DNA from: Pseudomonas grandcourensis
GTDB taxonomy: Bacteria; Pseudomonadota; Gammaproteobacteria; Pseudomonadales; Pseudomonadaceae
DNA length: 64,000 bases
Direction of reading: 5' to 3'
Assembly: GCF_039909015.1 (NCBI RefSeq)
Contig: NZ_CP150919.1
Location: 2,084,501 to 2,148,500, forward strand
Below, in pieces: positions 1-64,000 of the stretch (positions are counted from its first letter, which is position 1; the number at the start of each line of letters is the position of its first letter). A model generated the notes under the pieces. That model worked only from the letters and a program-made list of their open reading frames with translations, was not told the DNA's origin and did no database searches. Position numbers and translations under genes: made by a program.

Positions 1-1011
1 GGCCAAGATCGCTGAAGCAAAACCCAGCAACGCCGCCCGCGGAGCGCCAAGGCTTTCGATTTCACTGTCCAGCACCGATTCCAGGCGCTGGAACATCCCT
101 TCGATACTCCAGCGACGACGGTATAACTCGGCGATCTGCCCGGCGCTGACGGTGTCTGGCAAGTTGCTCCAGAACCACATCACAGTGTCGCCTGAGTCAG
201 TAGGTGTCTGTAGGTTCAGTTCAACTCGGCGCCAGCGGTGACCACCTTTGAGTTCGATGATTTGCTCGCGCACCGTTCCGGATTCGATGGCCACAGATTC
301 TTGCCAGCCGCCTTCCTCAATCAACCGTGGATGCTTGCTTTGCTGGCGAATAATGAAAGAAGCGCCCGCTTCCTCGCAGGCTTGCATGACGGGCAGCGTG
401 CAGTACAACCGATCAGCCATCCACAGCTGGCCCTTAGTGGCGCAGGCCAACAACGGCAGCACGCTGACGCGCTCACTCGCGTAGGCATCCTCGCATGGCT
501 GCAAGTCGACAATCTGATCCCGGTCCGGGTCGTAGACCACTACTGAAAACCCTGGTCGCGCCGCACCTCGCTCACGCCGCAAAGCCCCCAAGCGTTTTTC
601 GGTAGATGGCAGGTGATTGCCGTCAACGATGCGCAGCTGCCAGCCGGGCAAAATGGCTGAACAGCCCAACTCTTTTATCGTCGGAGCCAAGCGCTCGGCG
701 CTGCCGGTGACCAAGGCTCGCAACAAGGCCGGTTCTGTGCGGCTGACCTTGTCATAGAGCGCCGCCAACGTAACCGGCAGCCCCTCCATTTGCCGGGCAG
801 CGGCATGTAAAGAAGGGCGCAAACCCAATGAAACAAGGGGCATCAGCTCAACGATGGTCGAAAACAAAAGCTCACGCGGGTATTGGCGTTGACGGTGTTC
901 TTCAAACACCTGATCAACCCATTCGGCAGGAACAGCCTGCTGCAGTATCAATTTAGTCATGACACTGGCCGGTGTCTTTTTTTCAAACCGCGCTAGAACT
1001 TCTGCCCACAT
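1..1011 (-). CDS. IS4-family transposase, C-terminal end outside window
   Basis: The reading frame is open from ATG at 1011-1009 to the left edge (337 codons). It encodes a DDE transposase that would cut and paste its own insertion sequence. Visible signs: an N-terminal helical region, a beta-strand with LRIVDGNHLPSTEKR giving the first catalytic Asp, an MADRLYC segment for the second, and near the left edge YRRRWSIEGMFQRLES, the Y-x2-R-x3-E-type signature of IS4 elements carrying the catalytic Glu. The last part of the protein and the far inverted repeat are outside the window. It lies just beyond the terminator of the paa operon and reads leftward like it. No frameshift is visible in the part seen, so the element may be functional. 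IS4 family is well supported; the exact IS name is not. Confidence 0.88.
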   Translation of the reverse strand, partial: MWAEVLARFEKKTPASVMTKLILQQAVPAEWVDQVFEEHRQRQYPRELLFSTIVELMPLVSLGLRPSLHAAARQMEGLPVTLAALYDKVSRTEPALLRALVTGSAERLAPTIKELGCSAILPGWQLRIVDGNHLPSTEKRLGALRRERGAARPGFSVVVYDPDRDQIVDLQPCEDAYASERVSVLPLLACATKGQLWMADRLYCTLPVMQACEEAGASFIIRQQSKHPRLIEEGGWQESVAIESGTVREQIIELKGGHRWRRVELNLQTPTDSGDTVMWFWSNLPDTVSAGQIAELYRRRWSIEGMFQRLESVLDSEIESLGAPRAALLGFASAILA

Positions 1012-1045
1012 CGTTTTCGTCACCCTGACTGGAGTTTTGGGGGAG
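1..1045 (-). mobile_element. IS4-family insertion sequence (partial)
   Basis: This is the DNA around the transposase gene. One end is outside the window, so terminal inverted repeats and target-site duplications cannot be compared. The right boundary given is only an estimate, a short untranslated stretch after the start codon. It sits next to the paaK terminator, where many pseudomonads carry further paa genes. Confidence 0.5.
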
Positions 1046-1231
1046 TTTAAACGAAGACCTTGAAAGGGCTGGCCGTAAGGGCGGAACCGTCAGCGGCCGT
1101 TACCGCAGCAATGGATATGTACACCCACAAACCACTCGTCGCCTGACACAAAGCCATCGTCGGAACGCCGCCCGGACCAAGCTCGCTCCCACAGGGATTG
1201 TGCCCGGCTCCAGACTCAGTAAAGCCCGGGC

Positions 1232-1256
1232 AAAAAAAACCCCGCAAAAAGCGGGG
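1232..1256 (-). terminator. Rho-independent terminator of the paa operon
   Basis: Read leftward, CCCCGC (1256-1251 complement) pairs with GCGGGG across a five-base loop and is followed by eight T (complement of 1239-1232). It lies 18 bp after the paaK stop. The rest of 1012-1231 holds no gene that I can support; a decayed half REP (GCTCGCTCCCACAGGG, near 1180-1195) is visible. Confidence 0.9.
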
Positions 1257-1274
1257 CCATAAAGGGTGCAGCAG

Positions 1275-2600
1275 TCATGCTTTAGGACGTTTATCCACCA
1301 CGTGGCAAGCCTTGCCCTCCGACCGCTTGATCGAATGAAACGGCTGCAAAACGATCCGCGAACTGATCCCGATGTACGTCTTGATGTGCTTGCTCAACTC
1401 CCCACAAACAGCCTTCTGCTGTTCATCGCTCAGGTGCTGGTGCTCAGCCTTCAATTCGACATGCACATCAACGCTGTCCAGGTTGCCATTGCGATACAGA
1501 TGGATCTCATAGCACTCGGCAAGCTGTTTAACTTTGAGAACCTGCTCCTCGATCTGCGTCGGAAACACGTTGACCCCGCGAATGATCAGCATGTCATCGC
1601 TGCGCCCGGTGATCTTGTCGATGCGTCGCATCGGCCGTGCGGTGCCCGGCAGCAGGCGCGTCAGGTCGCGGGTGCGGTAGCGGATCATCGGCAGGGCTTC
1701 TTTGCTCAATGAGGTGAACACCAGTTCGCCCATCTGCCCGTCCGGCAGCACTTCGCCGGTGACCGGGTCGATGATTTCCGGGTAGAAGTGGTCTTCCCAG
1801 ATGGTCGGGCCGTCCTTGGTTTCGGCGCATTCCATCGCGACACCTGGCCCCATGATTTCCGAGAGGCCGTAGATGTCCAGGGCGGTGATGCCCAGGCGTT
1901 GCTCGATGGCGCTGCGCAGTTCGGCGGTCCAGGGTTCGGCGCCGAAGATGCCCAGGCGCAGGGCCAGTTTGTGCGGGTCGATGCCCTGACGCTCGATTTC
2001 ATCGGCGATGTTGAGCATGTAGGACGGCGTGACCATGATGATGTCCGGCTGGAAATCCTTGATCAGTTGCACTTGTTTTTCGGTCTGGCCGCCGGACATC
2101 GGGATCACCGTGCAGCCCAGGCGTTCGGCGCCGTAGTGCGCGCCGAGGCCGCCGGTGAATAGGCCGTAGCCATAGGAAATATGCACCTTGTCGCCACGGC
2201 GGCCACCGCCGGCGCGGATCGAGCGCGCCACCACATTGGCCCAGGTGTCGATGTCGTTCTGGGTGTAGCCGACCACGGTCGGTTTGCCGGTGGTGCCGCT
2301 GGACGCGTGCAGGCGCACGATGTCGTGCATCGGCACGGCAAACATGCCGTAGGGGTAGTTGTCCCGCAGGTCGGACTTGGTGGTGAAAGGGAATTTCGCC
2401 AGATCGTCCAGGGATTTGATGTCGTCCGGGTGCACGCCCAGCGCATCGAAACGCTGACGGTACAGCGGCACGTTGTTGTAGGCGTGGTTCAGGCTCCAGC
2501 GCAGGCGCTCCAGCTGATGCTGGCGCAACTCGTCGATGCTGGCGGTTTCCAGCGGGTCCAGCACAGGATCCAGGATGGATTTGGCTATTGGCATGTTCAT
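1275..2600 (-). CDS. paaK: Phenylacetate-CoA ligase
   Basis: Cytoplasmic AMP-forming ligase that activates phenylacetate to phenylacetyl-CoA, the committed step of aerobic hybrid phenylacetate degradation. At 441 residues it has the usual PaaK length (about 435-440). The ATP-binding loop SSGTTGKPTVVG is at residues 100-111; the adenylation core motif DIYGLSE and the C-terminal hinge ITGRSDDMLIIRG are intact. Two in-frame ATGs (MNMPIAK) allow a start two codons later. It is the last gene of the leftward operon paaFGHIJK, with about 100 bp between it and paaJ and a strong terminator after it. In Pseudomonas nomenclature the same enzyme is often called PaaF. Confidence 0.95.
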   Translation of the reverse strand: MNMPIAKSILDPVLDPLETASIDELRQHQLERLRWSLNHAYNNVPLYRQRFDALGVHPDDIKSLDDLAKFPFTTKSDLRDNYPYGMFAVPMHDIVRLHASSGTTGKPTVVGYTQNDIDTWANVVARSIRAGGGRRGDKVHISYGYGLFTGGLGAHYGAERLGCTVIPMSGGQTEKQVQLIKDFQPDIIMVTPSYMLNIADEIERQGIDPHKLALRLGIFGAEPWTAELRSAIEQRLGITALDIYGLSEIMGPGVAMECAETKDGPTIWEDHFYPEIIDPVTGEVLPDGQMGELVFTSLSKEALPMIRYRTRDLTRLLPGTARPMRRIDKITGRSDDMLIIRGVNVFPTQIEEQVLKVKQLAECYEIHLYRNGNLDSVDVHVELKAEHQHLSDEQQKAVCGELSKHIKTYIGISSRIVLQPFHSIKRSEGKACHVVDKRPKA

Positions 2601-2699
2601 GTGTTCACTCGAATTGTTTTTGTGTTCCAGCCCTTTTGCACAAGGGCTTTGAGTGCATGCCCCAAGGATACCTCTCGGCTCCTTGGGAATCGCGATTCT

Positions 2700-3911
2700 T
2701 TAGTGGGATAGACGCTCGATGATCAGCGCGATCCCCTGGCCGACACCGATGCACATGGTGCACAGGGCGTAGCGGCCATTGCGTTCCTCAAGCTCATGCA
2801 GGGCGGTGGTGACCAAGCGTGCGCCACTCATGCCCAGCGGATGGCCCAGGGCGATGGCGCCGCCGTTGGGGTTGACCCGTGGGTCGGTGTCGCTCAGGCC
2901 CAGTTCACGCAGCACCGCCAGACCTTGTGCGGCGAAGGCTTCGTTGAGCTCTATCACGTCCATGTCGGCCAGGCTCAGGTTGGCCACTTCCAGCACCTTG
3001 CGGGTGGCTGGCACCGGGCCGATGCCCATGATTCGGGGCTCGACGCCGGCAGTGGCCATTGCTACAACGCGGCCACGAGCGGTCAGACCGTGGCGTTTGG
3101 CGACTTCCGGGCTGGCCAGCAGCAAGGCGCAGGCCCCGTCGTTGACCCCGGAGGCGTTGCCGGCGGTGACGCTGCCGCCTTCGCGGAACGGCGTGCCGAG
3201 TTTGGCCAGCTGTTCAAGGGTGGTGTCGCCGCGTGGGTGTTCGTCGTGCTCGACCACTTTGGCCGGGCCTTTGCGCTGTGGAATTTCCACCGCGACGATT
3301 TCCTTGGCCAAGCGCCCATTGGCTTGGGCGGCGGCAGCGCGTTGCTGGCTGCGCAGGGCGAAGGCGTCCTGGTCGGCCCGGGAGATGTTGAACTGTTCGG
3401 CGACGTTCTCTGCCGTTTCCGGCATGGAATCGATGCCATAGGCCTTTTTCATCAGCGGATTGACGAAGCGCCAGCCGATGGTGGTGTCGAAGATCTCGGC
3501 CGATCGGGAAAACGCCTGCTCGGCCTTGCCCATCACCAACGGCGCGCGGGACATGGATTCAACGCCACCGACCAGCATCAGCCCGGTTTCGCCGCTGCGA
3601 ATCGCCCGGGCGGCGGTGCCGATGGCATCCAGCCCGGAACCGCACAGGCGATTGAGGGTGGTGCCCGGAACGCTGACCGGCAACCCGGCCAGCAACGCCG
3701 ACATGCGCGCGACGTTGCGGTTGTCTTCGCCGGCCTGGTTGGCGCAGCCGTAGATCACATCGTCGACTGTGGTCCAGTCCACTTGAGGGTGACGGCGCAG
3801 CAGTTCGCGCAACGGTACCGCGCCGAGGTCGTCGGCACGGACGCCGCTCAAGACGCCGGCGTAACGGCCAATCGGGGTGCGGACGGCGTCGATGATCAGG
3901 GCGTCATTCAT
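2700..3911 (-). CDS. paaJ: 3-oxoadipyl-CoA / 3-oxo-5,6-dehydrosuberyl-CoA thiolase
   Basis: Thiolase for the two CoA-dependent cleavages of the lower phenylacetate pathway, releasing acetyl-CoA and finally succinyl-CoA. The protein has 403 residues, normal for degradative thiolases. The nucleophile Cys90 lies in [12 protein letters not shown], His357 in GHPLGMSG and the second acid-base Cys387 in [10 protein letters not shown], so the active site is complete. NEAFAAQG is also conserved. The start overlaps the end of paaI by 8 nt, which suggests translational coupling. PcaF of the beta-ketoadipate pathway is closely similar; the operon position favours PaaJ (PaaE in P. putida usage). Confidence 0.93.
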
Positions 3912-4353
3912 TGGGGGTCTCCTGCGTCAGCACCGGGCCGCGCACTTTGTAGGATTTGCCGTGGAACAGGGCGATCAACTGGCCCTGCTGGTTTTCGATG
4001 CGCACGTCGTAGTTGCCGGTGCGCCCGGAACGGCTCTGCTCGATGCAGTCGGCGTTCAGCGTGTCGCCCAGGCGCGCCGGGGCGATGTAGTCGATGCTGC
4101 AACCGATGGCCACGGTGGCTTCGTTGTAGCTGTTGCAGGCAAAGGCGAACGCCGAGTCGGCCAGCGCGAACAGGTAGCCGCCGTGGCAGGTGCCGTGGCC
4201 CTGGACCATGTCGGCGCGCACGGTCATGCCGACCCGGGAGCAACCGGGGCCGGCCGAGAGCAGGCGCATGCCCATGGCCTGGCTGGCGTTATCACGCTGG
4301 AACAGCGATTGCGCGCATTCACTGGCCAGGGTCATGGATTCATGGTTAGTCAT
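3904..4353 (-). CDS. paaI: Hydroxyphenylacetyl-CoA thioesterase
   Basis: Small hotdog-fold thioesterase, 149 residues, which hydrolyses dead-end CoA thioesters (ring-hydroxylated phenylacetyl-CoA) and recycles CoA. The PaaI signature [19 protein letters not shown] (about residues 52-70) contains the acidic residue of the active site. The start ATG at 4353 overlaps the paaH stop by 8 nt, and its own end overlaps the paaJ start by 8 nt, so paaH-paaI-paaJ are tightly coupled. A longer in-frame extension exists upstream but lies wholly inside paaH and is not credible. Confidence 0.92.
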
Positions 4354-5863
4354 GGAAGCTTCTCCCTTCGGCAACGCGACGGCGCAGCAGCAGCGACGGC
4401 CGGTAGCGTTCTTCGCCATAACTGGCTTGCAGGTTTTCCAGCGTTTCAAGCATGTGCGCCAAGCCAATGGCATCGGCCCAGGCCAGCGGCCCTTGCGGAT
4501 AATTGACCCCGGCGCGCATGGCCAGATCGATGTCGGCGGCCGAGGCCACGCCTTGCAGCAGGGCGTCGGCGGCTTCGTTGGCGAGCATGGCCACGGTGCG
4601 CAGGACGGCGAGCGCCGGGCTGTCGCTGAGCAGGCTGACCTTGAGGCCGGCCCGTTGCAGCAGGGCAACGCCTTGTTCGAGTGCCAGTGGATCGATACCT
4701 GCCGCGTAGCTGATCGCGATGCGCTGGGCTTTGCCGTAATCGAACGCCAGGTCCAGCAGGATCAGGTTGCGCAGACCGTCTTCGCGAGCCCGCTGACAGG
4801 CCATGCGCCCGTCGCTCAAGGCCAGCACGGCATCACCGACCCGCAGCAAGCCTCGACCATCGCGCTGGATGATCTTGACGCCTTGTTCATGCAAGCGTGC
4901 GAGCAAGCCTTTAGCGATACCGAGATCGCCTTCCACGGCACAAACCTCGACTTTCGCGTCGCTGCTGATTTCAGCGGCGAGCGGGCGCTCCGCACCTTGG
5001 GCGTAGCTGTAGAATCCCTGGCCGCTCTTGCGTCCCAGGCGCCCGCCGTCCACCAGTTCTTTCTGGATCAGCGACGGCAGGAAGCGCGTGTCCTGGTAAT
5101 AGGCGTCGAACACCGAGCAGGTCACGGCATAGTTGACGTCGTGGCCGATCAAGTCGGTCAGTTCGAACGCGCCCATGGCAAAACCACCGGCCTCACGCAT
5201 CAACGCATCCAGGGTTGGGTAGTCGGCCGCGCCTTCCTGCAGCATCCGCAGGCTTTCGGCATAGAACGGCCGGGCCACGCGGTTGACGATAAAGCCCGGC
5301 GTGGAGCGAGTGTGCACCGGTTTTTTGCCCCAGGCATTGGCCGTGTCATACAGGCACTTGGCGAGTGCCGGATCGCTGGCCAGGCCGGAGACGACTTCCA
5401 CCAGCGCCATCACCGGTGCCGGGTTGAAGAAGTGCAGGCCGAGCAAGCGTTCTGGATGCTCAAGTTGCGCGGCGATGCTGGTGATCGACAGCGACGAGGT
5501 GTTGCTGGCGAGGATGCAATGCTTGCCGCAGATGCCTTCGAGCTGGCGGAACAGCGCGCGCTTGACCTCAAGGTTCTCGACGATGGCTTCGATGATCAGA
5601 TCGCTGTCGGCCAGGGTTTCGATGGCTTCCACCGCTTGCAGGCGGGCAATCGTCGCGCTGTGCGATTCGGCGGACAGCTTGCCGTTCTCGACTCGCTTGC
5701 CCAGTTGCCGATCAATGCCTTCAATCGCTTGAGCAGCAGCGCCGGGACGATTGTCCAGCAGCAATACCGGATGTCCGGCCTGGGCCGCGACCTGGGCGAT
5801 ACCGGCACCCATGGCCCCGGCGCCGATCACGGCGATGCGTGCGTTGGTGTTCAGTGCGGTCAT
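4346..5863 (-). CDS. paaH: 3-hydroxyadipyl-CoA dehydrogenase
   Basis: NAD-dependent dehydrogenase oxidising 3-hydroxyadipyl-CoA to 3-oxoadipyl-CoA, the substrate of PaaJ. The 505-residue protein begins with the Rossmann NAD loop IGAGAMGAGIAQ (about 13-24), has the catalytic SNTSSLSI and GLHFFNPAPVM segments, and carries a duplicated C-terminal 3-hydroxyacyl-CoA dehydrogenase domain, as is usual for PaaH rather than short fatty-acid enzymes. It follows paaG after 3 nt. Called PaaC in Pseudomonas usage. Confidence 0.94.
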   Translation of the reverse strand: MTALNTNARIAVIGAGAMGAGIAQVAAQAGHPVLLLDNRPGAAAQAIEGIDRQLGKRVENGKLSAESHSATIARLQAVEAIETLADSDLIIEAIVENLEVKRALFRQLEGICGKHCILASNTSSLSITSIAAQLEHPERLLGLHFFNPAPVMALVEVVSGLASDPALAKCLYDTANAWGKKPVHTRSTPGFIVNRVARPFYAESLRMLQEGAADYPTLDALMREAGGFAMGAFELTDLIGHDVNYAVTCSVFDAYYQDTRFLPSLIQKELVDGGRLGRKSGQGFYSYAQGAERPLAAEISSDAKVEVCAVEGDLGIAKGLLARLHEQGVKIIQRDGRGLLRVGDAVLALSDGRMACQRAREDGLRNLILLDLAFDYGKAQRIAISYAAGIDPLALEQGVALLQRAGLKVSLLSDSPALAVLRTVAMLANEAADALLQGVASAADIDLAMRAGVNYPQGPLAWADAIGLAHMLETLENLQASYGEERYRPSLLLRRRVAEGRSFHD

Positions 5864-5866
5864 GGC

Positions 5867-6658
5867 TCAGCGTCCCTTGAAACTAGGTGTGCGTTTTTCC
5901 ATGAAGGCGCCGACGCCTTCGCGGTAGTCCTCGCTGCGCCCGGCCAGGCGCTGCAGATCTTTTTCCAGCTCAAGCTGTTCGTCGAAGCTGTTGCTCAGGC
6001 TGGCGTTGAGGCTGCGCTTGATCAGCGCCAGACCGTAGGTCGGCTGGGTTGCCAGGTGGCGGGCCAGTTTCAGCGCTTCGTCGCGCAAATCGGCGTCGTC
6101 CACACACTGGTAGATCAAGCCCCATTGCTCGGCTTGTTCGGCGCTCAGGCGATTGCCGAGCAGGGCCAGGGCCTTGGCGCGGGCCATGCCAACAAGACGC
6201 GGCAGGGTCCAGGTGCCACCGGAATCGGGGATCAAACCAATCTTGCAGAACGCCTGGATGAAACTGGCCGAACGTGCCGCCAGTACCAGATCGCAGGCCA
6301 ACGGAATGTTGGCGCCAGCCCCGGCCGCCACGCCGTTGACCGCGCAGATCACCGGCAGCGGCAGGTCGCGCAATTGGCGGATCAACGGGTTGTAGAACTT
6401 CTCGATGGACTCGCCCAGGTCCGGCACGGCGCTGCCCGGCGCGACATTGCGGTCGCTCAGGTCTTGCCCGGCGCAGAAGCCGCGGCCTTCACCGGTCAGC
6501 AGCAGCACGCGCACGTCCGGGTGTTGCCGCACTTGCTTGAGCGCTTCCTTCACTTCGCCATGCATCTGGGTGTTGAAGCTGTTGAGCTGGTCCGGCCGAT
6601 TGAGGCTGAGCAGGGCGACGCCGGCGTCGATGGAAAACAGGATGTGTTCGAAGTTCAT
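5867..6658 (-). CDS. paaG: 1,2-epoxyphenylacetyl-CoA isomerase
   Basis: Crotonase-fold isomerase converting ring-1,2-epoxyphenylacetyl-CoA to oxepin-CoA, and also acting on double-bond position later in the pathway. It has 263 residues. The CoA oxyanion segments FCAGQDLSDR (about 61-70) and NGVAAGAGANIPL are present. Asp145 in IGLIPDSGGTW replaces the Glu of hydratases, the mark of PaaG-type isomerases. It ends 3 nt before paaH and starts 51 nt after paaF. The epoxidase PaaABCDE that makes its substrate is not encoded in this window. Called PaaB in Pseudomonas usage. Confidence 0.93.
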   Translation of the reverse strand: MNFEHILFSIDAGVALLSLNRPDQLNSFNTQMHGEVKEALKQVRQHPDVRVLLLTGEGRGFCAGQDLSDRNVAPGSAVPDLGESIEKFYNPLIRQLRDLPLPVICAVNGVAAGAGANIPLACDLVLAARSASFIQAFCKIGLIPDSGGTWTLPRLVGMARAKALALLGNRLSAEQAEQWGLIYQCVDDADLRDEALKLARHLATQPTYGLALIKRSLNASLSNSFDEQLELEKDLQRLAGRSEDYREGVGAFMEKRTPSFKGR

Positions 6659-6709
6659 GGTCTTGGCGTTCTCTTGGCAGTCGTTCGAATTCGGATGTCG
6701 GTGGCCGCT

Positions 6710-7483
6710 TTATTGCCCGGTGAAAGTCGGGCTGCGCTTTTCCTGGAAGGCCGCAATGCCCTCGTCGCGGTCGCGGGTGCCGGCCAGCACGGTGAAGGCA
6801 TGGCGCTCGAAGCGCAGGCCGCTGGCCAGGTCGGTGTCCATGGCCTTCAGTAGCGACTCTTTGGCCAGGCGCACCGCCAGCGGTGCCTTGGCCGCAATGC
6901 CGCGGGCGATGTGCAGGGCGCGCTCGACGGTGAATTCCGGTTGGGTGACTTCGCTGACCAGCCCGGCGCGCTGGGCCTGGCGGGCGTCGATCGGCTCGCC
7001 GGTCAGCACCATCTGCATGGCCATGGATTTGCCGACGGCGCGTAGCAGGCGTTGGGTGCCACCGGCGCCGGGCATGATCCCGAGGTTGATTTCCGGCTGG
7101 CCGAAACGGGCGTCTTCACCGGCAATGATGATGTCGGCGTGCATCGCCAGTTCGCAGCCACCACCGAGGGCGAAGCCGTTGACCGCCGCGATCAGCGGTT
7201 TGCTGAAGCGGGTAATGGTTTGCCACGAAGCCTGGCGCGGATCGTCGAGGATGCCGACCAGGTTGCGTTCGGCCATTTCCTTGATGTCGGCGCCGGCGGC
7301 GAAGGCCTTGCGGCTGCCGGTGAGGACCACGGCGCGGGTGTCGGGGTCGGCTTGCGCGATGTTCAGTTCAGCGGCCAGCTCGCCCAGCAACTCGGTGGTC
7401 AAGGCATTCAGGGCCTGCGGGCGCTGCAGGGTAATCAGGCGGACGCCAGGCTCGATCAATTCGACGGCAAGGGTCAGAGGCAT
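6710..7483 (-). CDS. paaF: 2,3-dehydroadipyl-CoA hydratase
   Basis: Crotonase-family enoyl-CoA hydratase adding water to 2,3-dehydroadipyl-CoA. The start at 7483 gives 257 residues, the usual size; an upstream extension is open but out of keeping with the family. Both catalytic glutamates are present with the canonical 20-residue spacing (Glu111 in GGCELAM, Glu131 in FGQPEI), as are the oxyanion segments AAGADIKEM and PGAGGTQRL. First gene of the leftward operon; the 348-bp region upstream is shared with the divergent paaY. Called PaaA in Pseudomonas usage. Confidence 0.93.
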   Translation of the reverse strand: MPLTLAVELIEPGVRLITLQRPQALNALTTELLGELAAELNIAQADPDTRAVVLTGSRKAFAAGADIKEMAERNLVGILDDPRQASWQTITRFSKPLIAAVNGFALGGGCELAMHADIIIAGEDARFGQPEINLGIMPGAGGTQRLLRAVGKSMAMQMVLTGEPIDARQAQRAGLVSEVTQPEFTVERALHIARGIAAKAPLAVRLAKESLLKAMDTDLASGLRFERHAFTVLAGTRDRDEGIAAFQEKRSPTFTGQ

Positions 7484-7831
7484 GGCGGATGCTCTCACGG
7501 TGCACGCTCGGCGTGGTGCCGGCTCGTTATTGGATCGGCCGCAGGGGCCGGTTTTGCCCAAGTATAGCTATAACGTGATACGTAAATGCAATACGAAAAT
7601 AGATTTAATGTGTCTTATTGTGGGGCTTTTCGATTTTCATGCTTCCTGCTGAAGGAGGGCTGGTGGCGGGTTTTACCAAGAAAACATTGGGCTTTATGGC
7701 GATTTTTGAGGCGCGCGGGCATTCGTCGGAAAGGTGCATTTCAAGTGATACGGTTTTTAGTCTTTGTGCTGTTAAAAGTGATGTGATACAAAATGAGTCA
7801 TTATTTGCATCGCTTTGTGAAGGAAGCTTCC
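7484..7831. promoter_or_regulatory. Divergent paaF / paaY control region with GTGATAC repeats
   Basis: There is no gene in this 348 bp. The heptamer GTGATAC occurs three times on the + strand: 7575-7581 (followed by G), 7745-7751 (followed by G) and 7783-7789. The first copy lies between a leftward TTGCAT and a TATACT box (complement of 7566-7561), where a repressor would block the paaF promoter. The other two lie 40-90 bp before paaY. They are candidate PaaX operator half-sites: PaaX is encoded just downstream and is known to repress paa genes until phenylacetyl-CoA appears. The assignment is inferred from repetition and position, not from a consensus I can verify. Confidence 0.55.
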
Positions 7832-8428
7832 ATGACCTGCTACAGCCTTGATGGCCTGACTCCGGTGGTTGACCCGAGCGCTTATGTGCACCCGTCCGCC
7901 GTATTGATCGGTGACGTGATCATCGGCCCCCATTGCTACGTCGGTCCGCTGGCCAGCCTGCGCGGCGATTTCGGGCGGATCGTGCTGGAGGAGGGCGCCA
8001 ACCTGCAGGACACCTGCGTGATGCACGGTTTCCCCGACAGCGACACCGTGATCGAGCGCAACGGCCACATCGGCCACGGCGCGGTGCTGCACGGTTGCCG
8101 GATCGGCGCCGACGCGCTGGTGGGCATGAATGCGGTGGTGATGGACAACGCCAGGATCGGCCCGCGTTCATTCGTTTCGGCGGCGGCATTCGTCAAGGCC
8201 GGCTTCGAATGCCCGGAGCAGTCGCTGGTCATGGGCGCACCGGCCAGCGTCAAGCGCAGCCTCAGCGATCAGGAAGTGGCGTGGAAACAGGCCGGCACCC
8301 GGGAGTATCAGCAGTTGGCCCAGCGTTGCCTTACGCAGATGCAGGTCTGCGAACCGCTGAGCGAACCGGAGCCGGATCGCCCGCGGATCAGTGACAGCGG
8401 GTTGCGGCCAAAGGACAGTACCTCATGA
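7832..8428 (+). CDS. paaY: Phenylacetate pathway hexapeptide-repeat protein, thioesterase
   Basis: Left-handed beta-helix protein of the gamma carbonic anhydrase-like family, 198 residues. Repeated hexapeptides run through residues 12-130 ([19 protein letters not shown] and similar), with [15 protein letters not shown] and [12 protein letters not shown]. PaaY acts as a thioesterase or safeguard on phenylacetate CoA intermediates. ATG at 7832 is chosen because AAGGAAGC precedes it at proper spacing; an in-frame ATG 39 nt upstream has no such site. It is transcribed away from paaF and with paaX, separated from the latter by a large palindrome. Confidence 0.9.
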
Positions 8429-8439
8429 ACACCACCCCT

Positions 8440-8524
8440 GTAGGAGCTGCCGAAGGCTGCGATCTTTTGATCTTGATCTTTCAAAAAACAAAATCAAAAG
8501 ATCGCAGCCTTCGGCAGCTCCTAC
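8440..8524. repeat. Paired REP palindrome (REPIN-like) between paaY and paaX
   Basis: Two perfect 32-bp inverted arms (8440-8471 and 8493-8524), beginning GTAGGAGCTGCCGAAGGCTG, enclose a 21-bp loop. This is the form of mirrored REP elements in fluorescent pseudomonads. In RNA it would fold into a long hairpin and may lower paaX expression relative to paaY. Confidence 0.9.
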
Positions 8525-8567
8525 GGAGTTTCGGTATATTCCTTTTCTTTTTTTCCACGGAACGCCC

Positions 8568-9491
8568 ATGTCGTCCCTGACTCCCTTGAACCATCTGATT
8601 ACCCGCTTCCAGGAGCAGACGCCGATCCGCGCCAGCTCTTTGATCATCACGTTGTACGGGGATGCCATCGAACCCCATGGCGGCACCGTGTGGCTGGGCA
8701 GCCTGATTCAATTGCTCGAGCCCGTCGGCATCAACGAACGGCTGATCCGCACCTCGATTTTTCGCCTGACCAAGGAAGGCTGGCTGACCGCCGAGAAGGT
8801 CGGTCGTCGCAGCTACTACAGCCTGACCGGCACCGGTCGCCGGCGTTTCGACAAGGCCTTCAAGCGGGTCTACAGCACCACGATGCCGGCCTGGGATGGT
8901 TCCTGGTGCCTGGTGATGCTCTCGCAACTGACCCAGGACAAACGCAAACAGGTGCGTGAAGAACTGGAGTGGCAAGGCTTCGGCGCGATTTCGCCGGTGG
9001 TGCTGGCCTGTCCGCGCAGCGACCGTTCCGACGTCAACGCGACCCTGCTCGACCTTGGCGTCCAGGAAGACACCATCGTCTTCGAAACCACCGCACAGGA
9101 CGTACTGGCCTCCAAGGCCCTGCGCCTGCAAGTGCGCGAAAGCTGGAACATCGAGGAGCTGGCGGCGCACTACAGCGAGTTCATCCAGTTGTTCCGGCCG
9201 TTGTGGCAAGCCCTGCGCGAGCAGGAAAACCTGCAACCGGCCGACTGCTTCCTGGCGCGGGTGCTGTTGATTCACGAGTACCGCAAGCTGCTGCTGCGCG
9301 ACCCGCAACTGCCGGACGAGTTGCTGCCCGGCGATTGGGAAGGCCGCGCCGCCCGCCAGTTGTGCCGCAACATTTACCGTTTGATCTACGCCAAGGCCGA
9401 AGAATGGCTGAACGCCGCACTGGAAACGGCCGATGGCCCGTTGCCGGATGTGGGCGAAAGCTTCTATCGGCGTTTTGGCGGACTGAAATAG
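8568..9491 (+). CDS. paaX: PaaX transcriptional repressor
   Basis: Repressor of the phenylacetate genes, released by phenylacetyl-CoA. The 307-residue protein has the PaaX layout: an N-terminal winged helix (about 20-95) with SSLIITLYGDAIEPHGG and TSIFRLTKEGWLTAEKVGRRSYY, a central domain with WDGSWCLVML, and the C-terminal PaaX domain with NIYRLIYAKAEEWL. ATG at 8568 gives the family length; longer in-frame extensions run into the REP palindrome and are rejected. Placed after paaY, as in other pseudomonads. Confidence 0.93.
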   Translation: MSSLTPLNHLITRFQEQTPIRASSLIITLYGDAIEPHGGTVWLGSLIQLLEPVGINERLIRTSIFRLTKEGWLTAEKVGRRSYYSLTGTGRRRFDKAFKRVYSTTMPAWDGSWCLVMLSQLTQDKRKQVREELEWQGFGAISPVVLACPRSDRSDVNATLLDLGVQEDTIVFETTAQDVLASKALRLQVRESWNIEELAAHYSEFIQLFRPLWQALREQENLQPADCFLARVLLIHEYRKLLLRDPQLPDELLPGDWEGRAARQLCRNIYRLIYAKAEEWLNAALETADGPLPDVGESFYRRFGGLK

Positions 9492-9592
9492 CACGTCATT
9501 GTTCAGGGAATGGTGCGGTTCAGGAGACTCGAAGCATCCGATGTCGTGTGGATTGACGTAGACAATAAAAATAAGCCTGCGTGAGGCCTGAC

Positions 9593-10507
9593 ATGATTTC
9601 TACAATTGCACAGCGCCATGATGGGTTCGACCAGTGGATCCATCAGATCAACCAGATCTGTGGCGCCTTCAACGCACAACCCCTGGGCAGCGAATTTGCC
9701 GGGCGCATCCGCGAATACCAGAGCGATGCGCTCAAGCTCAGTTTCGTCGACGTGTGCCAGGCGCGTTTGTACCGTACGCCCCAGGAAGTCGCGGCGGGCG
9801 AGGGCGGCAAGTATTTTGCGGTGTTCCAGCTCGACGGCACGGCGGGCATGGCCCAGGGCGACGACAAGGTCTTGCTGTCCCCCGGCGACATCACGCTGAT
9901 CGATGCCGCGCGCCCCAGTGACTTCACCTACAGCGAAAACTCCCGGCAGTTGTCATTGATCCTGCCGTATCAACTGGTCGAGCAAACCCTGCGCTTCAAT
10001 CAGGTCAAGTGCGGCCACCGGATTGCCGCGACTTCGCCCATTGCGATGCTCTCGCACCGGCTGATCCTCGATGCCACCCGCCAGCAGCACCTGACCCGCC
10101 AGGAAAGCGAAGCGACCCTGGAGGCGATTGTCAGCCTGCTGCGCCCGGCGATCAGCCAGGCCGACGACAGCAGCGATGCCCATGAGCGGAGCTTCCGCAA
10201 GACGCTCACCTGCATCGACGACAACATTCGCTCCGAAGACCTGTGCCCGGAATGGCTGGCGCGGGAAGTCGGCATGTCCACCCGGGGCCTGTACCGCATG
10301 TTTGCCAAGAAGGGCTTGGTGGTGGCGCGCTACATCAAGAACCGTCGCCTGGATTTGTGCGCCGAATCCCTGCGCCGGTCAGGCAGGGAAGAGAAGTTGT
10401 CAGTGCTGGGGTATTCGTGGGGGTTTTCCGATTCGAGCTACTTCTCCACCGCGTTCAAGTCGCGCTTCGGCATTGCGCCGGGGGAGTATCGCAAGCGGCA
10501 TGCTTGA
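9593..10507 (+). CDS. feaR: AraC-family regulator, FeaR type
   Basis: A 304-residue activator with an N-terminal cupin-like sensing domain resembling the AraC 'activator-binding' type (VFQLDGTAGMAQGDDKVLLSPGDITLID, split over about 75-105) and a C-terminal double helix-turn-helix (about 205-300: EWLAREVGMSTRGLYRMFAK, then SVLGYSWGFSDSSYFSTAFK). FeaR activates tynA and feaB for 2-phenylethylamine use, and tynA is encoded 12 kb away in this window, which supports the name. GTGAGG just upstream serves as the ribosome site for ATG 9593; a GTG at 9581 is the alternative start. It converges on the anti-sigma gene with 33 bp between and no evident terminator. Confidence 0.78.
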   Translation: MISTIAQRHDGFDQWIHQINQICGAFNAQPLGSEFAGRIREYQSDALKLSFVDVCQARLYRTPQEVAAGEGGKYFAVFQLDGTAGMAQGDDKVLLSPGDITLIDAARPSDFTYSENSRQLSLILPYQLVEQTLRFNQVKCGHRIAATSPIAMLSHRLILDATRQQHLTRQESEATLEAIVSLLRPAISQADDSSDAHERSFRKTLTCIDDNIRSEDLCPEWLAREVGMSTRGLYRMFAKKGLVVARYIKNRRLDLCAESLRRSGREEKLSVLGYSWGFSDSSYFSTAFKSRFGIAPGEYRKRHA

Positions 10508-10540
10508 GGTTTTTTTTGCTCTTGCTTCGGTGAAAAAATG

Positions 10541-11278
10541 CTACGGCTTGAGTAACTGGCTGAACGCCTCCAGCTCACTTTTCTCCAGGTCGGACACCAG
10601 CACAAAGCGCATGTGGTTTTCTTGCCAGGACACCACGTTGAAACCTCGGATCGTCAGGCTTTGCCGTGGCTCGTCCGTCTCAGGCGTGGGCAAGATAAAA
10701 ACATTGATGATGTGCTTGGCCCGTCCGTAACTCAGGGCCGCCGTGGTCTGATGTTGCAGATAATCCAGCCGCCCGCCCAGCAGGGGAAATCCTTGCGCCG
10801 AGTAATCGAATACCGGCGGCGAGAAGTCGAGTTTGCCGGTGAACCAGGGCTTCACGGTGTGGCGGTCGGACGACACCACATCGTTCAAATGCTCGCCCAT
10901 CAGCGAACGCACATGGCTGGAGACCGCCTCGTCCATCAATGGCTGTTCGCTGCCTGGCGTCGCCACATACAGCACCACCGCCAAGGCCAGCGCCGTCGCT
11001 GAAAAAGCCGGTGCGAACCATTTGCGCCAACGCTCGACGACGCCAACCGATGGGGGTTCAGGGGCGAACACCCGGGAAGTCAATGACGCCGGCGCTGCGT
11101 AATACGGCGCTCGTTGCTTCACACCGGCCATCAGCAGCCTCGTCTGATCATGCAATCGCGCGCACGCGACGCACTCGGCCAGATGCCCGGACACATTCGC
11201 AGCCGTCGCCGAGTCGAGTTCCTTGTCCAGATAGCCATGTATCAGCGTCTGGCAAACCGTGCAGTCGAGTTCATTCAT
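10541..11278 (-). CDS. Membrane anti-sigma factor with zinc-binding N-terminus
   Basis: A 245-residue protein with an N-terminal cytoplasmic ZAS motif (His32-x3-Cys36-x2-Cys39 in GHLAECVACA), one membrane helix at about 88-107 (FAPAFSATALALAVVLYVA) and a periplasmic C-terminal domain. It should sequester the ECF sigma factor encoded immediately upstream, whose end it overlaps by 8 nt. Redox or metal sensing through the Cys/His site is a family property; the signal here is unknown. Confidence 0.87.
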   Translation of the reverse strand: MNELDCTVCQTLIHGYLDKELDSATAANVSGHLAECVACARLHDQTRLLMAGVKQRAPYYAAPASLTSRVFAPEPPSVGVVERWRKWFAPAFSATALALAVVLYVATPGSEQPLMDEAVSSHVRSLMGEHLNDVVSSDRHTVKPWFTGKLDFSPPVFDYSAQGFPLLGGRLDYLQHQTTAALSYGRAKHIINVFILPTPETDEPRQSLTIRGFNVVSWQENHMRFVLVSDLEKSELEAFSQLLKP

Positions 11279-11783
11279 GATCGTGCAACTTCAGTAGTTC
11301 GAGCGTGAGCATGGCGCGAGCCCTGGCCAGCCTCGACATGACGGTACCGATGGGGATGTCGACCACCAGGGCGATGTCCTTGTAGGGCATGTCTTCGAGT
11401 TCCTTGAGCACGATCACCTCGCGAAACGCCGGCGGCAGGGCGCACAGGGCTTGCTGGATCAGCGCCGCATTTTCGCTGTGGATGGCCAGCAGTTCCGGGG
11501 TCTGGCTGTGGCTGAGCGCCTTGTCGTCTTCGGCGAGTTCATCGCCGATGGCGACCCAACGGCGCCCGGCTGAAGCCTTGAGCCAGGTGTAGCTTTCGTT
11601 GCGCACGATGGTCAGGAACCAGGCCTTGGCGTTGCCGTCGGCGAAGCGCTGCGAAAATCTGAACGCCCGCAGGGCGCTTTCCTGCACGACATCGTGCGCG
11701 GCGCTGTCGTTGCCAGTGAGCCAGCGCGCGAGGTTGTAGGCGGCGTCCAGGTGGGGCGCAAACAATTCCTCAAATCGCTTCAT
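11271..11783 (-). CDS. ECF-family RNA polymerase sigma factor
   Basis: A 170-residue two-domain sigma factor. Region 2 is at about 10-75 (AAHDVVQESALRAFRF, AKAWFLTIVRNE) and region 4 at about 108-160 (ALPPAFREVIVLKELEDMPY, IPIGTVMSRLARAR). It directs polymerase to stress-type promoters and is coupled to the anti-sigma gene by an 8-nt overlap. It is transcribed divergently from a metallophosphoesterase-cupredoxin operon, its probable target. A GGGAATAAA box lies 46-55 bp before its start and suggests autoregulation. Confidence 0.9.
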   Translation of the reverse strand: MKRFEELFAPHLDAAYNLARWLTGNDSAAHDVVQESALRAFRFSQRFADGNAKAWFLTIVRNESYTWLKASAGRRWVAIGDELAEDDKALSHSQTPELLAIHSENAALIQQALCALPPAFREVIVLKELEDMPYKDIALVVDIPIGTVMSRLARARAMLTLELLKLHDHE

Positions 11784-11828
11784 AGTGGTTTCCGCACTGT
11801 CCCATCCCTATAACTGTGAAGCGTTGCG

Positions 11829-11870
11829 TTTTATTCCCGAGAAAAAATATATTTTCGACAGGGAATAAAG
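11829..11870. promoter_or_regulatory. Back-to-back GGGAATAAA boxes, candidate ECF promoters
   Basis: GGGAATAAAA is read leftward from 11838 and GGGAATAAAG rightward from 11861, together forming an inverted repeat 22 bp apart (TTATTCCC at 11831-11838, GGGAATAA at 11861-11868). One points to the sigma gene and the other to the metallophosphoesterase gene. GGAAT/GGAA-type -35 boxes are typical of ECF promoters, so the encoded sigma factor may read both. The -10 elements are not clear to me. Confidence 0.55.
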
Positions 11871-11937
11871 ACCTGTCCCGCCAGGTTTTTACCTCGTGTC
11901 AGCTACATCACTGTAGTTCTCCAGCGAGGGATTACCG

Positions 11938-12906
11938 ATGGACATTCATTCAAAACACCAACGACGTACCGACGGCCCGTTGAACCCTGACCGCCGAACG
12001 CTGCTCAAGTGCTCTGCATGGGCCGGGGCTGGCGTGATCTGGGCCTTGAGTGGCGGTATTCCCCGGGCCTTCGCCCTGGATGAGACGGGTAACGTCGCCG
12101 ACCCCAAGGCACTCGCCAGCACGTTCCAGTTTGTGCAGATCAGCGACTCGCACATCGGTTTCAACAAGGAGGCCAATCCGGAACCGCTGAAGACCTTGCA
12201 GGTGGCTATCGACAAGGTCGTTGCCCTGCCGAAACGGCCGTCGTTGATCCTGCATACCGGCGATATTACCCATCTGTCCAAAGCCGAGGAGTTCGACACC
12301 GCCGCCCAGTTGCTCAAAGGCTTGCCGTCCCCCGTGCACTACGTGCCGGGCGAGCACGACACCCTCGACGAAGGCGGCGGCAAGCTCTATCTGGAACGTT
12401 ACGGCAAGGGCACCAAAGGCAATGGCTGGTACAGCTTCGACGACCACGGCGTGCACTTCATTGCACTGGTGAATGTCTTCAACTTCCAGGCCGGCCATGA
12501 AGCAACCCTTGGTGCCGATCAACTGGCGTGGCTGGCCGATGACTTGCGAGCCGTGAGCAGCAGCACGCCCATCGTGGTGTTTACCCATATTCCGTTGTGG
12601 ACGGTTTATCAGCCGTGGGGCTGGGGTACCGAGGATGGCGATCAGGCGATTGCCATGCTGCGCAAGTACGGTTCGGTAACGGTGTTGAACGGGCACATCC
12701 ATCAGGTCATCCAGAAAGTCGAAGGCAATATCACCTTCCACACCGCTCGCGGCACGGCTTATCCACAACCCGCACCGGGCGCGGCGCCGACGCCGGGGCC
12801 GATGACCGTGGCGGCTGATCAACTGCGCAATTATTTGGGGGTCACCGAAGTGCGAGCGACCCAGGGTGATCATCCGCTGGCGCTGATCGATTCGACACTG
12901 GCTTAA
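11938..12906 (+). CDS. Tat-exported metallophosphoesterase
   Basis: A 322-residue calcineurin-type phosphoesterase. The N-terminus carries a twin-arginine signal (Arg19-Arg20 in DRRTLLKCSAWAG, hydrophobic stretch to about 46), so the folded enzyme would go to the periplasm. The di-metal motifs are complete and in order: Asp70/His72 (ISDSHIG), Gly-Asp at 108-109 (HTGDITH), GEHD 138-141, His217 (FTHIP), GHIHQ 252-256. GEHD replaces the commoner GNHE/GNHD. The substrate is unknown. A cupredoxin follows after 14 bp, and the divergent ECF pair probably controls both. Confidence 0.85.
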   Translation: MDIHSKHQRRTDGPLNPDRRTLLKCSAWAGAGVIWALSGGIPRAFALDETGNVADPKALASTFQFVQISDSHIGFNKEANPEPLKTLQVAIDKVVALPKRPSLILHTGDITHLSKAEEFDTAAQLLKGLPSPVHYVPGEHDTLDEGGGKLYLERYGKGTKGNGWYSFDDHGVHFIALVNVFNFQAGHEATLGADQLAWLADDLRAVSSSTPIVVFTHIPLWTVYQPWGWGTEDGDQAIAMLRKYGSVTVLNGHIHQVIQKVEGNITFHTARGTAYPQPAPGAAPTPGPMTVAADQLRNYLGVTEVRATQGDHPLALIDSTLA

Positions 12907-12920
12907 CGGAGGGGACTGGG

Positions 12921-13247
12921 ATGAAAGCACGATTATTGGCCGTTGCCTGCCTGATGCTGTCGATGCCGGTGTGGGCTAATGAGGTAAAAATCGATATCAA
13001 GGAATTCATGTTCGGGCCCAAGGATCTGGCCGTGGCCGTGGCCGTGGCCGTGGCCGTGGGCACCAAAGTCACGTGGGTAAACGATGACGAGATCCCGCAC
13101 ACAGTGGCGGAAATCCACAAGATATTTCGCTCCGGGGCGCTGGATACCGGAGACAGTTATTCCTGGGTGTTCAATACGCCGGGGGAATTTGAGTATTTTT
13201 GTGCGCTGCATCCACAGATGATCGGGAAGATTGTGGTGAGTCAATAA
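12921..13247 (+). CDS. Small periplasmic cupredoxin
   Basis: A 108-residue secreted protein with signal peptide MKARLLAVACLMLSMPVWA and a plastocyanin/amicyanin-like fold. All type-1 copper ligands are visible: His60 (IPHTV), Cys94, His97 and Met100 (FCALHPQM). It probably carries electrons or binds copper in the periplasm. An (AV)5 run at residues 37-46 is encoded by five perfect GGCCGT units, an expansion that would lengthen a beta-strand or loop. GGAGGGG precedes the start. It forms a two-gene operon with the metallophosphoesterase. Confidence 0.86.
   Translation: MKARLLAVACLMLSMPVWANEVKIDIKEFMFGPKDLAVAVAVAVAVGTKVTWVNDDEIPHTVAEIHKIFRSGALDTGDSYSWVFNTPGEFEYFCALHPQMIGKIVVSQ
13028..13057 (+). 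repeat. In-frame hexanucleotide tandem repeat (GGCCGT)5
   Basis: Five uninterrupted copies inside the cupredoxin gene. Units of six preserve the frame, so slippage would change the number of Ala-Val pairs without stopping translation. Confidence 0.95.
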
Positions 13248-13291
13248 TACCGCGAGAAGCATGCGAGAGTGATGTAGAAACGCGTATCCCT

Positions 13292-13383
13292 GTGGGAGCG
13301 AGCTTGCTCGCGATGGCGTTGTGTCATTCACCGTTTAAGTTGACTGACGCGACGCCTTCGCTGGCAAGCCAGCGCCTACAGAG
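13292..13383. repeat. REP elements downstream of the cupredoxin operon
   Basis: A REP of the GTGGGAGCGAGCTTGCTCGCGA type (13292-13315) is followed by a second type, CTTCGCTGGCAAGCCAGCGC (13356-13375). The remainder of 13248-13501 also holds CTGTAGGAGCTG near 13415 but no gene. The hairpins may act as terminators for the converging transcripts. Confidence 0.8.
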
Positions 13384-13501
13384 GGGCTGGAGCCAATTGA
13401 TTCGTTGCAGCAACTGTAGGAGCTGTCTGGCGGCCCCCATAGGGACTGTCAGATATTTTGTGTGCGGGCCGGTAACGGTCTGCCGTTAGGCAGGCCATGC
13501 T

Positions 13502-14707
13502 TTACCAGGTCGGCATGATCTCGCCCTTCTCGAAGCGCCGGGGCTCGCCTTTTTCCAGGCGCGACCAGGATTGACCGGCGATACTTTCCGCCAGCCAATA
13601 ACCGGTATGCGTGCAGGCTTGGCCGCTATTGCAGGTCGGCCTTTTGATGTAGTCGATCTCTATAAAGGCCGAGGAGCCTGGCATGGGCCGGCCGGTGGCG
13701 GGTTCGAGGACTTTGGCCTTGGCCAGTTGGTGAATCAGTGCTTCGCTGGGCTTTTCTGGTGGGATATTGGCCAGGCGTTCTTCGAGCCATTGCAGTTTGC
13801 CGTCCCAGGCGGGTAACGGGGCGGGCGGCAGCGGGAGGATCTCGTTGATCTCAGCGACCTTGGGATTGGCGTAGGAGTAACCATAGAGGATTTTCCAGAT
13901 TTTTTCGTAGCGATCGGCGCGTTCGAGGTCTTCCTGTTGGCCCAGGTAGTGCAGCCGATTGTCTGGTTTTGGACCACGGAAGCCTTTGCTCAAAAAAGAA
14001 GCCGAAGTACTGTCACCAGCCCCCACGCCAAGTTGGAATCCTTCAAGTGCTTCCTGATAATGACCATCTGTCGACAGATCAACACCTAGTGCTGTCGCCG
14101 CATTGCCGTTTCCTTGCTCCCCAGCGCAACGGCGCATTTGCCGAGCAACGTCCGGGGCAATGTTGATCGGCGCCAACTTGTCTGCGACATAGGCTTGAGC
14201 TAGCGCACTACCTTCATCAGCGGCTTTGCGGTAGTAACGCAATGCTATTTCGTGATCTTTCTGTAGTCCCGCCGAACCGTTCTGCAGGAAAATGCCGACA
14301 AAGTAATATCCCGTTGCCACGCCCGCGTTGATCAGTTGCTCACTCATGCGCAAATGCTCTTCGCCACGGAGTTTGAAAGTACCGCGCATCGCACCGTTCT
14401 GCAGGTTGATATTGGCCTTGTAATGTCCGTTCTCACTGGCGATGCGATACAGGCGCTCGATTTGCACATCGACGGCTTCGTCTTGCTTGAGCTGGTTGTT
14501 CTTTTGCAACCAGCGCGCGTATTGGAACAGCACATCGGTCTCGGCGGGCGGCGCCGGAATTGTTTCGTGTTGGCAGGCGAAGGCGAGACTAACGTTTATA
14601 TCGGTGAGCGGGTTTACAAAGTCCACCGACAAAGGTTCGGCATTGTTGGCGCCACAGCCGGTCAAGGCGATGAGTATCCAATAGCCCCATAAATACTTAG
14701 GCCTCAC
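13502..14707 (-). CDS. Sel1-repeat lipoprotein, PldB immunity paralogue (copy 1)
   Basis: Predicted periplasmic lipoprotein with Sel1-like helical repeats (ALRYYRKAADEGSALAQAY), distal of three tandem paralogues behind a PldB-type phospholipase. In P. aeruginosa three such proteins neutralise PldB in the periplasm. The start is GTG at 14707, inside the last codons of copy 2 (11-nt overlap), with GGAG 8 nt upstream. This gives a signal peptide ending in the lipobox LTGC at about residues 15-18. It is about 30 residues shorter at the C-terminus than copies 2 and 3 (ending GEIMPTW) and has an altered segment before that. The N-terminal half is almost identical to copy 2, so duplication is recent. 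Confidence 0.82.
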   Translation of the reverse strand: MRPKYLWGYWILIALTGCGANNAEPLSVDFVNPLTDINVSLAFACQHETIPAPPAETDVLFQYARWLQKNNQLKQDEAVDVQIERLYRIASENGHYKANINLQNGAMRGTFKLRGEEHLRMSEQLINAGVATGYYFVGIFLQNGSAGLQKDHEIALRYYRKAADEGSALAQAYVADKLAPINIAPDVARQMRRCAGEQGNGNAATALGVDLSTDGHYQEALEGFQLGVGAGDSTSASFLSKGFRGPKPDNRLHYLGQQEDLERADRYEKIWKILYGYSYANPKVAEINEILPLPPAPLPAWDGKLQWLEERLANIPPEKPSEALIHQLAKAKVLEPATGRPMPGSSAFIEIDYIKRPTCNSGQACTHTGYWLAESIAGQSWSRLEKGEPRRFEKGEIMPTW

Positions 14708-15965
14708 CGAACAGACTCCATCTAATGTTTTCTTCGCCGATGGTGACCCGGTCGGCGAGCAGGAAGCGGCTATGGCTGCGCTGGACATTCAGGGTCGGCA
14801 TAATTTCGCCTTTTTCGAAACGTTGGATCTTGTCGACGATGCCTTCGGCTTTCCAATAACCGGTATGCGTGCAGGCTTGGCCGCTGATGCAGGTCGGTCG
14901 TTTGATGTAGTCGATCTGTATAAAGGCCGAGGAGCCTGGCATGGGCCGGCCGGTGGCGGGTTCGAGGATTTTGGCCTTGGCCAGTTGGTGAATCAGCGCT
15001 TCGCTGGGCTTTTCTGGTGGGACATTGGCCAGGCGTTCTTCGAGCCATTGCAGTTTGCCGTCCCAGGCGGGCAACGGCGCAGGCGGCAGCGGGAGGATCT
15101 CGTTGATCTCAGCGACCTTGGGATTGGCGTAGGAGTAGCCATAGAGGATTTTCCAGATTTTTTCGTAGCGATCGGCGCGTTCGAGGTCTTCCTGTTGGCC
15201 GAGGTAGTGCAAGCGATTATCTGGCTTAGGGCCACGGAAGCCTTTGCTCAAAAAAGAAGTCGAAGTGCTGTCACCGGCCGCTACCCCGAGCTGGAATGCT
15301 TCGAGCGCTTCCTGATAACGCCCTTTCCCCGATAGATTTATACCTAGGTCGGAGGCTGCATCACCGTGCCCTTGCTCGGCCGCGCAGCGGCGCATCTGCC
15401 GGGCAACGTCCGGCGCAATGTCAATCGGCGCCAACTTGTCTGCGACATAGGCTTGAGCCAGCGCACTACCTTCATCAGCGGCTTTGCGGTAGTAACGCAA
15501 TGCTATTTCGTGATCTTTCTGTAGTCCCGCCGAACCGTTCTGCAGGAAAATGCCGACAAAGTAATATCCCGTTGCCACGCCCGCGTTGATCAGTTGCTCA
15601 CTCATGCGCAAATGCTCTTCGCCACGGAGTTTGAAAGTACCGCGCATCGCGCCGTTCTGCAGGTTGATATTGGCCTTGTAATGTCCGTTCTCACTGGCGA
15701 TGCGATACAGGCGCTCGATCTCTCCATCGACAGTCTTGTCCTGTTTGAGCTGGTTGTTCTTTTGCAACCAGCGCGCGTAATGGAACAGCACATCGGCCTC
15801 AGCGGGCGGCGCCGGAATTGTTTCGTGTTGGCAGGCGAAGGCGAGACTAACGTTTATATCGGTGAGCGGGTTTACAAAGTCCACCGACAAAGGTTCGGCA
15901 TTGTTGGCGCCACAGCCGGTCAAGGCGATGAGTATCCAATAGCCCCATAAATACTTAGGCCTCAC
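14697..15965 (-). CDS. Sel1-repeat lipoprotein, PldB immunity paralogue (copy 2)
   Basis: Middle immunity-type lipoprotein, 422 residues from the GTG at 15965, with the same GGAG site and lipobox LTGC as copy 1. The first 200 or so codons are nearly identical to copy 1, whereas the C-terminal tail (LNVQRSHSRFLLADRVTIGE) matches copy 3, so it looks like a mosaic of its neighbours. Sel1-like repeats occupy the middle. The start overlaps the end of copy 3 by 11 nt. The probable role is protection of the periplasm from PldB. Confidence 0.82.
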   Translation of the reverse strand: MRPKYLWGYWILIALTGCGANNAEPLSVDFVNPLTDINVSLAFACQHETIPAPPAEADVLFHYARWLQKNNQLKQDKTVDGEIERLYRIASENGHYKANINLQNGAMRGTFKLRGEEHLRMSEQLINAGVATGYYFVGIFLQNGSAGLQKDHEIALRYYRKAADEGSALAQAYVADKLAPIDIAPDVARQMRRCAAEQGHGDAASDLGINLSGKGRYQEALEAFQLGVAAGDSTSTSFLSKGFRGPKPDNRLHYLGQQEDLERADRYEKIWKILYGYSYANPKVAEINEILPLPPAPLPAWDGKLQWLEERLANVPPEKPSEALIHQLAKAKILEPATGRPMPGSSAFIQIDYIKRPTCISGQACTHTGYWKAEGIVDKIQRFEKGEIMPTLNVQRSHSRFLLADRVTIGEENIRWSLFGEA

Positions 15966-17220
15966 CGAACAGACTCCATCTAATGTTTTCTTCGCCGATG
16001 GTGACCCGGTCGGCGAGCAGGAAGCGGCTATGGCTGCGCTGGACATTCAGGGTCGGCATAATTTCGCCTTTTTCGAAACGTTGGATCTTGTCGACGATGC
16101 CTTCGGCTTTCCAATAACCGGTATGCGTACAGGCTTGGCCGCTATTGCAGGTCGGCCTTTTGATGTAGTCGATCTCTATAAAGGCCGAGGAGCCTGGCAT
16201 GGGCCGGCCGGTGGCGGGTTCGAGGACCTTGGCTTTGGCCAGTTGGTGAATCAGTGCTTCGCTGGGTTTTTCTGGCGGGACATTGGCCAGGCGTTCTTCG
16301 AGCCATTGGAGCTTGCCGTCCCAAGCAGGCAACGTGGCAGGCGGCAGTGGGACGATCTCGTTGATCTCGGGGACTTTGGGATTGGCGTAGGAGTAGCCCG
16401 AGAGGATTTTCCAGATTTTTTCGTAGCGATCGGCGCGTTCGAGGTCTTCCTGTTGGCCGAGGTAGAGCAAGCGGTTATCTGGCTTAGGGCCACGGAAGCC
16501 TTTTTCCAACCGGCCGGCAGCGCCGTCGCTACCAGCTACAACGCCCATCTGGAAGACCTCAAGCGCTTCTTGGTACTTTCCTTTGTTCTTAAAGTGGACA
16601 CCTAGGGCGACGGCTGATTTACCGTGACCTTGTTCAGCTGCGCAACGGCGCATCTGCCGCGCAACATCCGGGGCAATATCAATCGGCGCCAACTTGTCGG
16701 CTACAACTGCCTGAGCTTGCGCATTGCCCTGATCGGCGGCTTTGCGGTAGTAACGCAAGGCCATTTCGTGATCTTGCTGCAACCCGCCTGCGCCGTGCTG
16801 CAAAAAGATACCGACAAAGTAATATCCCGTTGCCACTTCCGCGTTGATCAGTTGTTCACTCATGCGCAAATGCTCTTCACCACGGAGTTTGAAAGTACCG
16901 CGCATCGCACCGTTCTGCAGGTTGATATTGGCCTTGTAGTGGCCGTTCTCACTGGCGATGCGATATAAACGTTCGATCTCTCCATCGACAGTCTTGTCCT
17001 GTTTGAGTTGGTTGTTCTTTTGCAACCAGCGCGCGTAATGGAACAGCACATCGGCCTCGGCGGAGGCCGTGGGGATCTGCTCGTGCACACAGGTAAAGGC
17101 CATATTGGCCTTGGCTTCAGTCAAAGGGTTCAAGGGCGCTTCCTTGGTCGAAGTAGAAGTAGGATTACTGGTATCGCAGGCGAGCAGCAGCAGGCATGAC
17201 AAAAACAAGACCCGTCGCAT
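15955..17220 (-). CDS. Sel1-repeat lipoprotein, PldB immunity protein (copy 3, effector-proximal)
   Basis: Lipoprotein of 421 residues: MRRVLFLSCLLLLAC gives a short signal peptide with lipobox LLAC at Cys15. The first domain differs from copies 1 and 2, the central Sel1-like repeats and the C-terminus are alike. Its ATG shares one base with the stop of pldB (TGATG), so effector and immunity protein are translated together. This position and the different leader suggest it is the ancestral immunity gene from which the other two arose. Confidence 0.84.
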   Translation of the reverse strand: MRRVLFLSCLLLLACDTSNPTSTSTKEAPLNPLTEAKANMAFTCVHEQIPTASAEADVLFHYARWLQKNNQLKQDKTVDGEIERLYRIASENGHYKANINLQNGAMRGTFKLRGEEHLRMSEQLINAEVATGYYFVGIFLQHGAGGLQQDHEMALRYYRKAADQGNAQAQAVVADKLAPIDIAPDVARQMRRCAAEQGHGKSAVALGVHFKNKGKYQEALEVFQMGVVAGSDGAAGRLEKGFRGPKPDNRLLYLGQQEDLERADRYEKIWKILSGYSYANPKVPEINEIVPLPPATLPAWDGKLQWLEERLANVPPEKPSEALIHQLAKAKVLEPATGRPMPGSSAFIEIDYIKRPTCNSGQACTHTGYWKAEGIVDKIQRFEKGEIMPTLNVQRSHSRFLLADRVTIGEENIRWSLFGEA

Positions 17221-19124
17221 CAGTCGAGGTCCGACAGGTCGGATTTACCGAAGTAGAACTCAACGAGGGGGGCACAAGGCACATCCTTGTCTTCCTGAAA
17301 GTCTTTGTTGTCGTCGATGATCCACTGCCAAGCTTCGAACGCCTCCTCCGGATCATCCTGCGCGCCCAATCCATTCGTATGCATCTCCCACAACCGCCGC
17401 CGCAACCCCTGCGTCACACTCGCCCACTCATGCGCAATGTTCAGTTCGCTATCCACCTGCATGCTGCGAGTATTGATGTTGGCCGAGCCGTGAGTGGTGA
17501 ACACATCGTCGACGATCATCAACTTGGAGTGGATGTACACTGGCATCCAGGGCTTACCGGCGGGCGAGTCGGGGGCAACCAGTGAGCACACATGGACTTT
17601 CAGGCCGGAGAGTTCCGGGAGTTGAGCAAAAGTCTCACCCTCAATTGCCTCGATTTGGCTCTGGAGTGCGACTTTGCGCCAATCGTTGAGCCAGGCCTTG
17701 TGTCGCTGATCTTCCTTGGCCTTGTCGCTGAGATCGGTTCCGCCCAATGCGTCGGTGAGTTTCGTCAGCGTGATCAGGGCATGCTGTTCAATACGTTCGC
17801 CCAGGCTGGTTTCCAGTGCCGCGGCGTCAGCTTTTGCCTGTTCAATACGCCGTAACTTGGTGATTGCAGGCATGGTTTCACCTCGCCCGAGGCTTTCGAG
17901 CATGCGCTGGGTGTTGACGGTGCCGGAGCCTATGCCGCCCTTGCTAGCATTGGTGATCACAAACAGGTGCAAGGGGCCGTGTATGGCGGGGTCGCGACCG
18001 GCCTTGGTCTGGCCGGCGGCGACGGCCTTGATCAATTCGGCCAGGGGCGGCCAGCGGAAATACTGGTTTTCGATGTAGATGAACTGGGTCGCGTTGTTGA
18101 CGGCTTGCAGGTAGAGCTTTTCGATATCGCGCTTGCCCTCCTGGGCCTGGGTGCGCAGGATCTGCGCGATTTGTCGGGTGGCTTGCGGGGCGCATTGCTG
18201 TTGCGGCCCGATCGCTTTGGCTTGGCGTAAGTCGAGCAGGTCCTCGCCAGTTTCCTTGCGCCAGGCGCTGGCGAAGTTGTGGTGCAGGTGTTCCAGGATC
18301 GGCCCGCTGACCTGGCTTGAAATGTCCTGACGTGGGGTATCGCCACGCGGGCCCTTGTTGGGGGCGGGTTTGGTGTCCTTGTCACGGTTCACCGCCAGAT
18401 GGTCATTGGTGTCCCAGTACTCGTCGAGCATGTTGTGACCCATCACGAAGCCGACGGCGCGGTCCGGCAGTTCATAATCGACGAGAACGGTTTTTTGATG
18501 ATGGGTCGCTGTCGCCGTCAGGATGAATTGCGTGGTGGCGCTGATCTGCGGGTCGAGACTTTTGTATTTCGCCTGATGGGCTATTTCGGCCCTCTCAAGC
18601 ACGCTGAAACCGCGACTGACGAACACTGGAGTGCCGCGAGCCGCCAGATGCGCAGCGGCCATGTTGTCGGCAAGCGCACAGTTGGCAAACCACTGGCGGT
18701 CATAAGCATATTGCTCGTCCGTGGAGGGTTGCATCGCCCGGTCGTATATCCGGTACGGGCCTTTACCGGGCAGATTGGATTCGTCGGCAAAGCCCGCGCT
18801 GTTAAACGGCATTTCCCACCCCAATATCCGCACCTTGACGCCTTCGCGCGCCATGGCCATCAGCAATTCACCGATACACGGCGATATTCCATCGCGGATG
18901 AAATACATCGACGGCTGAAAGCCCCAACAGATGATGTCGACAGTTGCCTTGGCCTTTGAAATGGCCAGGTGCACGGCCTTGAATGCTTCTTCACCGTTGA
19001 TCAGCGGTTGATAAGTCGCCATGGCGGGAGGGTATTCGGTATTGCGCACATACCATGGCGGGGTACAGGTCACCTCTTGGGTGTGCTGGAGTGCGACCGG
19101 TGTGACGATCTCGTATTGGCTCAT
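17220..19124 (-). CDS. pldB: T6SS phospholipase D effector, PldB/Tle5b type
   Basis: A 634-residue phospholipase D with two HKD motifs: His209-x-Lys211-x4-Asp216 (HHQKTVLVDYE) and His532-x-Lys-x4-Asp539 (HSKLMIVDD), the latter followed by GSANINTRSM. Enzymes of this family are delivered by type VI secretion into the periplasm of rivals, where they hydrolyse phosphatidylethanolamine; PldB also enters eukaryotic cells. No signal peptide, as expected for a T6SS cargo. It overlaps vgrG by 4 nt (ATGA) and the first immunity gene by 1 nt. The gene order vgrG-pldB-three Sel1 proteins is that of the P. aeruginosa pldB locus. Confidence 0.92.
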   Translation of the reverse strand: MSQYEIVTPVALQHTQEVTCTPPWYVRNTEYPPAMATYQPLINGEEAFKAVHLAISKAKATVDIICWGFQPSMYFIRDGISPCIGELLMAMAREGVKVRILGWEMPFNSAGFADESNLPGKGPYRIYDRAMQPSTDEQYAYDRQWFANCALADNMAAAHLAARGTPVFVSRGFSVLERAEIAHQAKYKSLDPQISATTQFILTATATHHQKTVLVDYELPDRAVGFVMGHNMLDEYWDTNDHLAVNRDKDTKPAPNKGPRGDTPRQDISSQVSGPILEHLHHNFASAWRKETGEDLLDLRQAKAIGPQQQCAPQATRQIAQILRTQAQEGKRDIEKLYLQAVNNATQFIYIENQYFRWPPLAELIKAVAAGQTKAGRDPAIHGPLHLFVITNASKGGIGSGTVNTQRMLESLGRGETMPAITKLRRIEQAKADAAALETSLGERIEQHALITLTKLTDALGGTDLSDKAKEDQRHKAWLNDWRKVALQSQIEAIEGETFAQLPELSGLKVHVCSLVAPDSPAGKPWMPVYIHSKLMIVDDVFTTHGSANINTRSMQVDSELNIAHEWASVTQGLRRRLWEMHTNGLGAQDDPEEAFEAWQWIIDDNKDFQEDKDVPCAPLVEFYFGKSDLSDLD

Positions 19125-21832
19125 TGTGTTTTCCCTTCCTGATCACTAGCGCCTTCCATCACCGTGGCATACAGGCCTCGGTGATCCGTGTGCGATGTGG
19201 GCTGGCTCACCTCGGCATCGGCTTGCGAGGGGTGGTTGTGCAGACCACGATTGGCGAGTTCCGCCTGCTTGGCGTTGCGGTATTCGGTGGGGACCGGAAT
19301 CTGGTAGGTCACACCGTTGGCCATCACCAACCGGTAGCCCTGGGTGACGACCTGATGGTCGATCGACAGTTGCCCGGTCTTGTCCAGCACGCCCTGCTTG
19401 AGCACAGCGCCATCGGCGTACAGGGTGTAGGGCATGCCCGCCCAGTTCTGGCTGGAGGCATTTGGGGCGGGTGACAGGTTGAATCGTAAGGTCTGTCTGG
19501 ACAGGCTTTGCGGATAGTCCGGATGCGTGGCCTTCATGCTCGCCGGACCGCTGTACTCGAAATGCGCCGCCTTGACGTTGTGATCCCCCGCCGTGCCGGA
19601 TTCGATGCCACACGTCTCCAGGCGCAGGTAGCTGCCCCCGCCGTTGAGGACGATTTTCTTCTTCGCGGTGATGTGGATCTCATCTTCGGTGCTGGTGATC
19701 TCCAGCCCCTGCCGCGCCAGCAATTCCAGCCGATCGTTTTGCGCCTGTATCTGTACCGGGCCCTGATTGGCGATCAGCTTGAGGCCGAGCTTGCGCACGA
19801 ACAGGCTCAAGCCCTGGCCGACGCCGATAAACAAGCGCTTGACCACGCTGAGGTCGGCCTCGCCGCCGGCGTTGAGCATCAGGTTGTCTTGCGCGGCCAG
19901 TTGCAGGTGCTGGCCGCTGGTCAGGGCGATGCCCTGGGGTGCGCTGAGCAGCAGCACCGAGGCTTTCAATTCATCGAGCTGCTGGCGCATCAGCGCCAGT
20001 TGCGCGGGCACATCCGCGGGTTCGGCGTGGGCCGTCTGGGCATCTTCCGAGAGTGCTTGCAGTTGTTCGCCGGCCTGTCGCAGGCGCTCGATCGCCGGGC
20101 CCATTTCCAGCACCTGGCCTTGGGCTTTGCTCTGTTCATCGGCACTGATAAACAGCCCCTTGCCCCCGCGAATCGCGCCCCAGGCATCGGTGCGCAACTC
20201 AAACCCCTCACCCCGTTTTTGACGCTCGGCATCCACCACATGCCCGAGGTTGAGCTGGCTCTTGCCGCTGTGTTCGGTGCTGAGCTTGATGTGCTCCTGC
20301 CCGCGGGTGTCGTCCAGCCGCAGTTTGTTGTTGGCCGGGGTGCGCAGCACGTTGCGCTTTTCGTTGTACATGGTGACGGGGTCGGGGTGCTGGCTGTCGT
20401 GCAGGGCGTGGGCTATGTAGGGGCGGTCCGGGTCGCCCTGTTCGAAGGCCACCGCCACTTCGGTGCCGGCGATCAGCGGCAGGTGCAGGCCGTGGGTGTC
20501 GCCGGCGTACGCCCGGGCCAGGCGCAGCCAAGTGCTTTCGCGACCGGCGTCCCAGGTGTCGCGGTCGAACAGGAAATGCACCCGGTAGCGGCCTTCGGCG
20601 TCGGTATCGGCGTAGGGGTTGTGGGCCTGCGCGCTGGTCACCCGGGCCGGCACGGTGCCGGCGATCAAGGGTTTGGGTGGCACCTCTGGGCGAAAGCACA
20701 CCGCCTGCGCATAGGGGATGGCCTGGAAGCTGCACTCGAAGCTGCGGTCGCGGGCGGCGCCGGCCTTGAGCCCGATGATCACCGCCCGCGGCGCGAAGGC
20801 CTGGGGCGCGCCGTCGGTGACTTCCAGCACCTGGCCCGGCGCCAGGCGGGCGCTGCTGCTCATGCCGCTGAGGCGGGTGCGGTGATTGAGGTATCGCTCG
20901 TGGCGCAGGCGCGCATAGAAGTAGCCGCTTTCGCACTGCACGTCTTCGGGGAAGTCATGGCGGTCGCCGAGCGCGGTGTAGGGCTCGGCGTAGTGATAGG
21001 CCTCGCCGTAGGTGCCCTTGGCGCCGCGCGTCTGGTCGATGTCGCCGTCGAGGTGCGCGCGGGCGTCACGGTGGTGGTAGGCGCGGACATTGACGTGCTG
21101 TTCCACCACCTGGTGTTCCGACTGCAAGGCCCAGACGCTGTCCTCACCGCTGCTGCTCAACCCGGAGAGCGGCCGCAACGGTAGCTCGACGTCGAACTGG
21201 TAGGCGCGCGGGGAGTCGTGGAATTCGACGACGTCGATACTCAGGCGCTCGTCGCTGGTGAAGCGGTACCAGATGCCGACTTCGGCCAGCAGGCGGGCGA
21301 TGAAGGCCAGATCGCTTTCGCCGTATTGCATCACCTGTTCACGCCGGGGGTACTCGCGGTGCAGGTGGAAGAGGAAGTCCTGGCCCCTGAAATCATGGCG
21401 GCCGCGCAGGATGTGCTCGACGATCTCCGGCACCGAGCGGTGCTGGTAGATCCGGTATTGCCGACCTCGCGCGAGCAGCGCCAGACGCGGTTGCAGGGTG
21501 ACTTCGTAGCGCGCTTCGTCGATGGAACCGGACAGGCGTTTGAAGCCACCGATCACCCCGTGCAAGGTGCGCAGCGGCTTGACCTCGGACGGTTCGAAGA
21601 TCAGCGACGAGACTTTTTCCGGTAGCGCGTGCAGGCTGAAGCTGGCGGGTTGGCCGAGCAGGCGTTCGGCGTCGATGTCGAGCTGGCTGGAGGTGAACTC
21701 GATGTGGTAGCTGAAGGGTTGGCTGAGGTGTTCTTCGCCGTGGAAGGCCAGGACGTCGAGGGGGGCGTCCAGCTCTCGGACCCAGAGTGTGTGGCGGCTG
21801 TGGTCGAAGAAAACGGGCAATACGGGGTGCAT
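19121..21832 (-). CDS. vgrG: T6SS spike protein VgrG with C-terminal extension
   Basis: A 903-residue TssI spike. The gp27-like region occupies about residues 1-380, the gp5 OB-fold about 390-490 (RYRVHFLFDRDTW, WLRLARAYAG, GTEVAVAFEQGDPDRPY), then the beta-helix and DUF2345 region to about 740. The last 160 residues hold a transthyretin-like beta domain (MPYTLYADGAVLKQGVLDKT...TYQIPVP), an adaptor found on VgrGs that carry phospholipase cargo. AGGGAGG precedes the start. It is coupled to pldB by a 4-nt overlap. No T6SS sheath or baseplate genes are in the window, so the spike must use an apparatus encoded elsewhere. Confidence 0.93.
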   Translation of the reverse strand: MHPVLPVFFDHSRHTLWVRELDAPLDVLAFHGEEHLSQPFSYHIEFTSSQLDIDAERLLGQPASFSLHALPEKVSSLIFEPSEVKPLRTLHGVIGGFKRLSGSIDEARYEVTLQPRLALLARGRQYRIYQHRSVPEIVEHILRGRHDFRGQDFLFHLHREYPRREQVMQYGESDLAFIARLLAEVGIWYRFTSDERLSIDVVEFHDSPRAYQFDVELPLRPLSGLSSSGEDSVWALQSEHQVVEQHVNVRAYHHRDARAHLDGDIDQTRGAKGTYGEAYHYAEPYTALGDRHDFPEDVQCESGYFYARLRHERYLNHRTRLSGMSSSARLAPGQVLEVTDGAPQAFAPRAVIIGLKAGAARDRSFECSFQAIPYAQAVCFRPEVPPKPLIAGTVPARVTSAQAHNPYADTDAEGRYRVHFLFDRDTWDAGRESTWLRLARAYAGDTHGLHLPLIAGTEVAVAFEQGDPDRPYIAHALHDSQHPDPVTMYNEKRNVLRTPANNKLRLDDTRGQEHIKLSTEHSGKSQLNLGHVVDAERQKRGEGFELRTDAWGAIRGGKGLFISADEQSKAQGQVLEMGPAIERLRQAGEQLQALSEDAQTAHAEPADVPAQLALMRQQLDELKASVLLLSAPQGIALTSGQHLQLAAQDNLMLNAGGEADLSVVKRLFIGVGQGLSLFVRKLGLKLIANQGPVQIQAQNDRLELLARQGLEITSTEDEIHITAKKKIVLNGGGSYLRLETCGIESGTAGDHNVKAAHFEYSGPASMKATHPDYPQSLSRQTLRFNLSPAPNASSQNWAGMPYTLYADGAVLKQGVLDKTGQLSIDHQVVTQGYRLVMANGVTYQIPVPTEYRNAKQAELANRGLHNHPSQADAEVSQPTSHTDHRGLYATVMEGASDQEGKTQ

Positions 21833-22427
21833 GTTGCAGACCTCCCTAGTCTATCGATGCAGGCGGGGAGGCTTCGTTGCCGCCCGCGTTCAAGCGCTCG
21901 ACAGCTTTCAGGAAGGTAAAAAAGGTTGATATAGGAAGGTTCCGACGCTCGCGTAGGATGCATCCGAGTGTTGATGCTGCGTACCTGTAGGACCGTTCGC
22001 GATTTTGTCGGCGCCAGGTGCAGCGGCTGCTTTTCGACAGGGTTGAACCGTTCGGATCGAACGCTACTGCAGAGCGCAAAGCCTGCTTGTTTAAAAGCCC
22101 TCAAGGTTACTTCGTGAAAGCCACAGCGCCTTGCGTCGTTGCCTACAGTTACCCCAGAATCCGCCGGCTTGTGCGCTTTGGGACCGCTCGGTAACTTGCT
22201 CCGCGTCACTGATTGTCAGTGATCGGGTTTAGTCGCCCGGCTAGTTTTCCTCGGTTGTACCGGTGTCATCCAGTCAGGCATCCGCCTGCACTTGATGGTG
22301 GCTGTGCGCATGGCGTCTTCGGGCGCGCCGGGTTTTGGGAAACTTTACCGGTCGACTAACTTGCGCACGGCCACCACCCTTTTGTTTAGTCGCGAGATGG
22401 TTGTGGCCCTTACTGGAGAAAATTCCC
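21833..22427 (+). other. Non-coding stretch with structured leader of the DUF6124-like gene
   Basis: No credible gene in 595 bp. The right half looks like a structured 5' leader: CACTGATTGTCAGTG forms a hairpin near 22207-22221, TTTAGTCGC occurs at about 22228 and again near 22386, and GGCCACCACC (22369-22378) can pair, with one mismatch, with GGTTGTGGCC (22399-22408) just before the ribosome site GGAGAA. The left part carries only the vgrG promoter region and a weak REP-like CTGTAGGACCG. Confidence 0.5.
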
Positions 22428-22775
22428 ATGTTCAAGGTCACACCGAATCCGCCGGACACCGGTCCGACATCCTCATCAGTAGAATTCGACTCAAACACCC
22501 CCCACGAACCCGCCGACCGCATCCCCTCAGCCGCCGACATCCGAGCCACTCCACGCAAACTGTGCGCGATGTTTTTCGTCAACCCGGAACTCGATACCGC
22601 AACCCTGCTGGCCCATGCCTGCGAGTCACTGGCATCGGCCAATGTCATGACCATGGATCTGGCGGATCGAACGGATGGGACAAGTCGCAATACCCTGCTG
22701 GGCATCGCGCAAGTCATCCTGTTGGGGGAGTTGGCGGTGAACCGGGCGCTGGACCGGATCGATGCGGGGGGGTAG
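22428..22775 (+). CDS. DUF6124-like small protein
   Basis: A 115-residue protein of unknown function, of a kind common in Pseudomonas: MFKVTPNPPDT at the start, a Pro-rich linker, then one helical domain (LCAMFFVNPELDTATLLAHACESLASANVM). No signal peptide or membrane segment. ATG 22428 is preceded by GGAGAA at good spacing and by a folded leader. A REP palindrome lies downstream. Confidence 0.75.
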   Translation: MFKVTPNPPDTGPTSSSVEFDSNTPHEPADRIPSAADIRATPRKLCAMFFVNPELDTATLLAHACESLASANVMTMDLADRTDGTSRNTLLGIAQVILLGELAVNRALDRIDAGG

Positions 22776-22838
22776 AGGATCAGCGAAAGGGATGTTGCCG
22801 GACGCGCTGATGGACTCGCCTGAACACCGATGAACCCT

Positions 22839-22928
22839 TGTGGGAGCGGGCTTGCTCGCGAAAGCGGTGTGTCAGTCGACAACTTCATGGACTGACACAC
22901 CGCATTCGCGAGCAAGCCCGCTCCCACA
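22839..22928. repeat. Mirrored REP pair between DUF6124-like gene and tynA
   Basis: Arms 22839-22877 and 22890-22928 (TGTGGGAGCGGGCTTGCTCG...) are inverted with about one mismatch in 39 bp. It sits between two converging genes and may stop both transcripts. Confidence 0.9.
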
Positions 22929-22947
22929 GGTTTTGTGTGTTGTTTGC

Positions 22948-25236
22948 TTACTTCGGTGCGCTGAGGTTCAAGGTCGGTGTTTCATCGAAGAAGTTCCACG
23001 GCTTGAGCAGCACATGCACCCACTCGGTCGGCATGATCGGCCACTCTTCGGCGCGGGCGATGTGGGTGGTGCCGGTGGTCAGCCAGACCACATCGTCGGT
23101 GTTCTCGATGGAGTGGTTGTCCTGGGTGAACTGCCCCAGGCCCGAGTCCTTGTCCGAGCGGTTCGGGTACTTGCCTTCCGGGTATTTTTCCTCGGGGTTG
23201 TATTGCGTCACCCACAGTTGCTTGTCCATGAAGCTCAGGCGGTGGTAGAGCCATTCGTCCTTGCCGAAGTTAGCGCCCTTGGCCACCGGGTGCGTGCCGC
23301 CGGCGTACGGAATCAGCTGATAGGAAACCGGGTTGCCGACCTTGTTCTCCTTGCTGGAGTTGGTCAGCAGGCGCACGGTCGACGGGTCGAATTTCTGCGC
23401 CGCCTGTTGCTCGGTGCCGACCACCTTGGTTTCGGTCTGCATGGTGCTGGTGCGCGGGCCGCCACGGTCGTTCGGCAGCACCACCGGGTTCACTTCCACC
23501 AGTGAGTTCTGCTCGCCGTCCACGTCCATATCGAGGCGGAAGTTGTAGATGTGCTGGTGCGTGGTGCCGACGATGTTGTGGTCGAGCAGGGTGCCGTAGC
23601 GCGTGTCTTCCTTGGCGGTGTCTTCGTGCATGGTTTTCGATTTCACGCCCTTGACCGCTTCGATGCCGGTGGCGCCGGCGTCGATGCCGATGGTGCCGTT
23701 CTGCTGGAAGACCCAGTCGAAGATGTAGTCGTAGTTGCCCACGGTGCTGATCCAGCGCACCACCAGTTCACGACGCTCGGTGCTGAGGTTGGGCTGGCCC
23801 ATTTCCTGGTGTTTGTATTCGGGGCCTGCATAGCGCTCGAACACCGCCATGGCGCGGGGGATCGCGGTCGGTGCGCCGGTGTAGTCGGCGATGGTCGCGT
23901 CCAGCAGCACGGCGTTTTGCGGGGCGTCTTTGCCACGGGCAATCGGTGAAGTCAGGGTGCCCATGCCGTAGTCGCCGGAGTCGAGGTAGGCCTTGAAGTA
24001 CCAGCCGACATCCGGGTCACCGTAAGGCACGATCATGCCGCCCAGCGAGCCTTCGTACATGATCTTGCGTTTCTTGCCCTTGTCGTCGTAGGTGACGGTG
24101 GACAGGATCGGCCCGACCCGCGAGTCGAGGCGAACGTGGAAGTCCCAGTTCTGCCAGTGAATGCTGTTGCCGCTGATGGTGTAGTTCTTGCCCTCGGGCT
24201 CGATGATTTCCAGCGGTTTGACTGCCACGCCCTGGCGTCCGCGCCCGTCATACGGCGTCGGTTTCATCGGCACCGGAATGAGCGCTTCGTCTTCGATCTT
24301 GATCAGCTTCTTCTGTTCCAGGTCGACAATCGCCACCAGCCCTTCGATCGGGTGCGCCCAGTAGTTGCCGTCACCGGTGTTGAGGTAGCTGACGATTTTC
24401 AGCAGGCGCTTGTCCTGCGCCAGGCCATCCTTGCCGTCGAAGTAACCGACGGTCAGCGGTGTGGCCACGACTTTCTTCACGTCATTGATGCCGCGCTTGG
24501 CCAGGGCCTGTGCATATTCCGGGCTGGTTTCCACAGCCGACTGCACCGTTGCGAAATCGTCCAGCAAGACCATGCCGTGGGCGCCTTCGATCGGCTTCCA
24601 GGACTTGAGTTCTTTCTTGTCGAGGTCGACCAGGGCTTCGATCACGTGCTTGCCGTCGAGCACCACGATTGAGGCCTCACGCGGCTGGGCGACGTTCTGC
24701 CCGGTGAAGACGAAGTTCCACACCTGATCCTTCGGCGGCTCCTTGACCGAGACTTCGGTGAAACGGAAGCCGGGCTTGTAGTTTTCCGATTTCTTGACGA
24801 TGTCCACGGCCGTGGTGATTTCAGCCGCGCTCAGGGGATTGAGCGGGTTGGGGCGGGTCTCGACGACGAAGGTCTTGTCCAGCCCGGACTGGAACACCTG
24901 GTTGATAAAGTCCTTGGACATGAACGCCGTATGGTCCTTGAACACCACCGGCACCGTCAGCTCGATACGCTTGCCGTTGAGCATCGCCACTTTGCTGTCG
25001 GGCTTGACCTTGAGGTAGACCCCGTCCTTGGCGATGGTGAACAGATTGGCGTAATCGTCCCATTTCACCGTGGCGCCAAATTCCTCAAGACCCGCTTGCA
25101 GCGGCACCATTTCGGCGTGACCGCCGTGGGCCTGGGCATTGCCCGCCCAGAAAGGCAGGCCGAGGGTGCTCAGGGTGATGGCCAGGGCCAGGCGGGCAAG
25201 CGGTGTTCTTTTGGGCGATGCTTTGGGGCTGAACAT
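22948..25236 (-). CDS. tynA: Primary amine oxidase (copper/topaquinone)
   Basis: Periplasmic copper amine oxidase, 762 residues with signal peptide (cleavage after GNAQA, about residue 36). It oxidises phenylethylamine or tyramine to the aldehyde with ammonia and H2O2. Visible: the N-terminal copper amine oxidase-like domain D1 as in E. coli TynA (EMVPLQAGLEEFGATVKWDD), the catalytic base Asp in AYLDSGDYGMG, the topaquinone precursor Tyr502 in VGNYDYIFDW, and copper ligands in THQHIYNF plus a His near the C-terminus. The enzyme should supply phenylacetaldehyde and, with an aldehyde dehydrogenase not in this window, phenylacetate for the paa operon. FeaR (9.6 kb) is the likely activator. The 218-bp upstream region holds its promoter; I see no certain site. 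Confidence 0.93.
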   Translation of the reverse strand: MFSPKASPKRTPLARLALAITLSTLGLPFWAGNAQAHGGHAEMVPLQAGLEEFGATVKWDDYANLFTIAKDGVYLKVKPDSKVAMLNGKRIELTVPVVFKDHTAFMSKDFINQVFQSGLDKTFVVETRPNPLNPLSAAEITTAVDIVKKSENYKPGFRFTEVSVKEPPKDQVWNFVFTGQNVAQPREASIVVLDGKHVIEALVDLDKKELKSWKPIEGAHGMVLLDDFATVQSAVETSPEYAQALAKRGINDVKKVVATPLTVGYFDGKDGLAQDKRLLKIVSYLNTGDGNYWAHPIEGLVAIVDLEQKKLIKIEDEALIPVPMKPTPYDGRGRQGVAVKPLEIIEPEGKNYTISGNSIHWQNWDFHVRLDSRVGPILSTVTYDDKGKKRKIMYEGSLGGMIVPYGDPDVGWYFKAYLDSGDYGMGTLTSPIARGKDAPQNAVLLDATIADYTGAPTAIPRAMAVFERYAGPEYKHQEMGQPNLSTERRELVVRWISTVGNYDYIFDWVFQQNGTIGIDAGATGIEAVKGVKSKTMHEDTAKEDTRYGTLLDHNIVGTTHQHIYNFRLDMDVDGEQNSLVEVNPVVLPNDRGGPRTSTMQTETKVVGTEQQAAQKFDPSTVRLLTNSSKENKVGNPVSYQLIPYAGGTHPVAKGANFGKDEWLYHRLSFMDKQLWVTQYNPEEKYPEGKYPNRSDKDSGLGQFTQDNHSIENTDDVVWLTTGTTHIARAEEWPIMPTEWVHVLLKPWNFFDETPTLNLSAPK

Positions 25237-25454
25237 GGGTGAATTCCTGGGGAAAAGCCGGGTACGGGCATTCCTGCACTTTGTTACAACGGGTCAATCG
25301 ATGCTTTTGAATGCCTGCCAGATTTCTTTGGTTCCGTGCCGCAATTGAGCTTTCCTGACGAAATGCAGCTTGGCAAGCGTACAGCGTGCTCTGAAAGCTG
25401 AATCGCCCAGGATTCTTCAGTTAAGTTGATGTTGTCCGAAAAGAGCGCTGCATT

Positions 25455-26768
25455 TTATTGAGGTGCGGCGCTGCGCGTGTAGCGCTGTTTTTCGGTGGTG
25501 ACAGGTTTAGGCGCTCGCATCAGCAGGGGCCCCAATGTCGCCAGCAAGGCGAGCATTATCAGCGGGAAAAACATCAACTTGCCCAGACCGAAATGACTGA
25601 CAATCACGGTGATGACGGCAGGGCCCACCAGCATTCCGGAAAAACCGATGCAGTTGACGATGCCGATATTGCGACCTGCATGTTTCGGATCTCTGCGCCC
25701 GGCGGCAGAGATCATCAGTGGCGCGATGCACGACAGGCCGAGGCCAAACAACGCGAAACCGACGATGCCAGTCACCGCGGTACCGCCAATGATGGTGATG
25801 ATCATGCCGAGGACGCATATCGTCCCGCAGCCGAAAACCACTTGTGAATTACCGAAAGCCGCGGCCAGCCGGTCACCGAAAAGACGTCCGACGAACGCCG
25901 CGCCGACGAAGATGGAGACCGCCATGCCGGCCATCGAGGTGCTCGTCGAGAACTCGCGACGAATGTATTCCTGGCCCCAGTCAGCAATGGCGTTTTCACC
26001 CATCATGCTGCCCAGCAGCAAGACACCGAGAGCAATCATGACCAGCAGCGTTTTTGCCGATGGTCCCTTGCCCGCTTCATCGGGCGAATGGGCGCCTGTC
26101 TGCCAGTCGCTGGCCGAAGGCTCGGGGACATCATGTTTGCCCAGCAACCACCGGCTGAAAAACCAGCCCACGATAAACAGGGCCACGCCGAGCACGGTGT
26201 AGGGCACTTGCACGCTGTCGGTGTAGAGGCCGGTCAACCAGCTGCACACCATCCCCAGCAGAAAGCCGCCCAGTGAATAGAACGCGTGGAAGCCAGACAT
26301 GATCGAGCGCTGGTAGAAACGTTCGACTTGCACACCATGGGCATTCAATGCCGTGTCCAGTGCCCCTCGCAGCAGCCCGAGCACAACACCGAAGCACAAG
26401 GCGAACCAGAAACCGTTGACGAATCCGAGCGGGATGATGGAAAGGGGATAAGCGAGTGCACACACCGTGATGACCGACTTCGCACCAAAGGTGTCGAGCA
26501 ATCGGCCGACCCACAGCGCGCCTGTTGCGGAGCCGACACCAACGCCAAGCGCGATCAAGCCGAAATTCGCGTCTCCCGATTCGCCGGTAAAACCCAGTTG
26601 CACCCTGAAGACACTCACACCCGTCGACCAGATGTACATCATGGCGCCAATCATCATGAAGCCCAGGAAAGTCGCGATGCGCGCCTTGCGAATGCGGGTG
26701 GGGATCTGTGTGGTTTGAAGGTTGTTAATCACGCTGCATTGTCCCTTTTGTTTTTGTTGGGTGTTCAT
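25455..26768 (-). CDS. MFS transporter (operator-controlled, island left boundary)
   Basis: Twelve-helix major facilitator permease of 437 residues with GRLLDTFGAKSV between helices 2 and 3, similar to sugar/fucose-like permeases of the FucP/YbjJ type. The substrate is unknown. A perfect GAGTTATAC/GTATAACTC palindrome lies 25 bp before its start, so it belongs to the LacI regulon of this island. It is transcribed away from a second MFS gene. Confidence 0.8.
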   Translation of the reverse strand: MNTQQKQKGQCSVINNLQTTQIPTRIRKARIATFLGFMMIGAMMYIWSTGVSVFRVQLGFTGESGDANFGLIALGVGVGSATGALWVGRLLDTFGAKSVITVCALAYPLSIIPLGFVNGFWFALCFGVVLGLLRGALDTALNAHGVQVERFYQRSIMSGFHAFYSLGGFLLGMVCSWLTGLYTDSVQVPYTVLGVALFIVGWFFSRWLLGKHDVPEPSASDWQTGAHSPDEAGKGPSAKTLLVMIALGVLLLGSMMGENAIADWGQEYIRREFSTSTSMAGMAVSIFVGAAFVGRLFGDRLAAAFGNSQVVFGCGTICVLGMIITIIGGTAVTGIVGFALFGLGLSCIAPLMISAAGRRDPKHAGRNIGIVNCIGFSGMLVGPAVITVIVSHFGLGKLMFFPLIMLALLATLGPLLMRAPKPVTTEKQRYTRSAAPQ

Positions 26769-26792
26769 GCAATTGAGGGTTTGATTTGATAA

Positions 26793-26810
26793 GAGTTATA
26801 CGTATAACTC
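26793..26810. promoter_or_regulatory. LacI-type operator, site 1
   Basis: Perfect 18-bp palindrome GAGTTATAC/GTATAACTC with the central CG typical of LacI-family operators, directly upstream of the leftward MFS gene. Confidence 0.8.
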
Positions 26811-26949
26811 ATTAAAAATAACATTTACAGCAAGCTTGCTGTCAACTCTTTTCAGACTTGGTTGCCGACTTCATGGCATTAAATTACACGTCAGACCCTG
26901 CGCTGGCAGCCTGCGTGGTGTTGAGTCATTGGCCTTATCGATTGTTTTA

Positions 26950-26966
26950 GGTTATACGTATAACTC
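26950..26966. promoter_or_regulatory. LacI-type operator, site 2
   Basis: GGTTATACGTATAACTC contains the same 14-bp core (26951-26964) as site 1 and ends 26 bp before the GTG of the second MFS gene. It supports that start over an upstream ATG at 26836, which would put the operator inside the coding region. Confidence 0.8.
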
Positions 26967-26991
26967 CAGTGGCTCGAGCACAGAGGTTTCC

Positions 26992-28161
26992 GTGTCGTCT
27001 CAAGAGTTGGTATTGCCGTGCGCCACACCTGATATGGCTGCCTATCGGCTGACGTTTCTGTTGTCAGGCCTTTGCATGGGGGCGTGGGCCCCCCTGGTTC
27101 CCTATGCCCGCAGTCGGGCCGGGGTCGACGACGGCGCGTTAGGCTTGCTGTTGCTCTGCCTTGGCCTGGGCTCGCTGGTGATGATGCCGCTCGCTGGCAT
27201 TCTGAATGCGAGGAAGGGCTGCCGCTTTACCATGCACATAGGCATCGCGCTGGTATTGCTGACATTGCCCATGCTGGCAACCACTCATTCATTCGCGGGT
27301 TTGATGCTCGCCCTGACGGTCTTCGGTGCAGGATGCGGGGCGGTGGACGTGACGATGAACGTTCAGGGGGTCATGGTCGAGCGCGCTACCGGTCGCTCGC
27401 TCATGTCCGGTTTCCATGGCTTGTTCAGCCTCGGAACGATTGTCAGTGCTGCGGGGATGACCGCCTTGTTATGGCTCGGTGCAACGCCTTTGCTGGCAAG
27501 CAGTACGGTGATGGCGGCATTGCTCGCCTTTGTCCTGACATATGGGCGTCAGATGCTCGGGCGAAGCGGCGATGAGGGGAGTCCGATCTTCGTCAAGCCT
27601 ACACGCAAGGTTTTGCTGCTGGGCTTGCTGTGCCTGTTCGCCTTTCTTGCCGAGGGCGCCATTCTCGACTGGAGCGCGGTGTTTCTTACCGAGGTGCGTG
27701 GCGTTCAGCATTCCATTGCAGGCCTGGGCTACGCAGCGTTCGCGGTGATGATGGCCCTGGGGCGACTGAGCGGTGACCGGGTTCTGCTCAAGCTCGGTTC
27801 GCGCGCGGTGCTCCTCGGTGGCGGTCTGATTGTCATTCTGGGGTTCCTGATAGTCGTCCTGGTGACGGACTGGCTCGTGAATCTGCTGGGATTCGCCGTG
27901 ATAGGCATTGGTTTGGCGAACATTGCGCCGGTTTACCTGTCGCTGGCCGGTGCTCAACAGACGATGCCCGGTGAGTTGGCGATTGCCGCGGCAACCAGCC
28001 TCGGCTACCTCGGCATCCTGATGGGCCCGGCAGTCATCGGGTTTTTCGCTCACGCGACCAGCCTGTCTGCGGCGCTGCTCGCCGTCGCCGCATTAATGAT
28101 CGCAATCATGGTCAGTGCCACCGGACTGGTTCCGAAGGTTTCCCGTCAACGGTTACACTGA
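26992..28161 (+). CDS. MFS transporter, YbjJ-like
   Basis: A 389-residue permease with twelve predicted helices. The motif AWAPLVPYARSRAGVDDGALG begins helix 1-2 and is shared with the MFS protein at 58.2 kb, which is clearly related. GTG 26992 has AGAGG five bases upstream and follows the operator. Cargo unknown; with its divergent partner it probably imports the substrate of the island or exports an intermediate. Confidence 0.82.
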   Translation: MSSQELVLPCATPDMAAYRLTFLLSGLCMGAWAPLVPYARSRAGVDDGALGLLLLCLGLGSLVMMPLAGILNARKGCRFTMHIGIALVLLTLPMLATTHSFAGLMLALTVFGAGCGAVDVTMNVQGVMVERATGRSLMSGFHGLFSLGTIVSAAGMTALLWLGATPLLASSTVMAALLAFVLTYGRQMLGRSGDEGSPIFVKPTRKVLLLGLLCLFAFLAEGAILDWSAVFLTEVRGVQHSIAGLGYAAFAVMMALGRLSGDRVLLKLGSRAVLLGGGLIVILGFLIVVLVTDWLVNLLGFAVIGIGLANIAPVYLSLAGAQQTMPGELAIAAATSLGYLGILMGPAVIGFFAHATSLSAALLAVAALMIAIMVSATGLVPKVSRQRLH

Positions 28162-28217
28162 GTGCATGTTTTTTCACAGACCTCGCATGAGGTTTCAAAA
28201 AGATTGGGAAGCAAGCG

Positions 28218-29318
28218 ATGGCATCGGTTTCAATGAAAGATGTAGCACTGGCGGCGGGGGTGTCCCAGCCTGCGGTGTCTTACGCTTACAATCGCCCCTC
28301 CAAGCTGTCGCAAGCCCAGCGTGAGCATATCCTTGAGGTGGCTGCTTCATTGGGCTACCCGGGGCCCAACGTTCTGGGGCGAAGCCTTCGCTCGGGCAAG
28401 ATCGGCGCGATCGGTCTGATGATGATGGACAAGTTGTCCCTTGCTTTCGCCGACCCCTGCACCATTGCCTTGTTGCGCGGCATCAGTGAAGTGGGTGAAC
28501 TGGAGAATGTCGCGCTGACGTTGTTCCCGCTCAATAACAACCGGCTTGTCGGCCGAGCCCAGGCCGAGAATCACGGCAGTCTCGCCCTGCGCGGGCTGGT
28601 GGATGGCTTGATTATCTCGACCTTGCCCGATGATCACCCAGCCGTGTTGGCGGTGGTCAAGCAGAACATTCCGTTTGTGGTGATCGATTCGCCTCTGGTG
28701 GCAGACTCTTTCTTTGTCGGGATTGACGATCGAGGCGCTGCCCGTACGCAGATGCAGCACCTGCTGGATCTGGGGCACCGCAAGATCGGCATCATCATTG
28801 ACCGTCTCAATCCGGACGGTTATCGCGGTCCGATTGACCAGAAGCGTTTCAACAGCGCCAGTGAGCGCATTGTCAGGGAGCGCCTCACCGGTTACGTGGA
28901 AGCCGCGACCGAGGCAGGCCTGGCATTCGAGGAGCTGAGCATTATCGAGGCCGGTGGGCTGGATTCGACGTCCGGGCAGGCAGCCGCGTTTACGCTGCTG
29001 ACGTCCAGCGATGTCACGGCGGTCGTTGCCTGTTCGGATGTGATGGCGATTGCTTGCATGAAAACGGCTCACGCGCTCAATCGCAAAGTCCCGCAGGCGC
29101 TATCGGTGATTGGCTTTGACGATATTCCCGAGGCCGTCCAGCTCGGTTTGACCACCATTGGCCAGCCGATGGTGGAGAAGGGCGTATACGCCGCGCGACT
29201 TCTGACCGAACAACTGAATGCGCCGGCCGGCACCCGGCTTGAGCCCGAACGGAAAATTTTCGCCACGAAATTGATTGTGCGAACGTCGACACTCAGCGTG
29301 CAGCCATCTGACGCTTGA
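28218..29318 (+). CDS. LacI-family transcriptional regulator
   Basis: A 366-residue regulator with an N-terminal LacI headpiece (SMKDVALAAGVSQPAVSYAYNRP, about residues 5-27, then the hinge NVLGRSLRSGKIGAIGL) and a periplasmic-binding-protein-like effector domain (FVVIDSPL, FVGIDDRGAARTQM, VVACSDVMAIACM, VIGFDDIPEA). It lies 56 bp after the MFS gene and in the middle of the four GTTATACGTATAAC operators, so it is the obvious candidate to bind them, probably repressing until a sugar-like effector arrives. Confidence 0.88.
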   Translation: MASVSMKDVALAAGVSQPAVSYAYNRPSKLSQAQREHILEVAASLGYPGPNVLGRSLRSGKIGAIGLMMMDKLSLAFADPCTIALLRGISEVGELENVALTLFPLNNNRLVGRAQAENHGSLALRGLVDGLIISTLPDDHPAVLAVVKQNIPFVVIDSPLVADSFFVGIDDRGAARTQMQHLLDLGHRKIGIIIDRLNPDGYRGPIDQKRFNSASERIVRERLTGYVEAATEAGLAFEELSIIEAGGLDSTSGQAAAFTLLTSSDVTAVVACSDVMAIACMKTAHALNRKVPQALSVIGFDDIPEAVQLGLTTIGQPMVEKGVYAARLLTEQLNAPAGTRLEPERKIFATKLIVRTSTLSVQPSDA

Positions 29319-29378
29319 ATCCAGGCAGGGCTGCGGCGCAACGTTGCGCCGCAGTTGTTGTCCGGTTTGTGTTGCCGC

Positions 29379-30989
29379 TCAACTTGCCTGATGCTTGAAG
29401 TTCGCCGCCACCCGCAGGGCATTGGCGGCGATCGTGAGCGCCGGATTGACCGCCGCCGAAGACGGGAAGAAAGAACTGTCTACGACCCAGACGTTATCCA
29501 GGTCATGCAACTTGCAATTCAGATCCAGTACGCTGGATGCAGGGTCCTTGCCCATGACGGCGGTGCCGCACTGGTGCGAATTGGTGGCGATGCCCATCCG
29601 CGCTTTCAGGATCACCGGATAACCAGCCTCACGCATGACTTTACCGGTCTTGCTCACCAGGCCTTCATGAGCCCTCAGGTTATTGGGTGTCCAGTGGACC
29701 TTGATCGCGTCACGCGCCTTGTCATACGTGACCCGGTTCTCCTGTGTCGGTAGATCCTCCGAGGTCAGATACAAGTCGACGCTGTGGTCGGTGATGTATC
29801 GCGAGGCAAACTTCGGCAACCACGGGCGCATCGAGGTGATCATGGGCTCGCGGATCTTTCCCAGCATCTGCACATTACCCAAGGGAAATGAATTGCTCGG
29901 GCTGGCGCTGTACCAGTCGTTGATGGCCAGGGTCTTCTGGAAGATCACTTTGTTCTTGCGTCGCGGGTCCACCGCCAGCATGAACGTACTGTTATGGACC
30001 ATGTAGTTGCGACCCAATTGCCCCGAACGGTTGCCAAGGCCTTCAGGGTGTCGAGCGTTCGCTGACTTGAACAGCAGGGCTGCGCTATTCACTGCGCCAC
30101 AGGCCAGAACGAATCGTTTGGCCCGCAGTTTCACGTCTCTGCCCTCGAAGAGGCCATGGGCCTCGGTTACCGTGCGGCCGTCGCTGGCGGTTTCCAGTCG
30201 CTTGATGGTGGTGCGGGTCATCAGCCTGACGGAACCGCTGCGCAACGCCGGTCTCAATGCCGACACTTCAGCATCGGCCTTGGCATCGACAAGGCAGGGA
30301 TAGCCATCGCAGGTCGAGCACAAAACGCAGCCACCACCGTCGCCGTAATCCACCGCCGCCGGCATCACGAAGGGCTTGAGCCCGGAACGACGCATGCTTT
30401 GCTCCAGCGGGACCAGTGCAGGGTCATGTTTGAGCGCAGGCTGGGGAAACGGGCCCGAACGCCAGGGCTCGCTGGGGTCGCTGCCGGCGAGGCCATGAAC
30501 CCGGTAGAGTTTTTCAGCTTCGGCGTACCAGGGTTCCAGTTCTGCGTAGCTGATCGGCCATGCGGGGGAGATGCCCTCGGCGTGCTGGATTTCGCCGAAG
30601 TCCTCTTCGCGAAACCGCGGGAGCATCGCGCCATAGAACTTGGTATTGCCGCCGACGTAATAAAACACACCGGGGGAAAACGGTTGATCGGATTGATCCA
30701 GCCACTGTTCGGCGTTGCGGTAACGGCCTTCGGCGAATACCGATTCGGCGCTCCAGTTATGTATTTCACGGGGCAGGAAATCACCGCGTTCAACGATAAT
30801 GATGTCCAGCCCGCTATCGCGCAGTGCATGGGCAAAGGTCGATCCGCCCATGCCCGAGCCGATAATCACTACATCACAGTTGATGTTGCCATCTGCATCA
30901 GGTGTCACCACGTCGAGGGCGCGCGGTTCGCGCGGCGCCCCCGGTTGTGGATTCAGCTCTGCATGATGCGTAATCAATGCATCACTCAT
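29379..30989 (-). CDS. GMC-family FAD oxidoreductase (pyranose/polyol type)
   Basis: A 536-residue flavoenzyme. The FAD-binding GSGMGGSTFAHAL is at about 45-57 with the acidic strand end VERGDF; a Cys-rich segment CVLCSTCDGYPC (about 227-238) is typical of the gluconate/2-keto-gluconate dehydrogenase and pyranose oxidase branch of GMC. The C-terminus has NSHQCGTAVMG with the catalytic His and VVDSSFFPSSAAVNPALTIAANALR. No signal peptide, so probably cytoplasmic. It differs strongly from the two 528-residue GMC proteins of the island. Last gene of thuA-TPP-GMC, 17 nt after the TPP gene. Confidence 0.85.
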   Translation of the reverse strand: MSDALITHHAELNPQPGAPREPRALDVVTPDADGNINCDVVIIGSGMGGSTFAHALRDSGLDIIIVERGDFLPREIHNWSAESVFAEGRYRNAEQWLDQSDQPFSPGVFYYVGGNTKFYGAMLPRFREEDFGEIQHAEGISPAWPISYAELEPWYAEAEKLYRVHGLAGSDPSEPWRSGPFPQPALKHDPALVPLEQSMRRSGLKPFVMPAAVDYGDGGGCVLCSTCDGYPCLVDAKADAEVSALRPALRSGSVRLMTRTTIKRLETASDGRTVTEAHGLFEGRDVKLRAKRFVLACGAVNSAALLFKSANARHPEGLGNRSGQLGRNYMVHNSTFMLAVDPRRKNKVIFQKTLAINDWYSASPSNSFPLGNVQMLGKIREPMITSMRPWLPKFASRYITDHSVDLYLTSEDLPTQENRVTYDKARDAIKVHWTPNNLRAHEGLVSKTGKVMREAGYPVILKARMGIATNSHQCGTAVMGKDPASSVLDLNCKLHDLDNVWVVDSSFFPSSAAVNPALTIAANALRVAANFKHQAS

Positions 30990-31006
30990 TTGAGCCGCTC
31001 CAGGTT

Positions 31007-32794
31007 TTACAGGTGTTGTTCGGAGTTCCGGATTTCCCAGTATTCGTCCTGACGTTCGTCAGTGATGTACTCGGGAATCGGGAAGTCCCACCAGCCCGGC
31101 ACCCAAGGGCCTGCGGCGTCGCGGTCGGTCGGGATTTCGATCAGCACCGGTGCGTTCAGGTCCAGGGCTTCCTGCAGGATCGGCTCGAGGTCTTCCGGGC
31201 GCTCCACGCGATAGGATTTCAGGCCGAAGGCTTCGCCGACCGCCTTGAAGTCCGGGCTGTAAGGCGTGCCGTCCGGGTGGTTGAACTCGGTGCCGATATG
31301 GCGACTGGTTTGCTTGCGCTGGCCACCACGAATCGACATGTACCCGGCATTGTTCTGGATCATGAACACAACAGGGATGTTGTTGGTCACGCAGATCGCA
31401 ATTTCCTGAGAGGTCATCAGGAAGTCACCATCGCCCAGGATGCACACCACCGGTTGATTCGGTGCTGCCAACTTGGCACCGATAGCGGCAGGAACAGCCC
31501 AGCCCATCGACGAGAAACCGCCCGATGTCAGGTGCGTACGGGGGGTATAGACCGGGAAGGTCTGCTTGACCGCGCCTTGGGTGTTGCCTGACCCGACCAC
31601 CACGATGGTGTCGCGCGGGAATACCTTGCGCAGCGCTCCCAACGGACGTTGAGAGGTAAACGGGAAGCGATCGGAGTCACGGCGGCCGGCCAGCTTGGTT
31701 TCCCATTCGTCCTGATAGCCGCGCAAGTCGCTCATGTACTCCTGGCGATCGACCGTCTGGCCTTTCAAGCCTTCCACGATATGCGCCAGCGCGTATTTCG
31801 CGTCGGCGCAAATGCCCACCGTGACCGGATAGTTTTTGCCGATTTCGTGCGGATCGATGTCGATATGAATCAGCTTCGACGGCGGAATCGCAAAGGTCAC
31901 GCCCTTGGCGTAACTGGATGACGACCAGTCGGTGAAGCGGCAACCCACGGCGATGATCACGTCAGCGGTAGAGGCTACTTTGTTGCCGCACATCGTGCCG
32001 GTCTGACCGACGCTGCCGGCGAACAGCGGGTGATCTTCCGGGAAACCGCTTTTGCCGTTCCAGGTGGTGACCACCGGGATTTGCCAGGCTTCTGCCAGAG
32101 CGAACACTTCGGCGCTTGCCTCGCCAGTGATGACGCCGCCGCCGATGACCAGCACCGGGCGCTTGCAGGCTTTCAACTCTTCAACCGCGCGGGCGGTTGC
32201 CGCCGGATCCGGGAAGCATTTGCCGATAGGGGTGCGCTCTTCCAGGGCGTGAAGGGTCACTTCAGCCGCTTCGGCCTGAACATCCATCGGGATTTCAAGA
32301 TGAACCGGGCCTGGACGCCCCGTGACCATCGAGCTCCAGGCCCGATGCATCATGAACGGCAACTCTTCGACGCGAGTCGCCACCCAATGACGCTTGGTGA
32401 CCGCTTCGGCGATTTTCGGGAAGTCGTTGTCGGTGTAGCGCTCCAGCTCCTGCAGCAAGCCATGGCCGCGCATGTGCGTGGGTGGCCCGCCAGTGATCAG
32501 CATCAGGCTGGTGGAGTCGGTGAAGGCCGTTGCCATGCCGATCACGGTGTTGGCGGCACCGGCGCCGATGGAGGTGACAGCCGCCATCGGTTTGCCGCTG
32601 ACCCGGTAGTAACCATCCGCGAGGTGAACCGCACTCTGCTCGTGGAAGACCTGGATGAACTTGAGTTTCGAGTCCTCTTCCAGGAAGGCGTCGGTGAGTG
32701 TCCAGATGCCGTGGCCAGGAATACCGGCGACATATTCGACACCATAGTTTTTCAGGGTTTGAGCCACGATCTGGCTGCCGGTCAATTTAGTCAT
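31007..32794 (-). CDS. Thiamine-diphosphate enzyme, acetolactate-synthase-like
   Basis: A 595-residue three-domain TPP enzyme. The activating Glu52 is in FHEQSAVHLADGY; the central domain (about 195-340) has KRPVLVIGGGV; the TPP/Mg motif GDGDFLMTSQEIAICVTNN...QNNAGY is in the C-terminal domain. Such enzymes make or break C-C bonds next to a carbonyl. True acetolactate synthase is unlikely, since there is no small subunit and the context is catabolic. A C-terminal PGWWDFPIPEY is reminiscent of the ring-opening hydrolase IolD, which I offer as a guess. ATG 32794 overlaps the thuA-like stop (ATGA). A shortened paralogue lies at 44.1 kb. Confidence 0.82.
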   Translation of the reverse strand: MTKLTGSQIVAQTLKNYGVEYVAGIPGHGIWTLTDAFLEEDSKLKFIQVFHEQSAVHLADGYYRVSGKPMAAVTSIGAGAANTVIGMATAFTDSTSLMLITGGPPTHMRGHGLLQELERYTDNDFPKIAEAVTKRHWVATRVEELPFMMHRAWSSMVTGRPGPVHLEIPMDVQAEAAEVTLHALEERTPIGKCFPDPAATARAVEELKACKRPVLVIGGGVITGEASAEVFALAEAWQIPVVTTWNGKSGFPEDHPLFAGSVGQTGTMCGNKVASTADVIIAVGCRFTDWSSSSYAKGVTFAIPPSKLIHIDIDPHEIGKNYPVTVGICADAKYALAHIVEGLKGQTVDRQEYMSDLRGYQDEWETKLAGRRDSDRFPFTSQRPLGALRKVFPRDTIVVVGSGNTQGAVKQTFPVYTPRTHLTSGGFSSMGWAVPAAIGAKLAAPNQPVVCILGDGDFLMTSQEIAICVTNNIPVVFMIQNNAGYMSIRGGQRKQTSRHIGTEFNHPDGTPYSPDFKAVGEAFGLKSYRVERPEDLEPILQEALDLNAPVLIEIPTDRDAAGPWVPGWWDFPIPEYITDERQDEYWEIRNSEQHL

Positions 32795-33516
32795 GACAGG
32801 ACTCCTTGGGTTGATGAGACGAGGGTGGATGCGTCGGATTTCCCGGTAGCTGTTGCGCGCCCGCGCGTCGCCCAGTTCAGGCCCTGCCTGGTCAGGCGGC
32901 GGATGTTCGGGTCGGCGAGATTGCTGGTGTCGTGTCCGATCGAGTGATAGAAAACCCGGCCCAGACCCCATTGGCGAACCCAGGCGACCGGGCTGCGATG
33001 GCCCTTGATCCAGGGGAACGGGTTACCGTCGAAGGTGGTTTCGGCGAGTACATGAATGTTCGGGTCAACCTGCATGTAGTACTGCTCGGATCGAACCTCG
33101 AAGTCCTCGACGCCTTGAGTGACTTCATGGGTGTGATCGATGACGTTGACCTGGTACGGATGAGGAAAGCCTTCACCCATCGGATGCTCAAGAAACGATC
33201 CGCCCAGCACCCAGTGGTACTTGAGGCTTGCACGGAAAGCCGCCCCCGCACCGTGCCAACCGACCAGCCCGGTGCCGCTTTCGATCGCCTCGAGCAGGCG
33301 GTTTTCCTGAGAGGCGGTCAGCGTTTCCGTGGTGACGGCGTTGTTCCAGCCGATCACGATCAGGTCGTAACCGGTCAAGTCCCGGTCCAGGGTGAAGATA
33401 TCGTTCGACTCCTCGACATCGAAATCCAGCTCCTGGAAAACGGTCCGAGCCCATGCAGCGATTTCATAGGGGTAATGGCCGGGCCAGCCACCGAATAGAT
33501 ACAAGACTCGACTCAC
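32791..33516 (-). CDS. ThuA-domain protein
   Basis: A 241-residue protein of the ThuA (trehalose utilisation) family, a glutamine-amidotransferase-like fold: YLFGGWPGHYPYE, a long GTGLVGWHGAGAAF segment, LGGSFLEHP and GRVFYHSIGHD at the usual places. The function of ThuA domains is poorly settled; they accompany sugar oxidation pathways that pass through 3-keto intermediates. First gene of a coupled leftward operon with the TPP and GMC enzymes. A LacI-type operator lies 36 bp upstream. Confidence 0.82.
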   Translation of the reverse strand: MSRVLYLFGGWPGHYPYEIAAWARTVFQELDFDVEESNDIFTLDRDLTGYDLIVIGWNNAVTTETLTASQENRLLEAIESGTGLVGWHGAGAAFRASLKYHWVLGGSFLEHPMGEGFPHPYQVNVIDHTHEVTQGVEDFEVRSEQYYMQVDPNIHVLAETTFDGNPFPWIKGHRSPVAWVRQWGLGRVFYHSIGHDTSNLADPNIRRLTRQGLNWATRGRATATGKSDASTLVSSTQGVLS

Positions 33517-33551
33517 GGTTGGTCACCTCTTCAAGTTGGGTGTGATTATTA

Positions 33552-33567
33552 GGTTATACGTATAACC
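33552..33567. promoter_or_regulatory. LacI-type operator, site 3
   Basis: Perfect palindrome GGTTATAC/GTATAACC before the leftward thuA-TPP-GMC operon. The 396-bp gap 33517-33912 also holds site 4 and the first TGCG element, and no gene. Confidence 0.8.
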
Positions 33568-33736
33568 GCTTATTTAAGCTATCACTCAAAATCCCTAAGT
33601 CAATGCCTGTTTGATCATTTTCATCCGTATGCCCTCAAAACCCCGTATTCAGGCACTCTAAAGCCTTATGGGCCGCGGGCTTGAGAACATCTCTAATGCG
33701 CATGTAATTCAGGCGACAAGGTTTTAATGAGAAAAG

Positions 33737-33750
33737 GTTATACGAATAAC
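33737..33750. promoter_or_regulatory. LacI-type operator, site 4
   Basis: GTTATACGAATAAC, one base different from the perfect 14-bp core, 163 bp before the hisD-like start and 41 bp before the first box of the TGCG element, so this promoter seems to answer to two regulators. Confidence 0.7.
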
Positions 33751-33790
33751 ATTAGTTGCTTGCGTGAGTGCTTCAGCATTGCGTCTGTGC

Positions 33791-33828
33791 TGCGTCAGAT
33801 TGCGTCATCAATCAGGAGGCTGCGAAAT
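33791..33828 (+). promoter_or_regulatory. Three-box TGCG element A, upstream of hisD-like gene
   Basis: TGCGTCA (33791), TGCGTCA (33801) and TGCGAAAT (33821): starts at 0, +10 and +30. An additional TGCGTC lies at 33780. The pattern recurs in four other promoters of this island with identical spacing. Confidence 0.72.
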
Positions 33829-33912
33829 TGCCCGGGGCAGGAGGGTGAGAAAAGATGGTCGCCAATGCTGAGGGCATGTCGCGTGCCCTCAAGAACCACC
33901 TGGAGCATATTG

Positions 33913-35196
33913 ATGATTCGTTATCTGAAAAAAAGTAAACCTGTTGAAGCTCAAGCCGAGATTGCCTCTCAAGTCCGCGATACGGTGGCGCAAATCATCA
34001 GCAACGTCGCCAGAAACGGAGACACCGCCGTTCGTGAGTACTCGAAGAAATTCGATAACTGGGAGCCGGCGTCCTTCCGCCTGACCGACGAAGAAATCGC
34101 GGCGTGTGTCGCCAGTCTTTCCGAACAGGAAATCGGCGATATCAAGTTTGCTCAGGCCCAGGTGCGCCGTTTTGCCGAAGTGCAAAAGGCATCCATGCAC
34201 GATGTTGAAGTCGAGACGCTGCCGGGCGTGATCCTGGGGCATCGCAACATTCCGGTGAACTCGGTGGGTTGCTACATTCCTGGCGGCAAGTATCCGTTGT
34301 TGGCATCGGCGCACATGAGCGTGCTGACGGCCAAAGTCGCAGGTGTGAAACGCGTGGTCGCAGCGGCTCCGCCCTTTGATGGCAAGCCGCACCCGGCCAT
34401 CGTCACCGCCATGTACCTGGCCGGTGCCGACGAAATCTATTGCGTCGGTGGGGTGCAGGCGATTGCCGCTTTTGCCTTGGGCACCGAAGCATTCAAGCCC
34501 GTCGACATGATCGTCGGGCCAGGCAATGCCTACGTCGCGGAAGCCAAGCGCCAATTGTTCGGCAAAATCGGTATCGACCTGATCGCCGGCCCGACCGAAA
34601 CCCTGGTCATTGCCGATGACAGTTCCGACGTCGAAATCATCGCCGCCGACTTGCTCGGCCAAGCGGAGCATGGCGTCAACTCCCCGGCTGTATTCCTGAC
34701 CAATAGCCCGGCACTGGCGGAAACCCTGCCGGCTGAAATCGAGCGCCAGTTGGCCATTTTGTCGACCGCGCCAGTCGCTTCGATCGCCTGGCGTGATTAT
34801 GGCGAAATCATCCTCTGCGACACCGTGGACGAACTGGTGCTGGAAGCCGACCGCATTGCCTCCGAACACGTTCAGGTCATGACCCGCGATCCACTGTATT
34901 TCCTCGAACACATGACCAACTACGGGGCGCTGTTTCTCGGTCAGCGAACCAACGTCTCTTACGGCGACAAAGTGATCGGCACCAACCACACATTGCCCAC
35001 GACAGGGACCGCGCGTTACACCGGCGGCCTGTGGGTCGGCAAGTTCATCAAGACCTGCACCTATCAACGTGTCCTGACGGATGAAGCCTCCGTACTGGTC
35101 GGCGAATACTGCTCGCGTCTGTGCGGCATGGAAGGTTTTGCCGGGCACAAGGAACAGGCGGATATCCGCATTCGTCGTTACAAGAAGCCTGCTTGA
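33913..35196 (+). CDS. Histidinol-dehydrogenase-family enzyme (HpsN-like)
   Basis: A 427-residue zinc-dependent NAD dehydrogenase of the HisD superfamily. [34 protein letters not shown] and [12 protein letters not shown], all HisD landmarks, are present, together with the metal-site region QAEHG and the C-terminal [18 protein letters not shown]. Catabolic members such as sulfopropanediol dehydrogenase HpsN oxidise a primary alcohol to the acid in two steps; this context (not with his genes) points the same way, but the substrate is unknown. ATG 33913 has GGAG at 7 bp; a longer frame upstream would cover both regulatory sites. A strong terminator follows. Confidence 0.85.
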
Positions 35197-35296
35197 GGGC
35201 TGTTGGTCAATTGCTGCACTTGGCAAGCGGGTAGCGGGAAAAAGGGTCGTTTCTCGCTGCTGCTGGTCACTCTCACCGTCCTTCCAAGTGTATTCA

Positions 35297-35324
35297 GGCT
35301 CCCCATCCGGGGAGCCTTTTTTTT
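35297..35324 (+). terminator. Rho-independent terminator after hisD-like gene
   Basis: GGCTCCCC (35297-35304), loop ATCC, GGGGAGCC (35309-35316), then eight T. Confidence 0.95.
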
Positions 35325-35376
35325 AACCACTCGAAAAAACTCGTTGTTCCAGGCTGAATTTTAGTGAGGCGATGCG

Positions 35377-37491
35377 ATGGGAACCTTGTCGATAAAAACA
35401 AGAATTACGCTGGCTGCCGGGAGTTGTCTGTTTGCGATGGTGCTTTGCCTGGTGGGTTTTTCGATTCACCAGATGCGCGACACAGCGGCCGTGGTCAGTG
35501 ACTCCAGTACGGATTCGTTGTCCCGGGCGTCCATGCAATACCTGGAGGCAACGGGGCATTTGCAGGCCAGTGGTATTGAGCAGCGGTTCCTTGCCAGCCA
35601 GATGTTCACTCGCTCCCTGGCGACCCAAATCGTCATGATGCGCCGCCAGGCACGACAAAATGGCCTGGCTCCCAAGCAACTGCGTGGCGATTTGTACCGG
35701 CTGGTCCGGGCTCAGGTGGCAACCACGCAGGAGATACTTGGCGTAGGCATCTCCTTTGATCCCAATGCACTCGATGGTGCTGACGAGAGCACCGTCAATG
35801 GTGCCGACTTCACCGGCAATGCCAGTGGCCGCTTTGCGGTGTACGTTTCATCGATGCAGAACTTCATTCTCGAGGAAAAGGAAATGCAGGACGACGGCGA
35901 TCCTGCAAAAGCGTGGTGGAACTGCCCGAAGAAAACCCGCAAGGCTTGTTTGATCGAGCCCTATTCCTTTGAGCTCAACGGTGTTCCGACGCTGACCTCC
36001 AGCATCGCGCTACCGTTGTTGGACAGCGGTAAGTTCATCGGTGTGGTCAGCGTTGATCTGCCCCTGAGCAGCTTGCAAAACATTGCGCAGAAAGCCAGTG
36101 CCTCGATGTTCGAAGGTCAGGGGCAACTGACCTTCATCAGTGCCGCCGGTGTCGTGATGGGTAGAAGCGGCGATCCGGCTTCGTTGGGGAAATCCATCAA
36201 GGACATTTTCCCGCGACAGGCGGCTGAGATGTTCGAAGGGGCCAAGTCGGATAAAACCCTGGCAATCGATGCAGCTGACAATGCCAACATCCTGCTCGTC
36301 GTGCCGTTTTCCCCGATCCCGAACGCCAGCCAATGGATGACGGTCATCGAAGTACCGCGTGCCACGTTGATGGCGTCGGTCGAGGCGTTGCAACAGGTGC
36401 TGGACCAGTCAAATCGGAGGTCTGTGATCGCGCAAGTGGCGACCGGGATCGGTGTCACCCTGGCCGGTACATTGCTGATGGGATTGTTGGCGGTGAGCGT
36501 CACGCGGCCTATTCGTCGGGTGTCCGAAATGCTTGAAAACATCGCCCATGGCGAGGGCGATCTGACCCAGCGGCTCAAGGCTGAGCGCCGCGATGAAATG
36601 GGCGCGTTGGTGGGGTGGTTCAACCGTTTCCTCGATAAGCTGCAACCGATTATTGCGCAAGTCGGCCAGAGCGTATTGGAGACCCGATCCACCGCCGACC
36701 AGGCGTCTTCGATTGCCACCCAGACCAGTAGCGGCATGCAGCAGCAACTGCGCGAGGTCGAGCAAGTCGCGACGGCCACCCATGAGATGAGCGCGACCTC
36801 TCAAGAGGTGGCGCGCAATGCGTCCATGGCAGCGACCGCCGCGCGCAATGGCGATGTCGCCGCCCGATCCTGCAAAGGTACGATCCAGACCGCTGCACAT
36901 TCCATTCAGTCCTTGGCCCATCACATGAGCGGCGCCATGACCGGTGTTCGTCAACTTGCCGACAGCAGCGAGAAAATCGGCAGCGTGCTCGATGTGATTC
37001 GAACCATTGCCCAGCAGACCAATCTGTTGGCGTTGAACGCTGCAATCGAGGCGGCGAGAGCAGGGGAGACGGGCAGAGGCTTTGCGGTGGTGGCGGACGA
37101 GGTTCGACATCTGGCCCAGCGCACACAGGATTCGGTGAGTGAAATTCAAGGCGTCATCGAAAGTCTCCAGAGCGGTACGCGCGATGTCGTGGGCGCCATG
37201 CAGAGTCAGCACCGCCAGGCAGATGCCAGCGCTGCGCAAGCACTCGAGGCCGTCGATGCATTGGCCCATGTCAGCCAGAACATCGAAATCATGACGGACC
37301 TGAACCTGCAAATCGCCAGCGCCGCCGAAGAGCAGAGCGCGGTAACCGAAGAGGTTAACCGTACTGTCTCGGCTATCAGGGACGTGACGGGCGCATTGGT
37401 GGAGCAGGCGGGTCAATCCGCCCGCATCAGCCAATCCTTGAACGACCTTGCGAACCAGCAACAGGTGTTGATGAACAACTTCAGGGTCTGA
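35377..37491 (+). CDS. Methyl-accepting chemotaxis protein
   Basis: A 704-residue chemoreceptor: membrane helix at about 8-30, periplasmic dCache-like sensor to about 345 ([52 protein letters not shown]), second helix at about 355-375, HAMP domain ([27 protein letters not shown]), and the signalling hairpin tip [40 protein letters not shown]. It would steer cells towards a small molecule, plausibly the substrate of the surrounding island; the ligand is not deducible. Confidence 0.92.
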
Positions 37492-37494
37492 ATA

Positions 37495-37528
37495 CCCTGC
37501 CGGAGCGAGCAGGCTCGCTCCGGCAGGG
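37495..37528. terminator. Bidirectional terminator / REP-like hairpin
   Basis: Perfect 15-bp arms CCCTGCCGGAGCGAG (37495-37509) and CTCGCTCCGGCAGGG (37514-37528) between the converging chemoreceptor and GMC genes. The core GCGAGCAGGCTCGC is REP-like; no T-run follows. Confidence 0.75.
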
Positions 37529-37545
37529 CGCTTCAGGGCCCCAGG

Positions 37546-39132
37546 CTATCGAGCGCGCTGGATGTGATCAGCCGCCTTCTCGCCGATCATGATCGCCAGC
37601 GCGTTGGTATTGCTGGAGCACAGGCTCGGGGCGATGGAGTTGTCGGCGACTCGCAGGCCTTCGATCCCGTATACCCGCAGCTCGTTGTCTACCACAGCCA
37701 TCTCGTCCACGCCCATTTTGCAGGTGCCTACCGGGTGCAGCGCAGCGTGGGCCTGTTGACGCACGAACTTCAGATAGTCATCACGGGTGCGCAGCGGCTC
37801 GGCGGGTACGTGTTCACGCAAAATATGCCCGGCCATCGCACTTTGGGACATGATGTGGCGACCGAACTCCGTCGCTTGGATCATGCACTCCACATCAAAC
37901 GGATCGGTCAGGTAGTTGGGTTCTATGGACGGAAAGTCCAGCGGGTCGGCGCTGCGAAGTTGCACGGCACCTTTCGAGCGGGGGCGGGTCTGGCACACGT
38001 TCAAGGTGCAGCCGTTGCCGCCGGGCACGGAACCTACGCCAGCTTCTACGCCGGCACCGGCCATGAAGCAGTACTGCGCGTCCGCACGGTTCTCGGCCAG
38101 CGATGTACGCCAGAATGCGCCACCTTCGACCACATTGGAGGTCACCGGACCTTCTCGAAACAACGCGTACTGCAACCCGGCGGCGAGTTTCCAGTGCGGT
38201 TTTTTGTACTTGTCGTAGCTCAATGGGCGACGCAGTTCATTGATCAGTGAGACTTCGATATGGTCCTGCAGATTCCGGCCGACCCCGGGCAGGTCATGCA
38301 TCACCTCGACGCCTTTCTCGCGCAAGTGACTGGCAGGGCCAATGCCCGACAGCATCAACAGTTTCGGGGAGTTGATCGCCCCGGCACTGACGATGACTTC
38401 GCGTTCGGCCCTGAGCACCCGGCGCTGATTGTTTTCAAGGTATTCAACCCCAGTCGCGCGGCCATGTTCGACCAGGACTCGCAAGACCCGGCAGTTGGTT
38501 TTAACCGTCAGATTGGGGCGCTTTCGTGCAGGCTTCAGGTACGCGACCGACGTGCTTGACCTCAGACCGTTCCTGGCATTGATCTGATAAAGCCCGCAGC
38601 CGTCCTGCACCCCTGAGTTGAAGTCGGCGTTGTAGGCCAGCCCGGCTTGTTGGCAGGCTTGCAGCCAGAGTTTGGTCAAAGGGTGGGTATAACGCTGATC
38701 GCTGACGCCAAGCGGGCCCTGCGTACCATGAGCGTCGTTGCTGAATCGATCGTTGGTCTCGCATTTCTTGAAGAAGGGCAGTACGTCCTTGTAGGCCCAA
38801 CCCTGGGCGCCGCCCGTCGCCCAACTGTCGTAATCGGCCGGTTGCCCACGCAGGTAAACCATCGCGTTGACCGAACTCCCGCCGCCAAGTACCCGCGCCT
38901 GCACCATGGTCGGATTGGCAGGGCCTATATAGTCCGCTGGTGGCTCCCAGGGGTAGCGTTCGACCAGGTTGCCCTGGCTGGTCTTGTAGAAGCCGACCGG
39001 AAGATGAATAAACGGGTGACTGTCTCTAGGTCCCTCTTCCAGGAGCACCACCGAAGCCTGTGCATTTTCACTGAGACGTGCCGCAATGACGCACCCGGCA
39101 GAACCGCCCCCGACCACGATATAGTCGACCAC
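37546..39132 (-). CDS. GMC oxidoreductase, choline-dehydrogenase-like (paralogue 1)
   Basis: A 528-residue FAD enzyme: VVGGGSAGCVIAARLSE at the N-terminus, the second FAD motif LGGGSSVNAMVYLRGQPADYD (about 84-104), VSAGAINSPKLLMLSGIGP (about 249-267), catalytic His in ALHPVGTCKMG and the end motif YGIEGLRVADNSIAP. It oxidises a primary or secondary alcohol; the substrate is unknown. It shares length and most of its sequence with the GMC at 52.1 kb. It follows the ABC operon, from which hairpins separate it, so its expression may be partly independent. Confidence 0.87.
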   Translation of the reverse strand: MVDYIVVGGGSAGCVIAARLSENAQASVVLLEEGPRDSHPFIHLPVGFYKTSQGNLVERYPWEPPADYIGPANPTMVQARVLGGGSSVNAMVYLRGQPADYDSWATGGAQGWAYKDVLPFFKKCETNDRFSNDAHGTQGPLGVSDQRYTHPLTKLWLQACQQAGLAYNADFNSGVQDGCGLYQINARNGLRSSTSVAYLKPARKRPNLTVKTNCRVLRVLVEHGRATGVEYLENNQRRVLRAEREVIVSAGAINSPKLLMLSGIGPASHLREKGVEVMHDLPGVGRNLQDHIEVSLINELRRPLSYDKYKKPHWKLAAGLQYALFREGPVTSNVVEGGAFWRTSLAENRADAQYCFMAGAGVEAGVGSVPGGNGCTLNVCQTRPRSKGAVQLRSADPLDFPSIEPNYLTDPFDVECMIQATEFGRHIMSQSAMAGHILREHVPAEPLRTRDDYLKFVRQQAHAALHPVGTCKMGVDEMAVVDNELRVYGIEGLRVADNSIAPSLCSSNTNALAIMIGEKAADHIQRAR

Positions 39133-39217
39133 TGTTGTGTACCGCCCTGATCAAAAAAAACGCCGGATCATGCTCCTGTGAAAGAGTTGATGAGCCGGCG
39201 CTGACGTTGCTGATAAA

Positions 39218-39239
39218 CCCCTGCCAAATCTGGCAGGGG
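39218..39239 (-). terminator. Hairpin after the ABC transporter ATPase gene
   Basis: Read leftward, CCCCTGCCA pairs with TGGCAGGGG (4-base loop) then TTTAT. A second, longer imperfect hairpin (CGCCGGATCA/TGAGCCGGCG, 39161-39200) with eight T on the leftward strand follows. Together they probably reduce read-through into the GMC gene. Confidence 0.72.
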
Positions 39240-39246
39240 CGATTGT

Positions 39247-40326
39247 TCAAGCAGGTATCACCACAAAACTGTCGGGTTTGCAGGTGAGCGCCACATCCGA
39301 TCCGGGTGGCAGTGCGTGGCTGCCAGGGGTGGGCAGTTGTTGGCATTTGAGGTCGAGGGTGCCGCCAGCCACCGCCACCCGGTAAATGACCCGGTTACCG
39401 ATGAATGACGTGTCCTTTACCTTTCCGGCAAATGCGCCGTCAGCCAGTGGATGCCCCAGCGCAGGCTCAAGACCGATGGTTTCCGGACGGATCGACACAT
39501 TCACCGGTCCGGCGCCCAGGCTGTTTTTGGCGGTGTGCGCGTAGCGGCCGAACGGCAGGTCGACATAGCCGCTGCTGGTACCTCCCATCCCGTAGGTGCC
39601 GTTGACGATATTGGTATCACCGAAAAATTTCGCGGCGAACAAGCTGCGCGGCGACCAGTACATCTCTTGCGGTCCGCCGATCTGCTCGATGCCACCCTTG
39701 TTCAGCAGCACCACGCGGTCGGAGAGAATCATCGCTTCGTCCTGGTCATGGGTGACGTAAACGAAGGTGGTCGATGTCTCTTCGTGGATCCGTTTGATCT
39801 CATTGAGCATGTGGTGGCGGATCTTCAGGTCCAGCGCCGCCAGCGGTTCGTCGAGCAGCAGCACGGCGGGGCGATTCACCAGTGCCCGGGCCAGCGCCAC
39901 GCGTTGCGCCTGCCCGCCACTGAGCTCGGAGATCCAGCGGTTCTTGAAGCCCTCCAGCTGGACCAGCTCCAGGGCCTTGGTCACCTCACGCTTGATCTCG
40001 TCTTTCGGTTTCTTCTTCAGGCGCAGCCCGAAAGCCACGTTGTCGAAGACATCCAGATGAGGGAACAGCGCGTATTTCTGGAACACCATGTTGACCGGAC
40101 GGTGTTCAGGCGCCAGGGACGTGGAGTCCTTGCCATCGATCACCACTTTGCCAGTGGTGGGCTCTTCGAAGCCGGCGATGATGCGCATCAGGGTGGTCTT
40201 GCCGCAGCCACTTGGGCCCAGCAACGTCAGGATTTCGTTGCGCTTTACGGTCAGGTCGACTTTGCCGAGGGCGGTCAGGTTGCCGTAGCTCTTGGATATT
40301 CCGGTCAGTTCAATGCTGTTGGTCAT
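39247..40326 (-). CDS. ABC transporter ATPase, PotA-like
   Basis: A 359-residue ATPase: Walker A GPSGCGKTT (about 38-46), signature LSGGQAQRVALARAL, Walker B LLLDEPLAALD, H-loop VYVTHDQDEAM, then a C-terminal TOBE domain typical of polyamine/iron/opine importers. It follows permease 2 after 5 bp and powers the importer encoded by the next three genes upstream. Confidence 0.92.
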   Translation of the reverse strand: MTNSIELTGISKSYGNLTALGKVDLTVKRNEILTLLGPSGCGKTTLMRIIAGFEEPTTGKVVIDGKDSTSLAPEHRPVNMVFQKYALFPHLDVFDNVAFGLRLKKKPKDEIKREVTKALELVQLEGFKNRWISELSGGQAQRVALARALVNRPAVLLLDEPLAALDLKIRHHMLNEIKRIHEETSTTFVYVTHDQDEAMILSDRVVLLNKGGIEQIGGPQEMYWSPRSLFAAKFFGDTNIVNGTYGMGGTSSGYVDLPFGRYAHTAKNSLGAGPVNVSIRPETIGLEPALGHPLADGAFAGKVKDTSFIGNRVIYRVAVAGGTLDLKCQQLPTPGSHALPPGSDVALTCKPDSFVVIPA

Positions 40327-40331
40327 GGCGA

Positions 40332-41132
40332 TTACTCTGCAGTTTCTGCGCGTTCAAGTTCGAGACGGCGACGGCGCAGGGTCATGACCAGGCCGGCGAT
40401 GACAATGATGGCGATGGTCACGACCAGCATGAACACCGAGGCGGCATTGATGGTTGGGCTGACAGCGCGGCGCATCATCGAAAGAATCATCAGGGGCAAC
40501 GTGGTGTCGCTGCCGGTGACGAATACGGTGATCAGGAATTCGTCCATGGACAGTGCTACCGCCAGGATCGCGGCACCGGCAATCGTCGGGCCGATGATGG
40601 GCAGTGTCACCAGCCAGAATGCCTTGAGTGGTGAGGCACCAAGGTCACGCGCTGCCTCTTCGAACGACAGATCGAAGTACTCCAGGCGTGAACGCACGGA
40701 TTCGACAAAAAACGGAAAGGTGAACAGCGTATGGCCGATGATCACCGTCAGCAGTGAGCGGGGCAGGCCGATCAACGAAAAGAAGATCACCAGCGCGATT
40801 CCCAGGAACAGGCCGGGCAAGGCGATAGGGGCGAAGTTCATGAAGGCAAAGACCGATTTGACGCGTCCTTTCATGCGCATCAGCGCCAGTGCCGAGAATG
40901 TGCCCAGCAGCGTGGTGAGGATGGCCGAGCCCGCGGCGACGATCGCACTGTTGGTCAGGGCCGTCATGAAGTCCGGGCTGCTGAACAGCGCTTCATACCA
41001 TTGCGTGGAGAAGCCTTCGAACGGGAACGACAACGAGGCCGACGAGTGAAAGCTGAACAGCGCGATAATCGCGATGGGCGCATAAAGGAAGAGCATGTAA
41101 ACGTAAGTGAATAGTCTGATCATGGCGGTCAC
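40332..41132 (-). CDS. ABC transporter permease, PotC-like
   Basis: A 266-residue inner-membrane subunit with six predicted helices and the EAA loop EEAARDLGASPLKAFWLVTLP that docks on the ATPase. It resembles PotC of the spermidine/putrescine family. An alternative start (MIRLF) lies three codons in. Between permease 1 (22 bp) and the ATPase (5 bp). Confidence 0.9.
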   Translation of the reverse strand: MTAMIRLFTYVYMLFLYAPIAIIALFSFHSSASLSFPFEGFSTQWYEALFSSPDFMTALTNSAIVAAGSAILTTLLGTFSALALMRMKGRVKSVFAFMNFAPIALPGLFLGIALVIFFSLIGLPRSLLTVIIGHTLFTFPFFVESVRSRLEYFDLSFEEAARDLGASPLKAFWLVTLPIIGPTIAGAAILAVALSMDEFLITVFVTGSDTTLPLMILSMMRRAVSPTINAASVFMLVVTIAIIVIAGLVMTLRRRRLELERAETAE

Positions 41133-41154
41133 CTTGCATTTTTATTGGCGGCGT

Positions 41155-42090
41155 TCAGTCGTGGTAGCGTTTACCGGGCGCTAGGTTGGCCGCCCGCAAC
41201 ACACCCAGCAGCAGCGCATAAACCAGCATGAAGACAATCAGCAGCAGGTAGGCCATCGCCGCTCCCAGCGGCCAGTTACCGACGGAGCGGAACTGGTTGG
41301 CGATCACCAGGCCGGTGGTCATGGCGTCTCGACCACCCAGTAACTGAGGGGTGACGTAGTCACTGGCGGCGAGGACGAAAGTGAACATGAACGAACTGAC
41401 GATGCTCTTGTGGGCCATCGGCATGATCACGCGCCACAGGATGGTGGCACCGCCGGCGCCCAGGTCCGCGGCGGCTTCGAGGTAGTCCTTCTTGATGTCG
41501 CGCAAGCCCGACACCAGCAGCAGAAGGGTGAAGGGCAGCATGATGTGGACGAGTGTCAACACCACCGAAAACTTGCTGAACACCAGCCAGTCCAGAGGTT
41601 GATCGATCAGCCCGAGGTGCATCAGTGTGGAGTTGATCACACCGTTGGTGCCCAGGATCGAGCGCCAGGCATAGACCCGCACCAGGTAGCTCGAGAACCA
41701 TGAGATCAACGCCAGGTACAGGACGGCGTTTGAGCGGGTCCGATAGACAATGTAATAGGCGACCGGGGCGCTGATGATCGTTGACAGCATGGCGGTCCAG
41801 AAACCGTTTTGCAGCGCAATCCACAACGAGTCGTAGAACCCGCTGGCACTCAGGGCCTTCGCATAGTTGGCGAGCGTCGCGGCGGGCTCCATGCTGAAAG
41901 TCTTCGCGGTCCAGAAACTCGCGACCAGCAGCAGTACCGACGGAATGAGGAAGAACACGACCAGGAAGAACAGTGGGGGCGACGCCAGCCAATAACCGCT
42001 CAGGGTCTTTTTGTCGATTTTCACGTGTTTACCAGTCTGCGAATCCCCTTCGTCAAGAATGATGGGCTCGCTGTTGTTGACTACGTTCAT
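41155..42090 (-). CDS. ABC transporter permease, PotB-like
   Basis: A 311-residue permease with a hydrophilic N-terminal tail of about 35 residues, six predicted helices and the EAA loop LEAAADLGAGGATILWRVIMP. ATG 42090 is chosen since an upstream open extension is Arg-rich and unlike the family. Partner of the PotC-like protein. The 212-bp gap to the binding-protein gene contains no gene. Confidence 0.9.
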   Translation of the reverse strand: MNVVNNSEPIILDEGDSQTGKHVKIDKKTLSGYWLASPPLFFLVVFFLIPSVLLLVASFWTAKTFSMEPAATLANYAKALSASGFYDSLWIALQNGFWTAMLSTIISAPVAYYIVYRTRSNAVLYLALISWFSSYLVRVYAWRSILGTNGVINSTLMHLGLIDQPLDWLVFSKFSVVLTLVHIMLPFTLLLLVSGLRDIKKDYLEAAADLGAGGATILWRVIMPMAHKSIVSSFMFTFVLAASDYVTPQLLGGRDAMTTGLVIANQFRSVGNWPLGAAMAYLLLIVFMLVYALLLGVLRAANLAPGKRYHD

Positions 42091-42302
42091 GATGAGTTTG
42101 CCTTTGCTTTTTTGTATCGATGACGAGGGCGCCTTGGCGAGCGCATGCACGGTGTGAGGTGTGCTCTTTCTGAACTGTACGAACGGCATCGACAGGCCAT
42201 TCCATCGCCTCCATCGAGCAGAGAGGCGCGTGCTTGCAAACACGCACCCTCCGGTACAGTTCCCTCAAACAGTCCTTTCAATGCACTGGATTGCCGATGG
42301 CT

Positions 42303-43466
42303 CTAGAACGAGCCTTTGAAGTTTGCCCACTGATCGATCCATTCAGCATAGGTCACATACTTGTCGGAACTCAGGGGGGGCTGGCCGTAGAGTTTCGATT
42401 TCTCGAAAAAGCTATCCAGGTTTGCGTAGTCGAAGGTATTTCTCAGCTCGTCAGGCAGCAACGGTACGGCTTTGGTGTTGACCACGCCGGAGAACATGGT
42501 GGTAGCCATCTTGGCCTGCGTATCAGCCTCGAGTGTCTTGTTGATGAACTCCAGCGCCAGCGGTATGTCCTTTGCCGTTTTCGGGATGAACAAGGCATCG
42601 CACCAGAGGGCCGCACCTTCCTTGGGGACCGACAGCGCCGCTTCTACACCGCGCTTCCTGGTCTCGCTAGGGGTGTTGGCCGACGCCGAGAACACCGCAT
42701 CCACTTCGCCCGACACCAGCAGGGAGACAGCGTCTCCGGACGAGGCTGCAAAGACGCGGCATTGATCACGGTACGGTTTGAGTTTCTCGAAAGCATCGTC
42801 GAATTCGGCACGGGTCAGGTTGGGGAACTTGTCGCCATAGCCGGCAATGATCGCGATGAGTGACCAGTTGGACGTGCCGTCATCCACGAAGGTCAGTTTG
42901 CCCTTCAGTTTCGGGTCCAGCAGGTCCTTGTACTCAACCGGTTTGTTGACGCGCTTGGGGTTGTAGACAATGGTGTTCATGCCCCACAGAAGCGGGACGC
43001 CCCACTGCTTGCCATCCCAGTACCAGCGGCTGCCTTTGTAGAACAGCGGGAGGGTGTTTTGCGCCGAATAGTTGGGGATCTTCGAGGTGTCGATCGCCTT
43101 GAGCAGGCCCATTTCCTGGTAGATGGTCTCGTAGCCCAGCGCGTACATGGTCAAGTCAAGCTGCACGGGATCGGAGCCGGCCAGCCGCGCAGTGATGTCG
43201 TCCTGGTTGCTGGCATAGCTTGAACGTACGGTGATGCCTCGCTGCTTGCGCCATTCGGCCAGCTCCGCGTCGCCGGTTTCACCTTCCCAGCCCAGAATCT
43301 CCAGGTGGCCACCCGCGGCGGCGGCAAATGCGCCCGGCATGAAAGACCCCATGTACAACCCTGCTGCAGATGCCGCAGCCCCCAGCAAGAATGTGCGCCG
43401 CTTCAGGCTAATCGAATCCAGGTCAATGCCGGTTGGTCCATAACCCGTCTCTATTTCTTTTTTCAT
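42303..43466 (-). CDS. Tat-exported ABC substrate-binding protein, PotD-like
   Basis: A 387-residue periplasmic binding protein of the PotD type (GVPLLWGMNTIVYNPKRV, VDDGTSNWSLIAI, SGEVDAVFSA). It has a twin-arginine signal: an unusually long N-region, then Arg23-Arg24 in SLKRRTFLLGAAASAAG and cleavage near AFA-48, so it is exported folded. A tatA paralogue lies 1.8 kb away in the same island. The polyamine family also includes carriers for other cations, opines and sugars-like compounds, so the ligand remains open. Its promoter region carries a leftward TGCG element 346 bp before the start. Confidence 0.88.
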   Translation of the reverse strand: MKKEIETGYGPTGIDLDSISLKRRTFLLGAAASAAGLYMGSFMPGAFAAAAGGHLEILGWEGETGDAELAEWRKQRGITVRSSYASNQDDITARLAGSDPVQLDLTMYALGYETIYQEMGLLKAIDTSKIPNYSAQNTLPLFYKGSRWYWDGKQWGVPLLWGMNTIVYNPKRVNKPVEYKDLLDPKLKGKLTFVDDGTSNWSLIAIIAGYGDKFPNLTRAEFDDAFEKLKPYRDQCRVFAASSGDAVSLLVSGEVDAVFSASANTPSETRKRGVEAALSVPKEGAALWCDALFIPKTAKDIPLALEFINKTLEADTQAKMATTMFSGVVNTKAVPLLPDELRNTFDYANLDSFFEKSKLYGQPPLSSDKYVTYAEWIDQWANFKGSF

Positions 43467-43811
43467 TTCGAGTTCCTGCCTAGGGTGGTAGTGAGCAAAC
43501 GATTAGCGACTTGCAATGGCGCTGGCTCGGCGGGTGATGCCGGGCACATCCTTTTGTATGCAGTCATGTAGATCGGCAGTGTTATGGCCAGCATTGTTTC
43601 CATGAGCTGGGGAGGTTGGCTGCGCTCAAATGTCTGGTTGTGAGCACATTGCGCGGTTGGCCTCCACTGTTCCGATTGACTCTTCCTTGGCTGGGCGACG
43701 CTGCTTTGCTCAGGTTGCAAGGCAAAGACTTGAAGCGACGCGCCCGGCGCTTGATAGGCTCGGCTTGTTGTTTTCATGGATCGAGTATTGGCCTGGCGGG
43801 CAGAGCACTCA

Positions 43812-43849
43812 ATTTCGCAGCACCTTTAAAAGCGACGCACTCTGACGCA
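43812..43849 (-). promoter_or_regulatory. Three-box TGCG element D, towards the ABC operon
   Basis: On the leftward strand: TGCGTCA from 43849, TGCGTCG from 43839, TGCGAAAT from 43819, with starts again at 0, +10 and +30. It is back to back with element B. No gene is visible in 43467-44062. Confidence 0.7.
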
Positions 43850-43925
43850 GCAAAGTGACCTAATCGGCGCAGCAGTCTCTCCCTGACGATAGTTGCTCTT
43901 GAGCGGGGGCGGGGTATCGATCAGC

Positions 43926-43963
43926 TGCGTCAACGTGCGTCTCTTTTGCATGGGGTGCGAAAT
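43926..43963 (+). promoter_or_regulatory. Three-box TGCG element B, towards TPP2-tatA
   Basis: TGCGTCA (43926), TGCGTCT (43936) and TGCGAAAT (43956), 107 bp from the third box to the GTG start. As in element D, the third box continues TTGAG. Confidence 0.72.
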
Positions 43964-44062
43964 TGAGCCGCGCCTTCCCGGGGCGAATACTCCAGAAGTA
44001 GTCCTGAATTGCGGCGAGGTGCATTCGCCCTGACGCCTGCGTCTGTTTGATTGGAGTGTCCT

Positions 44063-45268
44063 GTGAAACTCACTGGTGGCCAGATTGTTGCGAAAGCGCT
44101 GAAAGCGAACGGGGTCGGTTATGTGGCCGGCATGTCAGGTGAAGGCTCGTGGGCCCTGGTGGACGCGTTGCTGACGACAGGCACCGACATCCCGTTCATT
44201 CAAGTCATACAGGAGCAAAACGCAGTCCATCTTGCCGACGGCTATTTCCGTGCCTGCGGTCGTCCCATGGCTGTCCTGCTGCCGGTTCCGCTGGCTGTTT
44301 CCAAGGCTCTAGGCGCAATGGCGACTGCGCTGGCGGACTCATCGGCCATGCTCGTCATCAGTGGTGGCAGTGCCGGTCACTGGCCTGAAACAATGCCTCC
44401 CGGCGTCTCGAAAGAGCATGTTCGGGTTTCGGCGATTGAACAGTTGCCGCAGGCTCTGCGTCAGTCGTTCGATACGATGTTCAATAGCCGCCTCGGCCCG
44501 GTCAGTCTGAGTATTCCGACGGCTGTTCAGAACACCTCTATTGAGGTCAGTCTGCCGCCGGCTACCTTGCGGGCCAACAGCGACTTGCAACGAACGGATT
44601 CCCGATTGGCCGAGTGTGCAGCCGGTTCAATGCTCGGCGCTGATCGTCCTGCGACAGTGAAGGATCGAGCCTCATGCCCGATCAAGGACAGTGCCAACGA
44701 TGCCCCGCCCTTGATGGTTCAAAGACCCTTGACCGAATTGAAGTCAGTCCTTGAAAGAGATGCGATTGTGGTGGTGGGGGCGGGGAGCATTCAGACAGTC
44801 GTCAGAGAGGTTTTTCCCGCTGATCAATCCCGATGCCATCTCTGCGCCACAAGTGTCGGCACGGTGGGTTGGGCGGTGCCGGCGGCGATTGGCGCGAAGC
44901 TTGCCATGCCGGCGCGTCAGGTGGTGTGTGCTGTGGGCGACGGGGACTTCTTGCAGTCGATGCAGGAGATGGCGGTGTGCGTAATGCACAGTCTTCCGGT
45001 GGTGTTCCTGGTGTTCAACAACAGCGGGTATGTGTCGTTGAGCGATGTGCAAGACTCGCTCAACGAGCAGCATCGGGCCGGAGAATTCAATTTGCCGGAC
45101 GGTAAGCCTTATTCGCCCGACTTCGCGAGCATTGCCAGGAATTTTGGTCTTGAAGCGTGGCGAGTCGAACATGCTTCGCAACTCAATCCAGCGTTTATCA
45201 AGGCGCTGAACAGCAAAGGGCCGTCACTGGTGGAGGTCATCACCGCCCGCAGCTCGCGCGTAAATTAA
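44063..45268 (+). CDS. Short TPP enzyme lacking the central domain
   Basis: A 401-residue paralogue of the TPP enzyme at 31.0 kb. The N-terminal pyrimidine-binding domain (KLTGGQIVAKALKANGVGYV; activating Glu51 in IQEQNAVHLADGY) and the C-terminal diphosphate domain (GDGDFLQSMQEMAVCV...FNNSGY) are kept with all motifs. The roughly 150-residue middle domain is replaced by a linker of about 45 residues (near 185-230). There is no frame break, so this is a shaped protein, not decay. GTG 44063 has GGAG 6 bp upstream. It may act alone or with the long paralogue as a subunit. First gene of an operon with tatA. Confidence 0.8.
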   Translation: MKLTGGQIVAKALKANGVGYVAGMSGEGSWALVDALLTTGTDIPFIQVIQEQNAVHLADGYFRACGRPMAVLLPVPLAVSKALGAMATALADSSAMLVISGGSAGHWPETMPPGVSKEHVRVSAIEQLPQALRQSFDTMFNSRLGPVSLSIPTAVQNTSIEVSLPPATLRANSDLQRTDSRLAECAAGSMLGADRPATVKDRASCPIKDSANDAPPLMVQRPLTELKSVLERDAIVVVGAGSIQTVVREVFPADQSRCHLCATSVGTVGWAVPAAIGAKLAMPARQVVCAVGDGDFLQSMQEMAVCVMHSLPVVFLVFNNSGYVSLSDVQDSLNEQHRAGEFNLPDGKPYSPDFASIARNFGLEAWRVEHASQLNPAFIKALNSKGPSLVEVITARSSRVN

Positions 45269-45295
45269 TCAAGCCGTCAACAGAGGAGTCACGCA

Positions 45296-45529
45296 ATGGG
45301 CATTCTGGACTGGAAACACTGGATCGTCATTCTGGTGGTGGTTGTGCTGGTCTTCGGCACCAGGAAGCTGAAGAACCTGGGCTCCGATGTCGGCGAATCC
45401 ATCAAGGGGTTTCGCCAAGCCATGAGTGACGAGGGCGCGAACAGTGAACGTACGCCATCCTCGGTGCAGCAGGCTGGCGCTGCTGTTGATGCACCGCCGG
45501 TCATCGACGGCCAGCATCGCCAGGTCTGA
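45296..45529 (+). CDS. tatA: TatA/TatE-family translocase subunit
   Basis: A 77-residue protein with the TatA plan: short N-terminus, one membrane helix (HWIVILVVVVLVFG, about 8-21), the FGTRKLKNLG hinge, an amphipathic helix (SDVGESIKGFRQAMSDE) and a hydrophilic tail. TatA oligomers form the export path for folded proteins. No tatB or tatC is nearby, so it would work with the housekeeping TatBC. It lies 27 bp after the short TPP gene. A solitary tatA inside a catabolic island that also has a Tat-dependent binding protein is suggestive. Confidence 0.9.
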   Translation: MGILDWKHWIVILVVVVLVFGTRKLKNLGSDVGESIKGFRQAMSDEGANSERTPSSVQQAGAAVDAPPVIDGQHRQV

Positions 45530-45546
45530 GCATCGCGCAGGCGGCC

Positions 45547-46440
45547 TCAGTCCTGACCGCCCCACACGATAGTGGCGTTGTCGCCGGTCATGTATTCACG
45601 CACTTCCAGCGGTAAGGATTGATCGCTGGGCAGCACGGCGGTTGCATTGCGCAGGTGGTGTTTGCGGATCTTGCCTTTGTCCACCAGCCCCAATGCCATG
45701 CGCGTGGAAAAGGGTTGGCGGAATGAAGAGGACGCCACGCCGGTGACCAATCCATAGAGGAAGCGAATCGGCCGGCGATGCTGCGGGGTCAGGATCGAAA
45801 AGGTCATCTCGTTACGCTGCTTGCCTTCAAAGTCGACCAGGAACAGGCGGTCCCCAAGGAGCAGGCAAAAACCGTGATAGGTGAACGAGTAGCCAATCTT
45901 GCCGCTGCCATCGAGCAACGGGAAACGCTCCACCGTGACGTACTGGACCATCGAATCGGCTCGATACAGGCACGTGACCGAGCGCAGGATTCTGCCTTTG
46001 TAGATCGATGAGTTGTGATAGCGGTAATAGACGCCCAGATAGTCTTCGAGTAAATCGGCCGACTGTTTTGCCAAAGGCAGGAAGTGATTGAATTGCGCCG
46101 AGGCACGCAAGTCCGTCGGTAATTCGTTTTCATACCCTTCATAAAACTTCTTGAACTCGGCGGGAGGGCGAAAAAGATCTTCGGCCTCCATCATGAAGTA
46201 ACGACCGATCTTCTGCAGAATCTTCTGGGAAGGAACATGTTGCCCGACCAGATACTTGTTGAACTGCTGGCGATTGACATCGACTTTGCGACACATGTCT
46301 GCGACCGATCGGCAGGACTCAACGAGCGTGCTCAGGTTCTTTTGCACGTTGGCCTGCAAGTCACCGCGAGCCTGTTGTCGCTCGGGATGCGAGGTGGCGG
46401 CAGTTAACGGCATGGTGACGTGATCTCCTGGGCGGGGCAT
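45547..46440 (-). CDS. XRE-like helix-turn-helix regulator
   Basis: A 297-residue protein. An XRE-type DNA-binding domain lies at about 40-90 (SVADMCRKVDVNRQQFNKYLVG, PSQKILQKIGRYF), followed by about 200 residues with no family I know, containing YKGRILRSVTCLYR and beta-rich segments, probably a ligand-binding part. Convergent with tatA (17 bp apart). It is divergent from the Gfo/Idh gene across a region with a TGCG element and a nest of ATAACC half-sites. It is the best candidate to read the TGCG element, as the LacI and DeoR proteins seem to have other operators. Confidence 0.72.
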   Translation of the reverse strand: MPRPGDHVTMPLTAATSHPERQQARGDLQANVQKNLSTLVESCRSVADMCRKVDVNRQQFNKYLVGQHVPSQKILQKIGRYFMMEAEDLFRPPAEFKKFYEGYENELPTDLRASAQFNHFLPLAKQSADLLEDYLGVYYRYHNSSIYKGRILRSVTCLYRADSMVQYVTVERFPLLDGSGKIGYSFTYHGFCLLLGDRLFLVDFEGKQRNEMTFSILTPQHRRPIRFLYGLVTGVASSSFRQPFSTRMALGLVDKGKIRKHHLRNATAVLPSDQSLPLEVREYMTGDNATIVWGGQD

Positions 46441-46479
46441 TTTTTATCTCTGTCTGGTTAAGCGTAATTGGGTGGAGAA

Positions 46480-46518
46480 GGTTATATGGTAGTTATTCTT
46501 GAATAACCGCTAATAACC
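46480..46518. promoter_or_regulatory. Clustered GGTTAT/ATAACC half-sites before the XRE-like gene
   Basis: GGTTAT at 46480, the inverted repeat GTTATTC-TT-GAATAAC at 46492-46507, and another ATAACC at 46513. The half-sites resemble the LacI operators, but spacing differs by 2 bp. It may be autoregulatory or a weak LacI target. The rest of 46441-46828 holds element E and no gene. Confidence 0.5.
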
Positions 46519-46732
46519 AGATGCCACTGTAAACACTTGATCATATTGTATTTAATTCCAAGCATGTTCCATGCCGGGTTCGGATGTTCACATATTGCCT
46601 GTCAATGCTATGTAACAGTCTAGCCTCGGTCGACTCAGGTTACTCGCCACTGCCAGCCGGTAACACTTTGACTATGTCGGGTAACATCATTTTGAGATCC
46701 CCGCACCTCAGTGCATGGCCAATTCAATTCGG

Positions 46733-46770
46733 TGCTTCAGTGCGCGTCATGTATCGATGTTGTGCGAAAT
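46733..46770 (+). promoter_or_regulatory. Three-box TGCG element E, upstream of Gfo/Idh
   Basis: TGCTTCA (46733), CGCGTCA (46743) and TGCGAAAT (46763): one mismatch in each of the first two boxes, spacing unchanged. The third box is 66 bp from the start codon. Confidence 0.6.
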
Positions 46771-46828
46771 GGAGAAATGGAGAATCGCCCTTGATACTCC
46801 ACATGTCATTCATGGGAGCATTTGAGCT

Positions 46829-47998
46829 ATGGCAAGGTTAACAGGCGACATTCCAGGGCAACGGCGCTTCAAGGTCGGAATGGTTGGCGGTGGGCAAGGT
46901 GCTTATTTTGCCAGCTATCATCGGGCTGCGATGCGCCTGTGCAATCGCTTCGATATTGTCGCCGGCGCCTTCTCTTCGGACCCGGACAAATGCCGCGAGG
47001 CAGGGGTGGCCTTCAGCATCGAGCAAGAGCGCATTTATCTGTCGTTCGAGGCGATGGCCGTCGCCGAGTCATGCCGTCCGGATCCGATTGATGCGGTTGT
47101 GATCGTCACGCCCAATCACCTGCATTTTGAACCGTGCCGGCTATTTCTGCGGGCGGGGATCCCGGTCATATGCGACAAGCCGCTGGTCAATAGTCCGCAA
47201 GAGGCCTACGAACTGGCCAGCCTTGCCGACCGGCACAATACTTTTTTCGCGGTGACCTACACCTATCAAGGCTATCCCATGGTCAGGGATGCCCGTAGCC
47301 GTATCCAGGCCGGGGAACTGGGTGAAGTCCGCTTCATGTATGTCGAGTACCTGCTGGAATGGCTGGCGTCAGGCGTAGAGGGCTTGAGCAAGAGCCTCGC
47401 GTGGCGTAGGGACCCGGAAAAGGCCGGCCCGACGGGCGCGTTGGGCGATGTCGGGACGCACGCCTTCAACATGCTTGAGTTTCTGTCGGGGCGACGCTGC
47501 ACGAACCTGAATGCCAAATTGAGCACGCTCGTACCCGGCTGGGGACTGGACGACACCTGTGTGGTGCAACTTGAATTCGAGGGCGGCGCCGAGGGTCTGT
47601 TATGGGCCAGTTTCGCGGCGCCTGGTCATCGCAACGGATTGCGTTTCAAGATCGTCGGCAGCAAGGCCTCCATCGAATGGTGTCAGGAGTCACCGGAAAC
47701 GCTGCTGTTTACGCCAATTGACGGCGCCGACCGCATCTACCGCCGCGGCCAGAGCGACAATGCGGCGCAAACGCTGACGTTCACCAGTTTGCCGGCCGGT
47801 AATAGTGAAGGCTATCTGGAGGCACTGGCGGTGCTTTATGCCGATTTCGCCGAAGCACTCGATGCTGGGGCGGACTGGCGCACGGTGACCACCGTCCCGT
47901 TACCGGATATTCACGAGGGCGTGCGGGGAGTGGTGTTGTCCCAAGCGTGTGTCGAGTCCAGTCAACGACGTGCCTGGGTACCTTTTGCGCCGTTGTAG
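46829..47998 (+). CDS. Gfo/Idh/MocA-family NAD(P) oxidoreductase
   Basis: A 389-residue dehydrogenase of the inositol-dehydrogenase superfamily: Rossmann loop VGMVGGGQGAYFASYHR (about 16-32), VIVTPNHLHFEP, the CDKPL motif with the cofactor/catalytic Lys, and GALGDVGTHAFNMLEF supplying the Asp and His of the active site. It oxidises a ring hydroxyl of a sugar or cyclitol, or reduces the ketone. Substrate not known. Single-gene transcript between the divergent XRE-like gene and the converging DeoR gene (10 bp). Confidence 0.88.
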   Translation: MARLTGDIPGQRRFKVGMVGGGQGAYFASYHRAAMRLCNRFDIVAGAFSSDPDKCREAGVAFSIEQERIYLSFEAMAVAESCRPDPIDAVVIVTPNHLHFEPCRLFLRAGIPVICDKPLVNSPQEAYELASLADRHNTFFAVTYTYQGYPMVRDARSRIQAGELGEVRFMYVEYLLEWLASGVEGLSKSLAWRRDPEKAGPTGALGDVGTHAFNMLEFLSGRRCTNLNAKLSTLVPGWGLDDTCVVQLEFEGGAEGLLWASFAAPGHRNGLRFKIVGSKASIEWCQESPETLLFTPIDGADRIYRRGQSDNAAQTLTFTSLPAGNSEGYLEALAVLYADFAEALDAGADWRTVTTVPLPDIHEGVRGVVLSQACVESSQRRAWVPFAPL

Positions 47999-48008
47999 AT
48001 CCAGGGGG

Positions 48009-48779
48009 TCAAGAGGCGATCACAATGTTTGAAACCTTGGCCTGTATGGGGTCAAGCCGTTCAGCTGGGGCGTCTCTTTCCACCACCAGCACACCCAGTT
48101 CCTCGCAGGACGCGACCTGGTAATGCGCGATGCTCGACAGTTTTTCGTTGGTCACGGCGACCACGATCTGCCCGCTTCGGGAAACCACGGTGCGCTTGAA
48201 TTCCGCATCGTCCATGTCGAAAGCCGTCACTCCTTTGCTGGCGTCAATCGCGCAGGCCCCCAGAAAGCACAGGTCGAAATTGAAATTCGACAACTGCTGA
48301 ATGGCCGTCAGGCCGACGGTGCTGCCGGTCGCCTTATGCAGGCGCCCGCCCAGCAAGATCACATCGGCTAAAGGCAGCTTTTCCAGTTCAAGCGCAATGG
48401 CTGGCGAATTGGTTGTGATCGAAATTGCAAGATTGTGATCGATTGCGCTCGAAATGGAAGCGTTGGTGGTACCGCCATCGATGAAGAGGTGTTGGCCGGT
48501 CTTGATCAGTGCCGCAGCGGCCAGCCCGAGGGAGTTTTTCCGCTCAGCCTGCTGATGTTGCCCGTCATGATCGCCGCGAACAGGCGCCACGGAAATGGCG
48601 CCGCCGTAAACGCGCTTGCAGATTCCCGCCTCCGCCAGCGCTGCGAGATCGCGCCGGATCGAGTGCTCGGAAACGTTGAACTCCTGAGCGAGATCCCCGG
48701 CCAGGACGCGGCCATGGGTCGCCAGCCGTTGCGCGATCAGGTTCTGTCTTTCTCCGGGGAAAGCTTCATGAGTGAGCAT
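48009..48779 (-). CDS. DeoR-family transcriptional regulator
   Basis: A 256-residue repressor type: N-terminal winged HTH (AGDLAQEFNVSEHSIRRDLAAL, CKRVYGGA, about 25-63) and the DeoRC sugar-phosphate-sensing domain (IFDGGTT-like LFIDGGTTNASIS, DVILLGGRLH, DLCFLGACAID). Start at 48779 chosen, since the in-frame extension upstream would swallow the operator region. Divergent from the GH3 pair, which it probably controls. Confidence 0.88.
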   Translation of the reverse strand: MLTHEAFPGERQNLIAQRLATHGRVLAGDLAQEFNVSEHSIRRDLAALAEAGICKRVYGGAISVAPVRGDHDGQHQQAERKNSLGLAAAALIKTGQHLFIDGGTTNASISSAIDHNLAISITTNSPAIALELEKLPLADVILLGGRLHKATGSTVGLTAIQQLSNFNFDLCFLGACAIDASKGVTAFDMDDAEFKRTVVSRSGQIVVAVTNEKLSSIAHYQVASCEELGVLVVERDAPAERLDPIQAKVSNIVIAS

Positions 48780-48815
48780 TGACTTAATCCGTTCTCGGTA
48801 TAGAGTGAGTACAAG

Positions 48816-48905
48816 CGAGCATTGATTGTGTGTTTTGTGCTCGAAGTTGATCGGTATCATGCGTGGCACCCCGTCATGCGTCAATAAAGTTGAGCTTTCT
48901 GCTCA
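48816..48905. promoter_or_regulatory. Candidate DeoR operators between deoR-like and GH3 genes
   Basis: Two inverted repeats share GAGC/GCTC arms: CGAGCA (48816-48821) with TGCTCG (48838-48843), and TGAGC (48891-48895) with GCTCA (48901-48905). They lie 37-64 bp and 25-39 bp from the two divergent starts. Confidence 0.5.
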
Positions 48906-48929
48906 AAATAACGGTGTTGAGGAAAGTCG

Positions 48930-49964
48930 ATGACAAGCGAACTGCATAGAGCGGCGTATTCGGTCCTGCTGCCCGCGTTTGGGGATTTGCGCCTGGACGA
49001 CAATGTCCGTCGTTGTTTGAGTCGGGGTGGCGTGTCTGTTTTGTTGGGTGAAACCCGGGATGAGTACGTGGGCCGAGACATGAGCCCTGCGCGCAAGAGC
49101 ACCGAGTCGCGGGCCGACTTTGTCGATATTGCCCGTGAAGCCGCGTCATTGGCCGGTGCCCCGGTGCTGATCGCGGTCGATCAGGAACTCGGCGGTATCG
49201 AGCGCCTTCACCATCTGGTCCCGGCCGTCGCATCCCGAGAGCAACTCCACGACCTCAGTGCGCAGGACATCGAACAACGTTGCTATGAAATGGCCAAGGT
49301 AGCGCGCGGCCTGGGCGTTAACCTGTTTCTGGCGCCGATCGTCGATGTCGTGACCGGGGCCAACCCATGGCTGCACAACCGCCACCTGGGGGCCGACCCT
49401 GTTGAAGTCAGCCGGGTTTCATGTGCTTTCATTCGTGGCGTTCAACGCGCAGGCATCATCGCGACCGCTAAACACTTTCCCGGCCATTACGTCACCGAGC
49501 AGGACCCGGCAATTGCCGAAGCCATCGTGCCCGGACCTCTGAAATTGCTTGATGACAACCTCGAAGTGTTCAAAGAAGTCATCGCTACCGGCGTGAAAGC
49601 GGTGATGCCGGGGCCCGCGGTTTTTCCCGCAATCGACCCCGATCACTCGGCCTCAACCTCGTCCAGAGTCATTGGGCTTTTGCGTGACACCCTCGGGTTC
49701 GGGGGCTTGATCATCTCGGATGACCTTGATGCGGTCTCCATACTCAGGGGGCGCTCCATCACGGACACCGCCGTTGCTTCGCTGGCGGCCGGCGCGCACT
49801 TGTTGCTCGTGTCCAGTGAGTCGGGTCTTGATGCCATCGCCGAAGCCATTGTGGCGGCTGTTCACGAAGGAGTTCTGGATCGTCGGATTCTGTTGGACGC
49901 GGCCCTCAGGGTTCGCGAACTGGCGGCGGCCAACAACGATCAGTACAACGGCTGCCGGGATTAA
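48930..49964 (+). CDS. NagZ-like GH3 family protein (paralogue 1)
   Basis: A 344-residue single-domain GH3 barrel, like NagZ in size. KHFPGH (181-186) binds substrate in NagZ and is kept. The nucleophile is present as Asp264 in ISDDLDAVS. The His of the NagZ catalytic dyad (DSH) is lost (here Gln-Asp-Pro-Ala, 191-194). No signal peptide, so cytoplasmic. A beta-glycosidase or phosphorylase with altered acid-base chemistry is likely; the sugar is unknown. The downstream paralogue begins 2 nt after its stop. Confidence 0.82.
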   Translation: MTSELHRAAYSVLLPAFGDLRLDDNVRRCLSRGGVSVLLGETRDEYVGRDMSPARKSTESRADFVDIAREAASLAGAPVLIAVDQELGGIERLHHLVPAVASREQLHDLSAQDIEQRCYEMAKVARGLGVNLFLAPIVDVVTGANPWLHNRHLGADPVEVSRVSCAFIRGVQRAGIIATAKHFPGHYVTEQDPAIAEAIVPGPLKLLDDNLEVFKEVIATGVKAVMPGPAVFPAIDPDHSASTSSRVIGLLRDTLGFGGLIISDDLDAVSILRGRSITDTAVASLAAGAHLLLVSSESGLDAIAEAIVAAVHEGVLDRRILLDAALRVRELAAANNDQYNGCRD

Positions 49965-49966
49965 TC

Positions 49967-50974
49967 ATGAGCTCAATTGAAAGCAAGGCATACAGCGTCC
50001 TGTTTCCGGTTTTGCTCGATCTGGACATGAATGATGACGTGCGCAGGTTTCTGGACAGCGGCGGACGCAGCCTGTTGTTTGGCGAAACCGCGCAGGAGTA
50101 TGTCAGCGGCAAAATGAGCGCGAGCCGGCTGGAATCGGAAACCCTGGAGAAATGGCAACAGTTCACAGGTATGGCAAGAAAACTGGCAGGGCCAATGCTG
50201 CTGGCGGTCGATGCCGACATCTCTGCCGTCCACCGCTTGCAAGGCATAACGCCTGCGCTACCTGCGCCCGGGCTGGCCCGAGCCATGGACGTTGTCGAGC
50301 TTGAAGAGGCGTGCTTTCGGGTCGCAACAGCGGTGCGAAATGCCGGTGTGAATTTGCTCCTGTCACCGACAGCCGATGTGGTGGGCGGCACTAATGTCTG
50401 GCTGCAGGGGCGAACGCTGTGCAATGACATAGATCGCACCGCTGCCATGGTGGGCGCCTACGTACGCGGTGTGCGGCGTGCCGGGATGGCGAGCACGCTG
50501 AAGCATTTTCCCGGGCATCCGGTGCTGCTGCGCCAACCGGCGACTGAAGTGGCGGTCGTCTGCGAGTCAATGGATCAACTGCGCGCCTACTGGTCTGCGT
50601 TTCAAGCCGGGGTCGACGCCGGGGCGGACGCGGTGATGATGGGACCGGCCATCTTTGCTGCCTGCGAACCGCCCGTTGCGGCGTCCGTTTCGCCTGAGCT
50701 GATCGGTTTGCTGCGCCAGGAGCTGGGGTTCAAGGGATTGGTCATGACCATTGACCTGGACCACCGCTCGACGATCGGAAACTCATCGCTCGGCGAGGTG
50801 GCGGTGGCGGCGCTGAATGCCGGGGCGGATCTGTTGCTGATTTCCGCAAAGGCAATGCCCGAGATACCGCAGATTGTTCGTGCAATCACCGTAGCAGTCG
50901 CTCAGGGAGTTTTACCGCAGCAGCGGCTCGATGCCGCTGCGATAGCCGTCTCTGCGTTGGCCAATCGCTTGTAG
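49967..50974 (+). CDS. NagZ-like GH3 family protein (paralogue 2, nucleophile missing)
   Basis: A 335-residue paralogue of the preceding protein (ESKAYSVLFPVLLDLDMNDDVRRFLDSG against the first copy's start is clear). KHFPGH is kept at 179-184. The nucleophile position is Ile262 (TIDLDH instead of SDDLDA), and the Asp of the NagZ acid-base loop is also lost (Arg-Gln-Pro-Ala). It is unlikely to hydrolyse glycosides as GH3 enzymes do; it may form a heterodimer with paralogue 1, bind ligand, or have a new activity. Confidence 0.8.
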   Translation: MSSIESKAYSVLFPVLLDLDMNDDVRRFLDSGGRSLLFGETAQEYVSGKMSASRLESETLEKWQQFTGMARKLAGPMLLAVDADISAVHRLQGITPALPAPGLARAMDVVELEEACFRVATAVRNAGVNLLLSPTADVVGGTNVWLQGRTLCNDIDRTAAMVGAYVRGVRRAGMASTLKHFPGHPVLLRQPATEVAVVCESMDQLRAYWSAFQAGVDAGADAVMMGPAIFAACEPPVAASVSPELIGLLRQELGFKGLVMTIDLDHRSTIGNSSLGEVAVAALNAGADLLLISAKAMPEIPQIVRAITVAVAQGVLPQQRLDAAAIAVSALANRL

Positions 50975-51078
50975 ACGCGCGCCTGGTCGCGATAAGGCTG
51001 AATGAAGTACCCACAATCGCTGGTAAGCCGGCTCCGGCAGGCTGGTGTGGATTCATCGTCGATGTTGCAAATTGCCCA

Positions 51079-51132
51079 AACCTGACGCAGCAACTGCGTC
51101 AGGTTGCGCCGCATTTCCTGCGAGTGCGAAAT
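51079..51132 (+). promoter_or_regulatory. TGCG element C with overlapping perfect palindrome
   Basis: TGCGTCA (51095), TGCGCCG (51105), TGCGAAAT (51125), 60 bp from the third box to the next start codon. The first box is also the right arm of a perfect 12-bp inverted repeat, AACCTGACGCAG (51079-51090) / CTGCGTCAGGTT (51094-51105), which could end transcription of the GH3 genes or let the regulator bind both ways. Confidence 0.7.
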
Positions 51133-51184
51133 AACTACCGGAACCCTATCGCTCTACACTGGGAATCAACGGTAGGAGCTTTAT

Positions 51185-52069
51185 ATGAACACTCAAAACA
51201 ACATCCTGGCCCTGCATTCCACAGTCGCAAAACATTCGACGCTGGCAATGGACATCGACATTGCAACGTCCGTCGGTTTCGATGCGCTGGAGATCTACAG
51301 CGGCAAACTGGAAGCTTATTTGCAAGCCGGCCATAGCGAATCGGAACTTGAAGCGTTGCTCAAGGATATACCTGTCACGGGGATCGGCTACCTGCGGGAT
51401 ATCGAACGCCAGGGTGCTGAACGCGATGATTTGCTGAAGGAGGCGCAGCGGCTTTTTCAACTCGCCAACCTCGTCGGTGCCAAGGGCGTTCAAGTGCTCA
51501 CCGGGCCTATCAACGTTCAGGCGGTGATTGATTTCCAGAAGCACGGCACGAGCGCTCATTACAGCGGTTTGTTGGGGTTGGGCGAGTCTGAGCAATACGC
51601 ATTGACTGCCAGGAATCTGGCGACACTTGCAGACCTGGCAAAGCAATACGACGTCCTGCTTTACCTCGAAGCATTGTCATGGACACCGTTGAATACCCTG
51701 GAGCACCAACTTCAGTTGATTGATCGCACCGAACGCGACAACGTCAAGATGGTGATCGATTACTGGCATTGCTATACGTCCGGCGTTAAGCCCGAAGACA
51801 TTGCGCGCATGAACAAAGACGTTATCTATGGCGTGCATGTGTGTGACTCGCTGCCTTTTGCCGGTGGTATTCCCAATGAAGAAATACTCCGGGATATACC
51901 GACAGGCAGCGGCGTATTGAACCTTGCCGAATGGACGGCCGCGGTAAAGGCCACCGGTTATGACGGATGGTGGAGCTGCGAGTTGTTTTGCAAGAAACAG
52001 CAGCAACAGAACAGTTATGAGGTCGCGAAAGATCTGAAGGCGCTTTTAACCGAACTTGTTGGGCGATAA
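51185..52069 (+). CDS. TIM-barrel sugar isomerase/epimerase (AP-endonuclease-2 family)
   Basis: A 294-residue protein of the xylose-isomerase-like barrel family. It has VGFDALEIYSGKLEAYL at the start, metal-site segments LYLEALSW (Glu) and VIDYWHCY (Asp, His), HVCDSLP and GWWSCELF (Glu). Family members isomerise sugars or dehydrate inosose (IolE); some cleave 3-keto-C-glycosides. Which reaction applies here is not clear. TGCG element C lies just upstream; a GMC gene follows after 68 bp. Confidence 0.85.
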   Translation: MNTQNNILALHSTVAKHSTLAMDIDIATSVGFDALEIYSGKLEAYLQAGHSESELEALLKDIPVTGIGYLRDIERQGAERDDLLKEAQRLFQLANLVGAKGVQVLTGPINVQAVIDFQKHGTSAHYSGLLGLGESEQYALTARNLATLADLAKQYDVLLYLEALSWTPLNTLEHQLQLIDRTERDNVKMVIDYWHCYTSGVKPEDIARMNKDVIYGVHVCDSLPFAGGIPNEEILRDIPTGSGVLNLAEWTAAVKATGYDGWWSCELFCKKQQQQNSYEVAKDLKALLTELVGR

Positions 52070-52137
52070 AGCACCGCGCACCGGGATTCAAAACCCCGTT
52101 CTTACAATGTGTACCTCATAAAAGGTCTTAAGTCGTC

Positions 52138-53724
52138 ATGGTGGATTTCATCGTAATCGGAGGCGGCTCGACAGGCTGCACGGTGGCATCGAGGCTCAGT
52201 GAAGATGCGTCTGCGTCCGTTGTTCTTTTTGAAGAGGGGCCTCGTGACCGCAACCCCTACATCCATATCCCCGGGGCCTACTACAAGACAGCGCAAGGTC
52301 CGCTGTTGAAACGGTATGCGTGGGAGCCGACGCAAGATCAAGGCCGAACCGAAACGCCAACCATGGTCCAGGCCAGCGTGTTGGGCGGTGGGAGTTCAGT
52401 CAACGCGATGATTTACATTCGCGGTGTGCCCGCCGACTACAACAGCTGGGTCGAGCAGGGCGCAACGGGGTGGTCCTACAACGACGTACTGCCTTACTTC
52501 AAAAAAGCCGAAGACAACGAGCGTTTCTGTAACGATGTGCATGGCGTCGGCGGCCCCTTGGGTGTTTCTGACCCTATCAATATCCATCCATTGACCAAAG
52601 TGTGGCTTCGCGCTTGCCAGCAGTACGGCCTGCCGTATAACGAAGATTTCAACTCTGGCAAACCTGAAGGCTGCGGGCTTTATCAAATCACCGCCAAGAA
52701 TGGCTTTCGCAGCAGTGCGGCGGTGGCCTACCTGGCACCCGCCAGGTCACGCAAGAACCTGACGGTGAAGACAGGCTGTCGCGTGATCCGCATTTTGACC
52801 CAGGGAAGTAAAGCCATTGGCGTTGAATACATCGAGAACGGCGTGCGACGGGTCATGCATGCGCAAAAGGAGATCGTTCTATCGGCCGGCGCCATCAACT
52901 CACCCCGGTTGTTGATGTTGTCCGGTATTGGCCCTGCCGCGCAGCTTGAAAAGCATGGCATCAAGGTGGTCAAGGATTTGCCCGGCGTGGGTCAGAACCT
53001 TCAGGACCATATCGAAGTGTCGCTGGTCTATGAGCTGACCGGGCCGCACAGCTACGACAAGTACAAGAAGCTGCATTGGAAAATGATGGCGGGCTTGCAG
53101 TACGCCCTGTTCAGGCAAGGCCCGGCGGCGTCCAACCTGATTGAAGGTGGTGCTTTCTGGTGGGGAGACAAGGCTGCCACCAATCCCGATATCCAGTATT
53201 TCATGGTCGTGGGTGCGGGCATTGAAGAGGGCGTCGACTCGGTTCCCGGGGGCAATGGATGCACCTTGAACCTGGGGCAGATCCGTCCAAGGTCCAGAGG
53301 ATATGTCGAACTTTACTCGGCAGACCCGATGTCGCCTCCGCGAATCGTGCCTAACTACTTCTCCGATCCATATGACATTGAAAGTCTGGTGGAGGGTTGC
53401 CTGGTGGGTGAGGAGATCATGTCCCAGGCCGCCTTCAAACCCTACCTTGCAAGGCGTCATGTGCCGGACGCGGCGGTCACGTCTCGAGAGGCCATGAAAA
53501 AGTTCTGCCACGAAGAAGCCCACGCGGCACTACATCCTTCCGGCACCTGCCGCATGGGTGTAGATGAGCAATCGGTTGTTGCTCCGGATCTCAAAGTGCA
53601 TGGCATCGAAGGGTTGCGCGTTGCCGACGCATCAATTATGCCGACCCTGATTTCAGGGAACCCTAACGCGGTGTGCATCATGATCGGCGAAAGGGCCGCT
53701 GACATGATCAGAAGTGGCCAATAG
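52138..53724 (+). CDS. GMC oxidoreductase, choline-dehydrogenase-like (paralogue 2)
   Basis: A 528-residue FAD enzyme equal in length and closely similar in sequence to the GMC at 37.5 kb: VIGGGSTGCTVASRLSE, LGGGSSVNAMIYIRGVPADYN, LSAGAINSPRLLMLSGIGP, catalytic ALHPSGTCRMG and HGIEGLRVADASIMP. Likely to oxidise a related alcohol at another step, or the same one under other control. It ends the island and is followed by a strong terminator. Confidence 0.87.
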   Translation: MVDFIVIGGGSTGCTVASRLSEDASASVVLFEEGPRDRNPYIHIPGAYYKTAQGPLLKRYAWEPTQDQGRTETPTMVQASVLGGGSSVNAMIYIRGVPADYNSWVEQGATGWSYNDVLPYFKKAEDNERFCNDVHGVGGPLGVSDPINIHPLTKVWLRACQQYGLPYNEDFNSGKPEGCGLYQITAKNGFRSSAAVAYLAPARSRKNLTVKTGCRVIRILTQGSKAIGVEYIENGVRRVMHAQKEIVLSAGAINSPRLLMLSGIGPAAQLEKHGIKVVKDLPGVGQNLQDHIEVSLVYELTGPHSYDKYKKLHWKMMAGLQYALFRQGPAASNLIEGGAFWWGDKAATNPDIQYFMVVGAGIEEGVDSVPGGNGCTLNLGQIRPRSRGYVELYSADPMSPPRIVPNYFSDPYDIESLVEGCLVGEEIMSQAAFKPYLARRHVPDAAVTSREAMKKFCHEEAHAALHPSGTCRMGVDEQSVVAPDLKVHGIEGLRVADASIMPTLISGNPNAVCIMIGERAADMIRSGQ

Positions 53725-53763
53725 GTCAAGATCCGGCCAGGCATTCAATAGCGTTTGATCAAG

Positions 53764-53809
53764 GCGTGGCAGTCACAGGTGCGTCACCTGTTGCTGCCGC
53801 GCTTTTTTT
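53764..53809 (+). terminator. Rho-independent terminator at the island's right end
   Basis: GCGTGGCAG...CACAGGTG pairs with CACCTGT...CTGCCGCGC, then seven T (53803-53809). The rest of 53725-53970 has no gene; AT-rich bases before fecI (53920-53950) may hold a degenerate Fur box. Confidence 0.88.
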
Positions 53810-53970
53810 GCTTCAGGCGTAGCTGCCGATCAAGTTCTTACAACATCCGATGGTTTATTTGCCGTTTTGCCAGCTTTTCGATTACCTCCATTTGCCGTAG
53901 AGCCGCAAACCATTGCTTCTAGTTAATACGAAGCATTACCATTCGCGCCCCGTCTCCACAGCACACCGCA

Positions 53971-54471
53971 ATGACCCTCAAGCTGCCTCGCAGACACGGC
54001 TTTTTCGAGCATTACGAAGAGTTGGTTGGCACCTGGACCCGTCGCCTGAGGAATCGTCAGCAGGCCGAGGACCTGGCCCACGATACCTTCGTGCGGGTGC
54101 TTGAATCCGATTCGGCGGTGGTGCAGCAACCTCGGGCGTATTTGCACCAGACCGCGCGCAACATTGCCGTGGATGGTTATCGGCGTGAGGACCGGCGGGG
54201 CGCCATGGAGTCTGAGGCGATCGATCTCAGTGAGTCGCCGACCGGCGACCCGGAGCATTTCATGCACGCGATCCAGCTGGCGGATTCCATCGAACGGGCG
54301 CTCACCGAGCTGCCGGTCAACTGCCGCAAGGTGTTTGTCTGGCAGAAGATCGAGGGCCTGACCCAGGCAGAAATCGCCGAGCGCCTGGGGCTGTCCAAGA
54401 ACATGGTGGAAAAGTATATGATCCGCACGCTTCGGCACCTGCGTGATCGCCTGGACGGGGTGCAGTCATGA
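53971..54471 (+). CDS. fecI: FecI-type ECF sigma factor
   Basis: A 166-residue iron-starvation sigma factor: region 2 at about 10-75 (AEDLAHDTFVRVLE, PRAYLHQTARNIAVDGYRR) and region 4 at about 105-160 (LPVNCRKVFVWQKIEGLTQA, LGLSKNMVEKYMIRTLRHLR). With the FecR-like regulator and the STN-domain receptor downstream it forms a cell-surface signalling unit that turns on its own receptor gene when the iron chelate is bound. Confidence 0.92.
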   Translation: MTLKLPRRHGFFEHYEELVGTWTRRLRNRQQAEDLAHDTFVRVLESDSAVVQQPRAYLHQTARNIAVDGYRREDRRGAMESEAIDLSESPTGDPEHFMHAIQLADSIERALTELPVNCRKVFVWQKIEGLTQAEIAERLGLSKNMVEKYMIRTLRHLRDRLDGVQS

Positions 54472-54511
54472 CCGGCCGCGCCTTCTCCTCCCCAGCCAAA
54501 CAGGAACTTCC

Positions 54512-55495
54512 ATGATGGATACTCGTGATTGTGCGTGCGGGCAGACAGCGGTTCGCGATGACGCGGCGCAGTGGTTTGTGCGTTTGCAGGAGCCTGTTGC
54601 GGATGTCGAAATGCGGCGCCAGTTTCAGGCTTGGCTGGATCAGCACCCCCAGCACCGAGATGAATTCGAAGTGCTCCAGGGCTTGTGGAGCGCCGCCGAC
54701 CTGGTGCCGGCGGCGCGTTTGCGGGCCCTGTGTGAAACCCCGCCAGCCCTGAAAAAGCGTCGTCCGGTGCTGCGCTATGCGGTGGCCGCCAGCGTGCTCG
54801 CGGTAGCGCTTGGCCTGGGCCTGTTCAGCGGCTTGAATCATCCGGCGCCTTACACCGCCGAGTTTTCAACGGCCCTGAATGAGCGCCGCCATGTGGCGTT
54901 GCCAGACGGCTCGGTGGTGGATCTGGACAGCCGAAGCCGGATCCAGGTGCGCTTTGAAAAAGGTCAGCGCCACGTTGAGCTGAGCGAAGGCGAAGCGATG
55001 TTCAGCGTCGAGCACGACACCAGCCGACCCTTTGTGGTCGAGGCAGGCAGCGGCAAGGTCACGGTCACCGGCACCCGATTCGACGTGCGCCATGGCGCCA
55101 GCGAAACCCGGGTGGTGGTGGAGCAGGGCACCGTCAAGGTTCAAGGGCGCGATGCCGCCGATAACGATTTCGTCAACCTGACGGCAGGCCTTGGCACCCA
55201 CGTCGATGCCCAGGGCAAAGTTGCCGCCGCCTATGCCGTCAACCCGGCGGAAACGACCGCCTGGCGCAGCGGCAAACTGGTGTTCAACAACGCCAGCCTG
55301 GCCGATGTCGCCGAGCAGGTCTCGCGCTATCGCGAGAAGCCGCTCAAGGTCGCCAGTGCAGCGGTGGGCGATCTGCGCCTGACCAGTGTGTTCAAATCCG
55401 ACAACACCGATGCGCTGCTCAAGGCCTTGCCGAGCATCCTGCCGGTGGCCGTGCGCACCCTTGGCGATGGCAGCCAGGAAATAATTTCAAAATAA
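54512..55495 (+). CDS. fecR: FecR-type transmembrane sigma regulator
   Basis: A 327-residue regulator: cytoplasmic DUF4880 part (WFVRLQEPVADVEMRRQFQAW), one membrane helix at about 76-96 (AVAASVLAVALGLGLFSGL), periplasmic FecR domain (HVALPDGSVVDLDSRSRIQV, GTRFDVRHG) and the C-terminal STN-interacting part. The first of two ATGs (54512) follows AGGAA; an upstream extension overlaps fecI and is less likely. It relays receptor occupancy to FecI. Confidence 0.92.
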   Translation: MMDTRDCACGQTAVRDDAAQWFVRLQEPVADVEMRRQFQAWLDQHPQHRDEFEVLQGLWSAADLVPAARLRALCETPPALKKRRPVLRYAVAASVLAVALGLGLFSGLNHPAPYTAEFSTALNERRHVALPDGSVVDLDSRSRIQVRFEKGQRHVELSEGEAMFSVEHDTSRPFVVEAGSGKVTVTGTRFDVRHGASETRVVVEQGTVKVQGRDAADNDFVNLTAGLGTHVDAQGKVAAAYAVNPAETTAWRSGKLVFNNASLADVAEQVSRYREKPLKVASAAVGDLRLTSVFKSDNTDALLKALPSILPVAVRTLGDGSQEIISK

Positions 55496-55593
55496 AATTC
55501 AGGTTTTTTTCGAGTTCATCGTCTTCCTGTTCAGCTGCAACTGGTTTGCATTAACAAGCGCACACTCTTGCGATCCACAGGATTACGTTCGAC

Positions 55594-58017
55594 GTGAAAA
55601 ACTCCACCGCTAAAAACAACAAACTCCCCTGGTTGCCGCTGGCCCTTGCGCTGGCGGTCAACGTTGCGCTGCCCCAGGCCTTTGCCGCCGACGGCATCCG
55701 CATCCCGGCGCAACCTTTGGGACAAGCCCTGAGTCAGTTGGGCCAGCAAACCTCGCTTCAGGTGTTCTTCAGCCCTGAACTGGTTGCCGGCAAGCAGGCC
55801 CCGGCGGTGGATGGCAACCTTTCCCCGGAAGACGCGTTGCGCCAGTTGCTGCAAGGCAGCGGCCTGCAATACCAGATCGATGAAGGTTCGGTGACGTTGA
55901 TGCCGGCGCCCGCTTCGGCGGCCAACGGCCCACTGGAACTGGGCGTGACGGACATCAAGGTGGTCGGCGACTGGCTCGGCGACGCCGATGCCGCCGTGGT
56001 GCAGAACCACCCAGGCGCACGCACGGTGGTGCGCCGCGAAGCCATGGTCGAGCAGGGCGCGATGAACGTCGGCGATGTACTCAAACGCGTCCCGGGCGTG
56101 CAAGTGCAGGATGCCAACGGCACCGGTGGCAGCGACATTTCCCTCAACGTCGGCGTGCGCGGCCTGACTTCGCGCCTGTCGCCACGCTCCACCGTGCTGA
56201 TCGACGGCATCCCGGCGGCGTTCGCGCCTTACGGTCAGCCGCAACTGTCCATGGCGCCGATTTCCTCCGGCAACCTCGACAGCATCGACGTGGTACGCGG
56301 TGCCGGCTCCGTGCGCTACGGACCACAAAACGTCGGCGGCGTGATCAACTTCGTGACCCGTGCGATCCCGGAAAAAGCCTCGGCGGAAATCGGCACCACC
56401 CTGGAAACCTCTCAGCACGGTGGCTGGAAACACATCGACACCGCGTTCATGGGGGGCACCGCCGACAACGGCATGGGCGTGGCGCTGTTGTACTCCGGGG
56501 TGAACGGCAACGGTTACCGTGAAAGCAACAACGGCAACGACATCGACGACGTGATCCTCAAGACCCATTGGGCGCCAACCGATGTCGACGATTTCAGCCT
56601 CAATTTCCACTACTACGACGCCAAGGCCGACATGCCCGGCGGCCTGAACCAGGCGCAATACGACGCCGACCCGTTCCAGTCGGTGCGCGACTACGACAAC
56701 TTCAGCGGCCGCCGCAAGGATGTGTCGTTCAAGTGGGCGCGGCAGATCGACGATCGCACACAGGCCGAAGTGCTGACCTACTACACCGACAGTTTTCGTG
56801 GCAGCACCATTGCCTCGCGGGACCTGAGCACACTCAACTCCTATCCGCGCAGCTACTACACCTTCGGTATCGAACCACGGGTGTCCCATGTGTTTGATGT
56901 GGGCCCGACCACCCAGGAAGTCAGCGTCGGCTATCGCTACCTCAAGGAAGCCATGCACGAAGAGGCCAGCCGAGTGGCGCTGGTCAACAACCAGCCGGTC
57001 GTGCGTCCGGGGGCGGACGGCCATGTCTATCAGGACCGCACCGGTGGAACCGAGGCCAATTCGGTCTATGTCGACAACAAGATCGACGTTGGCAACTGGA
57101 CCGTCACCCCAGGTATTCGCTTCGAGCACATCAGCACCGACTGGCACGACCGCCCGGTGCTCGATAACGCCGGTAAACGAGTGCCTGAGAAAAAACGCAG
57201 CATCGAAAGCAACGAGCCGCTGCCGGCCCTGAGCGTGATGTATCACATGTCCGATGCGTGGAAACTGTTCGCCAACTACGAAACTTCGTTCGGCGCGCTG
57301 CAGTATTTCCAGTTGGGGCAGGGCGGCATCGGTAATGAGCCCGCCAACGGCCTGGAGCCGGAAAAGGCCAAGACCTACGAAGTCGGTACGCGCTACAACG
57401 ATGACGTGTGGGGCGGGGAAGTGACACTGTTCTACATCGACTTTGACGACGAACTGCAATACATCAGCAATGACGTGGGCTGGACCAACCTCGGCGCGAC
57501 CAAGCACCAGGGTATCGAAACCTCGGTGCACTACGATCTGGCCGCGCTGGACCCACGCCTTGACGGCCTGACCGCCAACGCCGGTTTCACCTACACCCGT
57601 GCCACCTACGAAGGCGAGATCCCGGGCTTCAAGGGCCGTGACCTGCCGTTCTATTCACGTCAGGTGGCCACCGCCGGCCTGCGCTACGACATCAACCGCT
57701 GGACCTACAACCTCGATGCGTTCGCCCAGTCCAAACAGCGCTCGCCGGGCACCGGCGTGAACGCCGATGGCAGCTTCAACGGCAACTACATCACCGAAGG
57801 CACCGCCGACGGCCAGTTCGGTGACATTCCGGGTTACGTGACCTGGAACGTGCGTGGCGGCTATGACTTCGGTCCACAGGTGTCGAACCTGAAACTGGGG
57901 GCGGGGGTGAAGAACATCTTCGACAAGCAGTACTTCATCCGCTCCAGCGACAACAACTCGGGGATGTACGTCGGTGCGCCGCGCACGTTCTTTGTGCAGG
58001 CCAGTGTCGGGTTCTAA
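55594..58017 (+). CDS. fecA: TonB-dependent receptor with STN signalling domain, FecA-like
   Basis: An 807-residue outer-membrane receptor: signal peptide to about residue 31 (NVALPQAFA), STN signalling domain at about 40-105 (AQPLGQALSQLGQQTSLQVFF), plug at about 125-255 (VLKRVPGVQVQD, DSIDVVRGAGSVRYGPQNVGG), then a 22-strand barrel ending in Phe. FecA, the ferric-citrate receptor, is the closest in plan; another ferric chelate is possible. The start is GTG 55594. Transcription probably depends on FecI. Confidence 0.88.
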   Translation: MKNSTAKNNKLPWLPLALALAVNVALPQAFAADGIRIPAQPLGQALSQLGQQTSLQVFFSPELVAGKQAPAVDGNLSPEDALRQLLQGSGLQYQIDEGSVTLMPAPASAANGPLELGVTDIKVVGDWLGDADAAVVQNHPGARTVVRREAMVEQGAMNVGDVLKRVPGVQVQDANGTGGSDISLNVGVRGLTSRLSPRSTVLIDGIPAAFAPYGQPQLSMAPISSGNLDSIDVVRGAGSVRYGPQNVGGVINFVTRAIPEKASAEIGTTLETSQHGGWKHIDTAFMGGTADNGMGVALLYSGVNGNGYRESNNGNDIDDVILKTHWAPTDVDDFSLNFHYYDAKADMPGGLNQAQYDADPFQSVRDYDNFSGRRKDVSFKWARQIDDRTQAEVLTYYTDSFRGSTIASRDLSTLNSYPRSYYTFGIEPRVSHVFDVGPTTQEVSVGYRYLKEAMHEEASRVALVNNQPVVRPGADGHVYQDRTGGTEANSVYVDNKIDVGNWTVTPGIRFEHISTDWHDRPVLDNAGKRVPEKKRSIESNEPLPALSVMYHMSDAWKLFANYETSFGALQYFQLGQGGIGNEPANGLEPEKAKTYEVGTRYNDDVWGGEVTLFYIDFDDELQYISNDVGWTNLGATKHQGIETSVHYDLAALDPRLDGLTANAGFTYTRATYEGEIPGFKGRDLPFYSRQVATAGLRYDINRWTYNLDAFAQSKQRSPGTGVNADGSFNGNYITEGTADGQFGDIPGYVTWNVRGGYDFGPQVSNLKLGAGVKNIFDKQYFIRSSDNNSGMYVGAPRTFFVQASVGF

Positions 58018-58022
58018 CCCCC

Positions 58023-58154
58023 TGTGGCGAGGGGGCTTGCCCCCGTTGGACTGCGAAGCGGTCCCGAATCCGGTGACTACAGTTCTACAGATAGAACGCG
58101 TTAGCCGATTTGCGACTGCTGCGCAGCCGAACGGGGGCAAGCCCCCTCGCCACA
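58023..58154. repeat. Inverted REP pair after fecA-like gene
   Basis: TGTGGCGAGGGGGCTTGCCC (from 58023) and its inverted copy ending GGGCAAGCCCCCTCGCCACA (to 58154) enclose about 80 bp. It fills the space between two converging genes. Confidence 0.88.
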
Positions 58155-58156
58155 AT

Positions 58157-59308
58157 TCAGACCTTCAACACCTTCCCGCCAACGGCCACCGCCACCAGCA
58201 ACACCGCCATCAAGGCAAAGGCAAAGCTCAAGCTGCTACCATGGGCGACGAAGCCGATGACGGCGGGGCCTGCCAGGATGCCCGCATAACCCAGGGTGGT
58301 AATGGCCGGCACGGCGATGCTTTCTGGCATGACCGTCTGTTTGCCGACCGCGGTGTACAGCACCGGCACAATGTTCGAGCAACCAGCCCCCAGCAGTGCA
58401 TAACCCACCAGCGCCGCCTCCCAGCTCGGTGCGAACGTCGCCAGAAACAGTCCTGAAGCGGCTGTCAGCCCGCCGAACACAATCACCCGCGTCGCGCCCA
58501 GGCGTCGCACGATTTTGTCGCCGGTCAAGCGCCCGGCCGTCATGGTCAGGGCAAACGCCGCATAACCGAGCCCCGCATATGCCGTGTCGATGCCACGTTC
58601 CTGTGTCAGGAACACCGCGCTCCAGTCCAGTGCCGCACCTTCGGCGAGGAACACGATGAAGCACATGCCGCCGATGAACAGGACGATGCCATGGGGCACC
58701 GCAAACGCCGGCCCCGAACTCTCGCTGCCGTAGGGCAACAGATGCGGCACGGCCTTGGCCAGCGCGATCAGCAGCAATACGATCACCACCAGCGTGGCCC
58801 CCAGGGGGGAAATCCCCAGGCCAAGCAACCCGCTGACACCCGCCGCACCGACAATCCCGCCCAGGCTGAACAGGCCATGGAACCCCGACATCATGTTTTT
58901 GCCGCTGGCGCGCTCGACGATCACCGCTTGCAGGTTGACCGTTGAATCCACGGTGCCGAGCCCCGCGCCGAACATGAACAACGCGGCGATCAGCGCCGGA
59001 ATCGACGACACCGTCGCCAGCAGCGGCAGGGCGGCACAGATCAGCAGCGTCCCGCCGGCCGTCACCCGCCGGCAGCCGAAACGTGTGGACAGGATCCCGG
59101 CCACCGGCATCGCCAGGATCGAACCGACCCCCAGGCACAGCAGCAGCAAACCCAAGGTGCCTTCGTCCAGTCCGGCCCGGGCCTTGGCATAGGGCACCAG
59201 CGGCGCCCACGCGGCGATGCCGACCCCGGCGATGAAAAAGGCGATGCGCGTGGACATCTGTTCCAGGCGGCCGGGAACGAAGGGGGTTTGGCTGTTGAGG
59301 CTGGTCAT
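58157..59308 (-). CDS. MFS transporter, YbjJ-like
   Basis: A 383-residue twelve-helix permease related to the MFS protein at 27.0 kb (AWAPLVPYAKARAGLDEGTLG; NLQAVIVERASGKNMMSGFHG). ATG 59308 is chosen by homology; the longer open frame upstream runs through the promoter of the next gene. Substrate unknown. Divergent from the DapF-like gene; the 165 bp between hold both promoters. Confidence 0.82.
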   Translation of the reverse strand: MTSLNSQTPFVPGRLEQMSTRIAFFIAGVGIAAWAPLVPYAKARAGLDEGTLGLLLLCLGVGSILAMPVAGILSTRFGCRRVTAGGTLLICAALPLLATVSSIPALIAALFMFGAGLGTVDSTVNLQAVIVERASGKNMMSGFHGLFSLGGIVGAAGVSGLLGLGISPLGATLVVIVLLLIALAKAVPHLLPYGSESSGPAFAVPHGIVLFIGGMCFIVFLAEGAALDWSAVFLTQERGIDTAYAGLGYAAFALTMTAGRLTGDKIVRRLGATRVIVFGGLTAASGLFLATFAPSWEAALVGYALLGAGCSNIVPVLYTAVGKQTVMPESIAVPAITTLGYAGILAGPAVIGFVAHGSSLSFAFALMAVLLVAVAVGGKVLKV

Positions 59309-59473
59309 AACAATCCTTGGCAAAAAGCGTCGCGTCCTCAACGGACAGTGATCGGCCGGTGAGGGTTCGATCAGTGCCCGGAAAGTTTTACGGTCAAACA
59401 GGGCGACATCCTTGCACAGCGCCGCTGTTTTTCGCGATATGTTGAGCCATTCCAATGACGCACGGAGGACGCC

Positions 59474-60466
59474 ATGGCGCAGCGGTACGATGCACGGGGC
59501 AACATTTACATCGTGGTAGCGCCCGAAGAACTGCGCCGCCAGGGTATTAACCTGCCCGATCAGGCCGGTCAGGCAGCGCAAACCCTCGAAGCCTGGGCGA
59601 TAGCGGCGATCGAGGCTTGCTGCAACTGGGCCCCAGGCACTCAGCCGTCCGGCAGCAAGGATCATCGCAGCGATGGTTTGCTGGTCGGGCCGTTTCAGTC
59701 GTCGCCACCCTTTGATCTGTTGATCGTCAACACTGACGGTACCCTGGCTGAGCGCAGTGGCAACGGGCTGACGATTTTTTCCCAGGCCCTCAGCGATCAA
59801 GGGCTGTTGCCGCAGAACGAAACCTGTCTGCTCAGGGTTCACCACGACAAGGCTGATACGCCTTCGCCGGGGCAGACTTCAGTGAAAGCAGCAGAGGTCG
59901 AGGGCGTGAAGGGTTTCTGGCTCGATCTGGGCCAGCCGGGATTCGGGCCGTCGGCGGTCAGTGCTCACGGGGTTGAAGCAGCGGTGCTCAACGGTCGTGA
60001 ACTCAGCCACGTTGAACAGTTGTCAGTACTCAATAGCGCATGGTCGCGCAGTCAGTTCGCGCGGGTCGGCAATCCCCATTGCGTGACGCTGGTGGAAAGT
60101 GCCCTGGACCTGCCGAGCAACGAGCAAATGCGCGAGCCGGCGCTGGGTGAGGGGCTGACGCGAATCGCCTACGCCATGCCGGTCGGCACCGGCAAACCTT
60201 GTCCGGCGGGGATCAATCTGCAATGGGCAATGCGTTTGTCCGAAGGGCACATTGCCGCGCGGGTATTCGAGCGGGGCGAGGGGCCGACGGCGTCATCGGG
60301 GACCAGTGCCAGCGCGGTGGCTTGTGCGGCCTGGCGGGCAGGTTGGGTCAGCGCCGGGGAGGTCAAGGTGACGATGCCGGGTGGTACGGCGCCGATCTTG
60401 CTGGAAGAGGAGTTGGGGGAATTGAGTCGGGTCAGCCTGTTTGGTACGGCTCGAATGATTGATTGA
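59474..60466 (+). CDS. DapF-superfamily protein with Ser/Ser in place of catalytic Cys/Cys
   Basis: A 330-residue protein with the two-lobed DapF fold signature: VNTDGTLAERSGNGLTIF (about 85-102), GNPHCVTLV (199-207) and ERGEGPTASSGTSASAV (266-282). In diaminopimelate epimerase the equivalents are CGNG and ACGTG, with one thiolate on each lobe. Here Ser95 and Ser275 occupy both positions, so the classical two-base epimerisation of diaminopimelate is unlikely. A dehydratase or other isomerase is possible. It is probably not the housekeeping dapF. Confidence 0.75.
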   Translation: MAQRYDARGNIYIVVAPEELRRQGINLPDQAGQAAQTLEAWAIAAIEACCNWAPGTQPSGSKDHRSDGLLVGPFQSSPPFDLLIVNTDGTLAERSGNGLTIFSQALSDQGLLPQNETCLLRVHHDKADTPSPGQTSVKAAEVEGVKGFWLDLGQPGFGPSAVSAHGVEAAVLNGRELSHVEQLSVLNSAWSRSQFARVGNPHCVTLVESALDLPSNEQMREPALGEGLTRIAYAMPVGTGKPCPAGINLQWAMRLSEGHIAARVFERGEGPTASSGTSASAVACAAWRAGWVSAGEVKVTMPGGTAPILLEEELGELSRVSLFGTARMID

Positions 60467-60477
60467 GGTTGATATCG

Positions 60478-60554
60478 CCATCGCGAGCAGGCTCGCTCCT
60501 ACAGGTTTTGTGAACGACATATAACCACTGTAGGAGCGAGCCTGCTCGTGATGG
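60478..60554. repeat. Inverted REP pair between DapF-like and codA-like genes
   Basis: CCATCGCGAGCAGGCTCGCT (from 60478) faces AGCGAGCCTGCTCGTGATGG (to 60554). It lies between converging genes. Confidence 0.9.
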
Positions 60555-60577
60555 GGCCAATCCGGTAAACGCAAATT

Positions 60578-61822
60578 TCAGCTCAGCCCACTGAACTCCA
60601 CCACCGGCATCGTCCGCTTCATCAACACCTTGCCATCGCGCACCGAGTACAGCGGCAACCCCTGGCTGCGGATCACCTCGTAATCACTGTCCGCCGACAG
60701 AATCAGCAGGTTCGCTGGCCGCCCGCGCTCCAGGCCGTAGCGGTCGCCGAGGTTCATGGCTTTGGCGCTGTTGTCCGTCACCAGGTCCAGCGCACTTTGC
60801 AGGTTGCGATAACCGAGCATGTGGCAGATGTGCAGGCCGGCTTCGAGCACCCGCAGAATGTTGCCGTTGCCCAGCGGATACCACGGATCGACGATGGAGT
60901 CCTGGCCGAAGCACACGTTCATGCCCGCCTCCAGCAACTCGTTGACCCGGGTCACGCCCCGGCGTTTCGGGAAACTGTCGAAGCGACCTTGCAGGTGGAT
61001 GCTTTCGGTGGGGCAGGAGACAAAGCTGATCCCCGAATGCCCGAGCAATCGAAACAGCTTGGCGCAGTAGGCGTTGTCGTAGGAGCCCATGGCCGTGGTG
61101 TGGCTGGCCGTGACCCGCGAACCCATGTCGCGGCTGCGGGCCTCTTCGGCGAGCACTTCGAGAAAGCGTGAATGCGGGTCGTCGGTTTCGTCGCAATGCA
61201 CATCCACCAGGCAACCGCTGCGCTCGGCCAGGTCCATGAGGAACTTCACCGAGCTGACGCCCTGATCGCGGGTGTATTCGAAATGCGGAATGCCGCCCAC
61301 CACGTCGGCGCCCATGCGGATCGCTTCTTCCATCAGTTCGCGACCATTGCGGTAGGACTCGATGCCTTCCTGGGGGAACGCGACGATTTGCAGGTCGACC
61401 AGGTGCCGGCTTTCCTCGCGCACTTCGAGCATGGCCTTGAGCGCGGTCAGTTGCGGGTCGGTGACGTCGACGTGGGTGCGTACATGCTGGATGCCGTGGG
61501 CGGCGAGGGTCTGGATGGTTTTTTTGGCCCGGGCCTTGGTGTCTTCCTGGGTGATGGTCGCCTTGCGTTCGCCCCAGCACTCGATGCCTTCAAACAGCGT
61601 GCCGCTCATGTTCCAGCGCGGCTCGCCGGCGGTCAGGGTCGCGTCGAGGTGGATATGCGGCTCGACAAAGGGCGGCACCACCAGATTGCCACCGGCGTCC
61701 AGATCGTCAGGGCCCAGGGTCGGGGCTTCGATCTGGCGACCGATGCTGCTGATTAGGCCGTTTTCCAGGTTCAACTCATGCAGGCCTTCCTGGTTGCGCA
61801 GACGGGCGTTGATGATGTGCAT
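60578..61822 (-). CDS. codA: Cytosine deaminase-like amidohydrolase
   Basis: A 414-residue amidohydrolase close to E. coli CodA along its length: metal ligands in EPHIHLD, HCDETDD (His and catalytic Glu) and Asp in CFGQDSIVDPWYPLG, plus GTLFEGIECWGERKA, HVRTHVDVTD and ASHTTAMGSYDNAY. CodA converts cytosine to uracil. The residue after the metal Asp is Ser, where E. coli has Asp314, a position known to tune pyrimidine preference. No codB transporter is adjacent. ATG 61822 has AAAGGA 8 nt upstream. Confidence 0.85.
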   Translation of the reverse strand: MHIINARLRNQEGLHELNLENGLISSIGRQIEAPTLGPDDLDAGGNLVVPPFVEPHIHLDATLTAGEPRWNMSGTLFEGIECWGERKATITQEDTKARAKKTIQTLAAHGIQHVRTHVDVTDPQLTALKAMLEVREESRHLVDLQIVAFPQEGIESYRNGRELMEEAIRMGADVVGGIPHFEYTRDQGVSSVKFLMDLAERSGCLVDVHCDETDDPHSRFLEVLAEEARSRDMGSRVTASHTTAMGSYDNAYCAKLFRLLGHSGISFVSCPTESIHLQGRFDSFPKRRGVTRVNELLEAGMNVCFGQDSIVDPWYPLGNGNILRVLEAGLHICHMLGYRNLQSALDLVTDNSAKAMNLGDRYGLERGRPANLLILSADSDYEVIRSQGLPLYSVRDGKVLMKRTMPVVEFSGLS

Positions 61823-61920
61823 CGGGCAGATCCTTTTGGCGAATCGTATAGGCGATACCCTTACGTTAGCTCGGCGAAGGCGGTGTGTCAGCCAACTCGA
61901 TGTCGGATGTGACGTCGTCT

Positions 61921-61943
61921 TCGCGAGCAGGCTCGCTCCCACA
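61921..61943. repeat. Single REP
   Basis: TCGCGAGCAGGCTCGCTCCC and a few more bases, an unpaired copy. The rest of 61823-62070 holds no gene that I can support. Confidence 0.75.
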
Positions 61944-62070
61944 TCTATGGTTACCCCCTTTTCTGCAATACTGTTTTTGATGTCGTGTTTGGCTTGCTTT
62001 TATCTATCCGGCGTCTGAGTTGGGGTTGTGGCCCCGCGCCTCGATGAGAATCGATGCCCAACGACCCTAA

Positions 62071-62322
62071 TTAGTGGAACGTCCTTTCAGCCGTGTGAGA
62101 GCCAAGGGTTGTCGTCAGGCTGCGGTAATCCTTGCCGTTGAGCAGATGCGCACGCAGGGCGGTCGCACCGCCAAAGTCATGGGCCACCACGTCGGGGCAG
62201 TCCAGGCGCCAATGTTCCAACAACTGCGCCAACAACTGGTTTTGCACACCGAGGGAGACATCGTCGCCGCGCACCTGATGTCCGTTGAAGTCGAAGACCT
62301 GATCCAGCGGCCAGTCAGTCAT
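62071..62322 (-). pseudogene. Remnant of an alpha/beta-hydrolase gene
   Basis: An 83-codon frame begins like alpha/beta-hydrolases of the epoxide hydrolase/dehalogenase group (MTDWPLDQVFDFNGHQVR), then jumps to GVQNQLLAQLLEHWRLDCPD and the nucleophile elbow VVAHDFGGATALRAHLLNG, and ends soon after in unrelated residues. The HGxPx oxyanion segment that should lie between is absent, as are the cap and the catalytic His. It looks like an internal deletion plus C-terminal truncation. Confidence 0.7.
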
Positions 62323-62366
62323 GGGCTTGTCCTCTTGGCGGGGGAAGAGGCAAAAAGCATAGGCAT

Positions 62367-62389
62367 AAAAAAACCACCTTTGAAGGTGG
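62367..62389 (-). terminator. Rho-independent terminator
   Basis: Read leftward, CCACCT-TCAA-AGGTGG is followed by seven T (complement of 62373-62367). It lies downstream of queD and before the hydrolase remnant. Confidence 0.85.
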
Positions 62390-62422
62390 CTTACTTGATC
62401 GACTGACGAAACGCATTCCCTT

Positions 62423-62510
62423 GTGGGAGCGAGCTTGCTCGCGATGGCGGCGGCACATCTGACATCAAAGTGCCTGAACTACCGCTATCGCGAGCAAGCT
62501 CGCTCCCACA
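62423..62510. repeat. Inverted REP pair downstream of queD
   Basis: GTGGGAGCGAGCTTGCTCGC (from 62423) and its mirror GCGAGCAAGCTCGCTCCCAC (to about 62509) with about 40 bp between. Confidence 0.9.
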
Positions 62511-62534
62511 GGGGTTTTGCATTTGTCTGCAGGC

Positions 62535-62891
62535 TTATTCGCCGCGATAGATGCAACCGCTGGTGCAGGTCTCGTGGATACGGATTGCGCTCAGCTCCGG
62601 CAGCAATGGCTTCATTTCCTGCCAGATAAACTTGGCCAGCACTTCGCTGGTCGGGTTTTCCAGGCCGGGAATGTCGTTCAGGTAGTTGTGGTCCAGGCGC
62701 TCGTACAGCGGCTTGAAGATCGCCTTGATTTCCGAGAAGTCGCGGATCCAGCCGGTGTGCGGGTCGAGGTCGCCGCTCAGGTGGATTGCCACTTTGAACG
62801 AGTGACCGTGCAGGCGCCCGCACTTGTGGCCGTCCGGTACGTGGGGCAGGCGGTGGGCGGATTCGAAAGTAAATTCCTTGAAAATTTCCAC
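62535..62891 (-). CDS. queD: 6-carboxy-5,6,7,8-tetrahydropterin synthase
   Basis: A 118-residue QueD: it converts dihydroneopterin triphosphate to carboxytetrahydropterin in queuosine biosynthesis. Zinc ligands His13 (ESAHRLPH), His28 and His30 (LHGHS), catalytic Cys24 (CGRLHGHS), LDHNYLND and IHETCTSG are all present. Normal length. It reads leftward after the patatin gene with 75 bp between. Confidence 0.93.
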
Positions 62892-62966
62892 AGTGTTTTC
62901 AGCTCTGTTCAGGTGGCGTTCGCCGCAGCGATTCGGGCAGGCGGCGAGTTTACCAGTTTGTCCTGA

Positions 62967-64000
62967 CTAAAGGGTCAGCAAGCGCTCGCCGAGGCGACCG
63001 TTGGCGGCCAGTTCGAGGAATTCGTCCCCCAGGCGGCGGCTTTCGTCCATGGTCGTGCGCCAGTATTTCTGTCGGCTTGGGGCATCGCCCATGAAGCGCT
63101 TGAAGTCGTTACGGTCCGGCAGTTTGCCGTAGGGTAGGCGCGCCAGGTATTCCTTCGACGGCGCCAGCAACAGCACGTTCTGCAAGCGAGCCGGGCAGGC
63201 GCGGCGCCACGGCAGGGTCTTGTCGAACCAGCCGGGAATCACCCGGTCGGTGAAGTGCGGGTAAAGCACGATGTCGTTGCCGCTGTAGGGCAGGTCCAGG
63301 TGGTAATCCAGCAGGCCGCCGTCGCGGAAGGTCCCGGCGCCGGCGCCCGGCAGGTCGCGCACGCCTTCCATCACCATTGGGATCGAGCCCGAAGCCAGCA
63401 GGGCCTGGCGCAAGTTGCCGGCATTGAGGGCGACGAAGCGCGACGGGAAGTCATTCAAGGCATCGACCGGCGGAGCCAGGCGCGGGTCGTGGATGATCAG
63501 GCGTTCGAAGTGCCGTGCCAGCCGCGCCCGGCCGCGCAGGTTGTCGGCGATGACCGATGACAGGCCCAGCCCCAGGCGGCCGCGATGATCGTCGGCCAGC
63601 AGGCCGTGGCTTTTGACCACCATGATGTTCAAGCGGTAATCGTTGTTACTGAGGATCGAGGCATCGCGACCGTCGAGCAGGTCATTGAGCATGCGCTGTG
63701 AGCTCTGGCTGATCTGCGCCATGGTCACGCCCTTGGCAAAGTGTTGCTCGGTGTACAGCTGCCCGAGACGCCGGATGCCCTCGGCGGCGTCCGGCAGGCA
63801 GGCACTGGCGAAGCGCCAGGAACCCACCGATGCGCCAATCAGCGAGCGTTCCCGTGGTGCCGCCGGCAGCCACTCGCCGAACAGCGCCAGGTCCAGACCC
63901 TGAATCCCCAACGCCTTCGGACCGCCGGCCGCGCCAGGCAAGGTGCCGACGTCGGCGGCGTTCAAGCCGTTGTCCCGGATGCGCGCAAAGGCGCGTGGAC
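62967..64000 (-). CDS. Patatin-like phospholipase, start outside window
   Basis: The frame is open to the right edge (at least 344 codons; ARIRDNGLNAADVGTLPGAA precedes the first possible TTG start), so the N-terminus is beyond the window. A patatin Ser-Asp dyad is visible: nucleophile in LIGASVGSWRF and Asp in FRDGGLLDYHLD, with an oxyanion-like GAAGGPKALG stretch before. A serine lipid acyl hydrolase, location unknown because the N-terminus is missing. Confidence 0.82.
   Translation of the reverse strand, partial: PRAFARIRDNGLNAADVGTLPGAAGGPKALGIQGLDLALFGEWLPAAPRERSLIGASVGSWRFASACLPDAAEGIRRLGQLYTEQHFAKGVTMAQISQSSQRMLNDLLDGRDASILSNNDYRLNIMVVKSHGLLADDHRGRLGLGLSSVIADNLRGRARLARHFERLIIHDPRLAPPVDALNDFPSRFVALNAGNLRQALLASGSIPMVMEGVRDLPGAGAGTFRDGGLLDYHLDLPYSGNDIVLYPHFTDRVIPGWFDKTLPWRRACPARLQNVLLLAPSKEYLARLPYGKLPDRNDFKRFMGDAPSRQKYWRTTMDESRRLGDEFLELAANGRLGERLLTL

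Follow-up and report, generated by a model that had tools for sequence, protein, structure and literature searches.

Related regulatory systems

Class II activators of the AraC/XylS type bind direct repeats arranged in helical phase, the last of which touches the -35 hexamer. A protein of the XRE fold can take up a similar position: lambda CI at OR2 lies beside the sigma70 -35 hexamer of PRM, in the geometry of class II activation. Lambda CI is a phage repressor with palindromic operators and a protease-like C-terminal domain. SinR is able to use direct repeats, acts as a repressor and has a helical C-terminal part. In Pseudomonas, the XRE-cupin regulators PauR, PsdR, ErfA and DbuR are described, in the available excerpts of two studies, as repressors acting on palindromic motifs (PMC7901475, PMC12724383). 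Among the matches listed in open-licence PubMed Central, a weak negative, no description was found of the three-box element reported here or of its regulator family.

The window (the whole stretch of DNA that was analysed, 64 kb) contains an island in which one conserved element precedes five transcription units. This element is likely bound by the XRE-type protein that the island itself encodes (45547-46440), for which class II activation of sigma70 promoters under ligand control is predicted.

A three-box element precedes five units

The pattern TGCGTCA-N3-TGCGTC-N14-TGCGAAAT has five matches in the window, each with at most two mismatches. Three of them are exact. The first (33791-33828, forward strand; boxes 33791-33797, 33801-33806 and 33821-33828) precedes the gene of a HisD-like dehydrogenase (33913-35196, forward; PF00815). 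The second (43812-43849, reverse strand; boxes 43849-43843, 43839-43834 and 43819-43812) precedes the ABC transporter operon, whose open frames encode a binding protein (SBP_bac_8), two permease-like proteins and an ATPase (39247-43466, reverse). The third (43926-43963, forward) stands before the gene of a short TPP enzyme (44051-45268, forward), whose N- and C-terminal domains match PF02776 and PF02775 with the middle domain unmatched, and a 77-residue TatA/B/E-family protein (45296-45529, forward; PF02416, 1e-12). The weakest copy, with two mismatches (46733-46770, forward), precedes a Gfo/Idh/MocA oxidoreductase gene (46829-47998, forward; PF01408, PF22725). The fifth (51095-51132, forward) has one mismatch, box 2 reading TGCGCC, and an inverted box, CTGACGCAG, lies immediately upstream of it. 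It precedes the open frames of a xylose-isomerase-like TIM barrel (PF01261) and a GMC-type oxidoreductase (together 51185-53724, forward), the GMC label coming from an earlier reading of the sequence and from likeness to annotated plasmid GMC genes.

All five copies were thus found where the preliminary description had placed them, with box starts at 0, +10 and +30 in each as it had claimed, and its assignment of the five units is right, with PF02416 matching TatA and the hisD start placed at 33913. Its account of the mismatches was right for the copy at 46733-46770 and incomplete for that at 51095-51132, where the single mismatch had gone unmentioned.

No match at up to three mismatches was obtained in 100 dinucleotide shuffles. 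The whole 6.76-Mb genome holds the five window copies and two further matches, both with three mismatches, and the reversed control pattern has no match in it. The shuffles and the whole-genome count rule out a chance origin of the five copies, and the scatter of equal-quality matches that had been named as evidence against a regulon is absent from the 6.76 Mb. One further match (3892469; L007) has the same spacer letters as the copy at 51095, and the sequence behind it reads, judged by eye, as a degenerate TIM-gene start; this match is apparently a decayed duplicate of the TIM promoter. The other (1606154; L006) is located within a long open frame.

The island is likely catabolic, for a sugar- or polyol-like compound. 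Solved relatives point to polyol or sugar chemistry, and those closest to the HisD-like protein are sulfopropanediol 3-dehydrogenases: 8v35 scores 384.9 bits, while the best histidinol dehydrogenase (4g07) reaches 286.5 bits.

Spacing and conservation of the element

When the window and 35 loci were scanned with no spacing imposed, paralogue loci left out and each locus counted once, 97 of the 102 sites had their box starts at 0/+10/+30 and the other 5 had them at 0/+10/+31; no further combination among those tried was found in this set. At 0/+10/+30 the three boxes share one face of the helix. A separate spacing control, in paralogue loci at up to four mismatches, was non-discriminating: 39 of 39 had the (10,20) spacing, yet 28 to 37 of 39 also matched at five other spacings, because 10 of the 23 positions that enter the score lie in box 3 alone and extra partial boxes occur.

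The other outcome named as evidence against a regulon, boxes that are not kept in homologous islands, is not seen either, since every Pseudomonas locus with an XRE orthologue (21 of 21) has a copy with at most one mismatch. Box columns carry 1.90-2.00 bits against 1.24-1.47 for the spacers, in sites that had been chosen by their boxes. None of 86 control upstream rows from the same loci (74 distinct regions) contains a site at up to seven mismatches. What is conserved is three boxes in a single orientation, not a palindromic operator.

Position relative to the genes is also retained. The element is kept upstream of hisD in all 9 related loci with a readable flank and upstream of the ABC operon in all 19 loci having the gene. 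Before the TPP gene it occurs at +30 in 19 of 20 loci and at +31 in the remaining one. The Gfo/Idh copy is present at up to four mismatches in 11 of 14 loci, with 2 more at +31 and 1 without, and the TIM copy is found in 15 of 20, the other 5 lacking it. Upstream of the XRE gene, for loci of the island type, a copy was found in 0 of 21. An inverted extra box lies upstream of 45 of 50 paralogue sites, versus 17 of 83 sites in orthologue loci.

Promoter architecture

Inspection by eye shows that each of the five copies is followed by a -10-like hexamer (AAAGAT, AATACT, AATACT, GATACT or TACACT) with exactly 22 bases between it and box 3, and box 3 therefore abuts the -35 position. The putative hisD promoter (33828-33856, forward) would combine TTGCCC (33828-33833) with AAAGAT (33851-33856). 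The ABC operon promoter (43784-43812, reverse) would use TTGAGT and AATACT, and the TPP promoter (43963-43991, forward) TTGAGC and AATACT with a 17-base spacer. Candidate -10 hexamers of the Gfo/Idh and TIM promoters are GATACT (46793-46798, forward) and TACACT (51155-51160, forward); the -35 hexamers at these two, TGGAGA and TAACTA, are poor.

Identity to TATAAT is likewise maximal at offset 22, reaching 3.90 of 6 in orthologue loci (83 sites) and 3.22 of 6 in paralogue loci (50 sites). The alphaproteobacterial signal, at 2.29 of 6, is weak; that of the intermediates is 2.50 against a next best of 2.25, from 4 sites only. The offset-22 peak and the five sites thus give the arrangement of a class II promoter, in which the site adjoins the -35 hexamer and keeps a constant distance to the -10.

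The XRE-type protein as probable reader

The XRE-type regulator (45547-46440, reverse) contains a Cro/CI-type HTH domain, which is predicted to be joined to a C-terminal eight-stranded barrel. Among the best 50 matches listed for this predicted barrel (residues 136-254), designed beta barrels and avidins give the best alignments. Cupin families are absent from the Pfam scan (24 members, E<=1) and from these 50 fold matches, an absence that excludes nothing.

The protein occurs at a minimum identity of 41% in 20 of 348 Pseudomonas genomes, and the element is present in all 20. A class-wide search found an XRE match at E<=1e-50 in 1 of 369 genomes, the window's own, and in no further genome. The pairing extends to distant relatives: XRE homologues of 29-100% identity, in varied gene neighbourhoods, have the element next to them, and outside the island type it accompanies homologues of 29-43% identity. 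It is present in 10 of 10 of the first Pseudomonas paralogue loci, four of which had been used in deriving the pattern, and in 39 of 39 fresh paralogue loci (about 30% identity), where the best of 117 shuffles had four mismatches. Alphaproteobacterial plasmid loci with an XRE homologue carry it in 12 of 12 cases at up to four mismatches and in 10 of 12 at up to two; 10 of these elements are clear and 2 are weak, and 60 mononucleotide shuffles gave no match at up to four mismatches. Because the element accompanies distant XRE relatives in other bacteria, the island XRE likely binds it. The preliminary description had named the XRE-like protein as the likeliest reader, a proposal that this comparative evidence strongly favours. 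In G243 the hisD copy lies about 218 kb away from the XRE gene and stands before hisD all the same. In G250 a copy with two mismatches stands before an intact hisD, yet no XRE match was found at E<=1e-15.

Residue 58, in the recognition helix, covaries with position 4 of box 1: Gln58 occurs with G or T in 38 of 38 listed loci and Ala, Gly or Thr with A in 44 of 45, counts in which L075 and L090 are one locus entered twice and the sites of L101 and L107 are poor. Striking as these counts look, the tree traces them to one evolutionary change; the pattern is consistent with the XRE-type protein as reader and provides no independent proof of it.

Alternative explanations

The XRE-type protein could instead bind the element as a repressor released on substrate binding, in the manner of the Pseudomonas XRE-cupin proteins, which we regard as unlikely. 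For characterised Pseudomonas proteins that combine an XRE and a sensor domain, the available excerpts of PMC7901475 and PMC12724383 report local repression. The TPP and ABC promoters also resemble usable sigma70 promoters, whereas the poor -35 hexamers of the Gfo and TIM promoters speak for the opposite. Moreover, the boxes form phased direct repeats and no palindrome, and they stop at -35, leaving the -10 and the start uncovered, whereas DbuR, in the excerpt of PMC12724383, protects a stretch that takes in the -10. It is geometry, and geometry only, that suggests activation instead of repression.

It is very improbable that the LacI-family regulator (28218-29318) reads the element, even though it co-occurs as tightly as the XRE-type protein (20 of 348 genomes, the element in all 20). 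Sites of LacI proteins are normally palindromic. LacI is not found in every carrier of the element: G140 has the XRE gene and two copies of the element, one exact and one with a single mismatch, but a LacI match was found neither at E<=1e-90 in this genome nor at E<=1e-12 in its 20-kb locus. Two XRE-paralogue loci that were checked (L092, L093) have the element and no match to the island LacI. Because LacI tracks the island equally, the choice of XRE over LacI within Pseudomonas islands hinges on this one genome; beyond these islands it draws on the loci of the paralogues and of the alphaproteobacteria.

Slightly less credible still is an alternative sigma factor taking the element as its promoter, the other possibility raised in the preliminary description. 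An ECF sigma gene is present (53971-54471) and the element keeps a fixed distance from the -10, but that -10 is sigma70-like, and three boxes over 38 bp before sigma70-like -35 and -10 hexamers are unlike a two-hexamer promoter. The 20-kb element-bearing loci of G278, G308 and G140 have no tblastn match to the ECF gene (E<=1e-12), and this alternative is disfavoured. The DeoR-family regulator (48009-48884) can practically be dismissed as the reader: its gene is located in the island, but a close orthologue (at least 91%) occurs in only 3 of 22 element-bearing genomes, and of the 36 genomes that have a DeoR match (E<=1e-75), 31 lack the element.

Proposed mechanism and comparison with known systems

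If the XRE-type protein activates from the element, its subunits would sit head to tail on the direct repeats through the recognition helix NRQQFNKYL, and the subunit on box 3, adjoining the -35 hexamer, would contact RNA polymerase. A small molecule held in the C-terminal barrel may set its binding or activity, so that the hisD, ABC importer, TPP-tatA, Gfo/Idh and TIM-GMC units would be switched together. The balance tips narrowly towards a broader proposal, that of a widespread, undescribed XRE-fold family with an avidin/lipocalin-like sensor barrel. Its members would activate through a head-to-tail array on direct repeats in 10-bp slots (0, 10, [20], 30) ending at -35, which amounts to AraC-like logic carried out by a Cro/CI fold. 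Residue 58 would set the base at box position 4, and different pathways would be controlled in alpha- and gammaproteobacteria.

If confirmed, this readable DNA code would predict the regulons of uncharacterised catabolic islands from sequence alone, extending to asparaginase/AGCS and peptide-transport units. Five promoters, one regulator and one predicted contact residue make a ready test system.

Sites of the AraC/XylS type resemble the three-box element in being phased direct repeats that end at -35; those activators belong to another HTH family and have two HTHs per AraC-type monomer, versus one recognisable here. Lambda CI at OR2/PRM shares with the island XRE a fold that adjoins the -35 hexamer, as predicted here, and differs from it in its operators, its role and its C-terminal domain. 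SinR differs in acting as a repressor, in its helical C-terminal part and in its target. With the XRE-cupin regulators, as the excerpts of PMC7901475 and PMC12724383 portray them, the island XRE has in common a Cro/CI-type HTH, a C-terminal domain of small-molecule type and a regulator gene near the catabolic genes that it controls (predicted here). It is set apart from them by phased direct repeats upstream of -35, a predicted barrel and predicted activation. Confirmation would show the XRE fold activating from phased direct repeats, in contrast to the palindrome-binding XRE-cupin repressors.

The element in its island and genome

A search with the 38-bp three-box pattern recovered all five copies placed in the island by the preliminary description, with 0, 0, 0, 2 and 1 mismatches. 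No match at ≤3 mismatches occurred in 100 dinucleotide shuffles of the window, and a reversed control pattern found none in the whole 6.76-Mb genome, in which the window spans C1:2084501-2148500. Scattered matches of equal quality were likewise absent from this genome, which holds two extra matches, both at 3 mismatches. One, at 3892469, shares its spacer letters with the copy at 51095 and precedes what reads by eye as a degenerate TIM-barrel gene start; it is apparently a remnant of a duplication that covered the promoter and start of the TIM gene. A transposase-like gene was also read by eye near this relic. The other extra match lies within a long open frame. Since only the five island copies, the relic and this intragenic match were found, the element marks this island, as far as the window's genome goes.

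Conservation across Pseudomonas

Searching by orthologues of the XRE-like gene yielded 21 Pseudomonas loci, each of which has one or more copies within 1 mismatch of the pattern; the boxes are thus conserved in homologous islands. A site precedes the binding-protein gene in 19/19 loci, hisD in all nine with a readable flank (one further gene sits at a contig edge), the TIM gene in 15/20, and the short TPP gene at +30 in 19/20 and at +31 in the remaining one. Gfo/Idh has an upstream site in 11 of the 14 loci where the gene is detected at ≥60% identity, one at +31 in two more and none in one; a Gfo-type site is present, yet excluded by this filter, in L018, L019, L026 and L028. Control upstream regions (XRE, ThuA, first permease, two GMC genes) gave no site at ≤7 mismatches in 86 rows; these represent 74 distinct regions, as 12 GMC2 rows repeat the GMC3 gene, and not all are promoters. 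Information content is 1.90-2.00 bits in box columns, 1.24-1.47 in spacers and 0.43-1.62 in flanks, depending on the promoter, values biased toward the boxes by which sites were selected. The proposed 0/+10/+30 phasing holds in all five island copies. A spacing-free scan of the window and 35 loci found 97 such sites (93 distinct), five at 0/+10/+31 and none at the other combinations tried.

The element beside distant XRE homologues

Alphaproteobacterial plasmids gave 24 XRE matches (38-43% identity), and 12 loci were fetched. Neighboring genes, where annotated, are varying sets of TPP, hisD, GMC, Gfo/Idh, TIM, GH3 or ABC genes. The element is present in all 12 loci with at most 4 mismatches, and in 10 of them with at most 2; none of 60 shuffles gave a match at ≤4.

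Pseudomonas paralogues of about 30% identity have a variant, [AG]GC[AG]TCA..GC[AG][TC]CA..[CT]GCGAAATTG, nearby in 10/10 loci, four of which had already served in writing the pattern. It recurs in 39/39 further, previously unseen loci, where no more than 2 of the 23 scored positions differ; among 117 shuffles the closest match had 4 mismatches. Among five paralogue loci whose downstream genes were named by reading sequences, four have an AGCS-type symporter and an asparaginase; the fifth, the window genome's own, has a peptide-type ABC operon. There, a second XRE regulator (~32% identical) is accompanied by a separate variant of the element, GGCGTCA..GGCGT..CGCGAAATTGAG, that precedes the operon (G000 C1:4484382-4484423; L092, L151). 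An exact match to this variant occurs once in the genome; next come two of the island sites, with 3 mismatches each. An extra inverted box (TGRYGC) lies upstream in 45/50 paralogue sites (L078-L087, L111-L150), which may therefore serve two divergent promoters.

The likely reader

The pattern occurs at ≤2 mismatches in 22 of 348 Pseudomonas genomes (reversed control, 1). XRE is found in 20 of the 348 genomes, with ≥84% identity in 18 of them and 41-42% in the other two; all 20 carry the pattern. The other carriers are G021, whose 2-mismatch site nearly repeats the letters of the window genome's intragenic match, and G250, where no XRE match was found. G250 has LacI, GMC1, TPP, ThuA, hisD, TIM and GMC3 genes, with a 2-mismatch copy before hisD and none before TIM.

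LacI occurs in 20/348 genomes, each of them a carrier, and counting genomes therefore does not tell it apart from XRE. However, G140 has XRE (84%) and two element copies without a LacI match at E≤1e-90; the element accompanies XRE into other gene settings, on alphaproteobacterial plasmids and in Pseudomonas paralogue loci; and in two paralogue loci compared (L092, L093), XRE alone among the window's regulators has a match. DeoR is disfavoured by genome comparison. The comparisons thus support XRE (45547..46440, minus strand) as the likeliest reader, as first suggested. In G243, a copy about 218 kb from the XRE gene still lies upstream of hisD, which fits a trans-acting factor.

Promoter anatomy

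A -10-like hexamer begins 22 intervening bases past box 3 in all five window copies. Mean TATAAT identity over 83 distinct sites (window and 21 orthologue loci) peaks at this offset, at 3.90/6 (next best 2.33). Offset 22 scores 3.22 in 50 paralogue sites (next 2.20), 2.29 in 24 alphaproteobacterial sites (1.92) and 2.50 in four intermediate sites (2.25). In the TPP and ABC promoters, TTGAGC/TTGAGT is the putative -35; its first base coincides with the final T of box 3, and the spacer is 17 bp. The predicted geometry is class II, with box 3 touching the -35 and the upstream box pair two turns farther out.

Island genes

The HisD-like protein scores 384.9 bits against sulfopropanediol 3-dehydrogenases vs 286.5 against histidinol dehydrogenases. 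The long TPP enzyme resembles acetolactate synthases, with BbmA as its top-scoring match (278 bits), and the proteins most similar to GMC1 are FAD glucose/fructose dehydrogenases. From these likenesses, the substrate may reasonably be guessed to resemble a sugar or polyol. The alphaproteobacterial islands L101, L102, L103 and L106 also contain a gene for aspartate ammonia-lyase, and some of them have a VOC/glyoxalase gene as well; these genes may hold further clues to the substrate. The TPP enzyme at 44051-45268 (405 aa, no middle-domain match) looks shortened relative to its full-length homologue at 31007-32794. A TatA/B/E-family gene (45296-45529; PF02416) lies 3′ of it and is probably inside the regulon. 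Palindromic GGTTAT/ATAACC stretches, seen by eye at 33548-33568 and 46479-46520 near the ThuA and XRE promoters, are candidate LacI-family operators.

Comparison with known regulators

Among the best-ranked matches in the open-licence PubMed Central literature, no paper on the element or the regulator family was found. XRE-cupin regulators of Pseudomonas, as described in two papers (PMC7901475, PMC12724383), bind palindromes and repress. Here, in contrast, the sites are phased direct repeats and activation is predicted; an XRE-fold regulator activating from such repeats would be the new aspect.
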